Part shown: positions 1-64,000 of the stretch, piece after piece
How the letters are laid out: each line of letters starts with the position of its first letter
How positions within the stretch are numbered: position 1 is the stretch's first letter
Notes under the pieces: model-generated
Seen by the model: the letters and a program-made list of their open reading frames with translations, nothing else
Told to the model about the DNA's origin: nothing
Databases searched by the model: none
Program-made: the position numbers and the translations under genes
Assembly: GCF_039596395.1 (NCBI RefSeq)
Contig: NZ_JBCNJT010000001.1
Span: 124,001-188,000, forward strand
DNA length: 64,000 nucleotides
Source of the DNA: Fluviicola sp.
GTDB lineage: Bacteria > Bacteroidota > Bacteroidia > Flavobacteriales_D > Crocinitomicaceae
Direction: 5' to 3'

Positions 1-484
1 CTTCTATGTTCCCCATGTTTGAAATCCGGGTTTCAGCCAGGGCCAGAAGTCCGATTTGCGCTTTTGAAAGATCGAGATTCGGATTGCTGAGGTTCGGCAT
101 GAATTCCGCATCGGTATAGTTGGCCGATTGAAAGACCGGGAAGTGGTAAATTCCTCGCTTTTTAGTACTGGCATTTACGTTGAGAGTGGTTTTTTCCGTT
201 TCGGGAAAGAAGAAGTAATACTTTTTACCGGCATTATTGCCTTTTAGAGGAATGCGAAGTACCAATCCTTTATACAGGAAATCACTTCCCCATTCGGAGC
301 GAATTTCTTCTTTGATCGTATCAGCACGGTCTTTGCGCTCCTGGATCAGGAAGATGACCCGCGCCAGCGGAGCGAGCAGAATAATGGTGATGGTTCCGAT
401 GAGAATGAAACGACCGAACGGGGCGTTTAAAAACTTCATGAACTCACTGGTTTCCGGTTTGTTTGTTTCCGATTGATTTTCCAT
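1..484 (-). CDS. creD: Inner membrane protein CreD family (3' part outside window)
   Basis: Only the first ~161 residues are present; the frame stays open to the window edge. The ATG at 484-482 starts MENQSETNKPE, followed by MKFLNAPFGRF, a single hydrophobic segment (about residues 24-43), then a run with QERKDRADTIKEEI and SEWG that matches the start of CreD proteins (cell-envelope integrity protein; four to six membrane segments in full length, about 450 residues). The function of CreD in Bacteroidota is not established. It lies just downstream of a winged-helix/membrane-protein operon and carries the same 17-bp operator in front of it, so it probably belongs to the same regulon. Confidence 0.8.
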   Translation of the reverse strand, partial: MENQSETNKPETSEFMKFLNAPFGRFILIGTITIILLAPLARVIFLIQERKDRADTIKEEIRSEWGSDFLYKGLVLRIPLKGNNAGKKYYFFFPETEKTTLNVNASTKKRGIYHFPVFQSANYTDAEFMPNLSNPNLDLSKAQIGLLALAETRISNMGNIE

Positions 485-503
485 TTTTAAATTAGTTAAA
501 AGA

Positions 504-520
504 ACTTTGAATTTCAAAGT
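504..520 (-). promoter_or_regulatory. 17-bp palindromic operator in front of creD
   Basis: ACTTTGAATTTCAAAGT is an inverted repeat with 8-bp arms around one central base, ending 20 bp before the creD start. On the minus strand its first arm forms TTACTTTG, one base off the TAnnTTTG -7 box, so a bound protein would sit on the promoter. A near-identical copy lies at 1453-1469. The likely ligand is the winged-helix protein at 539-838 (inference). Confidence 0.6.
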
Positions 521-538
521 AAATAGATAAAAAAATAG

Positions 539-838
539 TTATTTGCTGGTTTTAATCAATTGCTCAAGCGCGGCCAAATGCCTGGCAAATGTTTGTTTTC
601 CAAGTAGAGTTGCTTCATAGGTGGTATTGGGTTTTTTACCGATAAATTGTTTGCGGATAAGGATGTATTCAGACGTTTCAAGTGCCTTGATATGCGATGC
701 CAGGTTTCCATCGGTTACTTCCAGCAGTTCTTTGAGCCGGTTAAAGTCCACGGAGTCATTCACCATCAGCACAGACATGATTCCCAGCCTGATCCGGTGG
801 TCGAATGTTTTATTGATATCTGATATGATACTTGTCAT
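539..838 (-). CDS. Winged-helix transcriptional regulator (MarR/ArsR-like, PF13601 type)
   Basis: A 99-aa protein starting MTSIISDINKTFDHR. It shows the compact winged-helix pattern of single-domain regulators: LGIMSVLMVNDSVDFNRLKELLEVTDGNLASHIKALE (helix-turn-helix) then EYILIRKQFIGKKPNTTYEATLLGKQTF (wing). The longer frame reaching 913 is not used: the ATG at 838 overlaps the stop of the upstream membrane gene as TAATG, a translational-coupling arrangement. In Bacteroidota such regulators often sit with a small membrane protein and creD, as here. It likely binds the twin ACTTTG palindromes at 504-520 and 1453-1469 and so would control both its own operon and creD; the effector is unknown. 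Confidence 0.8.
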   Translation of the reverse strand: MTSIISDINKTFDHRIRLGIMSVLMVNDSVDFNRLKELLEVTDGNLASHIKALETSEYILIRKQFIGKKPNTTYEATLLGKQTFARHLAALEQLIKTSK

Positions 839-1446
839 TATTTCTTGTAATCGTATTTCAGGTACATGTAAGCACCATAAAAAATGTGGCAAACTCCGAA
901 ACCGAACATCCAAAAGTACAAACCATAACCAATATAAAGGCTATTTAATAAGCCAAGAATGATAAAGATGAACCCTAAATTTCTCAGGGTTTCGTATGAA
1001 TACCTGCTTGCGCTGACCAATGCGAGGCCGTAAAACAATAAAGTAACCGGTGCAACAAGTCCAACGGCGCCTTTTGTAATCAGTATGACAGCAAATAGTC
1101 CTCCGGTAATTAGCGGGACCATAAAGCTCATAATAAACTGTCTGGATACCTGGTTCCAGATCACTTCCTGTTTTTTGCGCGCTTTGCGAACAGAGAAAAT
1201 AATCCCGGTTCCCAGTGAAAGTACCATTACGAGTATGGCGGTAGTTACGATGGTAATGAATTCAGCGGAATCAAAAGGAATGGAGGAAGTCAATCGCTCT
1301 CTCATGGAATAAACGATTCCGGCACCGATCAACGCATAGGTTCCGGCCAGGATTCCGGAAATACCGGATAAAGACAAAAACTTCGAAGATTTTTGCATCA
1401 TGGACTGGATCTCCTGAAGCTGTGCTAAATATTTTTCATTTTCCAT
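838..1446 (-). CDS. Integral membrane protein of unknown function
   Basis: 202 aa beginning MENEKYLAQLQEIQSMMQKSSKF, a short amphipathic N-terminal helix, then about six hydrophobic segments (SLSGISGILAGTYALIGAGI, ITIVTTAILVMVLSLGTGI, FIMSFMVPLITGGLFAVIL, VAPVTLLFYGLALVSA, NLGFIFIILGLLNSLYIG, MFGFGVCHIFYGAYMYL). No catalytic motif seen. I start it at 1446 and not 1494 because the operator and a -7-like box (1453-1470) lie inside the longer version. It is the first gene of a two-gene operon with the winged-helix regulator and overlaps it by one base. It may be a sensor or anti-regulator for that protein (inference). Confidence 0.7.
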   Translation of the reverse strand: MENEKYLAQLQEIQSMMQKSSKFLSLSGISGILAGTYALIGAGIVYSMRERLTSSIPFDSAEFITIVTTAILVMVLSLGTGIIFSVRKARKKQEVIWNQVSRQFIMSFMVPLITGGLFAVILITKGAVGLVAPVTLLFYGLALVSASRYSYETLRNLGFIFIILGLLNSLYIGYGLYFWMFGFGVCHIFYGAYMYLKYDYKK

Positions 1447-1452
1447 AAAAGA

Positions 1453-1469
1453 ACTTTGAAATCCAAAGT
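1453..1469 (-). promoter_or_regulatory. Second copy of the ACTTTG palindrome, operator/promoter
   Basis: ACTTTGAAATCCAAAGT matches the 504-520 operator at 15 of 17 positions and keeps both ACTTTG/CAAAGT arms. It begins 7 bp before the start codon at 1446. On the minus strand TTACTTTG serves as a -7-like box, with GTTGAC about 20 bp further upstream as a possible -33. The position suggests autorepression. Confidence 0.6.
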
Positions 1470-1554
1470 AAAAGAAAATAAATGAATCGGTCAACTAATT
1501 TTGAGATTTTTTTGAATAATTCGGATTAAGTTGCTGATTCTCAATTGAGGTCTT

Positions 1555-1582
1555 TTGTTGTTTCGGATTTATTTTATCTTTG
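1555..1582 (+). promoter_or_regulatory. Bacteroidota-type promoter for the YCF48-like gene
   Basis: TATCTTTG at 1575-1582 is an exact TAnnTTTG -7 box, with TTG at 1555-1557 17 bp upstream (-33). The predicted transcript has a leader of about 90 nt before the ATG at 1679. Confidence 0.55.
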
Positions 1583-1678
1583 GAATCAGTTCCTGGCAAT
1601 TAAGCAATATTCCCTTGTTTAGGATTGAGTCTCAAACTTGTAGTCAGGAGATTTTTAATATCACTTAAATTATTTTCA

Positions 1679-2896
1679 ATGAATAAAACGTTACTTTTTT
1701 TATCAGGACTTTTACTTACATGTACTGTTTCTGCACAACCTTTTGTTCCGCAAAACAGCGGATTAAGCAGTAGCAGTGTCCTTTCTTCAATCGATTTTGT
1801 GAATGATGATATCGGAATGGCCGTATCTTATGACGGAGAAATTGTGAAAACCATTAATGGCGGAACAAACTGGGTTTCTCAGAATTCGGGAACAAGTACT
1901 GCGCTGAGAGATGTGGTCATGATTGATGCCCAGACTGCGGTTGCTGTAGGATACAACGGATTAATTATAAGAACTTCTAACGGCGGATCTGCCTGGACAC
2001 CGATTGCTTCCGGAACAACGCAGAACCTTGTTTCTGTAATTCTTAATAATTCGGTGTTATATATTTCGGGAGTTGACGGAGAAGTCCTCAAGTCAGTTAA
2101 TTCCGGACTTACGTGGACTACATTGACTGTAGGTAATGGCTCGAATCCTAAAACAGTTTATTTTACCAGTGCAACCACCGGATACGTAGGATGTGAGTAT
2201 GGAGAGATTTATAAAACAATCAATGGTGGGAGTTCCTGGACTCAGCAAACTACCGGGCTTGAAGGACTCTCAGGCAATTACCAGTTGATAGGTATGTATT
2301 TCACGGATGCTAACAACGGGATTGTTGTGGGAGGAAATGCCCAGACCGGTGATGGCGTAATTTTAAGAACGGTGAATGCAGGAACTATCTGGTCTTCGCA
2401 ATTCCTGGCGAATAATTACATGGGATCAGTAGATTTTCTGAACAGCACAACCGGTTTTATTTCCGGGGGAAGCATTAGCGGAAATACCAGTACCATTTTG
2501 AAAACTACAGATGGCGGAGCTACCTGGAATGTTCAGTCTACTTCTTCATCAAGACAAGTTGGTGCAGCATTTCCAAGCCAGACTGCCGGGTATACCTGCG
2601 GACTAAACGGAACGATTTTGAAAATAAGCAATATTGCTTTGGGGACGGATGAATTAGCACCGGAAATCAAATTGGATGTATTCCCGAATCCAGGTAACGG
2701 ACAGTTTAACCTTTTTGTAGCGGAAGAAATGGTAACTGACAACACGTTGGTTGAGGTTTTAAACCTGAACGGGGAAGTTGTTCTCGAACAGGAATACCGA
2801 ACAAACGTGGATATTTCAAACCTGGTAAACGGAATTTATTTTATACGTGTTCGCAATAAAACGTTCAGTGTGGCCAAAAAGGTAATCAAGGAATAA
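1679..2896 (+). CDS. Secreted YCF48/BNR-repeat protein with T9SS sorting domain
   Basis: 405 aa from the ATG at 1679 (MNKTLLFLSGLLLTCTVSAQ, a clear signal peptide). An upstream TTG in frame at 1625 would add a non-signal extension and is rejected. The body holds about six repeats of the pattern GxxxKTxNGGxxWxxQxSG, typical of YCF48-like or sialidase-type beta-propellers (KTINGGTNWVSQNSG, RTSNGGSAWTPIASG, KTTDGGATWNVQSTS). The last ~75 residues (LDVFPNPGNGQFNL ... GEVVLEQEY ... NGIYFIRVRNKTFSVAKKVIKE) are a T9SS type A sorting domain, so it is exported and anchored or released at the surface. The ligand is unknown. Confidence 0.88.
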   Translation: MNKTLLFLSGLLLTCTVSAQPFVPQNSGLSSSSVLSSIDFVNDDIGMAVSYDGEIVKTINGGTNWVSQNSGTSTALRDVVMIDAQTAVAVGYNGLIIRTSNGGSAWTPIASGTTQNLVSVILNNSVLYISGVDGEVLKSVNSGLTWTTLTVGNGSNPKTVYFTSATTGYVGCEYGEIYKTINGGSSWTQQTTGLEGLSGNYQLIGMYFTDANNGIVVGGNAQTGDGVILRTVNAGTIWSSQFLANNYMGSVDFLNSTTGFISGGSISGNTSTILKTTDGGATWNVQSTSSSRQVGAAFPSQTAGYTCGLNGTILKISNIALGTDELAPEIKLDVFPNPGNGQFNLFVAEEMVTDNTLVEVLNLNGEVVLEQEYRTNVDISNLVNGIYFIRVRNKTFSVAKKVIKE

Positions 2897-2919
2897 TAAT
2901 TTCAGAAATAAAGTGAGAG

Positions 2920-2945
2920 AGGGAGGCGTTACTGCTTCCCTTTTT
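2920..2945 (+). terminator. Intrinsic terminator between convergent genes
   Basis: AGGGAGGC, a 6-nt loop and GCTTCCCT form an 8-bp stem with one G-U pair, followed by TTTTT. It ends transcription of the 1679-2896 gene and overlaps the last codons of yidD on the other strand. Confidence 0.6.
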
Positions 2946-3198
2946 CTTTTTGGCAGGAACATCTTTTTTCCGGAACAGGATCGTAACCAAATCCACCCCA
3001 CGGATGGCAACGGCTGATTCTTCGTGTTCCCAGCCACAAACCTTTGACCGGCCCATGGATTTTCAGTGCTTCAATCATGTAAGCGGAACAAGTAGGATCA
3101 TACCTGCAGGCATTCGGAAGAATGGGGCTGATGATCCACTGGTAAATCTTTACCGGGATGATCAGGATTGAAATAAAAAACTGTCGGATATATTTCAT
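2929..3198 (-). CDS. yidD: Membrane protein insertion efficiency factor YidD
   Basis: 89 aa from [21 protein letters not shown]. It contains the full family signature: [27 protein letters not shown], then [24 protein letters not shown], with the conserved cysteines in CRYDPTC and RCHPWG. YidD assists YidC-dependent insertion of inner-membrane proteins. Here it is not next to rnpA/yidC; in Bacteroidota a stand-alone position is common. I chose 3198 because the upstream part (MRNFAWKKH) has no similarity to the family. The C-terminal [10 protein letters not shown] tail is a basic end typical of this small protein. Confidence 0.93.
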
Positions 3199-3262
3199 GT
3201 GTTTCTTCCACGCAAAGTTACGCAAGAATGGAAGACTTATTTTGTAATTTTAGCCAATACTT

Positions 3263-4369
3263 ATGGAAGAAATTCAGAAGAAGCGAAATAAAAGCCTTGC
3301 ATTCCGGCTCGGAAATACGTATTTGAGTAAAAAAACAGCTGCTATTCGCACTACCGGAAGACACGGTTATACCTTGAATGATTCCCAGAAAAAGCAATTG
3401 AAAAATCTGCAGCTGAAAATTTACCTGATCGCCGGTGTGATCGGTGCCTGCGCGGTGATGATCGTTATTTTCCCTTTCCATTTTACAAACTTGCTGGACG
3501 CTCAGCATTTGGATGTTTTCGGCTACCAATTCGACTTTGAGCTTTATTATACGATTTACGCCGTGGTGATGATCTTCCCCGAGATTTGGCTGCTGAATAT
3601 GCTGAATATTTATGCGGTGCGGCGTATTTGCGAAATTTACCGGTATCCGTCGGCTTCCCAGGAAGATTACAAAGAACAGGTGGCATTACTGACTGAAGCC
3701 GGTTTGGAAATGCCTGCCAAACACATGCAACTGCTGGAAATAGATCCTTATGTAGGTCTGACCAAATTTTCCTACTACGCGCTGCTGATCGGTACAAAAC
3801 TGAAGGCAACACTTTCCAATGTACTGATGAAATTCCTGGTGCGGCGCTTCCTGGGAAGGTACGCACTACGTATCGTTACCGACCTGATCGGTGTTCCTAT
3901 TTTTGCTTTCTGGAACGCGTGGAGCAGCAGGCAGGTAATGAAAGAGGCCCAAATGCGGATCGTTGCAACGGCTGCTACGAAAGATTTCATGAGGGAGTTT
4001 TCGGAAGAAAAACTACTGACAGTGAAGCACAACCTGAATAAATTGTTTCATTTCGTAGCCCAGCAAAAACGGCAGTACAACTTCGCGCTTTATTCTTTTA
4101 TGAAGGAGATGATGGTTGTTTTCCCGGATTTATCTTTGAAATACGACCGGGAAGTAAAGATCGACGAGTTGTTTGGCCCGAATCCGGAGGAAAATAAGGT
4201 CATGGCACGTTTGCTGGTGTTCGGATTAATTGTTGACGGAACGCTTTCGGTGAAGGAGCGCTTAACGATCCGTAAAATTGCCAAAGAACCGTGGTTCCCG
4301 GTTTCTATTGATGAAATGGAAATCATCCTGAAAGGATATGTGAACGGAGAAGGATTGAAGCGGTTTTAG
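3263..4369 (+). CDS. Conserved membrane protein of unknown function
   Basis: 368 aa, not recognised. The N-terminal ~50 residues are basic (EEIQKKRNKSLAFRLGNTYLSKKTAAIRTTG). Two or three membrane segments follow (YLIAGVIGACAVMIVIFPF; YYTIYAVVMIFPEIWLLNML; a weaker one near IVTDLIGVPIFAFWNAW). The C-terminal third is soluble and helical, with ENKVMARLLVFGLIVDGTLSVKERLTIRKI, which loosely recalls TerB-like tails. It is divergent from yidD and stands alone. No enzymatic motif was found. Confidence 0.6.
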   Translation: MEEIQKKRNKSLAFRLGNTYLSKKTAAIRTTGRHGYTLNDSQKKQLKNLQLKIYLIAGVIGACAVMIVIFPFHFTNLLDAQHLDVFGYQFDFELYYTIYAVVMIFPEIWLLNMLNIYAVRRICEIYRYPSASQEDYKEQVALLTEAGLEMPAKHMQLLEIDPYVGLTKFSYYALLIGTKLKATLSNVLMKFLVRRFLGRYALRIVTDLIGVPIFAFWNAWSSRQVMKEAQMRIVATAATKDFMREFSEEKLLTVKHNLNKLFHFVAQQKRQYNFALYSFMKEMMVVFPDLSLKYDREVKIDELFGPNPEENKVMARLLVFGLIVDGTLSVKERLTIRKIAKEPWFPVSIDEMEIILKGYVNGEGLKRF

Positions 4370-4521
4370 GAAAGGCGGCATGAGAATGAGAATCCAGGGC
4401 AGATTTTCAAGGCGGTTTTGCACTGAATCGAAATACGTCTAAACCGTTAAAATTTCACCTGTTTATTGTGTTTTTGACTTCAATTTCTTAATTTGCATCA
4501 CCCAAAAAGCCCACAACAACA

Positions 4522-5475
4522 ATGAAACGCAAAACTCTCCTTGCAATACTTGCGTGTATTCCATTTATTGCTTCCTCGCAAAATTCCACCTGGGAAAAAG
4601 AAATGATTGCCGTTACCGAAGGCCCTTCCGAACACATCATTATGGGAGCAGCAGGTATTGAGGCTGCTCATTGGGATCAATTACAACATCCGAGATTCTG
4701 GCAGCAGATCATGATCCTTTCACCGGATTCGGTTTTGATCAATGTGGCTTCAACCCGCCAGATTATCGGGAAAATGTCGAACAAGGACTGGCATGCACAA
4801 ACGGAAGCGCAAAAAACGATTTTTAAAGACAGTATCCGCACGCTATACAGTTTGGCTGCCGATGAACGCATCAATGTTACGACCGGGAAAAACGACTTTT
4901 ACCGCTTCGACCTGGTTTTTGAAAGTTTACCGAAAGGAGTTTCCGCGTTCGAGGCTTATGGCGTAGATCCGTGGTACGCACAATCCATTTTATTGATCGA
5001 AAGTCCGGGAAGAATGCAGAAATCTTCTGTTGGGGCATACGGGCCGTTCCAATTGATGCCCGGTGTTGCGCGTTCGATGGGATTAACGGTAAACCGTTCA
5101 GTGGATGAACGAAAAGATTTTATGCGTTCGGCGTACGCAGCATCTCAATTATTGAAGCGTATTTGTATTCCTTCCGCGAAAGGGATTGCTGAAGGTGCCG
5201 GATTGGTTGTTGATGAGCAGTCTATCTGGTTCCGTTTATTGACCATGCATGTTTACCATGCGGGTGCCCTGAACGTAAAAGCAGTTGTAAATGCAATCGG
5301 GCCGGTAAGTTCCGGTGAGGAATTGATCCAAAAAATGTGGGTAACAAGTGCCGGAAGTTTCGGAAATTGCTCTCAGAATTATTCGCAACTGGCATTGGCT
5401 GCACATATTCAGTTGAATGATATGATACAACACATGGGAGTTCCTGTCTACAATTGCAATACAATCGTAGAGTAA
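4522..5475 (+). CDS. Secreted lytic transglycosylase (SLT domain)
   Basis: 317 aa with a signal peptide (MKRKTLLAILACIPFIASSQ). The central part shows the SLT fold: DPWYAQSILLIESPG, with E160 in the position of the catalytic glutamate, then SSVGAYGPFQLMPGVARSMG, equivalent to the GAxGLMQxMP motif. Further along is MHVYHAGALNVKAVVNAI, like the YNAGxGxV motif. It likely cleaves peptidoglycan glycan strands in the periplasm. The N-terminal ~130 residues are a family-specific extension. It is convergent with msrB, with only 3 bp between the stops. Confidence 0.8.
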   Translation: MKRKTLLAILACIPFIASSQNSTWEKEMIAVTEGPSEHIIMGAAGIEAAHWDQLQHPRFWQQIMILSPDSVLINVASTRQIIGKMSNKDWHAQTEAQKTIFKDSIRTLYSLAADERINVTTGKNDFYRFDLVFESLPKGVSAFEAYGVDPWYAQSILLIESPGRMQKSSVGAYGPFQLMPGVARSMGLTVNRSVDERKDFMRSAYAASQLLKRICIPSAKGIAEGAGLVVDEQSIWFRLLTMHVYHAGALNVKAVVNAIGPVSSGEELIQKMWVTSAGSFGNCSQNYSQLALAAHIQLNDMIQHMGVPVYNCNTIVE

Positions 5476-5478
5476 ATC

Positions 5479-5850
5479 TTAAGCTTTCTTAAACAGGATA
5501 CTCAGGGAATTAACGCAATGACGGGTATCTTTCGGTGTGAACCGTTCACCTGTGAATACGTGCCCCAAATGACCTTCGCAATTCGCACAGATGATTTCTA
5601 CACGTCTTCCGTCCGGATCGGGAATTCGTTTGACACTTCCTGGAATCTCATCATCAAAAGACGGCCATCCACATCCGGAATCAAATTTATCTGAACTTCT
5701 ATATAACGGAGCTTCGCAACGGCGGCAAACAAAAATGCCCTGTTCGTCCCATTTATTGTATTGACCTGTAAACGGATATTCTGTTCCTTTTCGAACAATG
5801 ATGCGCTCTTCTTCAGGATTAAGTGTGTTCCAATCTTTTTGCTCTTTCAT
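5479..5850 (-). CDS. msrB: Peptide-methionine (R)-S-oxide reductase MsrB
   Basis: 123 aa. It contains the two zinc CxxC pairs (CRRC and CANC), the GCGWPSF and EGHLGHVF motifs, and the catalytic cysteine in RHCVNSLSI near the C-terminus. It reduces methionine-R-sulfoxide in oxidised proteins with thioredoxin as donor. I use the ATG at 5850 (MKEQKDWNTLNPEEE); the frame extends seven codons further only through a TTG. No export signal is visible, so it is probably cytoplasmic. Confidence 0.95.
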   Translation of the reverse strand: MKEQKDWNTLNPEEERIIVRKGTEYPFTGQYNKWDEQGIFVCRRCEAPLYRSSDKFDSGCGWPSFDDEIPGSVKRIPDPDGRRVEIICANCEGHLGHVFTGERFTPKDTRHCVNSLSILFKKA

Positions 5851-6070
5851 GAGTTCTATTTGGTGATACAAGGTACGAAAAAAAGGAATGGATGAGACAA
5901 GAAAAGGTTAAGAAAAAATAAAATAATTCTGAAATTTAACAGCTGATTTTGGAGGTGCTTAATCGGTAAAAGGTAGTTTGCGAATTTGTAAATTCGGGTG
6001 TTCCCAAAGTTACGAACAGATTTAAAGTTAATAGTTTGATTTTAAATAGTTTATATTTTGTTTGTTTTAT

Positions 6071-6100
6071 AAAAAAGGCTGTCCGAACGAACAGCCTTTT
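6071..6100 (-). terminator. Intrinsic terminator of the DUF4836 gene
   Basis: AAAAGGCTGT, an 8-nt loop and ACAGCCTTTTTT on the minus strand, starting about 20 bp after the stop at 6120. Ten-base perfect stem with a U tract. Between here and msrB (5851-6070) I see no gene, only AT-rich spacer. Confidence 0.8.
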
Positions 6101-6119
6101 CAATGCTATAATCGTTTGC

Positions 6120-7610
6120 TTACACACCCATTGCATCCATTTTTTCCATGATCTGGTTCGCGTAGAAATCAGTCACTTGTTTCAGGATGTTTACATTTTT
6201 CTTTTTAGCGGCGATCACCATTTTGGAACCATCTCTGTCTGCGTGAATAGTCACATACTGAAGGATCTCAACCACTTTTGCGGCATCTTCCAATTCCAGG
6301 CTCTTCACATCAATTCTTTCAAATGCGATGAATAGGGAGAAGCTGTCTTCTCCGAAGTTTTTGGCATAAGAAGGCAGATTTAACTTCCCGCCCGTTTCAT
6401 TTCCGCTTGAAGTGAATATCCCTTTTGGGGTCGATTTCAGGTGAATATTGTCCATGATATAGGTATCGCCTTTCTTTTCTCCGAAAACTGAGAACTGGTC
6501 TTCCATGATTTTTCGTAGAATATCTCCTTTCGGGCCAAGTCCCAGGTAACTGCTGTATTCCAGTTCCATTCCCCATTCAGGCTTCGGATTTCCTTTTAGA
6601 ACTACCCCGGCCTGGCCGGAAAACAATTTCGAGAGTGGGTTTTCACCCAATGCCATCAATGCCAACTTTGCTTCTCCCGGAAAATCTGCCATAATGCGTT
6701 GTTTTGCATTTGGTAAATAAGTGCTTAGGAAACTTTCTCCTTTTCTCAAATCCAGGTTCATGGCAACACCCATCCACGGATTTCCGCCGCCCAATTTACT
6801 CACCAAAGTGGTTCCGTTGTTGTCCTTGAAGAACAATTCGTCTTTTAGGTCGTCAGAAAACAAATTCTGCGATTCAACAGTCGCCATTCCATTGGTAAAG
6901 TTTGCTACCGTTTTGATGTAAGCATCCTCCACCAATTCGTTCAGGTGATCTTTCTTGTCAGCAGGAAGTTTTTCCAGTTCCGTATTGGATGTATGCAATA
7001 AACGGGCAACATCGATTCCTGAAACAATGTCTCCTTTTTGGGCAATAATGTCGGCTGCTTTATCTTCGGAAAGATCTCCTTCCGTTAAAGTAAATGCTTC
7101 CTTCATTTTTGCTTTTCCGTCATAATCTCCGGGCTTGCTGATGATGATCAGCAATTTGTTACGGATCCCGAAAGTGACATCATCTTCCTGGTGGTAAGAA
7201 ATGTCTCCGTCCTTGTCCAATGCATAGCCCATTTCACTGATGATTGAAGCCAGGCTGTCGGGATTTTTGATATTGATCACTGCGTAAACGGTTTCCGGCG
7301 TTCCGTCATGTGCAAACGGTGCTTCCAGGGCGTAGTAAATCGGTTTGTCAATTTCCAATCCTCTTTTCCAGTTCCCAAGCACGCTTCCCAGGATCGTATT
7401 TACCTTCGGAATGCTTTTGTAATCGGCATTATTCAAAATATTCATAGCACTGATATGGCCGAATGCAACGATTTTTTCATTACCTTCAATCATTGCTGAA
7501 GTTGCTTCGGCGGCATCGCGTTCCGAAGAATCGGAAGAACAGGAGCTGAAGAATAAAATTCCGCTGATCGTTAAGATGCTGAATAATAGTGATTTATTAT
7601 GTTTTTTCAT
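6120..7610 (-). CDS. DUF4836-family lipoprotein
   Basis: 496 aa. The N-terminus MKKHNKSLLFSILTISGILFFSSC is a lipoprotein signal ending in a lipobox cysteine (SSC at 22-24), then a Ser/Asp-rich linker. The body (PKVNTILGSVLGNWKRGLEIDKPIYYALE ... TVYAVINIKNPDSLASIISEMGY ...) resembles DUF4836 proteins of Bacteroidota, which are large periplasmic or surface lipoproteins of unknown function. No catalytic motif is visible. It is monocistronic with its own terminator. The family assignment is from pattern memory and moderately sure. Confidence 0.7.
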   Translation of the reverse strand: MKKHNKSLLFSILTISGILFFSSCSSDSSERDAAEATSAMIEGNEKIVAFGHISAMNILNNADYKSIPKVNTILGSVLGNWKRGLEIDKPIYYALEAPFAHDGTPETVYAVINIKNPDSLASIISEMGYALDKDGDISYHQEDDVTFGIRNKLLIIISKPGDYDGKAKMKEAFTLTEGDLSEDKAADIIAQKGDIVSGIDVARLLHTSNTELEKLPADKKDHLNELVEDAYIKTVANFTNGMATVESQNLFSDDLKDELFFKDNNGTTLVSKLGGGNPWMGVAMNLDLRKGESFLSTYLPNAKQRIMADFPGEAKLALMALGENPLSKLFSGQAGVVLKGNPKPEWGMELEYSSYLGLGPKGDILRKIMEDQFSVFGEKKGDTYIMDNIHLKSTPKGIFTSSGNETGGKLNLPSYAKNFGEDSFSLFIAFERIDVKSLELEDAAKVVEILQYVTIHADRDGSKMVIAAKKKNVNILKQVTDFYANQIMEKMDAMGV

Positions 7611-7711
7611 TGGTAAATTTTTGTTTCAAATGAACACTCAAATGTAGACTTTCTTTTTAATTTCGAAGTTCATTTTTACAATTTTTATTCCAAACTTAAA
7701 GAGTTGATTTC

Positions 7712-8278
7712 GTGCATTTTATAGAACCATATTTTAATTGGAGACACTTATACATCGCTTCCGAGGATTCACTTTCCCCGTTTTACGACAGGGAGTACAG
7801 TGAATTTGAATTTACGGACCGGATCTACAATTTCCTGATTCATCCGCAATGGGACAATATCGGTTCGAGAACGCTTTTCGCCAAAATCCTATTTGTGGAT
7901 TATGAAGAAGGGTATGCGATCATGGAATTTATCGGGGAATGGAACGATGCGATAGAAAATGACATCATGACTTTAAAACGCAATGTGATAGAAGAAATGA
8001 TGCCTCATGGAATCAATAAATTCATCCTGATCGGGGAAAACGTGTTGAATTTCCATTACTCAGACGATTGTTATTACGAAGAATGGTTCGATGAAGTAGA
8101 GGATGGGTGGATTGCATTGGTCAATTTCCACGATCATGTGATCCATGAATTTGAAAGAGCACGCGTGGATCATTATTTTGTAATGGGAGGCGACCTGGAA
8201 GATATCGAATGGAGAACAAGTACTCCTTCGCAGTTTTATGAACGGGTGGAGGAATTGGTGCAAAGAAGAATCGGGTAA
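7712..8278 (+). CDS. Conserved hypothetical protein (acidic, cytoplasmic)
   Basis: 188 aa from a GTG at 7712 (MHFIEPYFNWRHLYIASEDSLSPFYDREYSE). No ATG fits near the start. The protein is very acidic and aromatic, without signal peptide or membrane segment; phrases such as HPQWDNIGSRTLFAKILFVDYEEGYAIMEFIGEWNDAIEND recur in hypothetical Bacteroidota proteins, but I know no function. It is followed by a strong terminator. Confidence 0.65.
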   Translation: MHFIEPYFNWRHLYIASEDSLSPFYDREYSEFEFTDRIYNFLIHPQWDNIGSRTLFAKILFVDYEEGYAIMEFIGEWNDAIENDIMTLKRNVIEEMMPHGINKFILIGENVLNFHYSDDCYYEEWFDEVEDGWIALVNFHDHVIHEFERARVDHYFVMGGDLEDIEWRTSTPSQFYERVEELVQRRIG

Positions 8279-8283
8279 AAACA

Positions 8284-8320
8284 GGTAGGGACGCGATGCT
8301 TCGCGTCCCTACCATATTTT
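8284..8320 (+). terminator. 13-bp perfect hairpin terminator / dispersed GGGACGCG palindrome
   Basis: GGTAGGGACGCGA and its complement TCGCGTCCCTACC flank a TGCT loop, followed by an A/T-rich tail with TTTT. It serves as terminator for the 7712 gene. A degenerate relative lies at 26998-27020, and GTAGGGGCGG at 12661-12698 is similar, so it looks like a dispersed palindromic repeat. Confidence 0.7.
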
Positions 8321-8324
8321 ATAC

Positions 8325-8360
8325 AGCAGTATGTGTGCGATTAATCGCGCACATACTGCT
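8325..8360 (-). terminator. 36-bp near-perfect palindrome, terminator for the Reeler-like gene
   Basis: AGCAGTATGTGTGCGATT meets AATCGCGCACATACTGCT with a single G-U pair and almost no loop. It directly abuts the stop codon of the gene at 8360-9241 and lies 11 bp from the preceding hairpin, giving the two convergent genes one hairpin each. Confidence 0.6.
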
Positions 8361-9241
8361 TATTTTGAAATGAAAACCTTTTTCATGGTCATGTTGTTAT
8401 CAACCGAAACATTCACCATGTAAATTCCGCTGTTCAATTCATTGTCCAGTCTTACGGAAAGCGCGCTTTCTCCTGCGCTTACATTTCCCAGTTTTTCAGT
8501 GAAAACAGATTTTCCGCTCAGGTCTACTACATTTACGAAAACAGATCCGTCTATTTTGCTGTTCAAGTGGATATTCAATGAATTCGTAGCAGCCTGGTAA
8601 CCGATCTGTGTTTCCAGGTTGGCTGAAACCTCCTTGATTCCTGCTTGTGAACCGAATACGTGCTGTGAAGTGCGGATAACATCTCCGTCATCGCTGCTGC
8701 TGTTGTTTGTTTGGTTCGTTGCCAGATAGAAGGTCACGTTTCCAACATTGGTAGCCGGTGAAGTCCAGTTAAACGTCCAGCTGGTTAAACTGGTTCCTGC
8801 CAGTTTGTGTGTAACGCGCGATTTTCCTCCGGATGTAATCGTTTTCGTATGCGTAGCATCTGTAATCGTCCAAGTACCTGCAACCGTATTGTTCGGGTTC
8901 AAAGCCACGATTTCGAATCCGTTTTTGATATTGGTAGTGGCCATGCTGACCTGAACCTGGTATGTAGTACTTGTTTCATATTCCGTTACCGGGTTTCCGC
9001 CAAGCGATAAAGTCACGTTATTGAATCCGGAGCCGCTTTGTACTGTTCCCGAATGGCATTGCGTACATACACCGTCACCGGGAGCACCTGTTCTTCCGCC
9101 CGGGCTTCCTGCCTGGTTGAACGAATGGAAATCTTTACTGAAATTTTTAACCGTTTGAGCGGATTGGTTCCCGGAGAAACTCAATAGTAAGCCTGATGCT
9201 GCTACTAATCCGATGTATACGTAATTTTTAGTCATAATCAT
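8360..9241 (-). CDS. Secreted choice-of-anchor V (Reeler-like) protein with CxxCH and T9SS domain
   Basis: 293 aa (an ATG two codons later is equally possible). A signal peptide (YVYIGLVAASGLLLSFSG) is followed by GSPGGRTGAPGDGVCTQCHSG, with C59-C62-H63 forming a c-type haem site. Next comes a beta-rich domain (VTEYETSTTYQVQVSM ... FEIVALNPNNTVAGTW ... LTSWTFNWTSPA) of the choice-of-anchor V/Reeler type, and a T9SS type A sorting domain (IHLNSKIDGSVFVNVVDLSGKSVFTEK ... GIYMVNVSVDNNMTMKKVFISK). Last gene of the 11661-8360 operon. Secretion through T9SS with a haem motif suggests a surface redox role (inference). Confidence 0.82.
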   Translation of the reverse strand: MIMTKNYVYIGLVAASGLLLSFSGNQSAQTVKNFSKDFHSFNQAGSPGGRTGAPGDGVCTQCHSGTVQSGSGFNNVTLSLGGNPVTEYETSTTYQVQVSMATTNIKNGFEIVALNPNNTVAGTWTITDATHTKTITSGGKSRVTHKLAGTSLTSWTFNWTSPATNVGNVTFYLATNQTNNSSSDDGDVIRTSQHVFGSQAGIKEVSANLETQIGYQAATNSLNIHLNSKIDGSVFVNVVDLSGKSVFTEKLGNVSAGESALSVRLDNELNSGIYMVNVSVDNNMTMKKVFISK

Positions 9242-9347
9242 TTTTTATTGGAAGTAGTTTTTCGTTTGCTCCAAATGTAATTCGATGCGTACAGTTTACT
9301 GTTATGAAATTGCCGCGATAAGTTTTGAATTTCCGGAGCCGGACTAT

Positions 9348-9713
9348 CTAATTCTGTAATTTTCCCTGCTCCATCCAGCATTGAAATTGCTGGATCAATG
9401 AATCCGGAAGTGCCGGTCCTCCCTGCGGCATTAATTCCGGCGTTCCGCGCATGGCCTGAATCATCGCTTCCGCATTTGCCGAGATTTCCGCGTGGTTGGA
9501 GAGCGTTGGTGAAGTTCCCGCCCCGGCTCCATGGCATGAAGCGCAGTTTGCATCAATCATCGGAGCGATTTGTGCGCTGAACGAAATGGTACTGCTGCAA
9601 GTTACCTCGGGAAGAGGTACAGGTGCTTTTGCCTTCGTACATGCGCTCGGAAGAAATAATGCCAAAACGGCCATGCTGCCAAATGCCAGGAAAATAGAAA
9701 CTGTTTTTTTCAT
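9348..9713 (-). CDS. Small c-type cytochrome lipoprotein
   Basis: 121 aa. MKKTVSIFLAFGSMAVLALFLPSAC is a lipoprotein signal with C25 as the lipidated residue. The mature part has FSAQIAPMIDANCASCHGAGAG, with C57-C60-H61 as a haem c site, and a later MPQGG that could supply the Met ligand. About 90 mature residues is short but normal for class I cytochromes. Its start codon lies directly after the stop of the four-helix membrane protein (TAAATG), so the two are co-translated. Likely a periplasmic or outer-membrane electron carrier. Confidence 0.8.
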   Translation of the reverse strand: MKKTVSIFLAFGSMAVLALFLPSACTKAKAPVPLPEVTCSSTISFSAQIAPMIDANCASCHGAGAGTSPTLSNHAEISANAEAMIQAMRGTPELMPQGGPALPDSLIQQFQCWMEQGKLQN

Positions 9714-10118
9714 TTATTTAATAAATAAAGGTTTAAAGGTCATCCATGAAAGTGCCGGAATGAACACAAACGGAATCAGATAACCTTTGAAATAATCGAT
9801 CATTGCCATGGAGTCTTCATTCTTAAACTCGGGATCATTCATGGTAAAGACATAGAATACCAGCGAAACGGAAAATCCCGACAAGATGAAATTGCAGGTA
9901 AAGGATGCTGCGGATTTGTTTTTGACCAGCGCATAAATGACAGCTCCCAGAATACTGATTCCAAGAGTAATCATTGCGGAAAAACAGAGCAGGTGCCAGT
10001 AACCGCTTACTTCTGTGAAATCTGCGATCATATTCTTATAAACGGAAGAATAGATCCAGGATATCAACGAAGCAAACAGGCCTGCAATGACTGCCAGGAA
10101 GAAGAAGCGTTTGAACAT
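9714..10118 (-). CDS. Four-helix membrane protein of unknown function
   Basis: 134 aa with four hydrophobic segments (FFFLAVIAGLFASLISWIYS; LLCFSAMITLGISILGAVIYAL; FTCNFILSGFSVSLVFYVF; GYLIPFVFIPALSWMTF). No motif recognised. It sits tightly between yceI (4 bp) and the cytochrome lipoprotein, and so is part of the same operon. Possibly a membrane partner of the cytochrome. Confidence 0.65.
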   Translation of the reverse strand: MFKRFFFLAVIAGLFASLISWIYSSVYKNMIADFTEVSGYWHLLCFSAMITLGISILGAVIYALVKNKSAASFTCNFILSGFSVSLVFYVFTMNDPEFKNEDSMAMIDYFKGYLIPFVFIPALSWMTFKPLFIK

Positions 10119-10122
10119 CGTA

Positions 10123-10668
10123 TTACTTTTCAGTTACCGGAATGGAGTAGGAAATATTCATGATGTCCGGAACGGCATCGCTTTTGTGCCCTACACCGTA
10201 ATCAATGCGGTTAACGGTAAATTTCCCGCTAAATGTCAAATCATTCCCGGATTTGGAAACCGCAGCAGGAATCTTTTTCTCCTTGGTAATACCTTTCATT
10301 GTTAGTTTTCCGGTAATGGAATACCCGTCTCCGGCTCTTTCCACTTTGGAAGAAACAAATTTGATGGTCGGATACTTGTCGGCTTCGAACCACTCGGAAG
10401 TTTGAGCCTTTTTGTTCTGCATCGAGTTTCCGGTATTGATGGAATTCACATCGATGGTCAGATCGAATTTGGAATTCGCCAAGTCATTCTCGTCAAATTT
10501 GATCGTTCCTTTGGCTTTTTTGAATTCACCGGATGGATCTTTACTCTTAAAAGCAATCGTAAAACCTTCTTTGAAGACGTAATCTTTCGATGCTGTCATG
10601 GTTACAAATGCCGAACCTGCGAATAAGCAGATTGCTAAAGCTGGATACACTAATTTTTTCATAATCAT
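10123..10668 (-). CDS. YceI-family periplasmic protein
   Basis: 181 aa with a signal peptide (MKKLVYPALAICLFAGSAFVTM). The lipocalin-like YceI pattern is complete: GEFKKAKGTIKFDENDLANSKFDLTIDVNSINTGN, SEWFEADKYPTIKFVSSKVE, GKLTMKGITKEKKIP, KFTVNRIDYGVG. YceI proteins bind polyisoprenoid or other lipids in the periplasm; some are linked to quinone or cytochrome systems. Its operon partners here include two haem-motif proteins. A second, leaderless YceI is at 27228-27746. Confidence 0.9.
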   Translation of the reverse strand: MIMKKLVYPALAICLFAGSAFVTMTASKDYVFKEGFTIAFKSKDPSGEFKKAKGTIKFDENDLANSKFDLTIDVNSINTGNSMQNKKAQTSEWFEADKYPTIKFVSSKVERAGDGYSITGKLTMKGITKEKKIPAAVSKSGNDLTFSGKFTVNRIDYGVGHKSDAVPDIMNISYSIPVTEK

Positions 10669-10676
10669 TTATTTAA

Positions 10677-10745
10677 ATAGTTCAAATGTTCAATGGTTCA
10701 AATAGTATTGAACTTTTTGAACAGTTTTTAACCTGTTGAACTTTC
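10677..10745. repeat. GTTCAA / TTGAAC inverted array between operon genes
   Basis: Three TTCAA-type units (10681-10702) are followed by three reversed TTGAAC-type units (10709-10742), so the region can fold on itself. It lies just after the stop of the DUF5777 gene and ends in TTGAACTTTCT, the same end as the array at 44581-44616. Confidence 0.55.
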
Positions 10746-10746
10746 T

Positions 10747-11661
10747 TTACTGTCCGAACTCGAACTTTCTTCCGATGCAAAAACCAATCCTAAATTGACC
10801 TTTCAGCCAATTGTCGTAAGTATTGGTAATAAATTGAGTTTCTCCGAATCCTCTTGCGTTTGTAAGGTAAATGGTGAAATTGTGCCCGAAAGTCAGCCAT
10901 TCTACAGCGAAACCGAGGCTGTTGAAGTTTTGTTTACGCATACCTTTATCCTGGAAAACCTGGTAGTATTCGACCATGATTCCCAGACGTTGTGTGATGG
11001 ACCAGCGCATGGCCCCACCCAATGCGAACAGCGTATTCTGATCATCTGCCGCTACATAATTCCGGTGAACCATTGTTGGCATAACGGCCAAACTTACCAA
11101 ATTACCAAACTTGCGGGCAATGTTCAATTGAGCGGAGTAGGAAAAACGGTATTCCTGTTTCGGGAAATGAGCAACCGCATAAATATCCGGAAGTGCCTTC
11201 ATATATGTGTAGAACATGCTTCCTGTTACTGCCAGAGAGATCGGCATTCCTTTTTTCTTTTGCTGCAAAATGCGGTATTTTCCGAATCCGTCGAGCAATG
11301 AGCGGTAAGGTGTTCCTGTTCCTTTGCTTCGTCCTACACCAATCATCAAATTATTGGTAATTCCGTATTCGAATCCCAGGCGGATATCACTCGAATTATC
11401 AAATCCGAACCAGTTTTGCACACCGCCGTTTGAACCTGCCAGATCCCCGAAACGGTGTTCCACACGAAATTCCAGGACTCCTTTTCGCAAGCATTCCACG
11501 GAATGACCGCTTACAATGCGTGTCGACTGAAATGTTTGTTCTACGAGGTTGTCATCGACTGAAGTTTCGGTTTCTACCGCTTCCGTCGAGTCGGTTTCCT
11601 GTGCAATAGAAAAATGTGAAAAACAGCATGCTGCCCCAATAAATAATAGCCTTTGAATCAT
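10747..11661 (-). CDS. DUF5777-family outer-membrane beta-barrel protein
   Basis: 304 aa with signal peptide (MIQRLLFIGAACCFSHFSIAQ) and a Glu/Thr-rich linker. After it comes alternating beta-barrel sequence: GVLEFRVEHRFGDLAG, SDIRLGFEYGITNNLMIGVGRSKGTGTPYRSLLDGFGKYRILQ, and the C-terminal QFRIGFCIGRKFEFGQ. This matches DUF5777 (beta-barrel) proteins that in Bacteroidota are found with YceI and cytochrome genes, exactly the neighbourhood here. First gene of the operon. Function unknown; possibly an outer-membrane conduit or anchor for the haem proteins (inference). Confidence 0.78.
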   Translation of the reverse strand: MIQRLLFIGAACCFSHFSIAQETDSTEAVETETSVDDNLVEQTFQSTRIVSGHSVECLRKGVLEFRVEHRFGDLAGSNGGVQNWFGFDNSSDIRLGFEYGITNNLMIGVGRSKGTGTPYRSLLDGFGKYRILQQKKKGMPISLAVTGSMFYTYMKALPDIYAVAHFPKQEYRFSYSAQLNIARKFGNLVSLAVMPTMVHRNYVAADDQNTLFALGGAMRWSITQRLGIMVEYYQVFQDKGMRKQNFNSLGFAVEWLTFGHNFTIYLTNARGFGETQFITNTYDNWLKGQFRIGFCIGRKFEFGQ

Positions 11662-11826
11662 TTTAGTCTTTTTCTTTGGTCGCCAAGATAATATTTACCC
11701 TGATAAATAACTACGTTTTTAATACAGAATTGAGCGGATGGTTGGAATGCTTTTTTAAAATTACTCTACTTTGTTGATAGGAAACAGGGAACAAACTAGG
11801 AATCCTAAAATAAAAAAAATCCTTTT

Positions 11827-11855
11827 TTGAGAGTCCGGTTTAATTACTAAGTTTG
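11827..11855 (+). promoter_or_regulatory. Promoter of the duplicated lipoprotein gene
   Basis: TTG at 11827-11829 and an exact TAnnTTTG box, TAAGTTTG, at 11848-11855, spaced 18 bp. The predicted leader is about 20 nt before the TTG start at 11878. Confidence 0.6.
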
Positions 11856-11877
11856 TAATACTGAAACTGATAAGAGT

Positions 11878-12660
11878 TTGAAAAACTTTCTGACTTGCGT
11901 ATTTGTATTGCTTTTCCTGAATGCCTGTTCAGGAAGTCAATGGGTGGTCCTGGAATGGAAATTTAAGGGAATAGAGCCCGGATACGACCATCCGAACAGA
12001 AGTAAAGTCACCGTTGACGGAGTTGATTTACCTGCTTCCGATTCCTGTCGTCAAAGTAGCGGCGGTACTTATTCTTTAAAGCTTTCAAAAACGGTTCATC
12101 GCATCAGGTTGGTAAACGAGGCTTACTACAAAGGCCGGTGGGTGGAGCATACTTTCGAAAACGGGTTCAGTATCAATGCGATATGTGAATTCGAAGTGAA
12201 CGCCAAAGAAGTTTCCAAAGTGTTGATCGAATTTAACCTGAACAATTCGGAGTGTTCCATAGTTCGTTTTGGTCCGGATGGCAATAAACTATCGAAGAAA
12301 AATCCTGTTTTCAAAGGAAAACATTATCCGATGACCGTCGACTGGAAATTTATCAATGTTGAAAAAGGATACGATCATCCTTCCCGCATGCTGGTTTTCG
12401 TGGATGATATGGAATATGGTTCCTCTGTTCAATCGGTGGAAAGTACCGGGGGGAATTTTACAATCAACATTCCCAAAGGACAGCACCGGGTCCGGATCGT
12501 GAACCAGTCTTTTGTGAAAGGAGTGTGGCAGGATCACAAGATCATCAACAATTATTCGCTGGATGCGGTCTTTGAGAAATCGTTGAATGTGAGAAAAGCG
12601 GTTCGGGTGACGTTGGTCATCGATCTGAATAATGAGCAGACAGTAAACCGATGGGAATAA
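11878..12660 (+). CDS. Lipoprotein with two homologous domains
   Basis: 260 aa read from a TTG at 11878, which gives a textbook lipoprotein signal MKNFLTCVFVLLFLNAC (C17). The mature protein is an internal duplication. Half one: WKFKGIEPGYDHPNRSKVTVDGVD ... GGTYSLKLSKTVHRIRLVNEAYYKGRWVEH. Half two: WKFINVEKGYDHPSRMLVFVDDME ... GGNFTINIPKGQHRVRIVNQSFVKGVWQDH. Each half ends in a beta strand before LNN. The repeat looks like a beta-sandwich of about 120 residues. Family not recognised. The good promoter and terminator support it as a single-gene unit. Confidence 0.72.
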   Translation: MKNFLTCVFVLLFLNACSGSQWVVLEWKFKGIEPGYDHPNRSKVTVDGVDLPASDSCRQSSGGTYSLKLSKTVHRIRLVNEAYYKGRWVEHTFENGFSINAICEFEVNAKEVSKVLIEFNLNNSECSIVRFGPDGNKLSKKNPVFKGKHYPMTVDWKFINVEKGYDHPSRMLVFVDDMEYGSSVQSVESTGGNFTINIPKGQHRVRIVNQSFVKGVWQDHKIINNYSLDAVFEKSLNVRKAVRVTLVIDLNNEQTVNRWE

Positions 12661-12700
12661 AATAAGTAGGGGCGGAAAATTTTCCGCCCCTACTTATTTT
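12661..12700. terminator. 38-bp perfect palindrome, bidirectional terminator
   Basis: From 12661 to 12698 the sequence is its own reverse complement: AATAAGTAGGGGCGGAAAA then the mirror image, with no loop. It begins directly after the stop at 12660, with U-rich ends on both strands, and lies between the lipoprotein and accA stops. It shares its GTAGGGGCG core with other hairpins in the window. Confidence 0.75.
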
Positions 12701-12717
12701 TCATAAATTCCTCTGTG

Positions 12718-13674
12718 TTATCCGTTCCAAACACCCATTGAGTTGAATTTCTCAATGCGTTCTTCGATCCGTTGTTCCGGCGTTTTTTCGTCCAGTTCTT
12801 TTAAGTATTCAATGATTTTATTCTTCACGTTTTCAAAACTTGCTTCCTGGTCTCTGTGAGCTCCTGCAAGCGGTTCTTCGATTACGTCGTCAACCAGTTT
12901 CAGGCGCTTCATATCCGAACTGGTCAGTTTCAATGCTTCAGCAGCTTTTTCCTTGAAATCCCATGATCTCCACAAGATGGAAGAACAAGATTCCGGAGAA
13001 ATAACGGAGTACCAGGTGTTTTCCAACATCACTACTTTATCTCCGACACCGATTCCCAAAGCTCCACCGGATGCACCTTCACCGATGATGATACAAATTA
13101 CCGGAACTTTCAATTGCATCATTTCATAAATGTTGCGTGCAATTGCTTCACCTTGTCCTCTTTCTTCTGCTTCCAGTCCTGGGAAAGCTCCCGGAGTGTC
13201 GATGAACGTTACGATCGGCTTATTGAATTTCTCCGCCATTTTCATCAGGCGTAAAGCCTTGCGGTATCCTTCCGGATTCGGCATCCCGAAATTACGGTAC
13301 TGGCGCATTTTCGTGTTAATCCCTTTTTGCTGACCGATAAACATGACCGTTCTTCCGTCAAGCAAACCAAAACCTCCGATCATTGCCTTGTCGTCCTTCA
13401 CCGTTCTGTCACCGTGCAATTCCTGGAAGGAAAAACCGGTAATAGCATTGATATAAGCCAATGTATAAGGTCTGTCGGGATGACGTGACAACTGAACGCG
13501 CTGCCAGGGAGTCAACTTACTGAATATTTCTTTCGTTTTTTTGGTGAGTGCCTCTTCCAGATCATGGATCTTATCGGTCATATCGACACCTGTGCTGTTG
13601 CCGATCTCACGCGTTTGTTCAATTTGTTCTTCTAAAGCCTTTAAAGGTTCTTCAAAATCTAAATATGTGGACAT
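12718..13674 (-). CDS. accA: Acetyl-CoA carboxylase carboxyltransferase subunit alpha
   Basis: 318 aa, the normal AccA length. It has the N-terminal coiled region ([24 protein letters not shown]), [12 protein letters not shown], the oxyanion-hole and CoA region ([32 protein letters not shown]), [15 protein letters not shown] and the Bacteroidota-type [13 protein letters not shown]. It transfers carboxyl from biotin to acetyl-CoA with AccD, the first step of fatty acid synthesis. Divergent from ispE over 59 bp. Confidence 0.97.
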
Positions 13675-13733
13675 AATTGCTATTTTGAGGGGCGAAATTT
13701 ACGAAAATAGTTCGCATCTATTAATTTTACGTC

Positions 13734-14537
13734 ATGATTAATTTTCCAACATGCAAAATAAATCTGGGTTTACACATCCTGGGAAGACGCGATGACGGCT
13801 ACCACGATGTGGAAACTGCCATGTTGGAACTTCCTCTCTACGATATCCTGGAGTTTGTTGAAAGTGAAGAGCCTGCTTTTATCACATCCGGACTGGAAAT
13901 TCCCGGATCGGGGAATTTGGTTCTGAATGCTGAAGCTGTATTCCGGAAGTACAAATCGTTTCCGAAACTCTCTTTTCATTTGCATAAACTCATTCCGATG
14001 GGAGGTGGTTTGGGTGGTGGTTCTTCCGATGCTGCATTTGCTCTAAAAATGATGCGTGACAGATATTTGCCCGGTATTCCGAATGAAGTGTTGAAAGAAA
14101 TGGCTGCCACAATCGGTTCGGATTGCGCTTTTTTTATCGATGGAGGAATCCAGTTCGCAACCGGAAGGGGAGAAGTGTTGGAACCTTTGGACCTGAACCT
14201 GAAAAATTATTTTGTGGTATTGGTAAATCTGGGAATTCACGTGTCGACAAAGGAAGCGTATGAAGGAGTAATTCCGAATCCGGACCGGACACCTTTGAGA
14301 GAAATCCTTTCGAAACCGATTCATACCTGGAAAGACCGCCTGGAAAATGATTTTGAGAAATCCGTTTTTTTGAAATACCCGGAACTGGCGAAAATTAAAC
14401 AGGATCTTTATGCACATGGCGCGGTTTATGCGTCCATGACTGGGTCCGGGTCTACTCTGTATGGGATTTTTGAATCGGAAGTTCAGGGAATTCAATGGTC
14501 AAGTCCGGTTAGTTATGAAGCGTATCTAAAGCTTTGA
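13734..14537 (+). CDS. ispE: 4-diphosphocytidyl-2-C-methyl-D-erythritol kinase
   Basis: 267 aa. N-terminal FPTCKINLGLHILGRRDDGYHDVET and the GHMP-kinase ATP loop PMGGGLGGGSSDAAFAL are clear; the C-terminal motif is MTGSGSTLYGIFES. It phosphorylates CDP-ME in the MEP pathway for isoprenoids. The start at 13734 leaves 59 bp for two divergent promoters with accA. Confidence 0.95.
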   Translation: MINFPTCKINLGLHILGRRDDGYHDVETAMLELPLYDILEFVESEEPAFITSGLEIPGSGNLVLNAEAVFRKYKSFPKLSFHLHKLIPMGGGLGGGSSDAAFALKMMRDRYLPGIPNEVLKEMAATIGSDCAFFIDGGIQFATGRGEVLEPLDLNLKNYFVVLVNLGIHVSTKEAYEGVIPNPDRTPLREILSKPIHTWKDRLENDFEKSVFLKYPELAKIKQDLYAHGAVYASMTGSGSTLYGIFESEVQGIQWSSPVSYEAYLKL

Positions 14538-14641
14538 GATTTTCTGAAAAAAATCCTGAATTTTCAAATTCACTTCTTCACAAAGATGTGAACAGATTTA
14601 ATAATAACGCATTGATTATTAGTGTTTTATTTTTTTAGGAG

Positions 14642-16897
14642 TTAGTTTTTAACAAAACTCAAATGCTCGATTTTCCCATTTGTTTCAAGCACAAAGAAAT
14701 AGGAACCATTACTCAAATTACTCACATCTATTGTCATCCCGGAAAGCTCCACCGCTTGCTTTTGTCCCAGGTTATTATATACCCCAATCAGTTTCAGATC
14801 AGAGGAACCTTTTTTTGAAAGGACCTGTACCAATTGATTTCCCGGATTCGGATAAAGGACCAGGTTCGATTCGATTTTCCATTCGTGCACAGAAGATGTA
14901 CTCAACGGATCCGCTTCGAAAAGGAATAAACCTCCCAAATCCTGCCCGACAAATAAGTTCAGGAAGCCGTTTCCATCAATGTCATTCACAAAAAAGCTGC
15001 TGTAAAGGCCAACGTCCATATTCAAATATGTGTCCGAATACAAACTGAATGTATCACCGTCCGTTAAATGCCCGTCGATGTTCCGGTAATAATTCATCTT
15101 TCCGTTATAAGCACCTACAAATAAATGAGTCGTATCATTTTCCCGGAAGAAATGCGGGGCTGCGTAACCGTCGGGCGAGGAAGAGATGTCCACTTGTCCC
15201 AAATTGGAGGTTATCAGCGTGAAAATAGGATTGGAGCTTGTTCCTGTATTTTGATAATAAGAGATTTCCCCGGTCTTTTTTCCTACGATCAAGTCCAGCA
15301 ATCCATCCTTATTCAGGTCGAAAAGTTGCGGGAATGCATAAGACAACACATTAATTGCTGTTCCGGTATTGTCTGTCAGAGAAACAGACGGTCCGAAATT
15401 CAGGTTGTTTCCCGGGCCGGCGTTATTGGTATAACGCAGCAAAGTTCCGTTTTCTCTTCCGATGATCAGATCCTGGTCGCCATCACCGTCCAGATCCCCG
15501 AAAGTTGGAACAGATCTTAATCCCAGACCAAGTGTCGAAAGCCCCAAATAGTCATTGTTTATTAGGGTGAATTCCGGGTTGGAAGCCGTTCCGGTGTTGC
15601 GGTACAATTGGAATGCGGATTCCAAAGCCAAAGTCGGTTTGTAACGTATCAAAGTGGCTACCAGCAGATCTTTCAATCCGTCGCCGTTTTCATCCACCAA
15701 TACCGGAATACTTCCCAGGCCGTTTTCAATCATGTCTTTCTGCAGGAAGTTGTTTTCCTGGAAAACGAAATTCGGAAGGGCGTTTGTGCCGGTATTTTTG
15801 AAAAATTGCACGCTGTTCTGGTTTTCGGAAACTGTCCGGGCATTGGGAGCGATGATTAAATCTTTCTTTCCATCGAAATCCACGTCTTCCCAATAAATAG
15901 CCGGGAAAAGTTGCATGAATCCGGGATTGGCGGCAGAGGGATAATCGTGAGTTTGGCTGATCATGGCGGAGTTGGTGTTTGGCGCGGTTCCGCCGTTCAT
16001 CAATAAGGTAATTCCCGGGTAGGAAACATCGCCCAGGATCAGGTCCATTACTCCGTTGTTATTGACATCGATTGCTAGTAGAGTAGATCCGGAGTGACGC
16101 GTAATGCTTTCGTCTTCTTCCGTTTCTTTTCCCGGCTTTGCCGGTCTCAGCGGATTCGGAACATCGCCGTTTGTACACGGATAAGCAGTTTCATTCAGGA
16201 AGAGATCGTTGCTGTTTGCATCTTCGCTGAATTTTCCCCAGCACTGATTTTTCATTACAAAGATCAGTGAGTCCGGGATTCCGTATAGCTCCATGCTCTG
16301 GTTCTGGTGATACAGCAAATTTTGTCCGCCGATGTGAAAAGTCAGCACATCAATGTCTCCGTCGAAATCCACATCCACATATGCCGGAATATCGCTCGCA
16401 CTCACGTACAGATTGGAAATATCGCCCGCATAATCTGTTTGAAGATTATCCGTAATCAACTGCCATTGTAAGCCGATGGACGTATTTCCGATGTTGCGGT
16501 AAACTTTTACGCCTCCCAGGCCATAGGTAAAAAGGTCTTTTCTCCCGTCCGAATCATAATCCACGAAAGCTGCCCGGTACTTACAGTCAGCCGGAAATTG
16601 CTCGTATCCTTTATAGATGTATTCATAGCCATGAACAGATGCGTTGACAGTATGTTTCATCAGGATGAATTCATCGGCACTGCGGTCAAAAATGACCAGG
16701 TCGTCCAGGCCGTCGAAATTGTAATCTATCGTAGAGAACTGGCCGTAGTTAATTCCGCCGGCCCATGGATTCTTTAGCGTTCTGGTTCCGTCCTTAACCG
16801 GGATATTCGGATTGTATTCGAATCCCAGATAAGTTTGTGAAAGTACCGGAAATGCGCTTATCAGTAATCCGATCAGCATCATGTAACATTTTTTCAT
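14642..16897 (-). CDS. Secreted FG-GAP/VCBS-repeat protein with T9SS domain
   Basis: 751 aa, signal peptide MKKCYMMLIGLLISAFPVLSQ. About nine FG-GAP/VCBS units carry the calcium-binding DxDxDGxxD pattern (DYNFDGLDDLVIFD, DYDSDGRKDLFTYG, DVDFDGDIDVLTFH, DVNNNGVMDLILGD, DVDFDGKKDLIIAP, DLDGDGDQDLIIGR, DLNKDGLLDLIVGK, DIDGNGFLNLFVGQ), as in integrin-like beta-propellers. A T9SS type A sorting domain ends it (LVLYPNPGNQLVQVLS ... LSNGSYFFVLETNGKIEHLSFVKN). Monocistronic. Probably a calcium-stabilised surface protein; its ligand is unknown. Confidence 0.88.
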   Translation of the reverse strand: MKKCYMMLIGLLISAFPVLSQTYLGFEYNPNIPVKDGTRTLKNPWAGGINYGQFSTIDYNFDGLDDLVIFDRSADEFILMKHTVNASVHGYEYIYKGYEQFPADCKYRAAFVDYDSDGRKDLFTYGLGGVKVYRNIGNTSIGLQWQLITDNLQTDYAGDISNLYVSASDIPAYVDVDFDGDIDVLTFHIGGQNLLYHQNQSMELYGIPDSLIFVMKNQCWGKFSEDANSNDLFLNETAYPCTNGDVPNPLRPAKPGKETEEDESITRHSGSTLLAIDVNNNGVMDLILGDVSYPGITLLMNGGTAPNTNSAMISQTHDYPSAANPGFMQLFPAIYWEDVDFDGKKDLIIAPNARTVSENQNSVQFFKNTGTNALPNFVFQENNFLQKDMIENGLGSIPVLVDENGDGLKDLLVATLIRYKPTLALESAFQLYRNTGTASNPEFTLINNDYLGLSTLGLGLRSVPTFGDLDGDGDQDLIIGRENGTLLRYTNNAGPGNNLNFGPSVSLTDNTGTAINVLSYAFPQLFDLNKDGLLDLIVGKKTGEISYYQNTGTSSNPIFTLITSNLGQVDISSSPDGYAAPHFFRENDTTHLFVGAYNGKMNYYRNIDGHLTDGDTFSLYSDTYLNMDVGLYSSFFVNDIDGNGFLNLFVGQDLGGLFLFEADPLSTSSVHEWKIESNLVLYPNPGNQLVQVLSKKGSSDLKLIGVYNNLGQKQAVELSGMTIDVSNLSNGSYFFVLETNGKIEHLSFVKN

Positions 16898-16987
16898 ATT
16901 TTTAGGCTACAATAGTTATTGTAAATTAAACCAAAACTAAAAGCAACTTCCAAGCAGATTGCCGTTTAGAAATAAAAACGTACTAAT

Positions 16988-18223
16988 ATGAAAAAAATTC
17001 TTCTGGTTTTCTTTTGTTTTTCATTTGTAAATACAATTGTTCATGCTCAGGATTCAATTTCCGTGTTATTTATCGGAAACAGTTATACCTATTACAATGA
17101 TCTTCCGGGTATGGTCAGTACGCTTGCAGGCAGTTTGGGAAAAGAGATTACGGTTGATTCTAAAACGAACGGCGGCTATACGTTTCAAAACCATACGAAT
17201 GATCCGTTGACCTATACAAAAATCCATTCCAAACCCTGGGATGTGGTAGTGATCCAGGGACAAAGCCAGGAACCGAGTTTTTCCGATGCCCAGGTGAATG
17301 CTCAGACCTTACCTTATGCCCTGAAGCTGTCGGATAGTATTTGGGCGAATAATTTCTGCAGCAATGTGATGTATTATATGACCTGGGGAAGGCAGAACGG
17401 CGATCCGCAATGGTCGGAAATCAATACGTTTGATAAAATGAATACGCGTTTGTATAATGCATATATGCGCCTAGCCGATTCCAGTGATCGTGCAATGATT
17501 TCTCCCGTGGGAAGGGTTTGGGCATATGTCCGGCAAAATCATCCGTCGATTAATTTATACAATGCAGATCAGTCGCATCCATCTGCTGAAGGAACTTATT
17601 TAGCTGCCTGTACTTTTTATGCGGCCCTTTTCAGGCAAAGTCCGGTTGGATCTGTATATTATGGAGGATTGCCTGCTGCAACGGCCGGGATTTTGCAAAA
17701 TGCCGCCGCAACTGTGGTACTGGATTCCCTGGATCATTTTCACCTGCACCCGGTTAATGAACCGACACAAGCTTATTTCTCGATGATACAGAACGGATCG
17801 ACCATTGAATTGGCCAACGAAAGCTCACGGGCCACGGCTTATTCCTGGAATTTTGGTGACAACCAGGGAGCTTCCACCGAAGATGCCGAGCACACATTCG
17901 ATTCAGACGGGACATATACCGTTCAGTTGATTGCTTCTTCGGTTTGCAATTCAGATACTTTTTCGATTCAGGTGCAGGTAGGTCCTCTGGAATTGACGGA
18001 TGCAATTTTTGATCAATTAACGATAAAAACCGGTGAAAAGTTTATCGAATTGAATAGTGAAGAAACTGAGTTTTTTATCCGGATTTTCAGTGTCGACGGA
18101 AAATTGCTTACTGAGAAAAAGTTGCAAAATGGGAATCCGGTAATGATGCCCAGAACGGGCCAGGTTCAAATTGTTCAATTCACCGATTCCAGAGGGCTTA
18201 CGAAGGTTGTTCGTCTCTTTTGA
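16988..18223 (+). CDS. Secreted SGNH-like hydrolase with PKD and T9SS-like tail
   Basis: 411 aa, signal peptide MKKILLVFFCFSFVNTIVHAQ. The first domain opens with SVLFIGNSYTYYNDLPGMV, the GNSYT motif of DUF4886/SGNH hydrolases with the nucleophile serine; VVVIQGQSQEPSF and DQSHPSAEGTYLAAC (catalytic Asp-His) complete it. A PKD domain follows (AYSWNFGDNQGASTEDAEHTF ... GTYTVQLIA). The final ~70 residues (EKFIELNSEETEFFIRIFSVDGKLLTEKKL ... QIVQFTDSRGLTKVVRLF) resemble a divergent T9SS sorting domain. Likely an exported esterase; the substrate is not evident. Confidence 0.8.
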   Translation: MKKILLVFFCFSFVNTIVHAQDSISVLFIGNSYTYYNDLPGMVSTLAGSLGKEITVDSKTNGGYTFQNHTNDPLTYTKIHSKPWDVVVIQGQSQEPSFSDAQVNAQTLPYALKLSDSIWANNFCSNVMYYMTWGRQNGDPQWSEINTFDKMNTRLYNAYMRLADSSDRAMISPVGRVWAYVRQNHPSINLYNADQSHPSAEGTYLAACTFYAALFRQSPVGSVYYGGLPAATAGILQNAAATVVLDSLDHFHLHPVNEPTQAYFSMIQNGSTIELANESSRATAYSWNFGDNQGASTEDAEHTFDSDGTYTVQLIASSVCNSDTFSIQVQVGPLELTDAIFDQLTIKTGEKFIELNSEETEFFIRIFSVDGKLLTEKKLQNGNPVMMPRTGQVQIVQFTDSRGLTKVVRLF

Positions 18224-18622
18224 ACAGATACCTTATTCGTTGAAAGTGCAAGAATATAGTTCATATTGTAAACTATTATTTAACATCTTTGTGAAAAAAC
18301 ATTTTTTTAAAATTGACGTATCAAAATTCAACAAAAAAATCGGAAGGTTAACGTTTTAAGGCTTTTTGAAACGGTGGTTTTTGGCATGTTGATAAATTGT
18401 TTTAAATTATTACGTTAAATAATTAACATCCTTTAACTTTTTGATTTACCCTTGTTTTAAGTCAGTTCACCCTGTTTTTACTTGTATTTAACTATTTATT
18501 AAGTTTCTGTGAAATTTACTAAATCGGTTTATCATATCAAATATTAGCTTGTCAATAGTTGACGCGATTTTGTTTGTAAGCAGGATAGTAACATTTTTGC
18601 AGTGTTACTTAAATTATAGATT
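18224..18622. other. AT-rich 399-bp gap, no gene seen
   Basis: No open frame with coding character, no hairpin of note and no exact TAnnTTTG box. CATTTTTG at 18592-18599, 24 bp before the adhesin start, is one base from the -7 consensus and may be its promoter (weak). Confidence 0.4.
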
Positions 18623-21600
18623 ATGTTGAAAAACAGTACCATGAATTTTTCAAGGCTCCTGATGTGCTTCGCACTTTGGGTCTTTGGTTCGGGGAGTTTG
18701 TTCGGGCAGGTCTCGGGAGTAAAAGCTATTCCTACTGATTACGCTACGATTGCAGACTTTGTCACCGACATCAACACAAACGGCATTGGTGCCGGTGGTG
18801 TTACCTTAAACATTCCTTCGGGTTATACGGAAACGGCACCTGCAGGAGGGTTTACAATTACCGCTACAGGAACTGTAGCAAATCCGATTATCATCCAGGG
18901 AACAGGCGGAGCGCCGCTTCCAATAATTACGGCTTCAGCATCTCATGTTGTGGGTTCGGTGCATGATGCGGTTTTTGAATTGATCGGATCTGATTATGTG
19001 ACGATCGCAGGATTGGACTTGCGGGAAAATGCAGCGAACACTGTTGCAACTGTTGCAAGTAACACAATGACGGAATTCGGTATTGCTATGTTTATGGCAT
19101 CAGCAACGAATGGATCTCAGAATAACTCCTTTATCGGAAACACGATTACCTTAGGAGCAACTTATCAGAATGCGATAGGAATATTCGCAACTTCTTCTTC
19201 TTCCTCTACGAATTCAGCATTGATTCCAACAGCTGTTTCAGGAACAAACTCAAACAACAAGGTTTATGGAAATACCATTTCCAGCGTAGCTTATGGGGTT
19301 TATTTTATTTGTGAACCTATTACAGCAACTCTTTTCGAGACAGGTAACGATATCGGTGGTAGCTCAGCTGCAACGGGTAATACGATCACGTTTGGAAACA
19401 ACACTGCAGGAGATTTAGGATTTACGCGTTTTTCCGGAGCTCAGGCTATAGGTATCAATTTCCGTAATGGACATGGTAATTCTACGCGTTTTAACACTGT
19501 AACGACAAATTCAGGTCTGACACGCGCTATTTTTGGTTATAACCAAAATGCGGCTGCTACAGGAGTTACGTATACATCAACTGTAAGTAACAATACATTT
19601 AACCTTACGACTGTTGGTACAACAGCGGTGACAGGTCTTGACTTCGGTTCTGGTTTAAGTACCGGAACAATAGTCGCAAGCAACAACAGCATTACGATCA
19701 ATCAGAACGTTTCTGCGGCGGCTTCTGCTAATATTACTGCTATCCGTGCAAGTTATACTTCTGCTACAAGTACGATCTCAACGAATACGATCACTATCAA
19801 TCAAAGTACTTCCGCAGGATCTTTAACAAGTACTTTGTTGGGGGTGAATGCTGCCGGAGCCGGTACAACTGTAAATGTTACCGGTAACACGATTAACGTA
19901 AACCAGGCTGCTCCAACCGGAACGGGAAGTTACGGAAGCGGTGATATTACATACATTGATGTAAATGCTGCATCGGGAACAATCAACGTAACCGGGAATA
20001 CGCTAAATAACTCAGGTTTGAATGTGCGTACAACTGGTGTTGTTAAAGGAGTTAATCAGGATGCAACCGTTACGGCATTGTTTAACGTGAAATCCAATAC
20101 CATCAATGTAAACAGAACTGCAGCGGGAACAAGCTACTTTGCTTTTACATCAACTTCTCCTTCTGAAGTTGCAGATACCATTTCATTAAATAACATTACG
20201 TTTACCGGTATCACAGGGTCTTCCACTGTTACTGCTATTCAGTCTTATGGTGGTCCGTCTGCAGGTGGAACAAAAAACATTAACAACAACACAATCGTCA
20301 TTAATGGTGCATCAACTGCAACCGTTACCGGAATTGGTATCGGATATGCCACCAACAGTAATGTCAAAGGGAATAACATTACAATTACTTCCGGAGCTTC
20401 TGTAAACGGTATTTTGTCGAATACGGGTGCAGCGATCATTAATTACTTAAACAATACAATCGGTCTGACTTCTTCGGGTACAGGTTCCACACTTTCCGGA
20501 ATTAATATCCAGGTTGGAAGTACGGGGACGTTGAATTCAAATGTCATCCACATTGCTTCTACAGCAGGGGGTACATCAACACCTGTGATTAACGGGATGT
20601 TGCTTGCTACAGGTACGAATACCGTTAGAAATAATGAGTTTTCTGCTTTGACTACCGTGGCAGGAACCGGAGCGGTAGCAATCAATGGAGTAAACGCTAC
20701 AGGTGGTACATCTTTGAATTTATCCAATAATAAATTCTTCAATCTTCAGAATTTGAGTTCTGCAGGATTAGTAAGTGGTGTATTAATTGCCGGTGGAACT
20801 TCTACGACTATTGCGAATAACCTGATTAGTGGTTTAACAGCACCGAATGCTTCTGTTGCAGATGCGATCAGAGGAATTAACATTACTTCTTCAACATCAT
20901 CTTCCGGTATAAACGTATATTACAATACCATTTATCTGAATGCGACTTCTGCCGGAACTAACTTCGGTACAACAGGAATTTTCCATACAGTAAGCGGAAC
21001 AGCAACTACAGCGGCTCTTGATATGAGAAATAACATCATCATCAATGAGTCTGGCCATAACGGAACCGGTTTAACTGTTGCATACAGAAGATCCGGAACC
21101 GGATTTGCAAATTATGCATCTACTTCAAACCGTAACATGCTTTATGCGGGAGTTGCTTCAGCAGCGAATTTGATTTTCACAGACGGTACTACGCCGCAAC
21201 AAACCATTTTAGGTTACCAGGGAGTAGTAGCACCACGTGATGTGAATTCTTTCGGTGGCGAATCTCCTTTTGCAGCTTCCGGGTACGGAACAGCAGGTAA
21301 CTTCTTTATCAGCTTAACCGGTTCAAGTTCTGATTTTCTTCGTCCTGTTGCCGGTATCACAACGCAGGTTGAGAGTGGTGCAGCAACTATTTCTGGTATT
21401 ACTACTGATTACACAGGAGCAACCAGACCAAGTAGTCCTGACCTTGGGGCTTATGAATTTACGGGAGTTACACCAACACCTGTTATTACTTTGAATTCGG
21501 TTACACCTCCGACAACAGCTCAGTGTACGGCTTCTGCTCGTGTAGTATCGGTGAACATAACAACTGCTTCAGGAACTATTACCGGAGCTAATGTTACTTA

Positions 21601-24600
21601 TACGCTTAACGGTGCAGCACAAAGTCCAATTGCGATGACTAATGTTAGCGGATCAACCTGGACAGCTACCATTCCGGCGGCGGTTCCGGCCAATGCTACT
21701 ATTGCATGGGGAGTTGTGGCTACAAATTCCGTTGGATTGAACGGATCTTATATCGGAACAACTTATTCGGATGAGCCTTTGTTGGGTGCTACGGCAAGTG
21801 CTTCGGCATCTTCAACTACGGTTTGTGCTTCTTCGCCAACAACTCTAACTGCTACTCTGATTAAACCAGGGACAGTTGTTACAGGAACCGGTTCGGGAAC
21901 TTCGTCATCAGCAGGGATTTCTCCTTTTTATCACGGATATGGAGGTGTGAAAACACAGTATATCTACCGTGCGTCTGAATTGACTGCAATGGGGCTTGTA
22001 GCTGGAAACATTACTGCATTATCCCTGAATATTACAAGTTTGGGAACTACTCCGATGAATTCGTTCTCAATCAATATGGGACATACCGCTCAGAATGCTG
22101 CTGTAACTAATACTGCAATCGTAAGCGGACTTACCCAGGTTTATTCAAATGCTGCTCAGGCATTAGTGGCAGGAACAAATACTTATACGTTCTCCACTCC
22201 ATTTAACTGGGATGGTGTATCGAATGTTGTTATTTCGATTACTTATACAAATGTCAATACAGGAGGAACAAGTTCAACGGTAACAACTGATCCGGCTGTT
22301 GCATTTACTTCTTCCCTGGCGATTTATGCTGATAATGCTTCTGCAGCTTGTTTGTTGCCTGCGGTATCTTCAGGTCAGGCTTGTATGGGAACCAATTCCA
22401 ATACAACAACAAGTACGCGTCCTACCTTTACACTTACAGGTAATAAAATTCAGACAATTAGTTCTGTTTCCTGGTCGGATGGAGTTGCTACTGTTGGAAC
22501 GACAAACCCATTGTCTGTTTCTCCAACTGCAACTACAACTTATACAGCAACAATTACAGCTGCGGGTTGTATCTTTTCACCTGCTCCAACAGTATCAGTT
22601 ACTGTAAATCCTCTTCCTGCTGCACCGACAGCAACAAACAGTGCACAATGTGGTGTTCAGGTTCCTACTGCGAGTGTAAGCTCTACAAGTGGTTTGCCAA
22701 CTCCAACATTTAAGTGGTATGCTGCTTCTACAGGAGGGTCAGCTTTGCAGACAAGTACTTCAACGACGTATACTTCTACGGTTGCTGCAACAACTACATT
22801 CTATGTAAGCGAATTGAATACAACTACAGGTTGTGAAAGTACAAGAACGCCGGTTACGGTAAACGTATCTACTCCGGATCAGGTTTCTTTGACTCCATCT
22901 GTTTCTGCTATCTGTTTGGGTGGTTCATTTACATTGACTGCTGCTAACATCAGCGGAACACCACTCCAAAACTACACTTACTCTACACAAAGTGCAACAG
23001 CAGGAAGTGGTGCTCAAACGCCACTTGCAGGAGCTACTGTTTCTGTAACTCCGACAGCTGCCGGTTCATTTACATATACGGTAAGTGCTGTAGATGGTGG
23101 ATGTGCTGCATCTGCAACGGCAACAGTGGTGGTGAATGCGCTTCCTGCGATTGCCAGTGCAACTGCTACTCCGGCTACAGTTTGTAGCGGAAATACGATT
23201 ACGCTAACAGGAAACATCTCTTCTTCCAATGCAACATCTGCAACCTTAGGTACTTCAACAACTACTGAATTTGGTGGTGGTGTCTACAGAAACGGATACG
23301 GTATTGGTGATTTCAGACATCAGTTGTTGTATACAGCTGCTGAGATGACTGCTGCAGGATTTGCTGCAGGTAGCATTACATCACTTACATTTAATGTGTC
23401 GAGTGCGGGTAGCGGTAGTGCAAATAATTATACGATTAAATTGGCTAACGTTGCAACAGCAGGTCCTTTGACAGGAACTTTTGCAACCGGAACATTTACT
23501 ACTGTATATTCTGCGGCAACTTATACTGCTATTAGTGGTAATAATACACATACGTTCTCTACACCATTTGTATGGGATGGAACATCTAATATCTTAGTGG
23601 ATATTTGTTACAACATTTCAGTAACAGGTAGTTCTTCTACACTTTCTGCAACAACACCGTCTGTGGTTTCAAACGCGAATTTATTGGGTAGTGCGGGTGC
23701 ATGTTCTGCAACAGGCGGTGGAACAACTTATGCAAACCGTCCGTTGATTGCGTTTACTATGAACTACAATTCCAACTATAACTGGTTGTGGTCACCGGGA
23801 ACAGGTTTAAATACTCCGGTTGCAACTACTTCTATTACAAATACAAGTGGTTCTGCAATGAACCAGGCGTTTACTGTCACTGTAACGAATCCGGCAACGG
23901 GTTGTTCGGCTACGTCAACAACACCGGCTGTAACGATTAACCCTGCGCCGGCTGCACCGGTAGCTAACAACGCTACTCAGTGTGGAACAGGGAATACAAC
24001 GGTATCGGTTACCGGAAGCGGAACCCCTGGAAATACGTTCTCATGGTACCTTGTTCCTACAGGTGGTACGGCTATTTCGGGTCAAACAGGATCTTCCCTG
24101 AGTGCATATTCGATTTCAGCAACAACTACATTCTATGTTTCTGAAAGTAACGGAACGTGCTCGGGTACGAGAACTGCCGTAACAGCAACTGTTACAACTC
24201 CGCCTGCAATTAGCGTTTCAGGTACTGCAACAATCTGTAACGGAGGTTCAACGGCATTAACTGCTTCAAGTACGAACGATCCGAACTATACTTACACCTG
24301 GTCTGGTGGTTTGGGAACAGGAGCTACTGTAACGGCTTCTCCAACGGCTAACACCACTTACACGGTTACCGCAACAGACGCTAGTGGCGGAGCTAATAAC
24401 GGATGTGTTACTACAGCAACTTATGCAATTGTTGTGAACCCTGTTCCGACTTCTGTGGTTGCAAGTGTAAATGATGCTTCTATCTGTAACGGTGAAACAG
24501 TTAACTTAAGCAGTTCGGCAACATCCAATTCTGCAAACGTTCCGGTTACGGCTCTTACGCAGAACTTTAACTCCGGATTCGGAACATGGGCAACTACTGT

Positions 24601-26938
24601 TTCAGGAACTGCTCCTGCAACAGCTGGGTTTGTTATTCAAACACCTCCATATTCTTACACTACTTATTTCTCTAATTTCGCTACTGCAAACGGTGGTGGT
24701 TTTGCTATGTCGAATGCAGATTTGACCGGTTCGGGGAATAAAGTAAGAACAACGTTGGTTTCTCCTTCGTTCAGTACGGTTGGATTAACCAGTGCGAACC
24801 TTACATTTGAGAACCTTTACCAGAAATGGAGTTCAGGAGATAGTCTTGTGCGTCTTGAAATCTCTACTAACGGAGGTTCAACCTGGGCAACTCTAAAAGA
24901 TTATCTGACACTTGGAAATCAGGGAGTAAATACTTCCAATGCTCAGGTTCCTGCAAATGAGAATATTTCATTGGCATCTTACCTGAATCAGGCGAATTTG
25001 AAGATCCGATTCAATTATGTGACAACCTACGGTTACTACTGGGTTATCGATAACGTGGTTGTGTCAGGATTGCAGCCGGCTGCTCCAACTTACAGCTGGA
25101 CATCTTCTCCTGCCGGGTTTACTTCTACGGCTCAGAACCCAACCGGTGTGGCTCCAACTGTGAGTACTAATTACACGGTTACGGTGTCAAATAGCTACGG
25201 TTGTTCGGCTTCAAGCTCTGTTGCTGTTACCGTAAACCAACCGACAAGTGCAACGGTTGCCCAAACAGCTTGTGACACGTATACATGGCCGATCAACGGA
25301 GCTACGTATACGACTTCAGGTACACATACGGCAACAATTATGAACGCTGCAGGTTGTGACTCAGTAATTACTTTGAACCTGACTATCAAGAACAGTACAT
25401 CTGCAACAGTTACCCAAACAGCTTGTGACACGTATACATGGCCGATCAACGGAGCTACGTATACGACTTCAGGTACACATACAGCAACTATTCCGAACGC
25501 TGCAGGTTGTGATTCAGTGATTACTTTGAACCTGACAATTAATAACAGTACATCTGCAACGGTTAACCAGTCGGCTTGTAGCAGCTATACCTGGCCAATT
25601 AACGGTCAAACGTATACTACTTCAGGTACGCATACAGCAACAATTACGAATGCTGCCGGTTGTGATTCAGTGATTACCTTGAACCTGACAATAAACAACC
25701 CGACTACAGGAACGGATGTTCAGTCAGCATGTGGTTCTTATACCTGGATTGACGGTGTAACTTATACTGCATCCAACAACACGGCAACATTTACTATTGC
25801 AGGTGGTAACTCCAATGGTTGTGACTCGATTGTTACGTTGAACTTGACAATTAACAACGCTACAACCGGAACGGATGTTCAAACGGCGTGTGTTTCCTAC
25901 ACATGGATTGATGGAGTAACCTATACTTCTTCCAATAACACGGCAACGTTTACAATCGTAGGTGGTAACTCCAATGGTTGTGACTCTGTTGTTACTTTGG
26001 ATCTTACCATCCTTCAGCCTGCAACATCATCTGTTACCATAACGGAATGTACTTCGTATACCTGGGCTGAGAACGGAATTACTTATACAACTTCCGGTGC
26101 CTACACGGCTACATTGCCAAATGCAGCTGCAAATGGTTGTGATTCGATCATTACATTGAATTTAACGATTATCCAGCCTACGACATCTTCTGTTTCTGCA
26201 ACGGCATGTTCTTCTTATACATGGGCACAAAACGGAATGACGTATACTGCTTCAGGTGCGTACACGGATACGATCCCGAATGCTTCGGGTTGTGATTCAG
26301 TGATTACATTGAACCTGACGATCAATACTCCGACATCTTCTGTGTTCACCGTTTCAACATGTAGCCCTTCTTATACGTGGGCACAGAACGGAATGACTTA
26401 CACTGCTTCCGGTATGTATAACGATACAATTACCAATGCTGCAGGATGTGATTCGGTGGTGACTTTGAACCTGACAATTACAACGTTTGTTGCAACGGCT
26501 ACAGATAACGGTAATGCGACTGCTACGGCTTCTGCAGGTACAACTTACCAGTGGATCAACTGTACAACAAATACACCGATTGCGGGTGCAACAGCACAAA
26601 CTTTTGCTGCAACGGCAAACGGTTCGTATGCAGTAATCGTATCAAACGGAACTTGTTCGGATACATCGAACTGTGTGAACATTACAAATGTTGGAATCAA
26701 GGAACATGCAATCTCTACGATTGAAGTTCATCCGAACCCGACTCACGATGTAGTATTCGTGACCATGGACGCTTCTTCAGCTGTTGTTGAAGTAATGGAT
26801 GCTCAAGGAAAATTGGTTCAGACAACTCAGATTAAGTCCGGAGATCAAATTAATCTTAGCGCTTACGAAAGAGGTGTTTACACATTGAGAATTAAAACAG
26901 ATTCAGGTACTTCCATCGAAAGAATCGTGAAGAACTAA
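18623..26938 (+). CDS. Giant T9SS-secreted adhesin with beta-helix and repeat regions
   Basis: 2771 aa. Signal: MNFSRLLMCFALWVFGSGSLFGQ; an ATG six codons upstream is also in frame. Residues ~30-950 are a Thr/Asn-rich parallel beta-helix (repeats such as GNTITLG, NNSITINQN, NVTGNTINVNQ). Two homologous domains follow (around AGISPFYHGYGGVKTQYIYRA and GGVYRNGYGIGDFRHQLLYTA, each ending FSTPFxWDG), separated by Ig-like modules (VTVNPLPAAPTA, VTINPAPAAPVA). Residues 2207-2620 hold eight ~50-aa repeats. The C-terminus is a T9SS type A sorting domain (HPNPTHDVVFVTMDAS ... GVYTLRIKTDSGTSIERIVKN). Expected at the cell surface; a role in adhesion or gliding is inferred from architecture. Confidence 0.9.
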   Translation: MLKNSTMNFSRLLMCFALWVFGSGSLFGQVSGVKAIPTDYATIADFVTDINTNGIGAGGVTLNIPSGYTETAPAGGFTITATGTVANPIIIQGTGGAPLPIITASASHVVGSVHDAVFELIGSDYVTIAGLDLRENAANTVATVASNTMTEFGIAMFMASATNGSQNNSFIGNTITLGATYQNAIGIFATSSSSSTNSALIPTAVSGTNSNNKVYGNTISSVAYGVYFICEPITATLFETGNDIGGSSAATGNTITFGNNTAGDLGFTRFSGAQAIGINFRNGHGNSTRFNTVTTNSGLTRAIFGYNQNAAATGVTYTSTVSNNTFNLTTVGTTAVTGLDFGSGLSTGTIVASNNSITINQNVSAAASANITAIRASYTSATSTISTNTITINQSTSAGSLTSTLLGVNAAGAGTTVNVTGNTINVNQAAPTGTGSYGSGDITYIDVNAASGTINVTGNTLNNSGLNVRTTGVVKGVNQDATVTALFNVKSNTINVNRTAAGTSYFAFTSTSPSEVADTISLNNITFTGITGSSTVTAIQSYGGPSAGGTKNINNNTIVINGASTATVTGIGIGYATNSNVKGNNITITSGASVNGILSNTGAAIINYLNNTIGLTSSGTGSTLSGINIQVGSTGTLNSNVIHIASTAGGTSTPVINGMLLATGTNTVRNNEFSALTTVAGTGAVAINGVNATGGTSLNLSNNKFFNLQNLSSAGLVSGVLIAGGTSTTIANNLISGLTAPNASVADAIRGINITSSTSSSGINVYYNTIYLNATSAGTNFGTTGIFHTVSGTATTAALDMRNNIIINESGHNGTGLTVAYRRSGTGFANYASTSNRNMLYAGVASAANLIFTDGTTPQQTILGYQGVVAPRDVNSFGGESPFAASGYGTAGNFFISLTGSSSDFLRPVAGITTQVESGAATISGITTDYTGATRPSSPDLGAYEFTGVTPTPVITLNSVTPPTTAQCTASARVVSVNITTASGTITGANVTYTLNGAAQSPIAMTNVSGSTWTATIPAAVPANATIAWGVVATNSVGLNGSYIGTTYSDEPLLGATASASASSTTVCASSPTTLTATLIKPGTVVTGTGSGTSSSAGISPFYHGYGGVKTQYIYRASELTAMGLVAGNITALSLNITSLGTTPMNSFSINMGHTAQNAAVTNTAIVSGLTQVYSNAAQALVAGTNTYTFSTPFNWDGVSNVVISITYTNVNTGGTSSTVTTDPAVAFTSSLAIYADNASAACLLPAVSSGQACMGTNSNTTTSTRPTFTLTGNKIQTISSVSWSDGVATVGTTNPLSVSPTATTTYTATITAAGCIFSPAPTVSVTVNPLPAAPTATNSAQCGVQVPTASVSSTSGLPTPTFKWYAASTGGSALQTSTSTTYTSTVAATTTFYVSELNTTTGCESTRTPVTVNVSTPDQVSLTPSVSAICLGGSFTLTAANISGTPLQNYTYSTQSATAGSGAQTPLAGATVSVTPTAAGSFTYTVSAVDGGCAASATATVVVNALPAIASATATPATVCSGNTITLTGNISSSNATSATLGTSTTTEFGGGVYRNGYGIGDFRHQLLYTAAEMTAAGFAAGSITSLTFNVSSAGSGSANNYTIKLANVATAGPLTGTFATGTFTTVYSAATYTAISGNNTHTFSTPFVWDGTSNILVDICYNISVTGSSSTLSATTPSVVSNANLLGSAGACSATGGGTTYANRPLIAFTMNYNSNYNWLWSPGTGLNTPVATTSITNTSGSAMNQAFTVTVTNPATGCSATSTTPAVTINPAPAAPVANNATQCGTGNTTVSVTGSGTPGNTFSWYLVPTGGTAISGQTGSSLSAYSISATTTFYVSESNGTCSGTRTAVTATVTTPPAISVSGTATICNGGSTALTASSTNDPNYTYTWSGGLGTGATVTASPTANTTYTVTATDASGGANNGCVTTATYAIVVNPVPTSVVASVNDASICNGETVNLSSSATSNSANVPVTALTQNFNSGFGTWATTVSGTAPATAGFVIQTPPYSYTTYFSNFATANGGGFAMSNADLTGSGNKVRTTLVSPSFSTVGLTSANLTFENLYQKWSSGDSLVRLEISTNGGSTWATLKDYLTLGNQGVNTSNAQVPANENISLASYLNQANLKIRFNYVTTYGYYWVIDNVVVSGLQPAAPTYSWTSSPAGFTSTAQNPTGVAPTVSTNYTVTVSNSYGCSASSSVAVTVNQPTSATVAQTACDTYTWPINGATYTTSGTHTATIMNAAGCDSVITLNLTIKNSTSATVTQTACDTYTWPINGATYTTSGTHTATIPNAAGCDSVITLNLTINNSTSATVNQSACSSYTWPINGQTYTTSGTHTATITNAAGCDSVITLNLTINNPTTGTDVQSACGSYTWIDGVTYTASNNTATFTIAGGNSNGCDSIVTLNLTINNATTGTDVQTACVSYTWIDGVTYTSSNNTATFTIVGGNSNGCDSVVTLDLTILQPATSSVTITECTSYTWAENGITYTTSGAYTATLPNAAANGCDSIITLNLTIIQPTTSSVSATACSSYTWAQNGMTYTASGAYTDTIPNASGCDSVITLNLTINTPTSSVFTVSTCSPSYTWAQNGMTYTASGMYNDTITNAAGCDSVVTLNLTITTFVATATDNGNATATASAGTTYQWINCTTNTPIAGATAQTFAATANGSYAVIVSNGTCSDTSNCVNITNVGIKEHAISTIEVHPNPTHDVVFVTMDASSAVVEVMDAQGKLVQTTQIKSGDQINLSAYERGVYTLRIKTDSGTSIERIVKN
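25241..26482 (+). repeat. Eight tandem ~50-residue repeats inside the adhesin
   Basis: Consensus (T)xxACxSYTWxxNGxTYTxSGxYTxTIxNAxGCDSVITLNLTI; each repeat has one early and one late cysteine. Repeats 4 and 5 form a subtype with WIDGVTYT and GGNSNGCDS. The first two share about 70 identical bases at a 153-bp period (25260-25329 and 25413-25482), evidence of recent duplication and a site where copy number could change. Confidence 0.85.
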
Positions 26939-26956
26939 TCAGTCGTTTATTTGAAA

Positions 26957-26991
26957 AGAAAAGCGGTCATTCGAAAGAGTGGCCGCTTTTT
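26957..26991 (+). terminator. Terminator of the adhesin gene
   Basis: AAAAGCGGTCA and TGGCCGCTTTTT form an 11-bp stem with one G-U pair, 20 bp after the stop at 26938. From here to 27178 no gene is seen. Confidence 0.8.
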
Positions 26992-26997
26992 GTTGTT

Positions 26998-27020
26998 GGG
27001 ACGTAGCGTTTTGCGTGCCC
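26998..27020. repeat. Degenerate GGGACG palindrome
   Basis: GGGACGTAGCGTTTTGCGTGCCC is an imperfect inverted repeat resembling the GGTAGGGACGCGA hairpin at 8284-8313. It is best read as a decayed member of the same dispersed family. Confidence 0.35.
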
Positions 27021-27178
27021 AAACAATATTAAAAAAAATAGATATTGAATTTGTATCCATAGAACACATAGTGAATATTCAAGTTTGAAGCTTGAATTGT
27101 TACCTGATTATTATTTGGCAAGTATGGACACATCAAGTTTGATTAATCGTACCTAATATTCAATGAATTTGTTACCAC

Positions 27179-27208
27179 AAAAAAGGGCCGCGATACATCG
27201 CGGCCCTT
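27179..27208 (-). terminator. Terminator of the second yceI gene
   Basis: AAGGGCCGCGAT and ATCGCGGCCCTT, a 12-bp perfect stem around two bases, followed on the minus strand by TTTTTTG. It lies 20 bp after the stop at 27228. Confidence 0.85.
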
Positions 27209-27227
27209 CCTTATCGTTGTTTTTTTC

Positions 27228-27746
27228 TTATGCTTTTACCAATTGGATTTCTCCACGCAATTTTACGTCTTCTCCAACCAATACACCACCTGTTTCCAAA
27301 GCGGAGTTCCAGGTCAAACCGAAATCTTTGCGGTTGATGGATGATTCAAAGCTGAAAGCTGCTTTTTCATTTCCCCATGGATCTTTTCCTTCTCCGTGGA
27401 ATTCGATTTCCAATGGAATACGCTTCGTGATTCCGTGTAATTGGAACTCACCTTCGATCTTGCCTGATTTCAATTCAGGAAGTTCTGCTTTGAAGGTAAT
27501 TTGCGGGTGATTATCCACGTCGAAGAAATCTGCACTCTTCAAGTGTCCGTCACGCTGCTCGTTTCTTGTATTTACGGAAGCTGTATCGATTGTTGCTTCG
27601 ATAACTGCGTTCTTAAAACCGTCTTCTGCTTCAACTGTTGCGTTTACCGCGTCGAAAGTTCCGGTTACTTTTGTAAACATCATGTGTTTTACGCTAAATC
27701 CTACTTCACTGTGAGAAGGGTCAATTGTCCATTTAGTTGTACTCAT
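27228..27746 (-). CDS. YceI-family protein, cytoplasmic form
   Basis: 172 aa, MSTTKWTIDPSHSEVGFSVKHMMFTKVTGTFD. It has the full YceI domain (VNATVEAEDGF, DGHLKSADFFDVDNHPQITFKA, GEFQLHGITKRIPLEIEF, NRKDFGLTWN, LRGEIQLVKA) but no signal peptide, so it acts in the cytoplasm, unlike the YceI at 10123-10668. Such leaderless YceI proteins often go with pirin and nitroreductase genes in Bacteroidota, as here (same strand, 104-bp gap). The precise ligand is unknown. Confidence 0.92.
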   Translation of the reverse strand: MSTTKWTIDPSHSEVGFSVKHMMFTKVTGTFDAVNATVEAEDGFKNAVIEATIDTASVNTRNEQRDGHLKSADFFDVDNHPQITFKAELPELKSGKIEGEFQLHGITKRIPLEIEFHGEGKDPWGNEKAAFSFESSINRKDFGLTWNSALETGGVLVGEDVKLRGEIQLVKA

Positions 27747-27850
27747 TTTGATTGAATTTTAATTATTATTTGTTTGTTTTTAGTTGTTCAAAAGGTTTAA
27801 AAGTTCAAAATGTTAAGTCTTGATATCCTGAAGTCTTAATGTCCTGATGT

Positions 27851-28468
27851 CTATTTTACTGTTACTAACTGTTCCAAAGTCTTGCGGACTTTTTTGTGGT
27901 GCTGGGTGTGATCTTCATCCGAGCGGTAACCGAAGGTCAGGACCAGTACCGAATGGTCATCCGTCAAACCTAAGATTTCGTCGTATTTGTCTTTCTGAAA
28001 GCCTTCCATCGGAGTGCTGTCAATTCCCAAATGTGCGGCCATCACCAAACCGAATCCCAAACCGATATATGCCTGCTTGGTATTCCATGCGATGAGCTCC
28101 GTTGAACTCAGATTGGACAATACCCCGACAATATTTTGCTGGAAGCGGTTCAGTTTTTCGCGGTCCACTTCACGAATGTCTGAAATGCGCTGCATGTATG
28201 AATCGATGTGCTGATCTTCTACATTTTTGTTTACGGTAAACACAACCACGTCTGAAGCGTCCGTAAGAGGCGATTGATCATAAGATGCCGCTCTCAATTG
28301 TACACGCAGTTCCGGAGACTTCACGTGAATCAGTTTGAAAGGCTGTAATCCGTAGGAAGTGGGAGCACTGTTAATGGCTTCCAGGATTTCCTGCATATCT
28401 TCCGGACTGATTTTCTTCGTCGGATCGTATTTCTGTGTGGCGTAACGCCATGCTAACGCATTTTTCAT
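27851..28468 (-). CDS. NAD(P)H-dependent nitroreductase-family oxidoreductase
   Basis: 205 aa from MKNALAWRYATQKYDPTKKIS. The FMN-binding core is visible: WRYATQKYD near the N-terminus, INSAPTSYGLQPFKLIHVKS, and later AYIGLGFGLVMAAHLGIDSTPMEGF and LTFGYRSDED. It is an NfsB/YfkO-like flavoprotein reducing nitro or quinone compounds. An ATG at 28492 would add eight residues, but that ATG lies in the stem of the 28484-28504 hairpin and the added residues have no family match, so I prefer 28468. Downstream of pirin on the same strand. Confidence 0.88.
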   Translation of the reverse strand: MKNALAWRYATQKYDPTKKISPEDMQEILEAINSAPTSYGLQPFKLIHVKSPELRVQLRAASYDQSPLTDASDVVVFTVNKNVEDQHIDSYMQRISDIREVDREKLNRFQQNIVGVLSNLSSTELIAWNTKQAYIGLGFGLVMAAHLGIDSTPMEGFQKDKYDEILGLTDDHSVLVLTFGYRSDEDHTQHHKKVRKTLEQLVTVK

Positions 28469-28483
28469 TTCTTCGGTTTTAGA

Positions 28484-28504
28484 TCCCGGCATTTATAGCC
28501 GGGA
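28484..28504 (-). other. Small hairpin between pirin and nitroreductase
   Basis: TCCCGGC and GCCGGGA form a 7-bp stem with a 7-nt loop 5 bp after the pirin stop. It lacks a U tract, so it may be an mRNA-processing or attenuation element and not a terminator. It would hide the alternative start codon at 28492. Confidence 0.45.
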
Positions 28505-28509
28505 CTCTG

Positions 28510-29229
28510 TTACAATTTCACTTCCATCGGAACTTCCATTAATAAAACGGTAGATCCTTTGGTTATGTGCAAAGTTACGGAGGAAGTGTCTACAATTCCT
28601 AATGCATCCCGACGATTTAATTGCTGTCCGTCGATTACCGAACTTCCTTCGACCTGCATCACGTAAACCCCGTTCTTTGGATTTTTCAATTCGTAAGTCA
28701 CGGTTTTATCTTCGGTGAATTTTCCCATGTTGAACCAGGCATCCTGGTGGATCCAAACTCCTGCATCGTCTTTATCCGGTGAAAGGATTTGTACGAATTC
28801 ATTCAAATGGTCGTCTACTGCGATCTTTTGCTGATCGTAGCGCGGTTCCACGTTGCGTTTATTCGGGAACAACCAGATCTGGAATAATTTCAGGTCTTTA
28901 TCCTCGTTCGGATTAAATTCCGAGTGTTGTACTCCTGTTCCTGCACTCATTACCTGGATTTCCCCGGCTGTAATGGTTGCACTGTTTCCCATCGAATCTT
29001 TATGTGCGATTGCTCCTTCCAACGGGATCGTGATGATCTCCATGTTGTCGTGAGGGTGTGTTCCAAATCCCATTCCCGGTGAAACGGTATCGTCATTCAA
29101 TACACGTAACGTACCGAAGTGAACTCTTTCCGGGTTGTACCAGGAAGCGAAGCTAAATGAATGTTTCGCATTCAACCAACCATGGTTGGCATGACCTCTT
29201 GAGTTTTCTGAGTGGAAGATTGTTTTCAT
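28510..29229 (-). CDS. Pirin-family protein
   Basis: 239 aa from MKTIFHSENSRGHANHGWLNAKHSFSFASWYNPERVHFGTLRVLNDD. It has the pirin metal-site residues (FGTHPHDNMEIITIPLEGAIAHKDSMGN ... VQHSEFNPNEDKDLKLFQIWLFP), two cupin domains, and no signal peptide. Pirins can act as quercetinase-like dioxygenases or redox-responsive cofactors; which applies is unknown. The upstream part of the open frame (MLYLCFIKQSK) lies beyond the ribosome site AAGGAG and the promoter, so 29229 is the start. Confidence 0.93.
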   Translation of the reverse strand: MKTIFHSENSRGHANHGWLNAKHSFSFASWYNPERVHFGTLRVLNDDTVSPGMGFGTHPHDNMEIITIPLEGAIAHKDSMGNSATITAGEIQVMSAGTGVQHSEFNPNEDKDLKLFQIWLFPNKRNVEPRYDQQKIAVDDHLNEFVQILSPDKDDAGVWIHQDAWFNMGKFTEDKTVTYELKNPKNGVYVMQVEGSSVIDGQQLNRRDALGIVDTSSVTLHITKGSTVLLMEVPMEVKL

Positions 29230-29263
29230 GTTTTGTTTCTCCTTTTTGGATTGTTTGATGAAG

Positions 29264-29271
29264 CAAAGATA
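29264..29271 (-). promoter_or_regulatory. Pirin promoter -7 box
   Basis: TATCTTTG on the minus strand, an exact TAnnTTTG box about 35 bp before the ATG; an AAGGAG ribosome site lies between. From 29272 to 29537 I see no gene or other element. Confidence 0.55.
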
Positions 29272-29537
29272 CAACAACTTTTGAAATAATTACCATGGTA
29301 GATATTATTTTATCATTTTTTAAGAAAACAACAGAATGAAAAGAAGGGTAAACAGGCAAAAATGATGGAGTAGAAGCGTAGCAACACATTCTATTAACTA
29401 TAAAGTATAGTAACGTTCCATCCAAAAACACGAAATTCATGAAAAGTTTATGTCCCGGATATTTAAAATTAATTTGCTGATTTCTAACAGTAACGGGGTT
29501 TTGGTAAAATAAAATTGACTTTTTTTTCAAATTTTCC

Positions 29538-29567
29538 TTGCGGAAATGAAAATTGAGTGTATCTTTG
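29538..29567 (+). promoter_or_regulatory. tRNA-Asp promoter
   Basis: TTG (29538-29540), 19 bp, then TATCTTTG (29560-29567): an ideal Bacteroidota promoter pair. A short hairpin, TCAGGC/GCCTGA, lies in the leader at about 29604-29619. Confidence 0.65.
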
Positions 29568-29641
29568 CAACGCTTTTAACGTAAAGCATTACACAATTTC
29601 TGAATCAGGCTGTTGCCTGAGTTTGAAAAAACAAGAAAATT

Positions 29642-29715
29642 GGTTTGGTAGTTCAGTTGGTTAGAATACATGCCTGTCACGCATGGGGTCGCGGGTTCGA
29701 GTCCCGTCCAGACCG
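29642..29715 (+). tRNA. tRNA-Asp (anticodon GTC)
   Basis: Cloverleaf is complete: acceptor GGTTTGG with CCAGACC (one G-U), D arm GTTC...GAAT, anticodon stem CATGC/GCATG with loop CTGTCAC (anticodon GTC), T arm GCGGG TTCGAGT CCCGT, discriminator G. The CCA end is not encoded. It marks the left border of the accessory island; no second copy of its 3' end is seen at the right border. Confidence 0.96.
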
Positions 29716-29759
29716 CTACAAACGTTAAAAGAAAATAGCTTATATGGCTGTAAGCTTAG

Positions 29760-29794
29760 AAATCCTCAAGATGTATCAATGTCTTGGGGATTTT
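29760..29794 (+). terminator. Terminator downstream of tRNA-Asp
   Basis: AAATCCTCAAGA and TCTTGGGGATTTT form a 12-bp stem with one G-U pair and a U tract, 45 bp after the tRNA. Confidence 0.75.
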
Positions 29795-29820
29795 GTCTTT
29801 TATCTAGTTCCTCCGGGAAA

Positions 29821-29848
29821 TCCTCTAAATCCTTTAAATCCGTTGTTT
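29821..29848 (+). repeat. Left copy of 28-bp inverted repeat flanking the retron block
   Basis: It begins TCCTCTAAATCCTTTAAATC. The reverse complement of 32987-33014 matches it at 24 of 28 positions, including an uninterrupted 13-bp core ATCCTTTAAATCC. Together they bracket the Ntn-hydrolase and retron genes. Confidence 0.55.
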
Positions 29849-29849
29849 T

Positions 29850-29890
29850 ATCACCCCGAAAAGAACCCCTGCGGTTTTTGCGGGGGTGAT
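29850..29890. other. GC-rich nested hairpin left of the island genes
   Basis: Outer arms ATCACCCC/GGGGTGAT, with a competing inner pairing CCCCTGC/GCGGGG. No clear U tract follows. It may insulate the island from the tRNA transcript. Confidence 0.4.
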
Positions 29891-29956
29891 TCTGGTTTAA
29901 ATTTGAAATTCTAATTTTTTATTAACTTAGATTAAATTCAAAAATTTAACCCTGCT

Positions 29957-30184
29957 ATGACAACTGAAGAGAAAGATGTTTTGTTAGAAATTTTCAAGAA
30001 ATTGAAAGGACTATACTACCGTCAAAAAGTAACAGATGATACTATTGAGAGAATTCTAAGAAAGTTACCCGATGATACACTTCCTATTGAGGTTCTAGAT
30101 AGGATAGAGAGAACAGATGGCAAACTCACTCAAGTAGAGTTAGAAGACTTAGAAAAGAGAATTCAGAATATCACGATCAATTGA
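29957..30184 (+). CDS. Small protein of unknown function next to Ntn-hydrolase
   Basis: 75 aa, charged and predicted all helical: MTTEEKDVLLEIFKKLKGLYYRQKV, PDDTLPIEVLDRIERTDGKLTQVELEDLEKRI. No signal or membrane segment and no known family. It ends 6 bp before the Ntn-hydrolase start, so the two form an operon, and it may be its partner or regulator. Base composition is AT-rich like the rest of the island. Confidence 0.6.
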   Translation: MTTEEKDVLLEIFKKLKGLYYRQKVTDDTIERILRKLPDDTLPIEVLDRIERTDGKLTQVELEDLEKRIQNITIN

Positions 30185-30190
30185 TATTTT

Positions 30191-31078
30191 ATGACTCTTT
30201 GTTTAGCTTGGAAGCAAGGAAATGATATAGTTTTTGCTTCTGATTCAAGATTGAAAAACGGTGAAATGACAGCATCGAATTCAGCTACAAAAATATTCTC
30301 TATTAAGGTTAAGATCATTGGGACTTCAAATAGCTCAAATCCTGCGGAATCCGAGAAGCTTTTACATTATGGGAATTTCGGTATGTGTTTTACTGGTAGT
30401 TATCTAAATGGAAGTTTATTAGCTGATACGTTTGGCGAAGTATTAGAAAATATTCAAGGTGCTGAAGGAATCTCTGATTTTTCTATTGAAAACTTAACTG
30501 ATATTGCGTTTGAGATTTATCAAGACGTCTCAAGGAAGATGATAGAAATTCATCGGGTAGATGGTGGATCTTCGATTCTTATTGGAGGTTTTTGTCCTGA
30601 AGAAACAATACCTAGATTTTATCATTTTTTTCCTCAACAAAATGAAAATAGAGAAATTGAATTTGTTAAGGAAGAAGTTGAAATTAATGAAACCCCTTTC
30701 ATTATTGGTGACAATAATGCAAAGAGAGCTTGTCAAACAATATTAGATCGAGAAGCATCTAATTCTGAATATACGCCCTTTCATGCATTGCGAGAAGTAA
30801 TTCGAGATACTTCAATAATTACAGTCGGAGGAAATATTCAAGCTGGATTATTTGATAACCATAATTTTAGAACTTGTGGCATAGCAGAATATTTCGAAGG
30901 AGTTGATGAATGGGGAAATCCTACGATAGAACAAGTGTACAGTTTCCGGGGACACTCTTTAGGATTAGATGATAGTTCCTTACGGAAAGGGAATATTAAT
31001 ATTGCTAAAACGCTTCTTAATCCTTTTGATGATGAACGAATGAAGTTGTTCAAAAAGAATTATGGTGACTTAGATTGA
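30191..31078 (+). CDS. Proteasome-like Ntn-hydrolase
   Basis: 295 aa starting MTLCLAWKQGNDIVFASDSRL. Removal of the initiator Met leaves Thr1, and in mature numbering Asp17 (FASDSR) and Lys33 (SATKIF) fall exactly where the proteasome beta subunit/HslV/Anbu catalytic residues are. Later pieces fit the fold (LLHYGNFGMCFTGSYLNGSLLADT; SSILIGGFC). About 60-100 residues longer than HslV. Not HslV itself: no hslU nearby, and it sits with a 75-aa protein beside a retron. The likely activity is a self-compartmentalised or stand-alone threonine peptidase; the substrate is unknown. Confidence 0.72.
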   Translation: MTLCLAWKQGNDIVFASDSRLKNGEMTASNSATKIFSIKVKIIGTSNSSNPAESEKLLHYGNFGMCFTGSYLNGSLLADTFGEVLENIQGAEGISDFSIENLTDIAFEIYQDVSRKMIEIHRVDGGSSILIGGFCPEETIPRFYHFFPQQNENREIEFVKEEVEINETPFIIGDNNAKRACQTILDREASNSEYTPFHALREVIRDTSIITVGGNIQAGLFDNHNFRTCGIAEYFEGVDEWGNPTIEQVYSFRGHSLGLDDSSLRKGNINIAKTLLNPFDDERMKLFKKNYGDLD

Positions 31079-31231
31079 TTTTAATTATCAATTCATCACT
31101 GAGTTTAGGTAGAGAGGGAAATGGAGGTGTTAGAGGTTTTAAATGTTGAAACAGGTTGTTTTTGTTGATAACCACCTCAAAATGTTGGTAAGTTCAGAAA
31201 ATTCATTTATTAACCATGAGTAATATTTCTA

Positions 31232-31239
31232 TATCTTTG
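31232..31239 (+). promoter_or_regulatory. Retron promoter -7 box
   Basis: TATCTTTG, an exact TAnnTTTG box, with no good TTG at -33. It predicts a start near 31244, about 45 nt before the a1 repeat of the ncRNA. No gene is seen between 31079 and here. Confidence 0.5.
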
Positions 31240-31289
31240 TCCTATCGTTCTTTGAAAATGTTTTGAGGTCAAATTTCTAGATGAAGTTC

Positions 31290-31583
31290 AACTTATAGCC
31301 AATTGGCAACCCTTGTGGGTTTTTAGCGGAAAGAAAACATTCATAACGCGTCCTTCCTATCTTCTTCCCCTAACACGGCGAAAGTCTATAGCGATACTGG
31401 ACTACATGAATATAATTGCGCTTAGCGTTAATGCTTTATCCTTTTAAAGTCATTTAATGCAGGAATTTTAAGTGAGTGTATGAGAACATTGTTTACGCAT
31501 TTGGATTATGCGACCTAATTCTTCCGAGTAGATATTGCTGTAATGCAGGGCAATAATGCTCAATAATAAATAATCTATAAGTT
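31290..31583 (+). ncRNA. Putative retron msr-msd RNA
   Basis: The geneless stretch before the retron genes has the msr hallmarks. AACTTATAG (31290-31298, a1) and CTATAAGTT (31575-31583, a2) form a perfect 9-bp inverted repeat that would close the whole RNA. The a1 end reads ATAGCC, placing a guanosine in an AGC context suitable as the 2'-5' branch site. Right after it come two short stem-loops, GCC-AATT-GGC (31298-31307) and AACCC-TTGT-GGGTT (31308-31321). I do not see a long msd hairpin by eye; the best candidate is CATAACGC (31332-31339) with GCGTTAATG (31425-31433, one bulge). Length ~294 nt is above average. A 9-bp match alone could be chance; position gives it weight. Confidence 0.6.
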
Positions 31584-31802
31584 ATGGGAAGAGTTAGTCA
31601 AACTCAAAACATCGATAGCTTGATTGCATGTCTGCAAGTTATCATTGAGAACCAGTGTTCTCTCTCGGATCAAGATTTATTAATCTTGAATGAAGCATTG
31701 AAAAAGCTTCAAATCCTAAGAAACAAGAAAGGTAAGACGAATAAAGAGCTTCGTAAAGAGGTTCAGAAAATCGTAGAGTTATTTGCTCGTTATTTTTCTT
31801 AA
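31584..31802 (+). CDS. Small helical protein of the retron operon
   Basis: 72 aa, MGRVSQTQNIDSLIACLQVIIENQCSLSDQDLLILNEALKKLQILRNKKGKTNKELRKEVQKIVELFARYFS. Helical, basic at the centre, no signal peptide. Family not recognised. Its ATG follows the a2 repeat of the ncRNA without a single spacer base, so closing the a1-a2 duplex should restrict ribosome access. It may be the effector or a third component of the retron (inference). Confidence 0.6.
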   Translation: MGRVSQTQNIDSLIACLQVIIENQCSLSDQDLLILNEALKKLQILRNKKGKTNKELRKEVQKIVELFARYFS

Positions 31803-31863
31803 TCATGGATTCGGAAAGTCAATGTATGTCACTAACCCGAGCACTCCTTAAATTTTTCAAGTC

Positions 31864-32154
31864 ATGGATTTAGGAACTGTAATTAAAAATAATAGAAAGC
31901 AAAAGAGGCAGACTCAAGAAGAGTTTGCCAAAGCTTGTGGTATAACTCAAACTTACCTTTCTCAAATAGAGGGGAATAAGAAAGAGCCTAATTTATCTAC
32001 GTTAAAAGTGATCAGCGACGAATTGGATATTCCATTGCCGGTTCTTTTTTTTATGTCAATTGATTCTGAAGATGTACCTGTTGAGAAAAAAGAACAGTTT
32101 GAAAATATTGGTCCAAAAGTAAAAGCATTGATAAGTGATTTCTTCGGAGTTTGA
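31864..32154 (+). CDS. XRE-family HTH protein of the retron
   Basis: 96 aa. The classic HTH_3 domain covers residues 3-60: LGTVIKNNRKQKRQTQEEFAKACGITQTYLSQIEGNKKEPNLSTLKVISDELDIPLPVLFF. A ~35-residue tail follows. It overlaps the reverse transcriptase start by 20 bp, so they are co-translated. HTH proteins are the accessory protein of one retron class (type VI as I recall the Mestre classification). It could repress the operon, bind msDNA, or neutralise the small protein. Confidence 0.88.
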   Translation: MDLGTVIKNNRKQKRQTQEEFAKACGITQTYLSQIEGNKKEPNLSTLKVISDELDIPLPVLFFMSIDSEDVPVEKKEQFENIGPKVKALISDFFGV

Positions 32155-32992
32155 AAAGTCAGAATTCAAAAAGTTCTGTCATAACATTGGTATTAAAAAG
32201 GAGTTGGTTTCTGAGATCTCTTCAAACCTTGATTCTTATTATAAGGAATGGCAAGAAATTAAGAAAGATAAGGTTACAGGTGAAAATAAGAAGTACAAAG
32301 ATGGTACGGTGAAAAAACGAATCATTCGACCTTCTTTGAAAGAACTTAAAGTTATCCAACGAGCAATTAAAGAAAGAATATTGGTTCCGATTTCTATGCC
32401 ATCTAACATTCATGGAGGTGTAAAGAAGAGAAGCAATATTACAAATGCGAAACCCCATCAAGGTAAGAAGTTTCAATTTACAACCGATCTTCAAGATTTC
32501 TATCCAAGTATTAAATACGAAAGAGTTTTTGACACGTTTTTGAAATTGGGTTATTCGAATCACTACGGTCATTGGCTTACTAAATTCACAACTTGGAAGT
32601 ATGAGCTTCCACAGGGGACTCCGACCAGTACTCATGTATCTAATATTGTGTTCTTAGAAACTGACTTTAGATTAATCGAGTTTTGTAATAGAAATGGGAT
32701 AACCTACACAAGGTATGTTGATGACTTAACTTTTTCTTCGGCACAATGCTTTAAAGAGCATCTACAAACGTTGCTTGAAATTGTAACTGACAGTGGATTT
32801 AAGTTAAGTTATCGGAAAACAAAGTATAAAGGTTTTCAAAATATTACCGGAATAGACGTGTTCAATAATTACATCGATGCTCCGAAGAAGATTTTAGAAA
32901 AAACAAAAGAAGGCATTGCTTTAAGACGAGACCTTAAGGGATATCAAATATATGTTGAGAATATTCGAAAGACGAATAGGAAACGGAAATAA
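32135..32992 (+). CDS. Retron-type reverse transcriptase
   Basis: 285 aa from a GTG at 32135 inside the HTH gene. All retron RT blocks are present: IIRPSLKELKVIQRAIKERIL (RT1), SNIHGGVKKRSNITNAKPHQGK with the retron-specific NAxxH motif at 104-108, TTDLQDFYPSI (catalytic D118), PQGTPTSTHVSN (159-170), YTRYVDDLTF (YVDD at 194-197 where most retrons have YADD) and NITGIDVF as the VTG motif. The C-terminus LKGYQIYVENIRK fits the retron thumb. It would copy the msd part of the upstream RNA into msDNA; retrons act in anti-phage defence. No group II intron maturase domain. Confidence 0.9.
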   Translation: MISSEFEKSEFKKFCHNIGIKKELVSEISSNLDSYYKEWQEIKKDKVTGENKKYKDGTVKKRIIRPSLKELKVIQRAIKERILVPISMPSNIHGGVKKRSNITNAKPHQGKKFQFTTDLQDFYPSIKYERVFDTFLKLGYSNHYGHWLTKFTTWKYELPQGTPTSTHVSNIVFLETDFRLIEFCNRNGITYTRYVDDLTFSSAQCFKEHLQTLLEIVTDSGFKLSYRKTKYKGFQNITGIDVFNNYIDAPKKILEKTKEGIALRRDLKGYQIYVENIRKTNRKRK

Positions 32993-33014
32993 GGGATTTA
33001 AAGGATATGGAGGA
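32987..33014 (-). repeat. Right copy of 28-bp inverted repeat
   Basis: Inverted partner of 29821-29848 (24 of 28 positions). It overlaps the stop codon of the reverse transcriptase (32990-32992). The two copies are 3.1 kb apart. Confidence 0.55.
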
Positions 33015-33034
33015 GTGCAATAAAAACGGAAGCA

Positions 33035-33679
33035 TCACCCACCTTTACCCAGGCTAATCGACATTGCTTCCTCCATTGTAATTAATTGAGCACAGTTCTC
33101 CAACGAACCAATTTGAATAACTAATGGTTCTATCTCGGTATGTTCAACGTAGAATCTAAACTCTTTTTGATATTCAAATTCTTTAGGTTTTTCAAAAAGG
33201 GTCACTTTTCCACTTTTGATTTTCTTATCGTAGTATTCGATAAACCCATGGTGAAAATGAAGTTCTCTTTTTTTGAGTTCCTCTTCGATTCTTTTAAGAA
33301 AATGAGCATTGTCTTTGATCATCACGCAATGTGTTCCAAATCTTTCGTTTTGTTGGTCTAATTTAAAACCTAATGGATTTGCAAAACCATGAGAAGAGAT
33401 ACTATACAACGAATAAATATTTCCAACTACTTCTTTGTACGATTCAATCAAATGAAGATGCTGAAAGTTGAATTCTTGTTCAATACCGGGAATTTTAAAA
33501 TTCCCGGATGTGGAGTTAATTATCCCACTCGCTCCTTCATATTTATCCCCTCTTAATTCAGCGTCTTCTATCTTTCGGAAGTATTGAATCGGATTCATGT
33601 AGATGGTTCCGTTATTGAATAAGTCCGTCATGTTTTTGAGATTCCCAAATTTCAGGAAAGCTAAGATTGTATGTTCCAT
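33035..33679 (-). CDS. Hypothetical protein, partner of the DUF6035 gene
   Basis: 214 aa, not recognised. Begins MEHTILAFLKFGNLKNMTDLFNNGTIYMNPIQYFRKIEDAELRGDKYEG, a layout loosely like DUF2971-type proteins found in defence islands (a surface of aromatic residues followed by a DE-rich acid stretch), but no motif confirms it. No signal or membrane segment. It starts 8 bp after the stop of the nuclease-like gene, so the two are one operon. AT-rich like the island. Confidence 0.6.
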   Translation of the reverse strand: MEHTILAFLKFGNLKNMTDLFNNGTIYMNPIQYFRKIEDAELRGDKYEGASGIINSTSGNFKIPGIEQEFNFQHLHLIESYKEVVGNIYSLYSISSHGFANPLGFKLDQQNERFGTHCVMIKDNAHFLKRIEEELKKRELHFHHGFIEYYDKKIKSGKVTLFEKPKEFEYQKEFRFYVEHTEIEPLVIQIGSLENCAQLITMEEAMSISLGKGG

Positions 33680-33687
33680 AGTTTTAA

Positions 33688-35304
33688 TTATTTCAGTTCA
33701 GGGTAGATTTTATCAAACAATCTTTTAAATTCTGTTTTCTGCTTTGGGAAGTCGAACTTTAGCATTTCAACTTTGTTCTGAAAAGTACCTTTTTTATCCA
33801 TTTCAATGATTTTATTCCATATCCCGAAATAGGTTAAGGCATTTTCTATATACTCCCAATAATCATTGTAATGTTGGGCAAGGTTATTCCCAAATGCTAA
33901 CCAATCTTCAGATTTAAAGCCACTTTTTAATATTTGACCTCGTTTTATCGATTCAATGATAAAAATGAGTTTATTTGTTTTTGATTCGAAAATTTGATCT
34001 ATATCAGAATCTAACTCTAGTCTTTCTGCGATTTCGTAAACAATCATTTGATAATACTGTTTCTCATTGATAAACCTTTTGTCATCATCTGTTAGTTTAT
34101 ATCCTCGTTTGAACATTTCTCTCATAATAGATTCATGAAAAAGGTTTGAATTATCATGAAGAGTTTGAAACGGAGTTTTATTTTCAAAACTAAGGTTAAC
34201 ATCCAAGTCAATTCCTTTGCATCCAAGAATAAAAAGGATAAAGTGTGAATTATTGGAATTCTTTAACCATTTGGAAAACGAAGGTTTTCCGGTAATATCG
34301 AGTTTATCATTAAATACTTTCAATTCAATGTCAGAAAGGTTTGAAATTCTTTCTGCAATGTCATCAAAATGAAATGAGTTTTTTTCCTTTCTAGTCTTTA
34401 TTTGTTCTCTAATTGAGATAGCGGTCGCGTTAGCTTGTTCAATTAAGATTCTTTGCTTTTCTGCTATCTCAGCCTGATTTTTTTCTTCTTTTAAAACTTC
34501 GGCTTTTTCTTCATTCAGTTTGCGATTCGCTTTATAATCCAAATAGAAAACCTGGTAGTTTGAATCATTGAAAGTTACTTCTTCAAGTGTTACCGACTTT
34601 GTAACCCATTTATCTTGAATCGTAAAAAAAGATGTTACATAAGATTCTTTGAATTTGCTCTGCAATTTAAAAGTTTCGGATTTTTCATCCAGTTTGAAGA
34701 AGTTTTGATACTCATTTAGATACTTTACATCTCGAACTAATTGAGTTGACTTTTCAGGATCAAATTTGTCCAGAATCCAAATAAGGTATATGCCGTTTTT
34801 CTTGTAGAATTCATGTCTAGATGTTAAATAATTTATTGATAAATCAGATAACTGAATTTCAAAAACGATTTCTTTATTTCCGAACTTACAGTAAACATCG
34901 GGTTTTCGTTTTTCATTACCCCTAACTATGAATTTATCATCAATTTGAACGGAGGTGATTCCCGAATGATCTTTAAGCTTATTTCCAATTTCATTTTTCA
35001 GAAATTTATGTCTTGGACTTTCCTTTGAAGCGTAAAACTCATTGAAAATTCGAATTTCTTCCAAGGAGGCATTTTTAAGTGTGCATTCTTCCGAATTTGG
35101 TAAATGCCTGAAGTAAATAAAGTCCTTTTTACTTACCGCTAAAGTTAGCGATTGTCCACATTCAATACATTCAAAATGCCGTTTCTTTCGTTGCACTTGT
35201 TCACGAAGTGAGAATCGCTCTATTTGGGAATTTGTATTTTCCGAGATGCTAAATCGTTCTCCATTTTCAGAGTTGTATGCGTGTTCAATGGCTCTAAACA
35301 TCAT
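33688..35304 (-). CDS. DUF6035/CoiA-like protein with putative nuclease domain
   Basis: 538 aa (M1 or M2). The N-terminal region has a zinc-ribbon pattern: CIECGQSL ... FIYFRHLPNSEEC (C-x2-C ... H ... C). A nuclease-like block follows: RKPDVYCKFGNKEIVFEIQLSD, the D...ExQ arrangement of PD-(D/E)xK enzymes as in CoiA competence proteins. A coiled coil (NRKLNEEKAEVLKEEKNQAEIAEKQRIL, ~260-310) leads into a helical C-terminal half with possible ankyrin-like turns. CoiA-like proteins act on incoming DNA; in an island next to a retron a defence role is plausible. Family name from memory. Confidence 0.7.
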   Translation of the reverse strand: MMFRAIEHAYNSENGERFSISENTNSQIERFSLREQVQRKKRHFECIECGQSLTLAVSKKDFIYFRHLPNSEECTLKNASLEEIRIFNEFYASKESPRHKFLKNEIGNKLKDHSGITSVQIDDKFIVRGNEKRKPDVYCKFGNKEIVFEIQLSDLSINYLTSRHEFYKKNGIYLIWILDKFDPEKSTQLVRDVKYLNEYQNFFKLDEKSETFKLQSKFKESYVTSFFTIQDKWVTKSVTLEEVTFNDSNYQVFYLDYKANRKLNEEKAEVLKEEKNQAEIAEKQRILIEQANATAISIREQIKTRKEKNSFHFDDIAERISNLSDIELKVFNDKLDITGKPSFSKWLKNSNNSHFILFILGCKGIDLDVNLSFENKTPFQTLHDNSNLFHESIMREMFKRGYKLTDDDKRFINEKQYYQMIVYEIAERLELDSDIDQIFESKTNKLIFIIESIKRGQILKSGFKSEDWLAFGNNLAQHYNDYWEYIENALTYFGIWNKIIEMDKKGTFQNKVEMLKFDFPKQKTEFKRLFDKIYPELK

Positions 35305-35423
35305 TTCATAATACTACAAATCAAACACTAATTTTCAATTTTAAGTTCGTAATCTATTTATGTTTTATAAACAAATGGAATGAAAATATCAAAGCGACGG
35401 AATTTAAAAGGCTATTCCTGAAT

Positions 35424-36149
35424 TTACTTCACCCCATTTATGAGCGTAACAATGCCCGTTATGAAGACCAGGATGAGGACCACGTATTTGAATTGATTTT
35501 CTGAAAAACGGGTAAGCAGTTTTTTCCCGATAAAAGTTCCGGTAATACCAACCACTAATAAAATGGGGATGAGGTAATAATCGTGTTTGTGCATGTACCC
35601 GTTTGAGAAATAAACAACACTTCTGCTGAGGTCAATTCCTAAATCTATGATGGCTGAAGTGGCTATAAAACGTTTCTTATCGAGATTGAATGCGGCGAGA
35701 GTGAGTCCGCGAATCGCGCCCCCGGTTCCCAGAAGGCCGGCCGTTATTCCGGATAAAGCACCTCCGGCAATCGAATTGGTGGTTGTGGGCTTTAAGTGCA
35801 GGTTTTTGTAAATCATGAGCAATAAGCTCAAAAGAATCAGGAAGACGGATAAAAGGATCTGAAGCAGGGATGTATTTACAAAACGACTGAGAAAAGCTCC
35901 CGCGATGACGAAAATAACTGCCGGAACTCCAATCGTTAGGACTAATTTCTTATCAAACCCCTTTCTGAAAAGTGCAATTTTTGAAACATTGCTTGACAGA
36001 TGAAAAAGTGCGGTAATTCCGAGAACGGAATGAAAATCGAAGAAATAACCGGCAATCGGGACGAAAAACATGGAAGACCCGAAACCGCCGATTGTACCGA
36101 GGATTTCGGCAATCAGAGCAAGAATAATGAATAAGGGCAAAAATTGCAT
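35424..36149 (-). CDS. TSUP-family (TauE/SafE) transporter
   Basis: 241 aa with about eight hydrophobic segments and the two TSUP halves: ILGTIGGFGSSMFFVPIAGYFFDFHSVLGITALFH, and later GGALSGITAGLLGTGGAIRGLTLAAF. This family exports sulfite, sulfonates or similar organic anions. It lies downstream of hsp20 but behind a strong terminator, so it depends on read-through or a weak promoter in the 54-bp gap. Marks the right edge of the normal-composition chromosome after the island. Confidence 0.85.
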   Translation of the reverse strand: MQFLPLFIILALIAEILGTIGGFGSSMFFVPIAGYFFDFHSVLGITALFHLSSNVSKIALFRKGFDKKLVLTIGVPAVIFVIAGAFLSRFVNTSLLQILLSVFLILLSLLLMIYKNLHLKPTTTNSIAGGALSGITAGLLGTGGAIRGLTLAAFNLDKKRFIATSAIIDLGIDLSRSVVYFSNGYMHKHDYYLIPILLVVGITGTFIGKKLLTRFSENQFKYVVLILVFITGIVTLINGVK

Positions 36150-36164
36150 AAGGTTTTGAAATAA

Positions 36165-36199
36165 AATAAAATGACTGCCCGGAATTTCCGGGCAGTCAT
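36165..36199 (-). terminator. Terminator after hsp20
   Basis: ATGACTGCCCGGAA and TTCCGGGCAGTCAT: a 14-bp perfect stem around one base, then U-rich sequence on the minus strand. It ends the doxX-usp-hsp20 operon. Confidence 0.85.
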
Positions 36200-36203
36200 C
36201 TAC

Positions 36204-36668
36204 TTAAGAAAGTCGGATCTTTTTCTTAAGGGTTGGTTTGCGTTTTTCCTTTTTAGGGATAATGAGTTGAAGTATGCCTTCCTGATAGGTCGCTTCAATG
36301 TTGTCCGCATCTACGTTTTCAGGAAGATTAAACGTTCGTGAAAACGATTTGCTTTCGAACTCTTTTTTGGTATACCGTTCGTTCGATTCATTGGTTTCCC
36401 GGGTTTTATCTGCGCTGATAGTCAGATAAGATCCATCAACATCAATCTTGAAATCCTTTTTTGAGAATCCCGGGACTGCCATTTCCGTGTGAAAGGCGTC
36501 ATCACTTTCTTTAATATTTACTGCCGGAAACAGTTCCATTTTATGGAATGGCCACCGGTTCGAGAAAACACGGTCTGCAAAAAAATCAGACCAATTAGGA
36601 GCCGTTAATTCTTCGTCTTTCGATGTTTTTACTGAATTCATAACTTTATTTTTAAGGTTAAACAACAT
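36204..36668 (-). CDS. Small heat shock protein Hsp20
   Basis: 154 aa from the ATG at 36668; 36641 (MNSVKTSKDEE) and a TTG at 36677 are alternatives. Alpha-crystallin domain: FPAVNIKESDDAFHTEMAVPGFSKKDFKIDVDGSYLTISADK ... SFSRTFNLPENVDADNIEATYQEGILQLIIPKKE, with the conserved GILQLIIPK C-terminal strand. An ATP-independent chaperone that holds unfolding proteins. Last gene of the operon led by doxX; its control by the TGA-N6-TCA promoter puts it in the low-oxygen/stress regulon and not the usual heat shock regulon. Confidence 0.9.
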   Translation of the reverse strand: MLFNLKNKVMNSVKTSKDEELTAPNWSDFFADRVFSNRWPFHKMELFPAVNIKESDDAFHTEMAVPGFSKKDFKIDVDGSYLTISADKTRETNESNERYTKKEFESKSFSRTFNLPENVDADNIEATYQEGILQLIIPKKEKRKPTLKKKIRLS

Positions 36669-36673
36669 GTTCT

Positions 36674-37078
36674 TCAATCCCGGTCCTGGTAGTACTCAGG
36701 CTCTTGCGGTTCAATACCTTTGCTGAGAAATTCTCCTTCGGCGTTTTGTTCTGCCAAGGTCCAGGTATCCGTTAAAATGGTTTCCAGCCACACGTTCCCG
36801 GATTTACGGAACACCTGAACGCCCAATCCGAAGTCTGTCCAGAGAAGCTGTTCCAGTTCACTCACACGCATGTCCGGAGTAATGATTATTTCACCGGAGT
36901 GATGCACCTTACGGCATTCTTTCAACGTAACATCCTTCCGGATTAAAAACTGAAGCGATGAGGCCTGGCCGGATTCATGCCTTTTCGAAAAAAATTCCAG
37001 TTTCAGGAAAGGAAATTGGTTATTAAACGAATGACGTATCTGTTCGATGCTTTGCTGATCGTTGATAATTAACTTCAT
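36674..37078 (-). CDS. Conserved hypothetical protein in stress operon
   Basis: 134 aa from MKLIINDQQSIEQIRHSFNNQFPFLKLEFF. The longer frame to 37117 overlaps the USP gene and lacks family character. No signal peptide or membrane segment; short alpha/beta protein with IRKDVTLKECRKVHHSGEIIITPDMRVSELEQLLWTDFGLGVQVFRKSGNVWLETILTD. I have seen similar proteins next to USP and BON genes in Bacteroidota but know no function. Five bases separate it from hsp20. Confidence 0.65.
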   Translation of the reverse strand: MKLIINDQQSIEQIRHSFNNQFPFLKLEFFSKRHESGQASSLQFLIRKDVTLKECRKVHHSGEIIITPDMRVSELEQLLWTDFGLGVQVFRKSGNVWLETILTDTWTLAEQNAEGEFLSKGIEPQEPEYYQDRD

Positions 37079-37088
37079 GGGGTGTAAA

Positions 37089-37910
37089 TTATTCGTGAAG
37101 GACCAATAGTGGTACAAGACTATGGAAAGTCATTGCTTTTGTCAACGGTTCGCGAAAAAGACGTCCGATCAGGGAATGCGTTCGCGATATGATGGTTACC
37201 AGGTCTATGTTGTGCTTTTTGACAAAATTGTTAATGCCCAGAACGACATCCGGGTGTTCAACCTCAAAAAAGGTATGATGCGTGTGTTTTAATGTCTTTT
37301 CGAGCCGGAAACTTTCGGCAATTTCACCGAATGTAGGAATGACATTGGCTTCGGTGAATATATTGAGGATGCAAATGTGTGACTGGTATTTTGCAGCGAT
37401 TTTTTTAAGCGGTGCCAAAACCATCTGATCGTCTGTTTCAGCAAAATCAACGGCTAAAACGATCTTTTTTGGTTCTCTGAATCTGACATGTTTATCGATA
37501 ATCATCAAAGGTGCCTTCACTTTCCTGATCAGGGTTGAAGCAGTATTGCCCAATACCCGTTCCTGGATATATCCTGCTCCCTGCGCACCGATGATAATCA
37601 TATCCACGTGCTGTTTGTGGGCATAGTCGGTTATTTGTTCGACAGGAAATCCTGCTTTGGCAGCATAACTTATTTTCAGATCCGGGTACGATTCTTCAAT
37701 AGACTCTTTTAATTGTTCCAAATTGTCTAAAGCATCTTCCAGCAAGTACTGTTCGGTGCTGATCAGTGTCGGGTCTTCCGGAAACACGGGAATGGTATAA
37801 ACGTGGAACAATAGCACCTCGGCTTCTGTTTTTTTTGCCAGCTGAACAGCATAATCCAACGCATTGGCGGATAGTTTGGAAAAATCTGTCGGTACAAGTA
37901 TTTTTTTCAT
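37089..37910 (-). CDS. Tandem universal stress protein (UspA x2)
   Basis: 273 aa with two Usp domains. Domain one: KKILVPTDFSKLSANALDYAVQLAKKTEAEVLLFHVY ... MIIIGAQGAG ... GNTASTLIRKVKAPLMIID, with the ATP-binding G-2x-G-9x-G(S/T) pattern. Domain two: KKIVLAVDFAETDDQMVLAPLKKI, where the glycine motif is lost (VTIISRTHSLIGRLFREPLTKAMTFHSLVPLLVL). One ATP-binding and one degenerate half is common in Bacteroidota. Cytoplasmic. Second gene of the doxX operon (11 bp after it). Confidence 0.9.
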   Translation of the reverse strand: MKKILVPTDFSKLSANALDYAVQLAKKTEAEVLLFHVYTIPVFPEDPTLISTEQYLLEDALDNLEQLKESIEESYPDLKISYAAKAGFPVEQITDYAHKQHVDMIIIGAQGAGYIQERVLGNTASTLIRKVKAPLMIIDKHVRFREPKKIVLAVDFAETDDQMVLAPLKKIAAKYQSHICILNIFTEANVIPTFGEIAESFRLEKTLKHTHHTFFEVEHPDVVLGINNFVKKHNIDLVTIISRTHSLIGRLFREPLTKAMTFHSLVPLLVLHE

Positions 37911-37921
37911 GATTCAATTTT

Positions 37922-38347
37922 TTAAAGTTTAAAGAATAAATGATCCAATGACAGGCTGTGCCATTCCACAGGAGTCAGTAAAAGGAGAAGAACCAGGGCC
38001 AGGCGCGGAAATACATGGCGCGTATCCCAAAGCGGTTCGTTCATTCCGAATCCGATTCCGGTAATGATGAGGTTGATTCCCAATAGGTAAAGAGCAATTG
38101 TCTCAAAAACACCAGGAACAAGTAAAGCACCGCAGATAAATGCTGAACAGGATGTAAACAGGGCGGCAAGTGCAGTTAACAACCGCGGAATTCCTTTCAG
38201 ACGGAACCGCGCCTGATAAGTATTGGTTACCTCTTTCAATCCGATATTAAAAAGAGCATCATACCCCTGAAACAGGAACAAAAATCCGATGAATACGCGC
38301 GCTATGGTAATTCCTGCGATGTAATGATAATGAGTAATGAGTTCCAT
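37922..38347 (-). CDS. DoxX-like membrane protein
   Basis: 141 aa, four membrane segments: YIAGITIARVFIGFLFLFQGYDALF, LLTALAALFTSCSAFICGALLVP, FETIALYLLGINLIITGIGFG and FPRLALVLLLLLTPV. The first segment, with RVFIGFLFLFQGYDALFN, is the DoxX-type start. DoxX proteins work with quinone-linked or disulfide redox systems in some bacteria; here the role is open. First gene of the operon doxX-usp-hypothetical-hsp20, starting 18 bp after the TAATTTTG box. Confidence 0.75.
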   Translation of the reverse strand: MELITHYHYIAGITIARVFIGFLFLFQGYDALFNIGLKEVTNTYQARFRLKGIPRLLTALAALFTSCSAFICGALLVPGVFETIALYLLGINLIITGIGFGMNEPLWDTRHVFPRLALVLLLLLTPVEWHSLSLDHLFFKL

Positions 38348-38364
38348 GTTTACCGATTTTAAAG

Positions 38365-38429
38365 CAAAATTACAGGCAGTTAAATGGAATATAAATGAGG
38401 CTTGTCAACTATCGGGATGATGTACGTCA
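38365..38429 (-). promoter_or_regulatory. Regulated doxX promoter, 65-bp module
   Basis: On the minus strand: -7 box TAATTTTG (38372-38365), proximal site TGAGGCTTGTCA (38396-38407, centre 38401.5) and distal site TGATGTACGTCA (38418-38429, centre 38423.5). From the -7 G to the proximal centre is 36.5 bp; the two centres are 22 bp apart. Position fits -41.5 and -63.5 for a Crp/FNR-family activator. Confidence 0.75.
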
Positions 38430-38430
38430 G

Positions 38431-38495
38431 TGAGTAAGCTCAATTACCGGGGTGATTTGAATCATTTTACAACTTGCTGTGAATCTGAATCTTTG
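38431..38495 (+). promoter_or_regulatory. Regulated promoter of the first BON gene, 65-bp module
   Basis: Distal site TGAGTAAGCTCA (38431-38442), proximal site TGATTTGAATCA (38453-38464), -7 box AATCTTTG (38488-38495, one mismatch to TAnnTTTG). Same 22-bp and 36.5-bp spacings as the divergent doxX promoter; only 1 bp separates the two modules. Confidence 0.75.
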
Positions 38496-38522
38496 CTGTG
38501 TTAACTTTTAAAATCAGTTGGT

Positions 38523-39206
38523 ATGAAAACAGATGTGGAGATTCAGAAACATGTGATGGAAGAGTTGAAGTGGGAACCTTCTATTCATTCATCGGAAATT
38601 GGCGTAGCGGTAAAAAACGGAGTTGTTACGCTATCGGGAACGGTTGATACCTACCTGGAGAAGACAACCGCTGAAAAAGCCGCACTTAAAGTTGCCGGGG
38701 TGAAAGGCCTTGCTGAAGACATTCAGATTAATCTTCCGTTCAATCATCAGAAAACCGATACGGAATTGGCTCAGGCAGCATTGGATGCATTGAAATGGAA
38801 TGTGCTGGTGCCGAATGACCAAATAAAGATCAAGGCGGAAAATGGTTGGATTACTGCTAAAGGAACCGTGGAATGGGCTTATGAACAAAATGCAGTCCGG
38901 GATGCTATTGCAACTATCAAAGGAGTAAAAGGAATCAGTAACCTGGTAAAAGTTATTCCTAAAGTTGATCCGAAGGATGTGAAGAAGAAAATTTCCGCCG
39001 CATTTGAAAGAAACGCTTTGGTGGATGCCAATCATATTCACGTAGAAAACAGTGGCAGCAAAGTTATATTGGGAGGAAAAGTGTCTTCCTATGCAGAAAA
39101 GCGGGAAGCCGAGCATGTAGCCTGGAATGTGCCGGGAGTTGCTACTGTTGAGAACAACATCGAGGTGAAAATTCCCTCTTATGCTGAGATCGGAAGAAAT
39201 CTATAA
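38523..39206 (+). CDS. Triple BON-domain protein
   Basis: 227 aa with three BON domains of ~70 residues: EIQKHVMEELKWEPSIHSSEIGVAVKNGVVTLSGTVDTYLEKTTAEKAALKVAGVKGLAEDI, then AQAALDALKWNVLVPNDQIKIKAENGWITAKGTV and ISAAFERNALVDANHIHVENSGSKVILGGKVSSYAEKREAEHVAWNVPGVATVENNI. BON domains bind membranes or lipids; here no signal peptide is present, so cytoplasmic. The second protein of this type is at 41757-42428. The pair flanks the sensor kinase and REC-Crp genes. Confidence 0.92.
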   Translation: MKTDVEIQKHVMEELKWEPSIHSSEIGVAVKNGVVTLSGTVDTYLEKTTAEKAALKVAGVKGLAEDIQINLPFNHQKTDTELAQAALDALKWNVLVPNDQIKIKAENGWITAKGTVEWAYEQNAVRDAIATIKGVKGISNLVKVIPKVDPKDVKKKISAAFERNALVDANHIHVENSGSKVILGGKVSSYAEKREAEHVAWNVPGVATVENNIEVKIPSYAEIGRNL

Positions 39207-39223
39207 TCCTTGGGTTGAGTTAC

Positions 39224-39251
39224 AAAAAAGCACCTTCACAAGGTGCTTTTT
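39224..39251 (+). terminator. Terminator of the first BON gene
   Basis: AAAAGCACCTT, CAC loop and AAGGTGCTTTTT: an 11-bp perfect stem with U tract 18 bp after the stop at 39206. Confidence 0.88.
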
Positions 39252-39275
39252 CAGTTTTCGGTTTCGTGTTTTGGA

Positions 39276-39340
39276 TGACAATAATCAGCGCGACAGATGA
39301 TAAAAATCATCTGTTCGGCAGTTCCTGGTTTTTACTTTTG
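39276..39340 (+). promoter_or_regulatory. Regulated promoter of the kinase/REC-Crp operon, 65-bp module
   Basis: Distal site TGACAATAATCA (39276-39287), proximal site TGATAAAAATCA (39298-39309), -7 box TACTTTTG (39333-39340, exact). Spacings 22 bp and 36.5 bp as in the other modules. The proximal site has a perfect FNR-type core (TGAT-N4-ATCA). If REC-Crp binds here, it is autoregulated. Confidence 0.78.
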
Positions 39341-39368
39341 ATCTCTGTGCAAAAAGTGTATATTCGTT

Positions 39369-40571
39369 ATGGACTACGAATTCAAAAAAATGGAGAGCAA
39401 AGAAGGGGTTGATGCATTGTTTTTGCACGCAACGGAAGGGATCCTGGTTACCGATTCACAAGGAAGCATTACACGGATAAACCCGAGTGCTGAAAAATTA
39501 TTCGGCTACAACCCGGGAGAATTGACAGGAAGAAAAATAGAAACATTAGTACCCTCCAGATTTTCACAGAAACACGAAGATAACCGGGCAGAATATGCAC
39601 ATCATCCGCATGCAAGGGCAATGGGATTGGGAATGGAATTGTTCGGATTGAAAAAAGACGGTTCCGAATTCCCGGTGGAAATCAGTTTAAGTCCATATAG
39701 TAATGAAGAGGGAAACTTCGTAATTGCCTTCATTGTAGACGTGACACTTCGAAAAGAAGCTGAGATGAAACTCCGGAATTATTCCGAAGACCTGGAAAAA
39801 CAGGTTAGGAACAGAACACTTATCCTGGAAGAAGCCATCAGGGAACTGGAACGCACCAAAGGAGAGCTGGATGCTTCGCTCGCCAAAGAGAAGGAATTAA
39901 ATGAGATGAAGTCCAGGTTCGTTTCAATGGCTTCACATGAATTCCGCACTCCACTTACCACTATGATGTCCTCTTTATCGTTGGTAAGTAAGTACAATGA
40001 ACGGAACGATACGGCCAATCATGCCAAACACATTCATAAAATTGAAAGGTCCATTATTAACCTGACAGATATACTCAATGATTTTCTCTCTGTTTCCAAA
40101 CTGGAAGAAGGAAAAGTGGGGAACCTTCCCGAAGAAGTGAACCTGAAACAATTCCTGTTGGATATTTGTTCCGAAATGCAGGGAATGTTATCCGGAAAAC
40201 AAACCATTGTCCAGGATTATTCAGGAGATGAGCAGGTGTTTTTAGATCCTAAATTACTTCGCAATATCCTGTTCAATTTGATTTCGAACGCCATTAAATT
40301 CTCTCCTGAAGAAGGTGTAATTGAATTAACAGTTCTGGTCGGAGAAGATACGGTTTCCATATCGGTGAAAGACCATGGGATCGGTATCAGTGAACAAGAT
40401 CAGAAACACCTCTTTGAACGGTTTTTCCGCGGAGGAAATGCAACGCATATCCAGGGAACCGGTTTGGGATTGAACATTGTTGCACGCTACGCAGAACTGA
40501 TGAACGGAAAAGTTACCATTGAAAGTGTTCAGAACCAGGGAACAACCGCCAGATTATTAATTCCACGTTAA
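39369..40571 (+). CDS. Cytoplasmic PAS sensor histidine kinase
   Basis: 400 aa, no membrane segment. PAS domain at ~12-130 (FLHATEGILVTDSQGSITRINPSAEKLFGYNPGELTGRKIETLVPSRF ... FGLKKDGSEFPVEISLSPY), a coiled linker, HisKA with SMASHEFRTPLTTMMSSL (H190) and HATPase_c (NILFNLISNAIKFSPEEG, VKDHGIGISEQDQKHLFERFFRGG, GTGLGLNIVARYAELMNGKVTIES). His69 in QKHEDNRAEY aligns with the haem-ligating histidine of FixL (RSRHDGYIARY), but this His is common in the PAS subfamily, so haem is only a possibility. It should phosphorylate the REC-Crp protein encoded 12 bp downstream. Confidence 0.93.
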   Translation: MDYEFKKMESKEGVDALFLHATEGILVTDSQGSITRINPSAEKLFGYNPGELTGRKIETLVPSRFSQKHEDNRAEYAHHPHARAMGLGMELFGLKKDGSEFPVEISLSPYSNEEGNFVIAFIVDVTLRKEAEMKLRNYSEDLEKQVRNRTLILEEAIRELERTKGELDASLAKEKELNEMKSRFVSMASHEFRTPLTTMMSSLSLVSKYNERNDTANHAKHIHKIERSIINLTDILNDFLSVSKLEEGKVGNLPEEVNLKQFLLDICSEMQGMLSGKQTIVQDYSGDEQVFLDPKLLRNILFNLISNAIKFSPEEGVIELTVLVGEDTVSISVKDHGIGISEQDQKHLFERFFRGGNATHIQGTGLGLNIVARYAELMNGKVTIESVQNQGTTARLLIPR

Positions 40572-40582
40572 TTCACACACTT

Positions 40583-41641
40583 ATGAAAAAGATATTACTG
40601 ATTGAAGACAACCCGGATATTCGTGAGAACACCGCCGAAATACTGGATTTGGCGCAGTACCGGGTATTGACCGCCGAAAATGGCAAAGAAGGAGTTCAGC
40701 TGGCACTCAAAGAACTTCCCGATTTGATTATTTGTGATATTATGATGCCGGTTCTGGACGGATACGGAGTCTTGCACTTATTGTCAAAGAATGAAACTAC
40801 GGCCGCTATTCCTTTTGTTTTCCTGACTGCTAAGGCAGACCGGGGTGATATTCGTAAAGGCATGTCTATGGGAGCGGATGACTACCTGACAAAACCTTTT
40901 ACGGACCAGGAATTACTGAGCGCAATCGAAACCCGGTTAACGAAAAATGATATCCTGAAAAAACAATTCTCAAGAGATGTGGAAGGAGTTAATCATTTTT
41001 TGAACGAAGCCAGGGGTTTTGATGTTTTGACTGAGTTATCCAAATCGCGCGACTTAAGACACTACAAAAAGAAAGACGCTATTTTCCTCGAAGGTTCTTA
41101 TCCCAAAGGAGTTTATTTTATTGAAAAAGGAAAAGTAAAGATCTATCAGAAAAATGACCAGGGCAAAGAACTCATCAGCAGCCTTCACAAAGCAGGTGAC
41201 TTTTTCGGTTTTCTGTCTTTATTGAAAGATGAACAATACATTCATTCTGCAACAGCTTTGGAGGATACAGAGATTTATATGATTCCCAAAGAGGATTTCT
41301 TTTCCCTGCTTTATAAGAATACGGCGGTTGCACGAAAATTCATTGAGTTGCTTTCCGATAACCTGCTTGAAAATGAGCAACAATTGATGCGCCTTGCCTA
41401 TAATTCTGTCAGAAAACGGGTAGCAGAAGCATTGGTTAAACTGTCGGATACCTATAAAAAGGAAACTGATCAGCAATTCAGTATGCATGTTTCGCGCGAA
41501 GACCTGGCCAATTTGGTCGGTACGGCCAAAGAAACGGTAATCCGTACCCTGAGCGACTTTAAAGAGGATAGATACATCGAAATCTCGGGAAGTACGATCA
41601 CCATTCTGAATTACGATCAGTTGGTTGGTATGAAAAACTGA
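40583..41641 (+). CDS. REC-Crp fusion transcription regulator
   Basis: 352 aa. Receiver domain 1-125: ILLIEDNPDIRENT, phospho-Asp D52 in LIICDIMMPVLDGYG, Thr in FVFLTAKAD and Lys in DDYLTKPF. Cyclic-nucleotide-binding-fold domain ~145-250 (RDLRHYKKKDAIFLEGSYPKGVYFIEKGKVKIYQ) without an Fe-S cysteine set. C-terminal HTH_Crp ~265-340 (FSMHVSREDLANLVGTAKETVIRTLSDFKEDRYIEI); the recognition helix keeps the E and R that read the TGA half-site in Crp/FNR proteins. A phosphorylation-controlled Crp-type activator; best candidate to bind the TGA-N6-TCA modules found in front of this block's operons. Confidence 0.93.
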   Translation: MKKILLIEDNPDIRENTAEILDLAQYRVLTAENGKEGVQLALKELPDLIICDIMMPVLDGYGVLHLLSKNETTAAIPFVFLTAKADRGDIRKGMSMGADDYLTKPFTDQELLSAIETRLTKNDILKKQFSRDVEGVNHFLNEARGFDVLTELSKSRDLRHYKKKDAIFLEGSYPKGVYFIEKGKVKIYQKNDQGKELISSLHKAGDFFGFLSLLKDEQYIHSATALEDTEIYMIPKEDFFSLLYKNTAVARKFIELLSDNLLENEQQLMRLAYNSVRKRVAEALVKLSDTYKKETDQQFSMHVSREDLANLVGTAKETVIRTLSDFKEDRYIEISGSTITILNYDQLVGMKN

Positions 41642-41666
41642 TCCTGATACCCGTCAATTCAGAGGC

Positions 41667-41731
41667 TGAGTAGCGTCATAACCTGTTCTGAGTAAGCTCA
41701 TTTCATTTAAACAGTTGATTGAATTCCTTTG
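41667..41731 (+). promoter_or_regulatory. Regulated promoter of the second BON gene, 65-bp module
   Basis: Distal site TGAGTAGCGTCA (41667-41678), proximal site TGAGTAAGCTCA (41689-41700), -7 box TTCCTTTG (41724-41731, one mismatch). Spacings 22 and 36.5 bp. The proximal site is identical to the distal site of the first BON promoter. A ribosome site AAGGAG is at 41745-41750. Confidence 0.75.
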
Positions 41732-41756
41732 TGATGTAATCTAAAAAGGAGAAATC

Positions 41757-42428
41757 ATGAAAACAAATGAACAGTTACAAAAAGATGTACAGGATGCTAT
41801 TAAATGGGAGCCATTATTAAAAGCAGCAGAAATTGGCGTTATTGTCAAAGATGGAATTGTGACCCTGACAGGGACCGTTGATAACTACGCCAAAAAACTG
41901 CAGGTTGAAAAAGCCGCAAAAAGTGTTCTTGGAGTGAAGGCAATTGCAGAGGACATAGAAGTGAAATTTGCCGATTCCAAAAAGAAAGACGATGCGGAGA
42001 TCGCCGAAGATGTTGTTTTTGCCTTAAGTGTTGATTTGATTGTTCCGGATAAAAAGATCCAGGTGAAAGTCGAAAACGGGTGGGTGACTTTGGAGGGCGA
42101 AGTACACTGGAATTTTCAAAGAGAAGCTGCCAAGCGTGCTATTGAACACATTACAGGAGTGCGCGGGGTATTTAATCATTTAAAGATCAAATCCGAACTA
42201 AACGATGCAATTGAACAAAAGGAGATAGAAGCAGCACTTCACAGAAGCTGGGCTGTCAATGACAAAGATATCCGGGTTCATGTTGAAGGTCGAACTGTCA
42301 GACTTACCGGAACCGTTGCTTCTTTGTATCAGAAGGAAGAAGCCGGCCGTATTGCATGGAAAACTCCGGGTATTTGGCACGTCGAGAATAATTTGGAAGT
42401 CGATTACGAATATGCACTGATCGACTAG
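41757..42428 (+). CDS. Triple BON-domain protein (second copy)
   Basis: 223 aa, three BON domains in the same order as 38523-39206: QKDVQDAIKWEPLLKAAEIGVIVKDGIVTLTGTVDNYAKKLQVEKAAKSVLGVKAIAEDI; AEDVVFALSVDLIVPDKKIQVKVENGWVTLEGEVHWNFQREAAKRAI; IEAALHRSWAVNDKDIRVHVEGRTVRLTGTVASLYQKEEAGRIAWKTPGIWHVENNL. Clearly a paralogue made by duplication. No signal peptide. Followed by its own terminator and the 131-aa gene. Confidence 0.92.
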   Translation: MKTNEQLQKDVQDAIKWEPLLKAAEIGVIVKDGIVTLTGTVDNYAKKLQVEKAAKSVLGVKAIAEDIEVKFADSKKKDDAEIAEDVVFALSVDLIVPDKKIQVKVENGWVTLEGEVHWNFQREAAKRAIEHITGVRGVFNHLKIKSELNDAIEQKEIEAALHRSWAVNDKDIRVHVEGRTVRLTGTVASLYQKEEAGRIAWKTPGIWHVENNLEVDYEYALID

Positions 42429-42436
42429 AAGTCAGC

Positions 42437-42463
42437 AGGTGGAATCGGTTTTTCCACCTTTTT
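42437..42463 (+). terminator. Terminator after the second BON gene
   Basis: AGGTGGAA, a 7-nt loop and TTCCACCT with TTTTT; 8-bp stem, 9 bp after the stop at 42428. Probably partial, since the next gene has only 24 bp left for a promoter. Confidence 0.75.
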
Positions 42464-42487
42464 AGTTTCATCAAAAAAACAGAAAAA

Positions 42488-42883
42488 ATGGACTCAACCA
42501 AAAACGCAGGAATATGGATGGATTATTCCACGGCGCACGTGATTGATGCTACGGATTTCAAGACAGAGATTATCGCATCCAAATTTTCACCGGACATCCG
42601 GAAAGAGGTCGTGAAGAAAGGCGAAAAACACTTGCATAACAAAGAACAGCAGTTACAGGAAGCCTATTTTAAACAGATATCTGATAAAATAATGGGGTAT
42701 GACAAGGTGCTGTTATTCGGCCCGGAAAATGCCAAGACTGAACTGCAGCACTACCTGAGCAATGAAAGTCGGTTTAATCATATAACGGTGGCTGTTGAAT
42801 CAACGGATAAAATGACGGAGAACGAGAAAAAAGCATTTGTAAGAATGCACTTTAACTTTAGATCGAATGGTAACTTGGCATGA
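42488..42883 (+). CDS. Host-attachment/eRF1-like small protein (tentative)
   Basis: 131 aa: MDSTKNAGIWMDYSTAHVIDATD ... GEKHLHNKEQQLQEAYFKQISDKIMGYDKVLLFGPENAKTELQHYLSNESRFNHITVAVESTDKMTENEKKAFVRMHF. The GIWMDYSTAHVI start and the LLFGPENAKTELQHYL segment recall the eRF1 domain-1 or host-attachment type fold (also seen in ribosome-associated stress proteins). Assignment is tentative. Its location in the stress regulon, after BON, fits a low-oxygen survival role. Confidence 0.6.
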   Translation: MDSTKNAGIWMDYSTAHVIDATDFKTEIIASKFSPDIRKEVVKKGEKHLHNKEQQLQEAYFKQISDKIMGYDKVLLFGPENAKTELQHYLSNESRFNHITVAVESTDKMTENEKKAFVRMHFNFRSNGNLA

Positions 42884-42898
42884 TTAAAATGACGTTTT

Positions 42899-43060
42899 AT
42901 GAAGATAAACAAGGATTGGCATGACAAAAACAAAATGCCTAAAAATGCCACTTTTGAGCAACGGGTTAAATGGCATGTAGAACATCAAAAGCATTGTTCT
43001 TGCAGGCCCATTCCGGAGAAATTGCTTCATGAAATGGAGCAGCGGAAGAATCTGGAGTGA
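42899..43060 (+). CDS. 53-aa cysteine/histidine-containing small protein
   Basis: MKINKDWHDKNKMPKNATF, then EQRVKWHVEHQKHCSCRPIP and EKLLHEMEQRKNLE to a TGA at 43060. It is below the usual length cutoff but has coding character: a WHxxH-x3-CxC pattern (H at 28 and 31, C at 34 and 36) that could bind a metal ion, and no rare codons. It starts 15 bp after the 131-aa gene, so it is likely co-transcribed. Function unknown; I recall similar short proteins in Bacteroidota, weakly. Confidence 0.6.
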   Translation: MKINKDWHDKNKMPKNATFEQRVKWHVEHQKHCSCRPIPEKLLHEMEQRKNLE

Positions 43061-43072
43061 TTATCTAAGCAA

Positions 43073-43137
43073 TGAGACAAATCAATCTGGATCATGAGAT
43101 GTATTAGCTGGAAAAGGCACCCGATCAATCTTTTTTG
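43073..43137 (+). promoter_or_regulatory. 65-bp regulated promoter module facing a geneless stretch
   Basis: Distal site TGAGACAAATCA (43073-43084), proximal site TGAGATGTATTA (43095-43106, one mismatch in the right half), and TTTG at 43134-43137 (full -7 CTTTTTTG, lacking TA). Both spacings, 22 and 36.5 bp, are exactly those of the other modules. The only thing downstream on this strand is ~45 bp and a terminator, which predicts a small RNA. Confidence 0.6.
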
Positions 43138-43141
43138 CGCG

Positions 43142-43211
43142 TTGTTCCGCAAATTTAAACAAGATTCCGCTTGCTATTGTGACAGGCTCATCAATTCTGG
43201 TGGGCCTTTTT
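43142..43211 (+). ncRNA. Predicted regulated small RNA
   Basis: Starts 5 nt after the -7 G, as predicted for the sibling promoters, and ends in the U run of the terminator at 43185-43212, giving ~70 nt. Upstream of the terminator is a ~43-nt stretch with CCGC repeats (TTCCGC at 43145 and 43165). A 33-codon TTG frame crosses the terminator but looks accidental. By analogy with FnrS, the FNR-activated RNA of E. coli, it would be induced under the regulon's signal (analogy only). Confidence 0.55.
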
Positions 43212-43212
43212 G
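43185..43212 (+). terminator. Intrinsic terminator of the predicted small RNA
   Basis: GGCTCATCA, ATTC loop and TGGTGGGCC pair fully (three G-U pairs), followed by TTTTT. No converging gene needs it except read-through from 43060. Confidence 0.75.
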
Positions 43213-43240
43213 TTTCCGGGAAATTAGATTGTATGAATGA

Positions 43241-43963
43241 TTACTTTTCAGGCTGATGGCATTCAACAATCACTGATTTTGGATGTCCCGGGTTCAATTG
43301 CTCAATCTTCGGGCTTAAGACCGGAATTCCGAAATTAGCTCCGCGCAAAATCACCAATAAGCCGATGATGGACAAGAGGTATGGAAAAGCCCCGGTTAAT
43401 CTGTTGCGAAACGATTGATTGAACCGTTGAGCAAAGAATCCGACTCCGATGAGTGCCGGGAGTGTACCCAATCCGAATGCAGCCATGGCGGATGCGCTTC
43501 CAAGAGGATTTTCCGCTAAAAGCGCATTGGTTAAAGCCAAAAAGATCATGCCGCAAGGAAGTAATCCGTTTAATAAGCCTATGCCGAACAGTTTTAAAGT
43601 CCCTTTTTGTCGAAGTAAAAGCTGCATGCGTCCGGAAACCCATTTTTGAAATCCCGGGGATCGAAACTCGATGTGCCGGAGTAACTGTTTTCTCCAGGCA
43701 ATTGCGATCAGTAACAGGCCGAACAGGATACTCAATACCTGGAATAACCGGAACAACTGAAGCGAAAACCCGATACTTCCGATTACAAAACCCAGAAGCG
43801 TATAAGTAATTATCCGGCCGGTATTTGCAGTCAAAAGATCAGCCAATACGGTTGCGGGTGATTTCCGGTTAACCGGAAGTGCGAGTGCTATTGGCCCGCA
43901 CATCCCGATGCAGTGAAACGAACCCGCAAGTCCCAAAATGAAAGAACTGATCAGGAAAATCAT
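43241..43963 (-). CDS. SafE/TauE-like membrane protein of the cbb3 operon
   Basis: 240 aa, about six membrane segments. It begins MIFLISSFILGLAGSFHCIGMCGPIALALP; the HCIGMCGP motif is typical of the family found behind ccoH in Bacteroidota and proteobacteria, thought to help copper delivery or oxidase assembly. Later: FGIGLLNGLLPCGMIFLALTNALL. The start ATG overlaps the ccoH stop (TAATG), so they are coupled. Last gene of the operon. Confidence 0.85.
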   Translation of the reverse strand: MIFLISSFILGLAGSFHCIGMCGPIALALPVNRKSPATVLADLLTANTGRIITYTLLGFVIGSIGFSLQLFRLFQVLSILFGLLLIAIAWRKQLLRHIEFRSPGFQKWVSGRMQLLLRQKGTLKLFGIGLLNGLLPCGMIFLALTNALLAENPLGSASAMAAFGLGTLPALIGVGFFAQRFNQSFRNRLTGAFPYLLSIIGLLVILRGANFGIPVLSPKIEQLNPGHPKSVIVECHQPEK

Positions 43964-44388
43964 TACGGAATGGTGATTTGCTGAGACATTTCATACGGCC
44001 GATCCTGAATGGAACCTTGAATAGTACAGTTGAAAAGCCCTTTCGGGAAAGAAGAGGTCGGAATGATCACTTTTTCGATAGGTACGATCATGAAAGAAAC
44101 GTCCTTGTTTTTGTCATTCGGTCGCTGAAAACTAACCTTTACTTCCTCCGATTGAAAGTCTTTCGGAAAATAGATCAGTAAGCTGTCGGACTTACTCTCA
44201 ATACTGATTTTTTCTATGGCGGAAGCATAGACTTTTTGAGCGTTAAACTGATCGTCGTAATTCAACTCACGCGTGTAATAATCTTCTTCCACCAGGTCAA
44301 TGTTCTGACGCATCAGGATGCTTACCAATAGTAAAATAAACGCCATAAACAGTGCCATCCCGATAATGATTCCTTTTCCCCAATTCAT
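43963..44388 (-). CDS. ccoH: FixH/CcoH-family cbb3 oxidase assembly protein
   Basis: 141 aa: MNWGKGIIIGMALFMAFILLLVSILMRQNIDLVEEDYYTRELNYDDQFNAQKVYASA. One N-terminal membrane segment followed by the FixH pattern DLVEEDYYxxELxYxxQ, and a periplasmic Ig-like domain ending PYEMSQQITIP. FixH is needed for cbb3 oxidase assembly. It is separated from ccoG by 234 bp with an 8-bp tandem array, which is unusual inside this operon. Confidence 0.9.
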   Translation of the reverse strand: MNWGKGIIIGMALFMAFILLLVSILMRQNIDLVEEDYYTRELNYDDQFNAQKVYASAIEKISIESKSDSLLIYFPKDFQSEEVKVSFQRPNDKNKDVSFMIVPIEKVIIPTSSFPKGLFNCTIQGSIQDRPYEMSQQITIP

Positions 44389-44432
44389 AATTTAAGTATT
44401 TGTTATGTAATAATTTCAGCCGGAGCAGATTA

Positions 44433-44514
44433 AATAGTTCAATAGTTCAATAGTTCAATAGTTCAATAGTTCAATAGTTCAATAGTTCAATAGTTCAATA
44501 GTTCAATAGTTCAA
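44433..44514. repeat. Ten perfect 8-bp tandem repeats (AATAGTTC)
   Basis: Ten consecutive perfect copies fill 44433-44512, plus AA. Simple enough to vary by slippage. It lies between ccoG and ccoH, 45 bp upstream of the ccoH start. No direct repeat with unique spacers, so it is not a CRISPR. Confidence 0.9.
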
Positions 44515-44580
44515 GATCTTGTAAAAAACCTATTCCGACTTATCGATTTTTCAATGGTCCATTTTCAATTTTCTAATCTT

Positions 44581-44616
44581 TTAAACGTTTTGAACCTTTT
44601 GAACCTTTGAACTTTC
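44581..44616. repeat. TTGAAC array after ccoG, mirror arm of the AATAGTTC array
   Basis: Three TTGAAC-type units (TTTTGAACC, TTTTGAACC, TTTGAAC) face the GTTCAA units of the 44433 array, so the two arms can pair across the gap. It ends TTGAACTTTCT directly before the ccoG stop region, as at 10732-10745. Confidence 0.5.
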
Positions 44617-44622
44617 TCCCCT

Positions 44623-46011
44623 CTAAAAGCTCGGCCCGATCACTTTAATTCTCACCCGGTCCATTTCTTTTCCGTTCCCCACAATGATAATGTCAATTTT
44701 CCGGGTCCCGTTTTGAATAAAAGAGTAGGGGAACCGTGCTAAAAACCGTTCACGGATGTGTTTTTGACCGGGGAGTTCAAGTGAGTCGCTGGCTAATTCC
44801 AATTTCACCGAAGGATCTGAAGAAACCAGCTTCACCCGGAAAACTTCTTTGGTCTTGTTGGTCAGGTCGATTTCAAAAATATTACTGATATCCTTTTCCC
44901 TGGTCAGTTGGTAGGTAGATCCGCGCTGACGTATAATGGTCGTGGAAAAATCTTCGCGAATGGCCATCATGGTAACCCAGATCCCGATTAAGATCACCAA
45001 CAGAACGGTATACGAAATCACCCTTCTTGTCCATTGAAAACGCGTGCGGTTCCGGATCCCGTTTTCCGAAACAAAACGGATCAATCCTTTTTCCAGGCCA
45101 ACACCTTCCATCATGGAATCGCAGGCATCAATGCAAGCCGTGCAATTCACACATTCCAATTGTGTCCCGTTCCGGATGTCAATTCCCGTAGGACAAACAT
45201 GAACACATTGCGAACAATCAATGCAATCCCCTTTTTTAGCGGAGGGCCTGTCTTCTCCCTTTCGGAATTTACCCCGGTCTTCTCCTCTCACATAATCATA
45301 AGCCACAACCATGGAATTTTGATCAAGCAAAACTCCCTGTAACCTTCCATACGGGCAAATGGTCGTACACACCTGTTCTCTCAGCCAGGAAAAAACGAAA
45401 TAGAAGATGGTTGTAAAAATTCCGATGGAGATCAATCCCCCGATATGTTCACGGACCGGTTCCGTAATGATTTTAAGTAAGGCATTACTACCTATAATGT
45501 AAGCCAGGAAAATATTTGCAATCACAAAGGAGATGAGCCAGAAAATCGTGTGTTTGAGTATTCTTTTTGCCCATTTTTGCGCGTTCCATGCTTGTTTGTC
45601 CAATGCCCTTTGTTTGGTCCAGTCTCCGTCGATCCAGTATTCAACCTGGCGAAAAACAAATTCCATAAAAATGGTTTGAGGGCAGAACCAGCCACAAAAC
45701 AACCGTCCATAGATAATCGTGAAGAGAATAACGAAAACGATGGCGATAATGAGCATTACAGCAAATAAGTAAAGGTCTTGCGGCCAGAACGTAGCCCCGA
45801 ACATGGAAAACTTCCGTTCCAGGATATTTATCTCAATGAGCTGATCTCCATTGATTTTTATAAATGGCGCACTTAGCAGGAAAACCAATAAAGAGTAACT
45901 GATCAGTTTCCGGCGGTTGGTGAATTTTCCCTTCGGTTTTTTAGGATAAACCCACACGCGTTTTCCATCCTGGTTAACTGTTGCAATATGATCTCTAAAT
46001 GCTTCTTCCAT
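44623..46011 (-). CDS. ccoG: Cytochrome c oxidase accessory protein CcoG
   Basis: 462 aa with five membrane segments. Motifs: LFCGWFCPQTIFMEFVFR, CIDCSQCVHVCPTGIDIRNGTQ and ECVNCTACIDACDSMMEGVG (two 4Fe-4S clusters), and an Ig-like C-terminal domain. It reduces copper for insertion into the cbb3 oxidase. It overlaps the ccoP end by 17 bp, so these genes are read as one. Confidence 0.95.
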   Translation of the reverse strand: MEEAFRDHIATVNQDGKRVWVYPKKPKGKFTNRRKLISYSLLVFLLSAPFIKINGDQLIEINILERKFSMFGATFWPQDLYLFAVMLIIAIVFVILFTIIYGRLFCGWFCPQTIFMEFVFRQVEYWIDGDWTKQRALDKQAWNAQKWAKRILKHTIFWLISFVIANIFLAYIIGSNALLKIITEPVREHIGGLISIGIFTTIFYFVFSWLREQVCTTICPYGRLQGVLLDQNSMVVAYDYVRGEDRGKFRKGEDRPSAKKGDCIDCSQCVHVCPTGIDIRNGTQLECVNCTACIDACDSMMEGVGLEKGLIRFVSENGIRNRTRFQWTRRVISYTVLLVILIGIWVTMMAIREDFSTTIIRQRGSTYQLTREKDISNIFEIDLTNKTKEVFRVKLVSSDPSVKLELASDSLELPGQKHIRERFLARFPYSFIQNGTRKIDIIIVGNGKEMDRVRIKVIGPSF

Positions 46012-47410
46012 TTCGTTTATTTTTCGGGAATTCTTTCCCCTGCGGTTCTTTTCCGGGTTTGTATTTCAGGCTCAATACGTAAGAAGCAACCTGCTGCAAT
46101 TGCACCGGGTTCAGTTTGGAAGCATGTTCGGGCATTCCATTCGTGGTTCCGTTCTTGATCGTCCCGAAAACGGTCTTAATATCGTTTCCATACAGCCAGA
46201 AGTTGTCCGTCAAATTCGGGCCGATATCACCGCTTCCGTCTTTGTGACAGGCTGTACAATTGGCTTCGAACAAGTGTTTCCCGCTCCCCAATCCCGTTTC
46301 GTCGGTCAGGAGAGTTACCGTGTTTTCATCCACGTTCATCGCTGCTTCTTTCAGATACAGATCGATTTCCTTTTGTGCAAGAGCCATGGACTTATTGTAT
46401 TCTTCGGTCTGCAGATCACCTGTGTTGAAAAGGTGATAGTTGAAAAGATAGATGAAGGCGAAAACAATACTTGCGTAAAATCCCCAAACCCACCAGGGAG
46501 GTAAATTGTTGTCCAATTCGCGAATCCCGTCGTATTCGTGTTCCATTAAAATGCTGCTTTCTTCTTCGATCGGAACGGAATCTACCAGGATTTTTACCGC
46601 CCGTTTTTGTGCCGGTTTTGCCGGCTTCACTTTACGGGGATAAACCATGTAGTAGAAATCATTGAATAATCCCCGCAGGTATAGTACAATCACCAGTAAT
46701 ATCAGGTTAATCCCGATTAGAACATACAAGTCGAATTTTTCAACCAGCAACCAGGGATATTCAGCTTCCGCCGGGTTGGCCGGATCCGGAGTACTCATCC
46801 CATAAGAAGTTCCGGGGAAAAATACAGCCCCGACACTGATCAGGATAATCAGCAGCCTGGTCAGGTTCTCCCGGTCTTTCAATTTCTGCCTGAAAAGATC
46901 GGATTTTACAAATGAAAGGATGGAACTGCTCATCAGGATAATGGCAAGCAGTAAAATAACCATCAGCGTTCCCAAAGCATAAAAAATGTTCAGGTTCCCC
47001 TTATAATCGGGAATGAGTTTGACTTCTTCAGTTGCACCGGGAGTTCCTGTTTCAGTTGCTTTTACAGGAGGCGTGTAAGTATCTACATACTCCAGGATTT
47101 GATCAATTTCTTCATTGCTTGCCTGTTGCGGCGGCATTTCAGAACCTGAAAAATCTTTGATTGCCAATGCCATTTTACTGTTACCTCCGGCAATTAAACT
47201 TTTAGAGTTTTTGACCCAATCATACAATAATTCTCCCTCACCGGCATCGCTCCATTTTGCCTTGACACCTTTGAGCCACGGCCCGGTAGAATTTTTGTCA
47301 ACCGCATGACAGGTATTGCATTTTGATTTGAATAAGGCTTCACCCTGGCTAAAAACAACGGTTGTTTGCAGGAACAACACAGGTATAATAAGTAGTTGAT
47401 GGATTTTCAT
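45995..47410 (-). CDS. ccoP: CcoP-type cbb3 subunit III with split haem domains
   Basis: 471 aa. A signal peptide (MKIHQLLIIPVLFLQTTVVFS) precedes a first cytochrome c domain, CNTCH at 31-35 with SEMPP as the Met ligand region. Then four membrane segments, the FixP_N-like segment (NNLPPWWVWGFYASIVFAFIYLFNYHLF) and a second cytochrome c domain, CTACH at about 390 with NGMPEH. Classical CcoP carries both haem domains at the C-terminus; here they are at opposite ends, with an even number of membrane crossings so both face the periplasm. Overlaps the ccoQ stop by four bases (ATGA). Confidence 0.9.
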   Translation of the reverse strand: MKIHQLLIIPVLFLQTTVVFSQGEALFKSKCNTCHAVDKNSTGPWLKGVKAKWSDAGEGELLYDWVKNSKSLIAGGNSKMALAIKDFSGSEMPPQQASNEEIDQILEYVDTYTPPVKATETGTPGATEEVKLIPDYKGNLNIFYALGTLMVILLLAIILMSSSILSFVKSDLFRQKLKDRENLTRLLIILISVGAVFFPGTSYGMSTPDPANPAEAEYPWLLVEKFDLYVLIGINLILLVIVLYLRGLFNDFYYMVYPRKVKPAKPAQKRAVKILVDSVPIEEESSILMEHEYDGIRELDNNLPPWWVWGFYASIVFAFIYLFNYHLFNTGDLQTEEYNKSMALAQKEIDLYLKEAAMNVDENTVTLLTDETGLGSGKHLFEANCTACHKDGSGDIGPNLTDNFWLYGNDIKTVFGTIKNGTTNGMPEHASKLNPVQLQQVASYVLSLKYKPGKEPQGKEFPKNKRNGRSI

Positions 47411-47601
47411 GGCCTTTCATTTTGAGTTATATCATCCGTACTAAGAGGAATAGCGCTTAATTCTTCGATGGTGGATTTTTTCATTTTCCACAGGCGAATG
47501 AATACGATCAGGAAGAAGAGCACAAAGATCATCAGGGAGAATATCCCGTAAAATGCTACTCCCGATTCACTTGCCAAATGGTGTTTAATAAATCGTAACA
47601 T
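47407..47601 (-). CDS. ccoQ: CcoQ-type small membrane subunit
   Basis: 64 aa with one membrane segment (GVAFYGIFSLMIFVLFFLIVFIRLW) and a basic, short tail. Sits between ccoNO and ccoP, the place of CcoQ in cbb3 operons. CcoQ stabilises the oxidase complex. Sequence is poorly conserved, so it is named from position. Confidence 0.8.
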   Translation of the reverse strand: MLRFIKHHLASESGVAFYGIFSLMIFVLFFLIVFIRLWKMKKSTIEELSAIPLSTDDITQNERP

Positions 47602-47604
47602 ACT

Positions 47605-49791
47605 TTATTTTTTAGTTTGTTTGACTTTAATATCTGTACCCATACGCTGCAGATAGGCGATCAGAGCGATGATTTCTTTCTGTTTCAATTCGTTGATCTT
47701 TGCATTTTTATCCTGGCCGTTCAGCGCAATTTTCGGCGTGTTTTCAACAATGTCAGTAGCGATTTCCAATGCTTGTTGATCTAAATCGGCCTTTGCTTTT
47801 TGCGCGTATCCTTTTGGATAAGGAACCCCAAGCGTTTGCATCGCTTCAATTTTTTTCGCTAATAAATCCGTATTCAAATCGTCGTCTTTCAACCAGGTGT
47901 AAGCCGGCATAATAGATCCGGGAGACAACGCTTTCGGGTCTATCATGTGCTTATAATGCCAGAGGTTTCCGCGTAATCCTCCTTCACGGGCCAAATCAGG
48001 GCCGGTTCTCTTGGAACCCCATAGGAACGGATGGTCGTAAACATGTTCACCTGCTTTTGTGTAGCCTCCGCTTTCCGGAGTGGGCGCATAGCGGGCCGTT
48101 TCAAAACGCAGCGGGCGGATCATTTGGGAGTGACAATTGTTACAGCCTTCTCGGATGTAAATGTCCCGGCCTTCCAGTTCGAGCGGAGAATAAGGTTTTA
48201 CACTGCTGATCGTCGGGATATTGGATTTCACGGCGATGGTCGGAATAATTTCTGCCAGTCCTCCTATTGCAACAACCAAAATACTCAGCAGCATGAATCG
48301 AACCGGTTTTCCTTCAATTCTGCGGTGCCAATATTCCCTGCCTTTAGCCGCATGTGCTCTTTCTACAGCCACTTCTACTGTTTCATTTGCAGCAAACGAA
48401 CCTTTTTTGACCGTTTTAATCACATTGTAAACAAGCATCAAAGCTCCGATGATGTAAAGGAAGCCACCGACTGATCTCAGGATGTAATACGGCTTCATGT
48501 CGATAACAATTTCTAAAAAGTCTTTGTGGACCAGAGTTCCGTCAGGATTGAAATGCTGCCAGCTTAGTCCCTGCATAAACCCTGCGATATACATCGGAAC
48601 CGCGTACAGGATAATTCCCAAAGTTGCAATCCAAAAATGCTGGTTTGCCAGTTTTCTGGAGTACAATTCCGTCTTGAATAGTTTAGGAATTAGCCAGTAA
48701 ATCAATCCGAAAGTCATCATTCCGTTCCAGCCAAGCCCTCCTACGTGTACGTGAGCAATGGTCCAATCGGTAAAGTGGGAAAGCATGTTCACTGATTTTA
48801 AAGAAAGCAGCGGTCCTTCAAAGGTGGCCATCCCGTAACAAGTAAGTGCTACCACCATAAATTTCAGCATCACATCATCCCGTACACGATCCCATGCACC
48901 ACGCAATGTCAGCAGTCCGTTTAGCATTCCACCCCAGGAAGGAGCAATCAGCATGACAGAAAATACAACACCCAGACTTTGAGCCCAATCCGGTAATGAA
49001 GTGTACAACAGGTGATGAGGTCCGGCCCAGATGTAAATGAAAATCAGCGCCCAAAAGTGAATAATGGATAAACGATAGGAATATACCGGGCGATTGGCTG
49101 CTTTCGGAACAAAGTAATACATCAGTCCCAGGTAAGGCGTTGTCAGGAAGAAAGCCACCGCATTGTGTCCGTACCACCATTGAACCAGGGCATCCTGAAC
49201 TCCGGCATACCAGGAATAGCTTTTTAAGAAAGAGATCGGTAGTTCGAATGAATTAAAAATGTGCAACATGGCAACAGTCACAAAAGTGGCGATGTAAAAC
49301 CAGATCGCTACGTATAAATGCTTTACGCGGCGATTCAGAATGGTGGCAAACAAGTTCCATCCGAACAGCACCCAGATGATGGCGATCAGGATATCAATCC
49401 ACCATTCTAGTTCTGCATATTCTTTGCTGGAACTGATTCCAAAAGGCAAAGTTAAAACGGCACAAACAATGATAAATTGCCATCCCCAAAAATTCAAATA
49501 ACTCAGTTTATCGCTCCACATACGTGTTTTCAACAAACGCTGGAGTGAATAGTAAACACCCATGAAAATACCGTTCCCCACAAAGGCAAAAATCACTGCG
49601 TTGGTATGCAGGGGTCTGATTCTGCCAAACGAAATGTACCGGAATCCCAGGTAATCATTGAAAAATTCTGGAAAAGCCAATTGCAGGGCGGCAATTAACC
49701 CCACAAGCATCCCGATAACGCCCCAAAGAATGGTGGCGAATGCGAAATTTTTGACAATCCTATTGTCGTACTTTACTGTTTCTATTTCCAT
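47605..49791 (-). CDS. ccoNO: Fused cbb3 oxidase subunits I and II (CcoNO)
   Basis: 728 aa from MEIETVKYDNRIVKNFAFATILWGVIGMLVGL; the extra 26 codons up to 49869 have no family match. The first ~480 residues are CcoN: haem/copper-binding HTNAVIFAFVGNGIFMGV, WWYGHNAVAFFLTTPYLGLMYY, HFWALIFIYIWAGPHHLLY, DWTIAHVHVGGLGWNG. After a linker comes CcoO: EGRDIYIREGCNNCHSQMIRPLRFE with CNNCH as the haem c site. The fusion is the typical Bacteroidota form. The high-affinity terminal oxidase reduces O2 at low oxygen and pumps protons. Confidence 0.97.
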   Translation of the reverse strand: MEIETVKYDNRIVKNFAFATILWGVIGMLVGLIAALQLAFPEFFNDYLGFRYISFGRIRPLHTNAVIFAFVGNGIFMGVYYSLQRLLKTRMWSDKLSYLNFWGWQFIIVCAVLTLPFGISSSKEYAELEWWIDILIAIIWVLFGWNLFATILNRRVKHLYVAIWFYIATFVTVAMLHIFNSFELPISFLKSYSWYAGVQDALVQWWYGHNAVAFFLTTPYLGLMYYFVPKAANRPVYSYRLSIIHFWALIFIYIWAGPHHLLYTSLPDWAQSLGVVFSVMLIAPSWGGMLNGLLTLRGAWDRVRDDVMLKFMVVALTCYGMATFEGPLLSLKSVNMLSHFTDWTIAHVHVGGLGWNGMMTFGLIYWLIPKLFKTELYSRKLANQHFWIATLGIILYAVPMYIAGFMQGLSWQHFNPDGTLVHKDFLEIVIDMKPYYILRSVGGFLYIIGALMLVYNVIKTVKKGSFAANETVEVAVERAHAAKGREYWHRRIEGKPVRFMLLSILVVAIGGLAEIIPTIAVKSNIPTISSVKPYSPLELEGRDIYIREGCNNCHSQMIRPLRFETARYAPTPESGGYTKAGEHVYDHPFLWGSKRTGPDLAREGGLRGNLWHYKHMIDPKALSPGSIMPAYTWLKDDDLNTDLLAKKIEAMQTLGVPYPKGYAQKAKADLDQQALEIATDIVENTPKIALNGQDKNAKINELKQKEIIALIAYLQRMGTDIKVKQTKK

Positions 49792-49960
49792 CGTTGTTTT
49801 GATTTGTTTCATGAGCAGTCGAGTCGTCCTCGTAAAGAATGCGGACGCTCGGGGAATAATCGTCGTCATACTGTCCGGTTTTGGCGGCCCAAAGAAAGAT
49901 GGCCAGGAAAAACACCGCCAGACAGAGGCTTACGATTAGCATAATGTAGATCATTCCCAT
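49760..49960 (-). CDS. ccoS: CcoS cbb3 maturation protein
   Basis: 66 aa: MGMIYIMLIVSLCLAVFFLAIFLWAAKTGQYDDDYSPSVRILYEDD. One membrane segment and the CcoS signature WAxKTGQYDD. Needed for cofactor insertion into cbb3 oxidase. It overlaps the ccoNO start by 32 bp. The promoter module predicts transcription from about 49960, almost at the ATG, so the message may be leaderless or the start may be the second Met (49954). Confidence 0.9.
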   Translation of the reverse strand: MGMIYIMLIVSLCLAVFFLAIFLWAAKTGQYDDDYSPSVRILYEDDSTAHETNQNNDGNRNSKVRQ

Positions 49961-49964
49961 ACTG

Positions 49965-50029
49965 CAAAGAACACCACCAAACGCCGATTAAAATATGATC
50001 TATGTAACCGGAAAAACTGATTTATATCA
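49965..50029 (-). promoter_or_regulatory. Regulated promoter of the cco operon, 65-bp module
   Basis: On the minus strand: TTTG ending at 49965 (full box GTTCTTTG), proximal site TGATCTATGTAA (49996-50007, one mismatch) and distal site TGATTTATATCA (50018-50029, perfect). Same 36.5- and 22-bp spacing as the other modules. The -7 lacks its TA, so the promoter should depend strongly on the activator. Confidence 0.6.
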
Positions 50030-50090
50030 TGTTTAAGAAGTAACTGGCAGGAATGACCTGTTTCAAGCATTTTTTCCTGTTTTTTGCGGA

Positions 50091-52463
50091 CTATAAACCA
50101 GCGGGAGGAAGCTTTTTCCGAAGAGTCAGGAAGGTTGCCAGTCCGACGACGGTTACGGAACTCATCGGCATAAGGATAGTGGCTACAAACGGAGTGAGCT
50201 GGCCGCTTACGGCGAAACCTATTCCGGTCAGGTTGTAGCATAACGAAAACGCAAAACAGATGCGCAGGAACGTTTTCCCACTTCCGATGTAGCGGAAATA
50301 GGACGCTAAATAAGGTAAGTTCCCTGCTTTCAAAATGGCATCGGAAGCAGGTGTGAAACGAACCAGGTCTTCCGAAAGGGCAATACCCACAAAAGCTTCC
50401 TTTAAAGCTCCGGCGTCATTTAACCCGTCGCCGATCATGAGGGTATAATTCCCGTTTGCCTGCAGCTGTTGAATGAATTCCTTTTTTTGAAGCGGTTGTT
50501 GTTCGAAAAGAAACGTTGTTTTCGCAGGGAAAATAGTTTGAAGTAAATCCAGGTCTTTGGGTTTGTCACCTGAAATGACCGCTAATTGATAATGCGACCC
50601 CAGGTTCGCGATCAGTTCTTTCAATTGCGCCCGCAATTTCGATTGAAATCTGAAGGTTCCCAATAATTTTCCTTCAGCAGCAAAATAAACAAGGGATTCG
50701 TCGCTGGTTTGTTGCTCCAGTCCGATAAAAGCAGCCGAACCTAATTGAAAACCATTCATTGAAATTCCTTTTCCGGGAACTTCAAGTGCGGTTTCAACGG
50801 CAGGTACTCCAGGAATTTGTTCTTGAAGTAATTCGTGAATGCCTTTTGCATAAGGATGAACCGCGTGTCTGGTCATCTGGAAAAGTGCCTGTTTTTCGAA
50901 TTCCGACAGTGCTTTTCCGGTATATTGGATGTGTTTGTGATCTTGCTCCGTTAAAGTTCCGGTTTTATCGAAAACCAGGTAGTTGCATTGCTGGATCCGT
51001 TCGATGATGGCCGTATTTCGAAGATAAAACCCTTTTTTACCCAGCACGCGCAACATGTTTCCGTAAACAAAAGGTACGGATAAGGCCAGAGCACAAGGAC
51101 AGGCTACGATCAGGATTGCAGTGACAATTTCAGGAATCTGAACCGGGTCGATGAATATCCAGGCAATGGAAGCCGCAATGGCCAATCCAATTACGGCAGC
51201 GATAAAGTATTTTGAAATGCGGTCCTGCCGGGTTTGAAAGAATAATTCAGTTTTTTTGGAATGCCCGTCATTCCACAATTGGGTAAGAACACTGCGTTCG
51301 GTGGTTTTGGAAACAACCAATTGAATGGTTTCTCCCATACATTTTCCCCCGGCATACAGCAGATCGCCTTTTTTCTTTTCAATCCAATCCGCTTCACCGC
51401 TCACAAAACTGTAATCCAATGTGGCTTTTCCGGAAAGCAGGATACAATCACAAGGAATGATTTCTTCGTTCCGGATGGAAATTTCGTCACCGACCTGTAA
51501 TTCGTCTATGGGACAAAGCACCGTGGTGTCATTCATTTTTTTGATGACTGCAACCGGGAAATAAGACCTGAAGTCCCGTTCGAATGACAACCACTGGTAG
51601 GTTTTTCCCTGGAACCATTTACCGATCAGCAGGAAAAAGATAAACGCGGCAAAAGAATCCATATAGCCGGGGCCGTCATTGCTGAAAATAGCGACACAAC
51701 TGCGGATGTAAAGTGCCAGGATACCGATTGCAATGGGAATATCCAGGTTCAGGCTGCGCATGCGGATTCCTGCAATGGCCGATTTGAAATAATCCTGTGC
51801 TGAAAACAGCAGTACAGGAATCGACACGGCAAACGAAAGGTAAGAACTCAGATTGCGAATTCCCGAATAAGTACGGTCAATGCCCAAGTATTCCGGGAAG
51901 CTCCAGAGCATAATACTCCCGAAAGCAAAACCGGCGATTCCCAATTGAAATAAAAGACGCTTGTTGAACGTACCGGTCGATTTATCTATAGCCTTGAAAT
52001 TCGGTTCGTAACCGATCCGGGTTAATAATAAAGCCAGTTCTGAAAGCTTTATGAGTTCCAGGTTCACGGTAATGGTAGCGGTCTTTTTCGGAAAATGGAT
52101 CGTGGAGCGCAGAATCCCCGCGTTTAACCGGTGCAAATGTTCCAGCAAAAAGATACAGCTTGCACAATGGATCTGAGGGAGATGGAGTGTAATCTTTACA
52201 ATACTTCCCTCTTGAAAATCAATGTGTTTTTTGCGCAATTCTTCATCGTCCAAAACGGAGAAAACCTCCCGGGGCACCTGGTTCGGCCGGATTCCTGCCT
52301 GGTAATCCTGCTCATAATACCCGCCAAGGGCATGTGCCGAGAGCAACTCATAAACCTGTTTGCAGCCGTTGCAGCAAAATGCATGCTGATCTGAATAGAG
52401 AACAGTCCCGGGCAGAACATCGTGACAATGATAACACGTCGTTTCTTCTGTTTGATTTTGCAT
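50091..52463 (-). CDS. ccoI: Copper P-type ATPase for cbb3 assembly (CcoI/FixI-type)
   Basis: 790 aa. Begins MQNQTEETTCYHCHDVLPG and CCNGCKQVYELLSAH, the N-terminal cysteine-rich domain of this subgroup, then an HMA-type domain (KITLHLPQIHCASCIFLLEHLHRLNAGI). Core: CPCALALSVP, DKTGTLTEQ, HAVHPYA, GDGLNDAGAL; eight membrane segments. It exports Cu(I) for the oxidase. Encoded 22 bp behind hemN, while the cco genes are in the next transcription unit. Confidence 0.93.
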   Translation of the reverse strand: MQNQTEETTCYHCHDVLPGTVLYSDQHAFCCNGCKQVYELLSAHALGGYYEQDYQAGIRPNQVPREVFSVLDDEELRKKHIDFQEGSIVKITLHLPQIHCASCIFLLEHLHRLNAGILRSTIHFPKKTATITVNLELIKLSELALLLTRIGYEPNFKAIDKSTGTFNKRLLFQLGIAGFAFGSIMLWSFPEYLGIDRTYSGIRNLSSYLSFAVSIPVLLFSAQDYFKSAIAGIRMRSLNLDIPIAIGILALYIRSCVAIFSNDGPGYMDSFAAFIFFLLIGKWFQGKTYQWLSFERDFRSYFPVAVIKKMNDTTVLCPIDELQVGDEISIRNEEIIPCDCILLSGKATLDYSFVSGEADWIEKKKGDLLYAGGKCMGETIQLVVSKTTERSVLTQLWNDGHSKKTELFFQTRQDRISKYFIAAVIGLAIAASIAWIFIDPVQIPEIVTAILIVACPCALALSVPFVYGNMLRVLGKKGFYLRNTAIIERIQQCNYLVFDKTGTLTEQDHKHIQYTGKALSEFEKQALFQMTRHAVHPYAKGIHELLQEQIPGVPAVETALEVPGKGISMNGFQLGSAAFIGLEQQTSDESLVYFAAEGKLLGTFRFQSKLRAQLKELIANLGSHYQLAVISGDKPKDLDLLQTIFPAKTTFLFEQQPLQKKEFIQQLQANGNYTLMIGDGLNDAGALKEAFVGIALSEDLVRFTPASDAILKAGNLPYLASYFRYIGSGKTFLRICFAFSLCYNLTGIGFAVSGQLTPFVATILMPMSSVTVVGLATFLTLRKKLPPAGL

Positions 52464-52485
52464 ATGGCTTCTTTCAGGTGTTCTT

Positions 52486-53841
52486 TCAAATCGTCATACT
52501 GAATTGCTTCACCGGATTCAGGTCTTTTAAATAGGCGTCGAAAGCCATGCAGCAATTCCTCACGAAGGGAATTCCTTTGGGAAGAATCCGGATGGTATTT
52601 TGTTCCCACTCAACCAGCCCGTCGGAAATAAGCTCCGATAACTGCAATTCCAGTTCCAGGCGATTCAGCAAAGTGTCTTCGGGAATTTCCGTTTCAAAAC
52701 GGCACATCAGGTTCAGAATGTGTTGCCGGATTTCCATATCAGGAGCACTCATTTCATGCCCGCGGGTAACAGGCAACAGGCCGCTTTCTACTAGTTCCAG
52801 GTAGCGCGCGGTACTTTTTTCGTTTTGGGCGAAACCGGATTTGCATTCTGAAATGGCGGACATTCCCAATCCGATCAGTAAACCGGAAGATTTGGTAGTA
52901 TACCCCATGAAATTCCGGTGTAATTGCTTTTCGCCGGCGGCTTTTGCCAAAGAATCACCGGGTAATGCAAAATGGTCCATTCCTATTTCCACGTATCCGT
53001 TCGTAACGAGCATTTGACGGGAAACTTCGTAAATTTCCCGCTTCAGGTCCGGGTCCGGAAGGTCTGACTCACTGTACCCGCGTTGCCCGGTTCCTTTTAT
53101 CCACGGCACATGTGCATAGGAATACAGGGAAATGCGGTCCGGTTTTAATTGCAGCGTGCAGCGAATAGCATGCTGAAAACCGGAAAGCGTTTGTTTGGGC
53201 AGGCCATAAACCAAATCGTGGGAAATGGCAGTGAATCCAACCTCTTTTGCTTGTTTGTGACACGATTCCACCAATTCGAAAGATTGCATGCGATGAATGG
53301 CTTTCTGAACCACGGGGTCATAATCCTGGATCCCGAAGCTAACTCTCCGGAACCCTTGTTCGTGCAATACCTCGAGGTGTTTCCGGGTTGTAGAATTCGG
53401 ATGAGCTTCAAAGCTTAAGGCTGCAGATCCGGTAAACGGAAAAACAGATTTGATTCCTGCGATGAGCCGTTTCAATTCTTCCGGAGCGAAAAATGTGGGA
53501 GTGCCACCACCCAAATGAAGTTCCTGGATGGAGGAATGTTTGTCGAGCGATGCTGCTAAAAGCTTCCATTCTGTGAGTACCGCATCAATATACCTGCTTT
53601 CCACCGCGTGATTGGTGGTAATGTGTTTGTGACACCCGCAGAACGTACACAGAGAATCGCAGTAGGGAAGGTGAATGTATAAAGCCAGGAGTTTGACCGG
53701 CTCTTCCTGTTGGGAAAGTGCAAGGAACTCACACCATTTCCCGGGATCCCATTGTTGCTTATTCCAGTAAGGAACCGTTGGATAAGAAGTGTATCTGGGG
53801 CCGGGAATATTGTATTTTGCAATCAGACCAGTATCTGTCAT
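52486..53841 (-). CDS. hemN: Oxygen-independent coproporphyrinogen III oxidase
   Basis: 451 aa from MTDTGLIAKYNIPGPRYTSYPTVPYW; a TTG five codons earlier is in the promoter. Radical-SAM motif YIHLPYCDSLCTFCGCHK (CxxxCxxC), then LHLGGGTPTFF, and the family's C-terminal HemN domain. It makes protoporphyrinogen without oxygen, supplying haem for the cbb3 oxidase. First gene of hemN-ccoI, with its own regulated promoter. Confidence 0.96.
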   Translation of the reverse strand: MTDTGLIAKYNIPGPRYTSYPTVPYWNKQQWDPGKWCEFLALSQQEEPVKLLALYIHLPYCDSLCTFCGCHKHITTNHAVESRYIDAVLTEWKLLAASLDKHSSIQELHLGGGTPTFFAPEELKRLIAGIKSVFPFTGSAALSFEAHPNSTTRKHLEVLHEQGFRRVSFGIQDYDPVVQKAIHRMQSFELVESCHKQAKEVGFTAISHDLVYGLPKQTLSGFQHAIRCTLQLKPDRISLYSYAHVPWIKGTGQRGYSESDLPDPDLKREIYEVSRQMLVTNGYVEIGMDHFALPGDSLAKAAGEKQLHRNFMGYTTKSSGLLIGLGMSAISECKSGFAQNEKSTARYLELVESGLLPVTRGHEMSAPDMEIRQHILNLMCRFETEIPEDTLLNRLELELQLSELISDGLVEWEQNTIRILPKGIPFVRNCCMAFDAYLKDLNPVKQFSMTI

Positions 53842-53853
53842 GGCTTTTTTTTG

Positions 53854-53896
53854 CAAAGCTAACTGGCAGCAACCCCTGAAAAAATGATGTACGTCA
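53854..53896 (-). promoter_or_regulatory. Regulated hemN promoter
   Basis: -7 box TAGCTTTG (53861-53854, exact) and site TGACGTACATCA (53896-53885, minus strand). The centre is 36.5 bp from the -7 G, as in the six other promoters. A distal site at 22 bp is absent. Same 12 bases as the distal doxX site. Confidence 0.75.
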
Positions 53897-54212
53897 CCTT
53901 TCGGGATTCAATGATCTGATGAACGTATAGGAACGTGAAAAGAAAATTTTGATGTGAAAAAGTAGTTCGTAAATAGGTTACGGGGTGGGAGGGTAATTTT
54001 GTGTAACTAAACTGGGAAAAGGTTGTTAGCACTACGAAGAGACAGAATCAGATTTGTGCTCGTTAGTTATCAAATGATTACCAAATAGAGATTATTTAAA
54101 AAAAATGGAATTATTTTAAAATCATATAGTAACTTTATCGTGGATTTTCAGGCCTAAATCAAAAGCAAGTACCTAAAATCACAATTTATAGCAATTTATT
54201 ACAACTTATCTT
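53897..54212. other. 316-bp gap without gene, possible promoter for the RHS cluster
   Basis: No open frame with coding character. TAATTTTG at 53994-54001 is an exact -7 box facing the 54213 gene, without a clear -33; it would give a leader of ~205 nt. AT-rich sequence follows to 54212. Confidence 0.4.
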
Positions 54213-54614
54213 ATGAAAAAAATCCTCCTGGGATTGATACTTTTCGTGTCTTCCTCTGCGTTCTCTCAATTGGACAGTGTTGACTTTACTATGTCGTTTG
54301 TTACGAATCCGTCGTTTACCGGTGGACTTGATGAAGCTGCTCTTCAAAGTGATATCTTACAGGTAAAAGTTAATCAGGATTTGCTGGATTCTATTGGACG
54401 TATTTCAGTAGTAATTTATCATTCAGAAGACGAATCTTTTGCAGCTGCACGGATCATGGACAGGGCAGAACTAATAGGAAGTGATTTTGTTGAAGCTGGC
54501 AAATTGGTCCTAAACTTTCCTTATCTAGACCCGCAAAAATCATATTTCGTTATTCTTGATAGCCAGGATTTAAATCTGGCTTATTTACTGAGAGTTACCA
54601 AATACTGGAATTAA
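54213..54614 (+). CDS. Small secreted protein heading the RHS cluster
   Basis: 133 aa with a signal peptide (MKKILLGLILFVSSSAFSQ). The mature ~114 residues are beta-rich (SVDFTMSFVTNPSFTGGLDEAAL ... RISVVIYHSEDESFAAARIMDRAELIG ... PYLDPQKSYFVILDSQDLNLAYLLRV) and not recognised. Followed after 28 bp by the DNRLRE-type gene; the two may be co-transcribed. Perhaps a small periplasmic or surface accessory for the large proteins downstream. Confidence 0.65.
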   Translation: MKKILLGLILFVSSSAFSQLDSVDFTMSFVTNPSFTGGLDEAALQSDILQVKVNQDLLDSIGRISVVIYHSEDESFAAARIMDRAELIGSDFVEAGKLVLNFPYLDPQKSYFVILDSQDLNLAYLLRVTKYWN

Positions 54615-54642
54615 ATCTACATCACCATAAAATCGATTATTT

Positions 54643-56430
54643 ATGATTCGTATACCAATTTTTATAACGTTTGTCGCCTGCATTTTTAAGGGGGTGTTTG
54701 CACAGGTTACGCCTGTCACTTTGTATTCAACTGAAGATACGCAAACCTCGTCCTTACTTCCGTCAAATATTAATGGAGGAGCAGGGACAACGATCCAAAT
54801 TTCGGCTACTTCGTTTAATAACATACGAGCTTTTATTAAGTTTGATTTGTCTTCAATTCCTGCCGATGCCGTGATTGTTTCTGCAAAATTAAGACTGACA
54901 CCTAATGGAACGGAAAACGTGGGTGGTCCATCGGAATTGATTCTGGATCTCTGTAATTCTAATTGGACCGAGTCTACACTAAGTCATGATGCGGGTGTTT
55001 CTAATAACACCATCCTTAATAATGTAAGTAGTTCAAGTATTGTAAACTTGAAAAGGGAGTTTGATGTAAAAGCCCACGTTCAGGCGCTTGTAGAACTAAG
55101 GGTTCCCAATTATGGCTGGCGGATTAGGAGAAATCCGGAAGGAAGCACTTCCGGTGTTACTCAATATTTCAGTAGCGAATATGGAACTCTTGCATCTACT
55201 CCTGAACTAGCGATATCTTATTACCGCAGAGCATCGGTAAGTGCTGCAACCATTGTCCATGCAAGTACAACAACCAGCACTGACGGATCGATCTCTCCGA
55301 CTATTGCAAATGGGTCTTCTGCAACAAAAACTTATCAATGGTACGACAATGGAGGAAATACGATAGTAGGGGCAACCAGCCTTAATTTAACGGGGAAATT
55401 GTATGGATGGTACGGATTACGTGTAATTGGTAACGGTGATGCAAGTGATATCATGTATTATGGATTCCTGATTGGAGTAAAATGTCAGGATGTAGCAATC
55501 ACTTTTAGACCGTCATCTGCTTTTGTAGATGATGCCTATTTATATAACTGGGTCAATGGTTCAGGAACAACTGCAGTATATTCCGATCAAATCAATTCCG
55601 GGAATTCAGTGACGCTGAATGCCGAAAGAGCAGCCGTTTCATCGGACTATTACAATATAAAATCCCTGCTGAAATTCCGTTTATGGATTGATCCGGTATG
55701 CCAGATAAATAGCGCGAATTTAACATTGACAGGAAATGGGCATGCACCTGTGGACAGAACGAATGAATCCGAATTGGACTTGGTTACCAGTGATTGGACC
55801 GAATCGGGGGTTGCCTACAGAACACCTTTTACCACTACATCGGTAGGAAAAATCAATATTGCCGCTTTACCTACAGGCAACAGTAATGCTACTGTGGATA
55901 TAGCTAGCTTTTTCAATACCTGGAAATCAAATAATACCGCCAATTATGGAATGTTATTCCAGTTGCAGTCCTACGCAGGAAACACTAAAACAAAAATGGC
56001 ATTTAATTCGTCAGATGCATCAACATCCAGTTTATGGCCCAAAGTAGAGTTTAATATTAACGCGGTTGCCGGTTCCTGTGATTATTCCTCTTACGCAGAA
56101 CTTAGAGATCTACCCGATGCCGGTTATGCAACTACTCTTAATAATATCCTTAAATTCTTTTTCACGGAAGAATATACCATCGATGCAGGAAAAAAATTAC
56201 CTCTGAAAATTTATGACGAAAACAATAGTCCAATTGCGGGGATAGATTTCAACGGGGCTGCAATTCCGGGAATATCTCTGATGCTTCCTGCTGTCAGTTA
56301 TGTAACGGATAAAAACTTTGTCTCTCTGTCTCTTTCAGGATTAAGCCTTATAACCGGTAAATTCTACACCCTTGAATTCACCAATACACTCGGAGAGAAA
56401 AAATACTTGAAATTTAAATATACCAACTAA
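54643..56430 (+). CDS. Secreted DNRLRE-type protein
   Basis: 595 aa, signal peptide MIRIPIFITFVACIFKGVFAQ. Two domains with the DNRLRE look: TLYSTEDTQTSSLLPSNINGGAGTTIQISATSFNNIRAFIKFDLSSIPADAVIVSAKLRLTPNG, and the second at ~300-470 (IKSLLKFRLWIDPVCQINSANLTLTGNG ... FFNTWKSNNTANYGMLFQLQ). An Ig-like segment (YQWYDNGGNTIVGATSLNLTG) lies between. The C-terminal ~110 residues are a distinct beta-rich unit. Its stop overlaps the ATG of the next gene (TAATG), so it is translationally coupled to the RHS-like protein. Confidence 0.72.
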   Translation: MIRIPIFITFVACIFKGVFAQVTPVTLYSTEDTQTSSLLPSNINGGAGTTIQISATSFNNIRAFIKFDLSSIPADAVIVSAKLRLTPNGTENVGGPSELILDLCNSNWTESTLSHDAGVSNNTILNNVSSSSIVNLKREFDVKAHVQALVELRVPNYGWRIRRNPEGSTSGVTQYFSSEYGTLASTPELAISYYRRASVSAATIVHASTTTSTDGSISPTIANGSSATKTYQWYDNGGNTIVGATSLNLTGKLYGWYGLRVIGNGDASDIMYYGFLIGVKCQDVAITFRPSSAFVDDAYLYNWVNGSGTTAVYSDQINSGNSVTLNAERAAVSSDYYNIKSLLKFRLWIDPVCQINSANLTLTGNGHAPVDRTNESELDLVTSDWTESGVAYRTPFTTTSVGKINIAALPTGNSNATVDIASFFNTWKSNNTANYGMLFQLQSYAGNTKTKMAFNSSDASTSSLWPKVEFNINAVAGSCDYSSYAELRDLPDAGYATTLNNILKFFFTEEYTIDAGKKLPLKIYDENNSPIAGIDFNGAAIPGISLMLPAVSYVTDKNFVSLSLSGLSLITGKFYTLEFTNTLGEKKYLKFKYTN

Positions 56431-59400
56431 TGACAATCACCAACTTCAAAAAAACACGGATATTCAAGATAACCAATATCCTGTTGATTTATGCTTTACT
56501 TTTGAACATTACGGTCCCGTTTGCACAAACCATGAACGGACTATTGACTGTTTCAATCAGTCCGGATTATACCGGGATGATTCTTCCGGGAGCTTCATCT
56601 TATACAGCAGTTGCTGAAGAACAACCAGTTCTTGTTTCCAACGAAATGGAAGCAGTTTCTGACAGAAAGTTGGAGTTGCCAGAAACGGAACAGGTACAAA
56701 AATTGGCTGCAGTTTCCACCACTTCAGCCGGAGGATCCGGTTTTTCGCTCAATACCGGTGATGATCTGGTAGATCCCTTTACGGGAGACTTTTCCTATTC
56801 GATCCCTTTAATGGACGTGGAAGGTTATCCGATTGCACTGAGTTACAATTCGAAAGTCAACATGAACACAGAAGCTTCCTGGGTTGGATTGGGCTGGAAC
56901 CTGAATGTAGGTTCGGTAGAACGCGAGATGCGTGGTATTCCGGATGAATTCGATGGATCACAAAGTGTTACTCGTGAGACAAACCAGTTGGATGACAATA
57001 CAACCAACGGTTACAAAAAAGGAAAATACTGGAGCGGTGGAGCCGATATGAATCTAGTCAATTACGCCAATTTAAATTTGGAATACAGTAATTCCAAACT
57101 GAATGGAACATACAACAATACCTATCTCGGATCAGGAACAACTTATGATAAATCAAGTGGTTGGAGTGTAGGTGCAGGAGGAACTATTTATTTTGTCGGT
57201 TTGAATATCGGCGGAAGCTGGGGGCATTATTACAGTTATGACTCTAAGCGCGGAATAAACACCGGAGCTGGCGGAGGTTTGAGCGGAGGTATCAGTGTGT
57301 TTGGTGTTGGTGCAAATTTCTCTACCTACTCCAGTACGAATTTTAATAGCCGGGAAGGAATGACCGGGAAAACAATCATCAGGGGTTGGGGAGTTGGTGC
57401 TACTTATACATCAGAGTGGGGAGGATCAGCCTCATCCGCACTGTCATTCTCACATACAAGTACCATTCCTTACGGTTCGCAAACGCAGGTTCCGAGAGTA
57501 CAGCTTAATTCGACCAACTTTGCGCTCAGCAATACCATTGACCGTTATTTTGTCTTTGGGGCAAGTGCTGGGCCATATGCTACTTTTGGAGCTACTTTTG
57601 GTAAACTGAAGCAATTTTATACGTCTTTACGATCTGAAATTAAAAATGGGAATACCATCATTCAACCCGCAATAGGTTACCTGCATTCATCGCGGAAAAT
57701 GGTTGCTTCCGGGTACACCCTTCCGATCATGGATTTTAACCGCAGCAACGATACCCGTTATTCGGAGGCAATGACAACACTTCCGTTTTCCATGCAGACT
57801 TTTGACATTTTTCATGCAAATGCGATGGGAATGCAGGGAACTTTCCGGGCACATCGTACCGATGCAGGAACATACCTGGATGCAAATGCAACAGATAATG
57901 GCCTGGAATCAAGCAGTGTGGATAAAAAAGGAGGGAGTTTGATAACTTATGAAAAAGAAATCGGTTACGGATTTACAAAAGAGAATACTTCCAGTAATAA
58001 TTTTAGAAAACCTAACGGCACCAATGTGCTTGAATTTATGCAGGGATCAAACCTTGTAAACGGATTTGACAACGCAGTTTATTTCAAAGGAGTTGGGGAA
58101 ACAACCCCTGTAGATGCGTCTTTATATAAAAACCTGGGCGGGCTTTCAGCATCGCGAGCTACTCTATTGAATGACGGTGAAAATATTGCACTGCAGGAGG
58201 TGATGGTTCCTAATACAGGACCAAGTTACACCCTTCCCCCAGATGGAAAAGTAACCCTTTTCAAACCAACAGTTGCCACTTATTTTCGACCGAGAACGGC
58301 TAGTGAACTAACAGCCGCTCCAAATGATTATGAAAAAAACTATTACAGTTATTCAAAAAATTATGTGGGAATTATTGGGGGAGGAGCTAATCCCGTGATA
58401 ACTCCTATCCTGAGAACAACCAATGTACCCAATGTTATTTCCCGTGTTGAAATAACAGGGGCCGACGGAGTTTTCTACGGTTACGGTATTCCAAGCTTTT
58501 CGAATACTTCTTCACAGGTCTTATTCAATATCGGAAGCAATTCAGGAGCTCCTTCAATTGTAAGAGATGCCCAGGGGTTGATTACTTATTCTGCAGGTGA
58601 CAATTCCGTTTCAAACAGTAAAGGATTGGCACATTATTACGATAAAACAACAGTGCCAGCCTATGCAGAATCATTCCTTTTGACTGACATGTACGGATCG
58701 GATTACGTGGATCGTACAGGTAATGGTCCGACACCGGATGATATGGGTATGTATTTCAAGTTCAATTACACCCGATTGTATGAGCATTACCATTGGCGTT
58801 TCCCGGTTGGTAATCAAAAAGCTTTTTACATGGAAGGTACTGTTGGTTCCGAACTCGATGATATGGCAAGTTATTCCGCAGGAGACAAGGAAGTATGGGT
58901 AACACATTCTGTAGAGTCTAAGAACTATATCGCTGAGTTTGTTTTGGATGCGACTCCACGACTGGATGGTTATGGAATTAATGAAAGTGGGGTTCAAATA
59001 TCAGGAGAACCGACCTATGCACTGAAACAGATCAAATTATATGCAAGAGCTGATCGTAAAACTTCGGGATCTGCTGCAATACCACTTCAGATTGTGGAGT
59101 TTACGTATAACTACGAATTGTGTCAGAACTATCCAGCCAATTACAGCACAACTTCCGGACAGAAAGGAAAATTGACTCTGAAAGCAGTTACCGTATATTC
59201 CGGTAAATCCTTTGAAAACCAACATAGCTCTTACCAGTTTGATTACGGAACGGGATCCGTTGCCAACCCGGATTTCAACTATGCAACTATTGATGCGTGG
59301 GGAGAATTAAAACCGGGAGATCCAACCTTTATTTCCCGTTTCCCATATGTTGTCCAGTCTCAGGTTGCTGCAGATAATAATGCACAAGCGTGGAGATTGA

Positions 59401-62400
59401 AAAAGATCATCAGCCCGAACGGAGGTTCGATGACTATCAGTTATGAGTCTGATCGGTATGGATTTGTCCAGAAAAAAAGAGTCATGAAGCACATGGATTT
59501 TGAAGGATTAACGAATATTTATGATCTGTTCAGTATGAAGAACAACAATGTGCTTGATGCTTCGAAAATCAGACAGACTATGAATACGAGTGCAATGTCA
59601 ATCTCTCCTTATGCTGCCGCTGCTTCATTGATTAGCTTGGTCTATAACCTTTTCTATGGAAGATTTGCCCCGAGCCAGGTACCTAACAATATCGTTGTCT
59701 TTGAATTGGAGACTCCTATTCCTGTAAGTAACACTGCTGCTAATGAAAAAGTAAAGAAGGATTATTTTACAGATAACAACGGAACTGTCATGAAAGAATT
59801 GTATTTAAAAGCACACATGCGTGTGACAGACAGTGATACAAGAACAGAAATTGTTCCTTTGTTTGCAGCTATTTCAAATGACTTGACTAATGCATTAAGC
59901 AATACCTATCCGATAGATGATGCACCTGCAATCGGTGTGCTTCCTCCTGCTTCAGGAAGTTCGGATTATACTTACGGATACGTGGTATTGACTCCTTACA
60001 AAGTTAGAAATCCATCCAACGAAGATTTGGATGAGGGAACCGATATTTTAAATGATAACATCAGTGAAGACGAGGCATTTAACCCGATCCAAAAAGCCGC
60101 ATTTGATTTCTTCCAGCGTTCATTGACAGATATTGTTTATCAAAACACTGCTTTTTCTACCGGATTGAACGCACTTGATCTGTTGACCGGTGCGCGGATG
60201 GACATCAGTAAAGCCATGCGTCGTCTAGGTTTCGGGTCTACGCTGATGGATTTTTACAATACCATGCGTGTATACATTCCCTCAAACATCAAATACGGAG
60301 GCGGGGCACGCGTAAAATCCATTGAATTTTCAGATAACTGGCAAGCTATTTCCGGTGAATACAACAGTAATTATAAAATAGATTACCTGTATGATTTTGC
60401 GGGAAAAACAAGTGGTGTAGCTTCATATGAGAGTAGGATTGCCAATGATGAAAGTGATTTTTACCAGTGGGATTCTTATTACGATATCCGCGTACGCTAT
60501 CCGGACAAATTCAATTATACACCAAAACCTGCAATGGAAATCCTGTATCCGAGTGGATCAATCGGTTATTCAAAAGTTACCTCTATGTATAACAATCTGA
60601 CAGACAGAGGTTACGAGGTTACGGAGTTTTATACAGCCTGGGATAAACCAACTTTGGAAAGTACTACCGGTCTGGATAAGCAAAAAGCGACTTTCCATAA
60701 AAAGAATAAAGGTGTTTTATCGAAGATTTACGCCTTTTCGCAGGGATTCTCCCTGGAGACAAATGATTTCCATGGAAAGATCAAATCCAATGCTATTTAC
60801 AAAGGGTCTCTGGCTGAGATCAGCAATGATGCCATCACAGCTAATTTGCTTTCAAAAACGACCTACAATTATTTCAACGCTGGTGAGAAACAGAAATTGG
60901 CGAATGAAAAAGGAGAGATCGAAGAAATGGAAGTTGGAATCGATTATGATATACATGCTGATTCCCGTTATATCGCGCATTTAAGCCGATCTTTTTATGC
61001 AGCAGTTAAGAAAGTATGGAATATTCCAAGCATTGTTCCTGCTCCTAACCTTTCAATGAATAGTTCATTTTCGTTAAACGCTTTCGTTTCACATGTACTG
61101 GTAAAGCACGCGAACAGATCTGCTATACTGAAAAGTGTGGAAACAGAGTACATGGGGTCTAAAAACCTGGCGGAAAATCTCGTTTTTGACCGTTACTCCG
61201 GAGGAGTCATAGTAAGCTCATTGAATGATGAGTTTGACGATAAATTATATTCCCTGAATTACCCGGCACATTGGTATTATTCCGAGTTGCGAAACATTTC
61301 TTCGAGCCAGAATATGATGTTCCCGTTAACTCTGGGCTCAAATACGACTATTACGGATCCATTATCCCTCAAACTCCTGTCACCGGGCGACGTGCTCAAA
61401 TTCCCGGATGAAAGATATGCATGGGTAACAAAAGCATACCCATGGCCGACTACTCCGAAGTATTTCCTCATTGACGAATATGGGAACGAGTTCTCAATTG
61501 CCGCTGGTGTTTATAATGTAATCATTCACAAAAGTGGAAGGAACAATGAAGTTTTTGCTGCCATGCAGGCAATCACGACCAAGAAGGATCCTTTGACCGC
61601 AACGCAGATAAATTTTCCTGCTACTGACATCCTTTCCGGTGGAGCTGTCACACTGAGAGATCGTTTGAATGTATTGTGTAAGACGGGGGGATATCCCGAC
61701 GTTGTAAACAACAATAATACTGTGGGAGTTGGAATCGTAAACCCTTATAAATATGGTATTCGCGGAGATTTAGTTTTGGATAACAACCTGAGTTGGCAGG
61801 ATAGCCGGGTTCAGGCAACGACCACAAATGGTGTCCGAAAAGACGGAGCTTACAGTTCATTTGTCCCATATTATGCAAAAACTTCGGCGGGGGATTGGTA
61901 TCCGCTGACACATCCTTCCCATCCGAACTACAGTGCAACTTTAGGAATCGATAAATGGAGAAAATCCGGTGAAGGAACGGTATACAACCAGTATGGGGCT
62001 CAAATCGAGGTAAAAGATCCATTGCGCATTAACTCGGCGCTTCTTTATGGGTACAACCCGAAATTACAGATCTTGCCGGTTGCAGTTGCACAAAATGCAC
62101 ATAAGCAGGATATCGTTTTCGACGGATTTGAAGATTATTTTTACTACACCTCTCAATTAATGGATGATTATGAACCCCATTTCTCATTTACCACTGACAA
62201 ATCTTACAAAGTCGAAATTGCTAATGATGTACGTCACAGTGGGAAGTCTTCAGTAAGGGTTGCACCGGCTAAAGTATTGACGGCAACCCGTTCGATCAAG
62301 GCGTTCCAGGAAGCAAAAACCGTTCACGCTGACAATACAACCAACACTGGTCAGACAAAAAGCTGCGATTGTATCAACAATTTTAGTCCTACTCCCGGAG

Positions 62401-62846
62401 AATATGTGGTGGGCGCATGGTTGAGACAACGTGCTGCCAATACAGGTATTATAAAAGTTGAAATACTGGACGCTTCCAATACATCCCTGCTTTTAACAAC
62501 ATTCGGGGCAAGCGGCACAGCACTTGACGGCTGGCAGCGAATAGAAGGTACGTTTACAATACCTGCAGGGGCTGCAACAATCAACGTTTATTTGGTAAAC
62601 AATGCCGCAAGCGATGGTACTGAAGTTTATTTTGATGATTTCCGAATACATCCTTTCCAGGCAAGTATGGCAACAACGGTTTATGATCCGGTTACCCTCC
62701 TGAAAATCGCTTCGCACGACGGGAATAACTATACTACCTTCTACAACTATGATGAGAATAATCAGCTTGTTCGTGTAAGAGTTGAAACTGCTGAAGGCAT
62801 CAAAACAATCAGCGAATCAGAAATGTCTGTTTACAAACAACCATAA
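56430..62846 (+). CDS. Very large RHS-like secreted protein
   Basis: 2138 aa. The N-terminal hydrophobic stretch (ITNILLIYALLLNITVPFAQ) serves for export. Then STTSAGGSGFSLNTGDDLVDPFTGDFSYSIPLMDVEGYPIALSYNSKVNMNTEASWVGLGWNLNVGSVEREMRGIPDEFDG, the typical N-terminal block of Bacteroidota RHS/YD-type shell proteins (related to the SpvB/TcdB N-terminal region). The middle is beta-rich with VSKI-like strands; the C-terminal ~250 residues contain a carbohydrate-binding-like sandwich (YVVGAWLRQRAANTGIIKVEILDAS) and TTVYDPVTLLKIASHDGNNYTTFYNYDENNQLVRVRVETAEGI, a final YD-type repeat. No separate toxin tip or T9SS domain is visible. Confidence 0.75.
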   Translation: MTITNFKKTRIFKITNILLIYALLLNITVPFAQTMNGLLTVSISPDYTGMILPGASSYTAVAEEQPVLVSNEMEAVSDRKLELPETEQVQKLAAVSTTSAGGSGFSLNTGDDLVDPFTGDFSYSIPLMDVEGYPIALSYNSKVNMNTEASWVGLGWNLNVGSVEREMRGIPDEFDGSQSVTRETNQLDDNTTNGYKKGKYWSGGADMNLVNYANLNLEYSNSKLNGTYNNTYLGSGTTYDKSSGWSVGAGGTIYFVGLNIGGSWGHYYSYDSKRGINTGAGGGLSGGISVFGVGANFSTYSSTNFNSREGMTGKTIIRGWGVGATYTSEWGGSASSALSFSHTSTIPYGSQTQVPRVQLNSTNFALSNTIDRYFVFGASAGPYATFGATFGKLKQFYTSLRSEIKNGNTIIQPAIGYLHSSRKMVASGYTLPIMDFNRSNDTRYSEAMTTLPFSMQTFDIFHANAMGMQGTFRAHRTDAGTYLDANATDNGLESSSVDKKGGSLITYEKEIGYGFTKENTSSNNFRKPNGTNVLEFMQGSNLVNGFDNAVYFKGVGETTPVDASLYKNLGGLSASRATLLNDGENIALQEVMVPNTGPSYTLPPDGKVTLFKPTVATYFRPRTASELTAAPNDYEKNYYSYSKNYVGIIGGGANPVITPILRTTNVPNVISRVEITGADGVFYGYGIPSFSNTSSQVLFNIGSNSGAPSIVRDAQGLITYSAGDNSVSNSKGLAHYYDKTTVPAYAESFLLTDMYGSDYVDRTGNGPTPDDMGMYFKFNYTRLYEHYHWRFPVGNQKAFYMEGTVGSELDDMASYSAGDKEVWVTHSVESKNYIAEFVLDATPRLDGYGINESGVQISGEPTYALKQIKLYARADRKTSGSAAIPLQIVEFTYNYELCQNYPANYSTTSGQKGKLTLKAVTVYSGKSFENQHSSYQFDYGTGSVANPDFNYATIDAWGELKPGDPTFISRFPYVVQSQVAADNNAQAWRLKKIISPNGGSMTISYESDRYGFVQKKRVMKHMDFEGLTNIYDLFSMKNNNVLDASKIRQTMNTSAMSISPYAAAASLISLVYNLFYGRFAPSQVPNNIVVFELETPIPVSNTAANEKVKKDYFTDNNGTVMKELYLKAHMRVTDSDTRTEIVPLFAAISNDLTNALSNTYPIDDAPAIGVLPPASGSSDYTYGYVVLTPYKVRNPSNEDLDEGTDILNDNISEDEAFNPIQKAAFDFFQRSLTDIVYQNTAFSTGLNALDLLTGARMDISKAMRRLGFGSTLMDFYNTMRVYIPSNIKYGGGARVKSIEFSDNWQAISGEYNSNYKIDYLYDFAGKTSGVASYESRIANDESDFYQWDSYYDIRVRYPDKFNYTPKPAMEILYPSGSIGYSKVTSMYNNLTDRGYEVTEFYTAWDKPTLESTTGLDKQKATFHKKNKGVLSKIYAFSQGFSLETNDFHGKIKSNAIYKGSLAEISNDAITANLLSKTTYNYFNAGEKQKLANEKGEIEEMEVGIDYDIHADSRYIAHLSRSFYAAVKKVWNIPSIVPAPNLSMNSSFSLNAFVSHVLVKHANRSAILKSVETEYMGSKNLAENLVFDRYSGGVIVSSLNDEFDDKLYSLNYPAHWYYSELRNISSSQNMMFPLTLGSNTTITDPLSLKLLSPGDVLKFPDERYAWVTKAYPWPTTPKYFLIDEYGNEFSIAAGVYNVIIHKSGRNNEVFAAMQAITTKKDPLTATQINFPATDILSGGAVTLRDRLNVLCKTGGYPDVVNNNNTVGVGIVNPYKYGIRGDLVLDNNLSWQDSRVQATTTNGVRKDGAYSSFVPYYAKTSAGDWYPLTHPSHPNYSATLGIDKWRKSGEGTVYNQYGAQIEVKDPLRINSALLYGYNPKLQILPVAVAQNAHKQDIVFDGFEDYFYYTSQLMDDYEPHFSFTTDKSYKVEIANDVRHSGKSSVRVAPAKVLTATRSIKAFQEAKTVHADNTTNTGQTKSCDCINNFSPTPGEYVVGAWLRQRAANTGIIKVEILDASNTSLLLTTFGASGTALDGWQRIEGTFTIPAGAATINVYLVNNAASDGTEVYFDDFRIHPFQASMATTVYDPVTLLKIASHDGNNYTTFYNYDENNQLVRVRVETAEGIKTISESEMSVYKQP

Positions 62847-62855
62847 TCCACTTAG

Positions 62856-64000
62856 ATGAAAACGATTTTAAAATTAATGACCAACAAGCTTCAAAGCTTT
62901 TCGCTTTTCATGGCTTTATTCATGGCTGTTTTGGCTCCTGAATATCTGAAGGCTGCAGACGAACGTGCAATTAACACCGCTCCGGTAGCTGCCAGTACTT
63001 CTTTTTGGGTATACGACGGACGCTATTCCGATATGGCTCTAAATCCGAGTACCTGGTCCTCCTCCTTTACCAATAAAAAGGTTACGAATATTGTAAGAGT
63101 TTCTACGCTACCGGGACTTACAGCCAATTTTGACGTGAAGGTAAATGTCACCATCCTGAGTATGAAATGGGACCCTGCAACTCTGAGTTTTGTTCCTTCT
63201 ACCATAACGACCGATTTACAGGTGGGATCTTCAACAACAGGAACAAATAGTATCAATGATAAACAGGCGATTGTTCTTCAGGACGCACATGCTGTAAAAG
63301 TTACCATTAACTCTGTCAATTTTGTTTCGGGTTCAACTGCTCTCAGTAATCTGACCATTACTTCAGAAATTATTGTGGACAGGCAGTATTTTATGAATAC
63401 TACTGCGGTAACCGGACTGTCACATACTCCGTCTGCTGCGTCACTCATTTTGACGGCTTCCGAACTGGACCTGAACTGGGATTACAAAGCCGGGGCAGAA
63501 TGGTACGAACTGGAATATGTGCATATCAGTAAATTAGGCTATGGAACGGCGGTTTTACTATTGAATGACCCAACGCTGAACTACAATTATTACCTGAACT
63601 CCACCCGGGTGGAAGTAAAGGGGAATCACTATACGATTCCAAAAATCTATGATAAAGGATTTCTGCTTTACCGTGTACGGGCAATCGGGTTTAACGGATC
63701 TGCTTACAGCAGTCGTGTAGAATCCAACTGGACTTCCGTTGAAAGTGGACTTTTGACCGCGCATACCGCTGCGAATGTGATCGACATAGACAACGATTAT
63801 GATTCCCAGATGAACTGGTCCCACATAGCAACATTTGCGGAAGATGGTAAACGCGGAGACGTTCTCAACTATGCAGATGGTATGGGTCGGGGCCGTCAAA
63901 GTGTTTCGTCGAATAAAGCGACTAACCAGGTGGTGATCAATAACATTTATTTTGATGAAATGGGCCGGCCTGCTGTTAGCGATCTTCCTACTCCGATGGA
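62856..64000 (+). CDS. RHS-like secreted protein, truncated by window end
   Basis: 381 residues visible from the ATG at 62856 (9 bp after the previous stop): MKTILKLMTNKLQSFSLFMALFMAVLAPEYLKA, an N-terminal signal, then a beta-rich domain, a fibronectin-like segment (SELDLNWDYKAGAEWYELEYVHISKLG) and, just at the edge, FAEDGKRGDVLNYADGMGRGRQSVSSNKATNQ and FDEMGRPAVSDLPTPM. The DGMGRGRQSV/DEMGRP pattern is the start of RHS/YD repeats. The repeat and C-terminal parts lie outside the window. Same operon as the 2138-aa protein. Confidence 0.75.
   Translation, partial: MKTILKLMTNKLQSFSLFMALFMAVLAPEYLKAADERAINTAPVAASTSFWVYDGRYSDMALNPSTWSSSFTNKKVTNIVRVSTLPGLTANFDVKVNVTILSMKWDPATLSFVPSTITTDLQVGSSTTGTNSINDKQAIVLQDAHAVKVTINSVNFVSGSTALSNLTITSEIIVDRQYFMNTTAVTGLSHTPSAASLILTASELDLNWDYKAGAEWYELEYVHISKLGYGTAVLLLNDPTLNYNYYLNSTRVEVKGNHYTIPKIYDKGFLLYRVRAIGFNGSAYSSRVESNWTSVESGLLTAHTAANVIDIDNDYDSQMNWSHIATFAEDGKRGDVLNYADGMGRGRQSVSSNKATNQVVINNIYFDEMGRPAVSDLPTPM

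Follow-up and report, generated by a model that had tools for sequence, protein, structure and literature searches.

The promoters studied here lie in a 64-kb stretch of Fluviicola sp. DNA (the window, meaning the whole stretch analysed) and share a 65-bp module: two TGA-N6-TCA boxes with their centres 22 bp apart, followed by a TTTG 36.5 bp from the centre of the inner box. The geometry, recurrence, target set, co-occurrence with regulators and conserved residues are read directly from sequence, and we consider it probable that the module is a two-dimer Crp/FNR low-oxygen promoter code of Bacteroidia, read either by an Fe-S FNR or by a pair of heme-PAS kinase and REC-Crp. The preliminary description had placed this geometry at seven promoters, and all its coordinates agree with the window sequence.

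38365-38429, minus strand: doxX two-box module, exact (inner box 38396-38407, outer box 38418-38429), with a full TAnnTTTG as -7 element, the last G of TTTG at 38365
38431-38495, plus strand: BON-1 two-box module, exact (outer box 38431-38442, inner box 38453-38464)
39276-39340, plus strand: PAS kinase/REC-Crp operon two-box module, exact
41667-41731, plus strand: BON-2 two-box module, exact (TTTG at 41728-41731)
41645..41731, plus strand: BON-2 promoter as a whole, three exact boxes 22 bp apart (box starts 41645, 41667 and 41689)
43073-43137, plus strand: small-RNA module, one mismatch in the inner box, -7 element without TA
49965-50029, minus strand: cco (cbb3 oxidase) operon two-box module, outer box TGATATAAATCA, one mismatch in the inner box
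53854-53896, minus strand: hemN-ccoI single inner box with TAnnTTTG, by sequence match

As had been claimed, 11 of 13 boxes are exact, the inner boxes of the cco and small-RNA modules having one mismatch each, and hemN-ccoI has the inner box only. A third exact box at the BON-2 promoter (41645-41656), 22 bp farther out, had been overlooked. Among the window modules, the full TAnnTTTG is found only at the doxX, kinase and hemN promoters, and its TA is absent at the cco and small-RNA promoters. The genes behind these promoters are as follows.

36204..36677, minus strand: Hsp20 small heat-shock protein (domain search)
37089..37910, minus strand: universal stress protein (domain search)
37922..38347, minus strand: DoxX-like membrane protein (PF07681 at 23.0 bits, just below the 23.6 cut-off)
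38523..39206, plus strand: BON-1, three BON domains (domain search)
39369..40571, plus strand: PAS histidine kinase, 400 aa (PAS, HisKA, HATPase_c)
40583..41641, plus strand: REC-Crp response regulator, 352 aa (Response_reg, cNMP_binding, HTH_Crp_2)
41757..42428, plus strand: BON-2, three BON domains (domain search)
43142..43212, plus strand: candidate small RNA of ~70 nt, ending in a 10-bp hairpin and a T run
47605..49869, minus strand: fused CcoNO cbb3 oxidase subunit I/II (NF011053 at 1217 bits; COX1, FixO)
50091..52463, minus strand: metal P-type ATPase, named CcoI from its place in the cco/hemN cluster
52486..53841, minus strand: hemN, oxygen-independent coproporphyrinogen III oxidase (TIGR00538 at 416.6 bits)

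For hemN we prefer the ATG at 53841, the start at 53856 in the list of open reading frames overlapping the TTTG. The doxX module likely drives the doxX-usp-147aa-hsp20 run, and the PAS kinase/REC-Crp operon is probably autoregulated through its own module.

A single box was commoner than the one per 4 kb that had been assumed: the window holds 43, against 25.0 (sd 4.9) in dinucleotide shuffles. The arrangement of boxes nevertheless exceeds chance, as had been proposed. A set of 300 Markov simulations gave on average 0.007 exact pairs and not one full module, where the window has 5 and 4, respectively. In the whole 4.6-Mb genome, exact pairs number 7 and exact full modules 5, of which 4 are in the window, with 0 for the reversed pattern in both searches. 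When up to two mismatches were allowed, the genome gave 20 hits against 3 for the control, so mismatched hits are weak when taken alone. Single-box matches in the genome were left out of the regulon because, once one mismatch was allowed, the reversed control came close (63 versus 45).

The module recurs in relatives. A scan for the 22-bp pair with TTTG, as the preliminary description had suggested, found the exact module in 95 of the 299 genomes examined from the order, with 0 for the reversed control in the rows of that scan; a 23-bp version was found in 7 of the 299, its control giving 1 hit in one genome. All cross-genome statistics given here ignore the kinship of the genomes. In 40 neighbourhoods picked solely by the presence of a REC-Crp gene, the 22-bp spacing was seen 40 times against a mean of 0.58 for other spacings, the next best being 6 at 35 bp. 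In REC-Crp neighbourhoods, fixing one box makes the other emerge 22 bp away, and in relatives an A three bases 5' of TTTG emerges unprompted, giving the TAnnTTTG -7 element. TTG stands at the -33 place in 1 of 58 exact modules. It is hard to read the geometry as chance or as a composition artefact of AT-rich intergenic DNA. The abundance of single boxes in the window and the control hits among mismatched matches speak for such an artefact, but the simulations, the empty reversed controls of the exact searches, the sharp 22-bp peak in loci unselected for the module and the excess of 22-bp over 23-bp genomes make it extremely improbable, and we rejected it for the module set. Chance may still account for individual members with mismatches, the small-RNA promoter for example.

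The published start-site map of Flavobacterium psychrophilum puts the TAnnTTTG element at -12 to -5 (PMC9723704), and the inner box therefore at -41.5, in agreement with the position proposed before; start sites in the window would follow the same rule. The inner box had been overrated, the outer box being more often exact around REC-Crp in relatives. In these neighbourhoods, TTTG lies 58.5 bp from an exact box 70 times and 36.5 bp from it 51 times, against about 9 at other distances. The partner box has at least three mismatches in 14 of the 51 cases with exact inner box and TTTG, and in 13 of the 70 with exact outer box and TTTG. Both numbers are near the ~9 chance hits per offset, which makes a single box at -41.5 a weak candidate for the functional unit.

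The genes behind the module in relatives belong to the same functional set as in the window. Among 103 modules with up to two mismatches, targets include Usp (13), ccoN (12), PAS kinase (10), FixS (10) and CcoI (7); cbb3 oxidase, proteins for its maturation, universal-stress proteins and the kinase are all represented. Counting the window, at least 10 of the 61 sources scanned have it ahead of the kinase at this threshold. A module also stands before a DoxX-like gene in four relatives examined. Of the 13 genus genomes with a ccoN hit, the present one included, 11 keep the cco promoter geometry, with up to two mismatches across both boxes. Module promoters cluster at REC-Crp: in ten chosen genomes, 30 of 43 lie within 25 kb of it, against 0.6 expected. 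Outside the cluster, a module before an unlinked membrane-protein gene is present in the present genome and five congeners, all carrying REC-Crp. In G139, G206 and G106 the gene that follows was itself read; the other two congeners were assigned by module similarity.

REC-Crp has the domains of the Crp/FNR superfamily (PF00027 at 85.4 bits, PF13545 at 61.2 bits). Its residues D9, D52, K104, E317 and R321 are present in 41 of 41 proteins, as are E/D at position 8 and T/S at position 82, so that the receiver has a phospho-acceptor Asp, an acidic pair, Thr/Ser and Lys. The recognition helix has the Glu and Arg for contacts to TGA/TCA (E317 and R321), and REC-Crp is predicted to bind the box pair. 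An N-terminal cysteine cluster is absent by eye from 13 aligned proteins, the N-terminus being occupied by the REC domain. Judged by eye, the cAMP-contacting residues of CRP also look absent.

The preliminary description had assigned the promoters to a regulon of REC-Crp. A Crp-type regulon of fixed geometry stands, given the recurring targets, the emergence of TAnnTTTG and the clustering at REC-Crp. REC-Crp as its only reader does not, and we rejected it in favour of two readers on three grounds: a paralogue with a near-identical recognition helix, the co-occurrence data, and cco modules in congeners lacking REC-Crp. This paralogue, an FNR-type regulator in the same genome (G000:C1:1945851-1946540), has the helix TATETLIR, against TAKETVIR in REC-Crp. 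It carries an N-terminal cysteine cluster and a central Cys (CQDC...KSC and NIC), with similar positions in nine REC-less relatives, and is predicted to hold an Fe-S cluster. Among the 299 genomes, the exact module is found in 12 of 16 with both regulators, 47 of 89 with REC-Crp and no FNR hit, 29 of 80 with FNR only and 7 of 114 with neither at the thresholds used; it is missing in 46 of 105 REC-Crp genomes. The cco module is kept, with one or two mismatches, in 2 of 4 congeners without REC-Crp, one of which, G091, has no FNR hit either.

These data bear on whether all the promoters are read mainly by the FNR-type protein, REC-Crp serving few of them or acting elsewhere and owing its position among them to a hitch-hiking gene cluster. 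In favour of this are the paralogue itself, the FNR-only genomes carrying the module, and the cco outer box, which fits the half-sites of the FNR consensus (TTGAT-N4-ATCAA) and persists in REC-Crp-less congeners. We regard it as unlikely, however, in view of the 47 module-bearing genomes with REC-Crp and no FNR hit. Within the genus, exact modules number 2-7 in the seven REC-Crp genomes sampled and 0-1 in the four without (exact p = 0.003, kinship ignored), FNR-bearing G082, G127 and G216 being among the latter; BON-1 relatives are confined to 4 of 14 genus genomes, each of them with REC-Crp, so part of this contrast stems from target genes having been gained or lost. Box composition differs as well: position 9 of the outer box is A in 25 of 28 modules in REC-Crp-less loci and in 25 of 54 in REC-Crp loci (p = 1.2e-4), though the former loci were picked for holding exact modules and the two samples are therefore unlike. 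This difference would fit the prediction of two readers with slightly different taste.

By its sequence and predicted fold, the kinase is a candidate heme-based O2 sensor acting via His69. This residue is present in 38 of 39 aligned kinases, with Leu in the remaining one, and is invariant in ten kinase PAS domains, including the FixL-like ones of Mucilaginibacter and Arcticibacter. It occupies the place of the proximal heme His in the PAS F-helix of FixL-type sensors and aligns with the His of DosP and 10jx that binds heme; heme binding is predicted. The distal Arg of FixL (R220) is replaced by Met89 in the window kinase, while the Mucilaginibacter and Arcticibacter homologues have Arg. In the PDB, the PAS model (pLDDT 85) best matches FixL and the heme PAS 10jx; by sequence, too, 10jx is the top match. 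It is rather unlikely that the same code and reader serve a kinase sensing NO, CO, redox, light or a metabolite instead of oxygen via heme. Heme-PAS domains do bind several gases, PAS structure alone leaves the ligand unfixed, and LOV (flavin) domains are among the structural matches from rank 19 on. By contrast, cbb3 oxidase, FixS, CcoI-type ATPase and hemN form a typical microaerobic set, FixL, DosP and 10jx are the closest matches in sequence and structure, and the cognate kinases of Arcticibacter, Mucilaginibacter and Sphingobacterium carry a FixL-like signature.

In the two-reader mechanism that we favour, two Crp/FNR-family dimers would sit side by side on one DNA face, centred at -41.5 and -63.5, and would jointly bring RNA polymerase to a -7 element resembling TAnnTTTG, with no -33 element of the TTG type. 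One reader would be the FNR-type protein with its N-terminal cysteine cluster. The other would be REC-Crp, a receiver-fused Crp/FNR-type activator. Its phosphate would presumably come from the adjacent kinase, the PAS of which is similar to heme O2 sensors. Both readers are encoded in this genome. REC-Crp probably runs the nearby promoters (kinase/REC-Crp, doxX-usp-hsp20 and both BON) and that of the unlinked 93-aa membrane-protein gene; at cco and hemN-ccoI, either FNR or both readers may be at work. Since the same layout is found in many genomes with either regulator, it looks like a shared low-oxygen code whose reader was swapped in evolution. We give about even chances to a broader version: a class-wide code (abutting dimers, -41.5/-63.5, exactly 22 bp) that stays constant while the reader switches between FNR, which senses oxygen directly by its Fe-S cluster, and a heme-kinase-driven REC-Crp, with FixL-FixJ-FixK collapsed into two proteins and an FnrS-like small RNA driven in at least one genus.

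Like the FNR/Anr/FixK class II promoters of Proteobacteria, the module has a TGA-N6-TCA core, a predicted activator at -41.5 and microaerobic targets (cco, hemN, usp). Unlike them, it has two putative dimers at a fixed 22-bp spacing as a rule, an outer box whose rate of exact matches is no lower than that of the inner one, and the Bacteroidia TAnnTTTG as -7 element; its -63.5 also differs from the usual class I position of -61.5. Common to this system and FixL-FixJ-FixK of rhizobia is a candidate heme-PAS kinase that would control cbb3 oxidase genes through an activator of the Crp family. In place of a separate LuxR-type FixJ (REC-LuxR) activating fixK, however, the partner is REC-Crp, beside and 3' of the kinase gene in 40 of 41 loci. 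The receiver is fused straight to the Crp-type activator, and one protein would therefore do the work of both FixJ and FixK. [4Fe-4S] FNR, represented by the paralogue, shares the promoter module and recognition helix, but REC-Crp has a receiver domain where FNR has its cysteine cluster.

In the literature searched, the switch of Bacteroidia to microaerobic life seems little described, and we found no study of REC-Crp or of a 22-bp double box in Bacteroidota, which does not prove their absence in print. In a 2021 bioreactor study, the Crp/FNR homologues of one Flavobacteriales and one Saprospiraceae genome were predicted to sense carbon availability (PMC8510549). The near-zero false rate of the 65-bp pattern means that the low-oxygen regulon can be read straight from genomes. 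The module also offers a natural example of regulators being exchanged while the promoter architecture stays the same. Two questions become testable: what makes a single exact spacing necessary for side-by-side dimers, and by what means a receiver domain can gain control of a Crp-type activator.

The weakest member of the set is the small-RNA promoter. The window candidate folds at -18.3 kcal/mol (z -1.89), 8 of 200 shuffles folding equally well, and belongs to no Rfam family at the gathering threshold. Its module was not found beside the neighbouring small gene (53 aa) in three examined relatives having that gene. We rejected it as a conserved RNA, no match beyond itself having E <0.6 in loci L001-L057 and L117-L176. 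It looks unrelated to E. coli FnrS, the FNR-activated anaerobic small RNA, and the relatives examined gave no sign of it. A possible analogue of FnrS is seen instead in one related genus, where an exact module stands ahead of a conserved, structured non-coding RNA of ~167 nt that has no Rfam match at the gathering threshold. When 120 family genomes were searched with a 169-nt query of this RNA, 2 had full-length copies and 8 others terminator-length matches only.

We rechecked the coordinates of the doxX, BON-1, kinase/REC-Crp, BON-2, small-RNA, cco and hemN-ccoI promoters in the window sequence and found that all seven show the geometry claimed in the preliminary description: TGA-N6-TCA boxes with centres 22 bp apart, and a TTTG 36.5 bp from the inner-box centre. 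The exceptions named there also hold, with one mismatch in the inner box of both the cco and small-RNA promoters and one box only at hemN-ccoI. Four promoters are exact in both boxes and the TTTG, and the BON-2 promoter carries a third box in register with the other two. Chance had been judged an unlikely source of this arrangement, and 300 Markov simulations of the window agreed, giving a mean of 0.007 pairs and no full module against five and four in the real sequence. In the whole genome (4.64 Mb), seven exact pairs at 22 bp were present, five of them in the window, and the reversed pattern was absent. Exact modules including the TTTG numbered five. Allowing one mismatch added the BON-2 overlap, the small-RNA and cco promoters, and C1:593342, which lies within an ORF and is probably a chance match. 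At up to two mismatches there were 20 matches versus 3 with the reversed control. Among the matches apart from the seven promoters are:

Window 27712-27776, plus strand: extra module whose inner box has two mismatches, the TTTG being in register; chance matches occur at such a mismatch level.
C2:1176490-1176554, minus strand: fifth exact module of the genome, outside the window, upstream of a 93-aa membrane protein (locus L012).

The 12-mer TGATGTACGTCA is present in three identical copies in the window (38418, 53885 and 62225), the third of which, within a 2138-aa ORF, is probably not regulatory.

As an unselected test set, we used 40 stretches of 6-20 kb around the REC-Crp genes of relatives, chosen blind to promoters. 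The preliminary description had suggested looking for the 22-bp pairing in relatives, and in this set the spacing of 22 was counted 40 times, while other centre-to-centre spacings from 12 to 120 had a mean of 0.58 and a maximum of 6 at 35 bp, a secondary peak expected from divergent module pairs like doxX/BON-1. TTTG was seen at a distance of 36.5 bp from box centres 51 times and at 58.5 bp (36.5 + 22) 70 times, against a mean near 9. When the 70 outer boxes with a TTTG were examined, the inner TGA and TCA appeared unprompted (67-86% per base), as did an A three bases 5' of TTTG (80%), defining a TAnnTTTG -7 element. A TTG where a -33 element would lie was seen in 1 of 58 exact modules. Counted regardless of kinship among genomes, exact modules occurred in 95 of 299 genomes of the order (control 0 in the rows listed) and in 24 of 198 across the phylum: 23 among the 49 genomes of the same class, and a single one among the 149 from other classes. 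A 23-bp version occurred in 7 of the 299, with one control match. This sharp preference for 22 over 23 bp suggests that the dimers touch or abut. The seven genomes with the 23-bp version are G251, G113 and G245 (genus g54), G010 and G028 (genus g27), G189 and G198; five have REC-Crp, and the match G010:C4:63554 lies about 1.3 kb from it. The 23-bp version is possibly a lineage-specific spacing and possibly chance.

Which regulator reads the module was addressed by comparing the two proteins of the genome that pass the HTH_Crp_2 cut-off of Pfam, namely REC-Crp and the product of C1:1945851-1946540, a protein without a REC domain whose cysteines follow the FNR-type CxxC...C pattern. Their recognition helices read TAKETVIR and TATETLIR, respectively. 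Glu317 and Arg321 are invariant in 41 REC-Crp proteins and Thr is commonest at 316 (31/41), so most REC-Crp proteins are even nearer FNR in this helix. Of 126 genomes with matches, 21 were set aside by query span because their matches were all REC-less, which leaves REC-Crp in 105 of the 299, a few of them on partial or split matches; the FNR type was counted in 96 at E<=1e-45, some matches near the threshold being distant. The two occur together in 16 genomes versus about 34 expected under independence, indicating mutual avoidance. Of the 16 genomes with both regulators, 12 hold modules; for REC-Crp alone the figure is 47 of 89, for FNR alone 29 of 80, and among the 114 genomes that have neither it is 7, kinship among genomes being again disregarded. 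Outer position 9 is A in 25 of 28 modules of REC-Crp-less loci versus 25 of 54 at REC-Crp loci, samples that were chosen differently.

Within the genus of the window, seven sampled REC-Crp genomes hold 2-7 exact modules and four without REC-Crp hold 0-1. This contrast is partly one of gene content, since BON-1 relatives were found in no more than 4 of the 14 genomes of the genus; all 4 carry REC-Crp, and none is among the four REC-Crp-less genomes. Of the 13 genomes of the genus that have a ccoN match (own genome included), 11 keep the exact outer box, spacing and TTTG at the cco promoter, among them two of the four congeners known to lack REC-Crp (G340 and G343 lie outside the REC-Crp status count). 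From this co-occurrence, the genus counts and the cco conservation, we conclude with moderate confidence that REC-Crp reads the promoters surrounding its own gene. The cco and hemN promoters may be read by either REC-Crp or FNR. No account of REC-Crp or of the module was found in the literature searched, many subscription papers being outside its reach. A congener, G106, has two REC-Crp genes (C1:2849k and C1:3994k; 80% and 69% identical to that of the window). Of the seven exact modules in G106, five are within 25 kb of the copy that has diverged more.

In 40 of 41 loci the PAS kinase gene comes immediately before the REC-Crp gene. Its PAS domain is nearest by sequence to 10jx (described as a PAS domain that binds heme, from a one-component transcription factor), DosP and FixL, and an H-x3-R-x2-Y-x3-P-x2-R-x-M-G pattern is common to 10jx and most REC-Crp-linked kinases. 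For the structure model (pLDDT 85, ten sequences), FixL ranked first, followed by 10jx and EcDOS, with LOV domains from rank 19 on. Of 39 aligned kinases, 38 have His69 (a fortieth kinase is a fragment that does not cover this stretch), and a FixL-like IIG(I/L)GR stretch occurs in those of Arcticibacter, Mucilaginibacter and Sphingobacterium. From these sequence and model matches we infer, with good reason, that the kinase PAS is a candidate heme and oxygen sensor.

Apart from the geometry, we infer the following mechanism. Low oxygen would leave the heme of the PAS domain unloaded, and the kinase would phosphorylate REC-Crp at Asp52. Two REC-Crp dimers would then sit side by side at a distance of 22 bp, or about two turns, with the inner dimer contacting polymerase at -41.5. 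The start position at the modules is taken from a published Flavobacterium start-site map, which places the -7 box at -12 to -5 (PMC9723704). Since exact matches are more frequent among outer boxes than among inner ones, a weak inner site may be loaded from a strong outer site. The module of the kinase/REC-Crp operon itself would provide positive autoregulation.

Downstream genes were surveyed in 61 sources: the window, 40 REC-Crp loci and 20 loci from genomes without REC-Crp, picked for holding a module. There were 103 modules at up to two mismatches, three flagged as intra-ORF (in L118 and L124 owing to ORF-start choice).

First downstream genes, tallied per module in the 61 sources
Universal stress protein: 13
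ccoN: 12 (one locus counted twice)
PAS kinase: 10
67-aa FixS-like protein (PF03597): 10
CcoI-type ATPase: 7
Homologue of window 36674-37117: 6
BON: 4 (two loci)
DoxX-like: 4
Smaller groups, and 15 singletons

The common targets make a microaerobic/fermentative set. Proteins resembling phosphoenolpyruvate carboxykinase and rhodanese also lie behind modules, and several modules stand before genes without an evident oxygen link (names read from sequence, without family search). A module 3' of the REC-Crp gene, exact in Arcticibacter and Mucilaginibacter and with one mismatch in Sphingobacterium, is followed by a D-lactate dehydrogenase-like protein (named by eye). In the genome of the window, single-box sites with TAnnTTTG (set L031-L033) precede a bacterial globin (PF01152; C1:839170), a COX15/CtaA-like heme A synthase (C1:848914) and a DUF983 protein (C1:918497), all possible further low-oxygen targets. 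The 93-aa membrane protein, which had no Pfam or NCBIfam match, also lies behind a module in genomes G139 and G206, as do relatives of it in G106 and G183; G121 and G124 have modules near-identical to its own, a likeness of the module alone.

Two further features lie around the small-RNA promoter of the window:

Window 42899-43060, plus strand: unlisted 53-aa gene, lying 5' of the promoter; three fetched relatives also conserve it.
Window 43142-43212: small-RNA candidate, folding into a terminator-like hairpin.

No module was found 3' of the 53-aa gene in the three fetched relatives keeping it; in G124 this gene has its own exact module. Another genus of the family, g2, includes seven genomes in which an exact module has a conserved RNA of about 167 nt directly downstream (L167:5952-6187, L168 and L269-L273). 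This RNA has a terminator and long-range pairing, a fold resting mainly on conservation since only 2 of 41 predicted pairs show double changes, and searches of L167 and L168 gave no Rfam family at the gathering threshold. An FNR match is present and a REC-Crp match absent in all seven genomes, and the RNA is a candidate FNR-driven small RNA.
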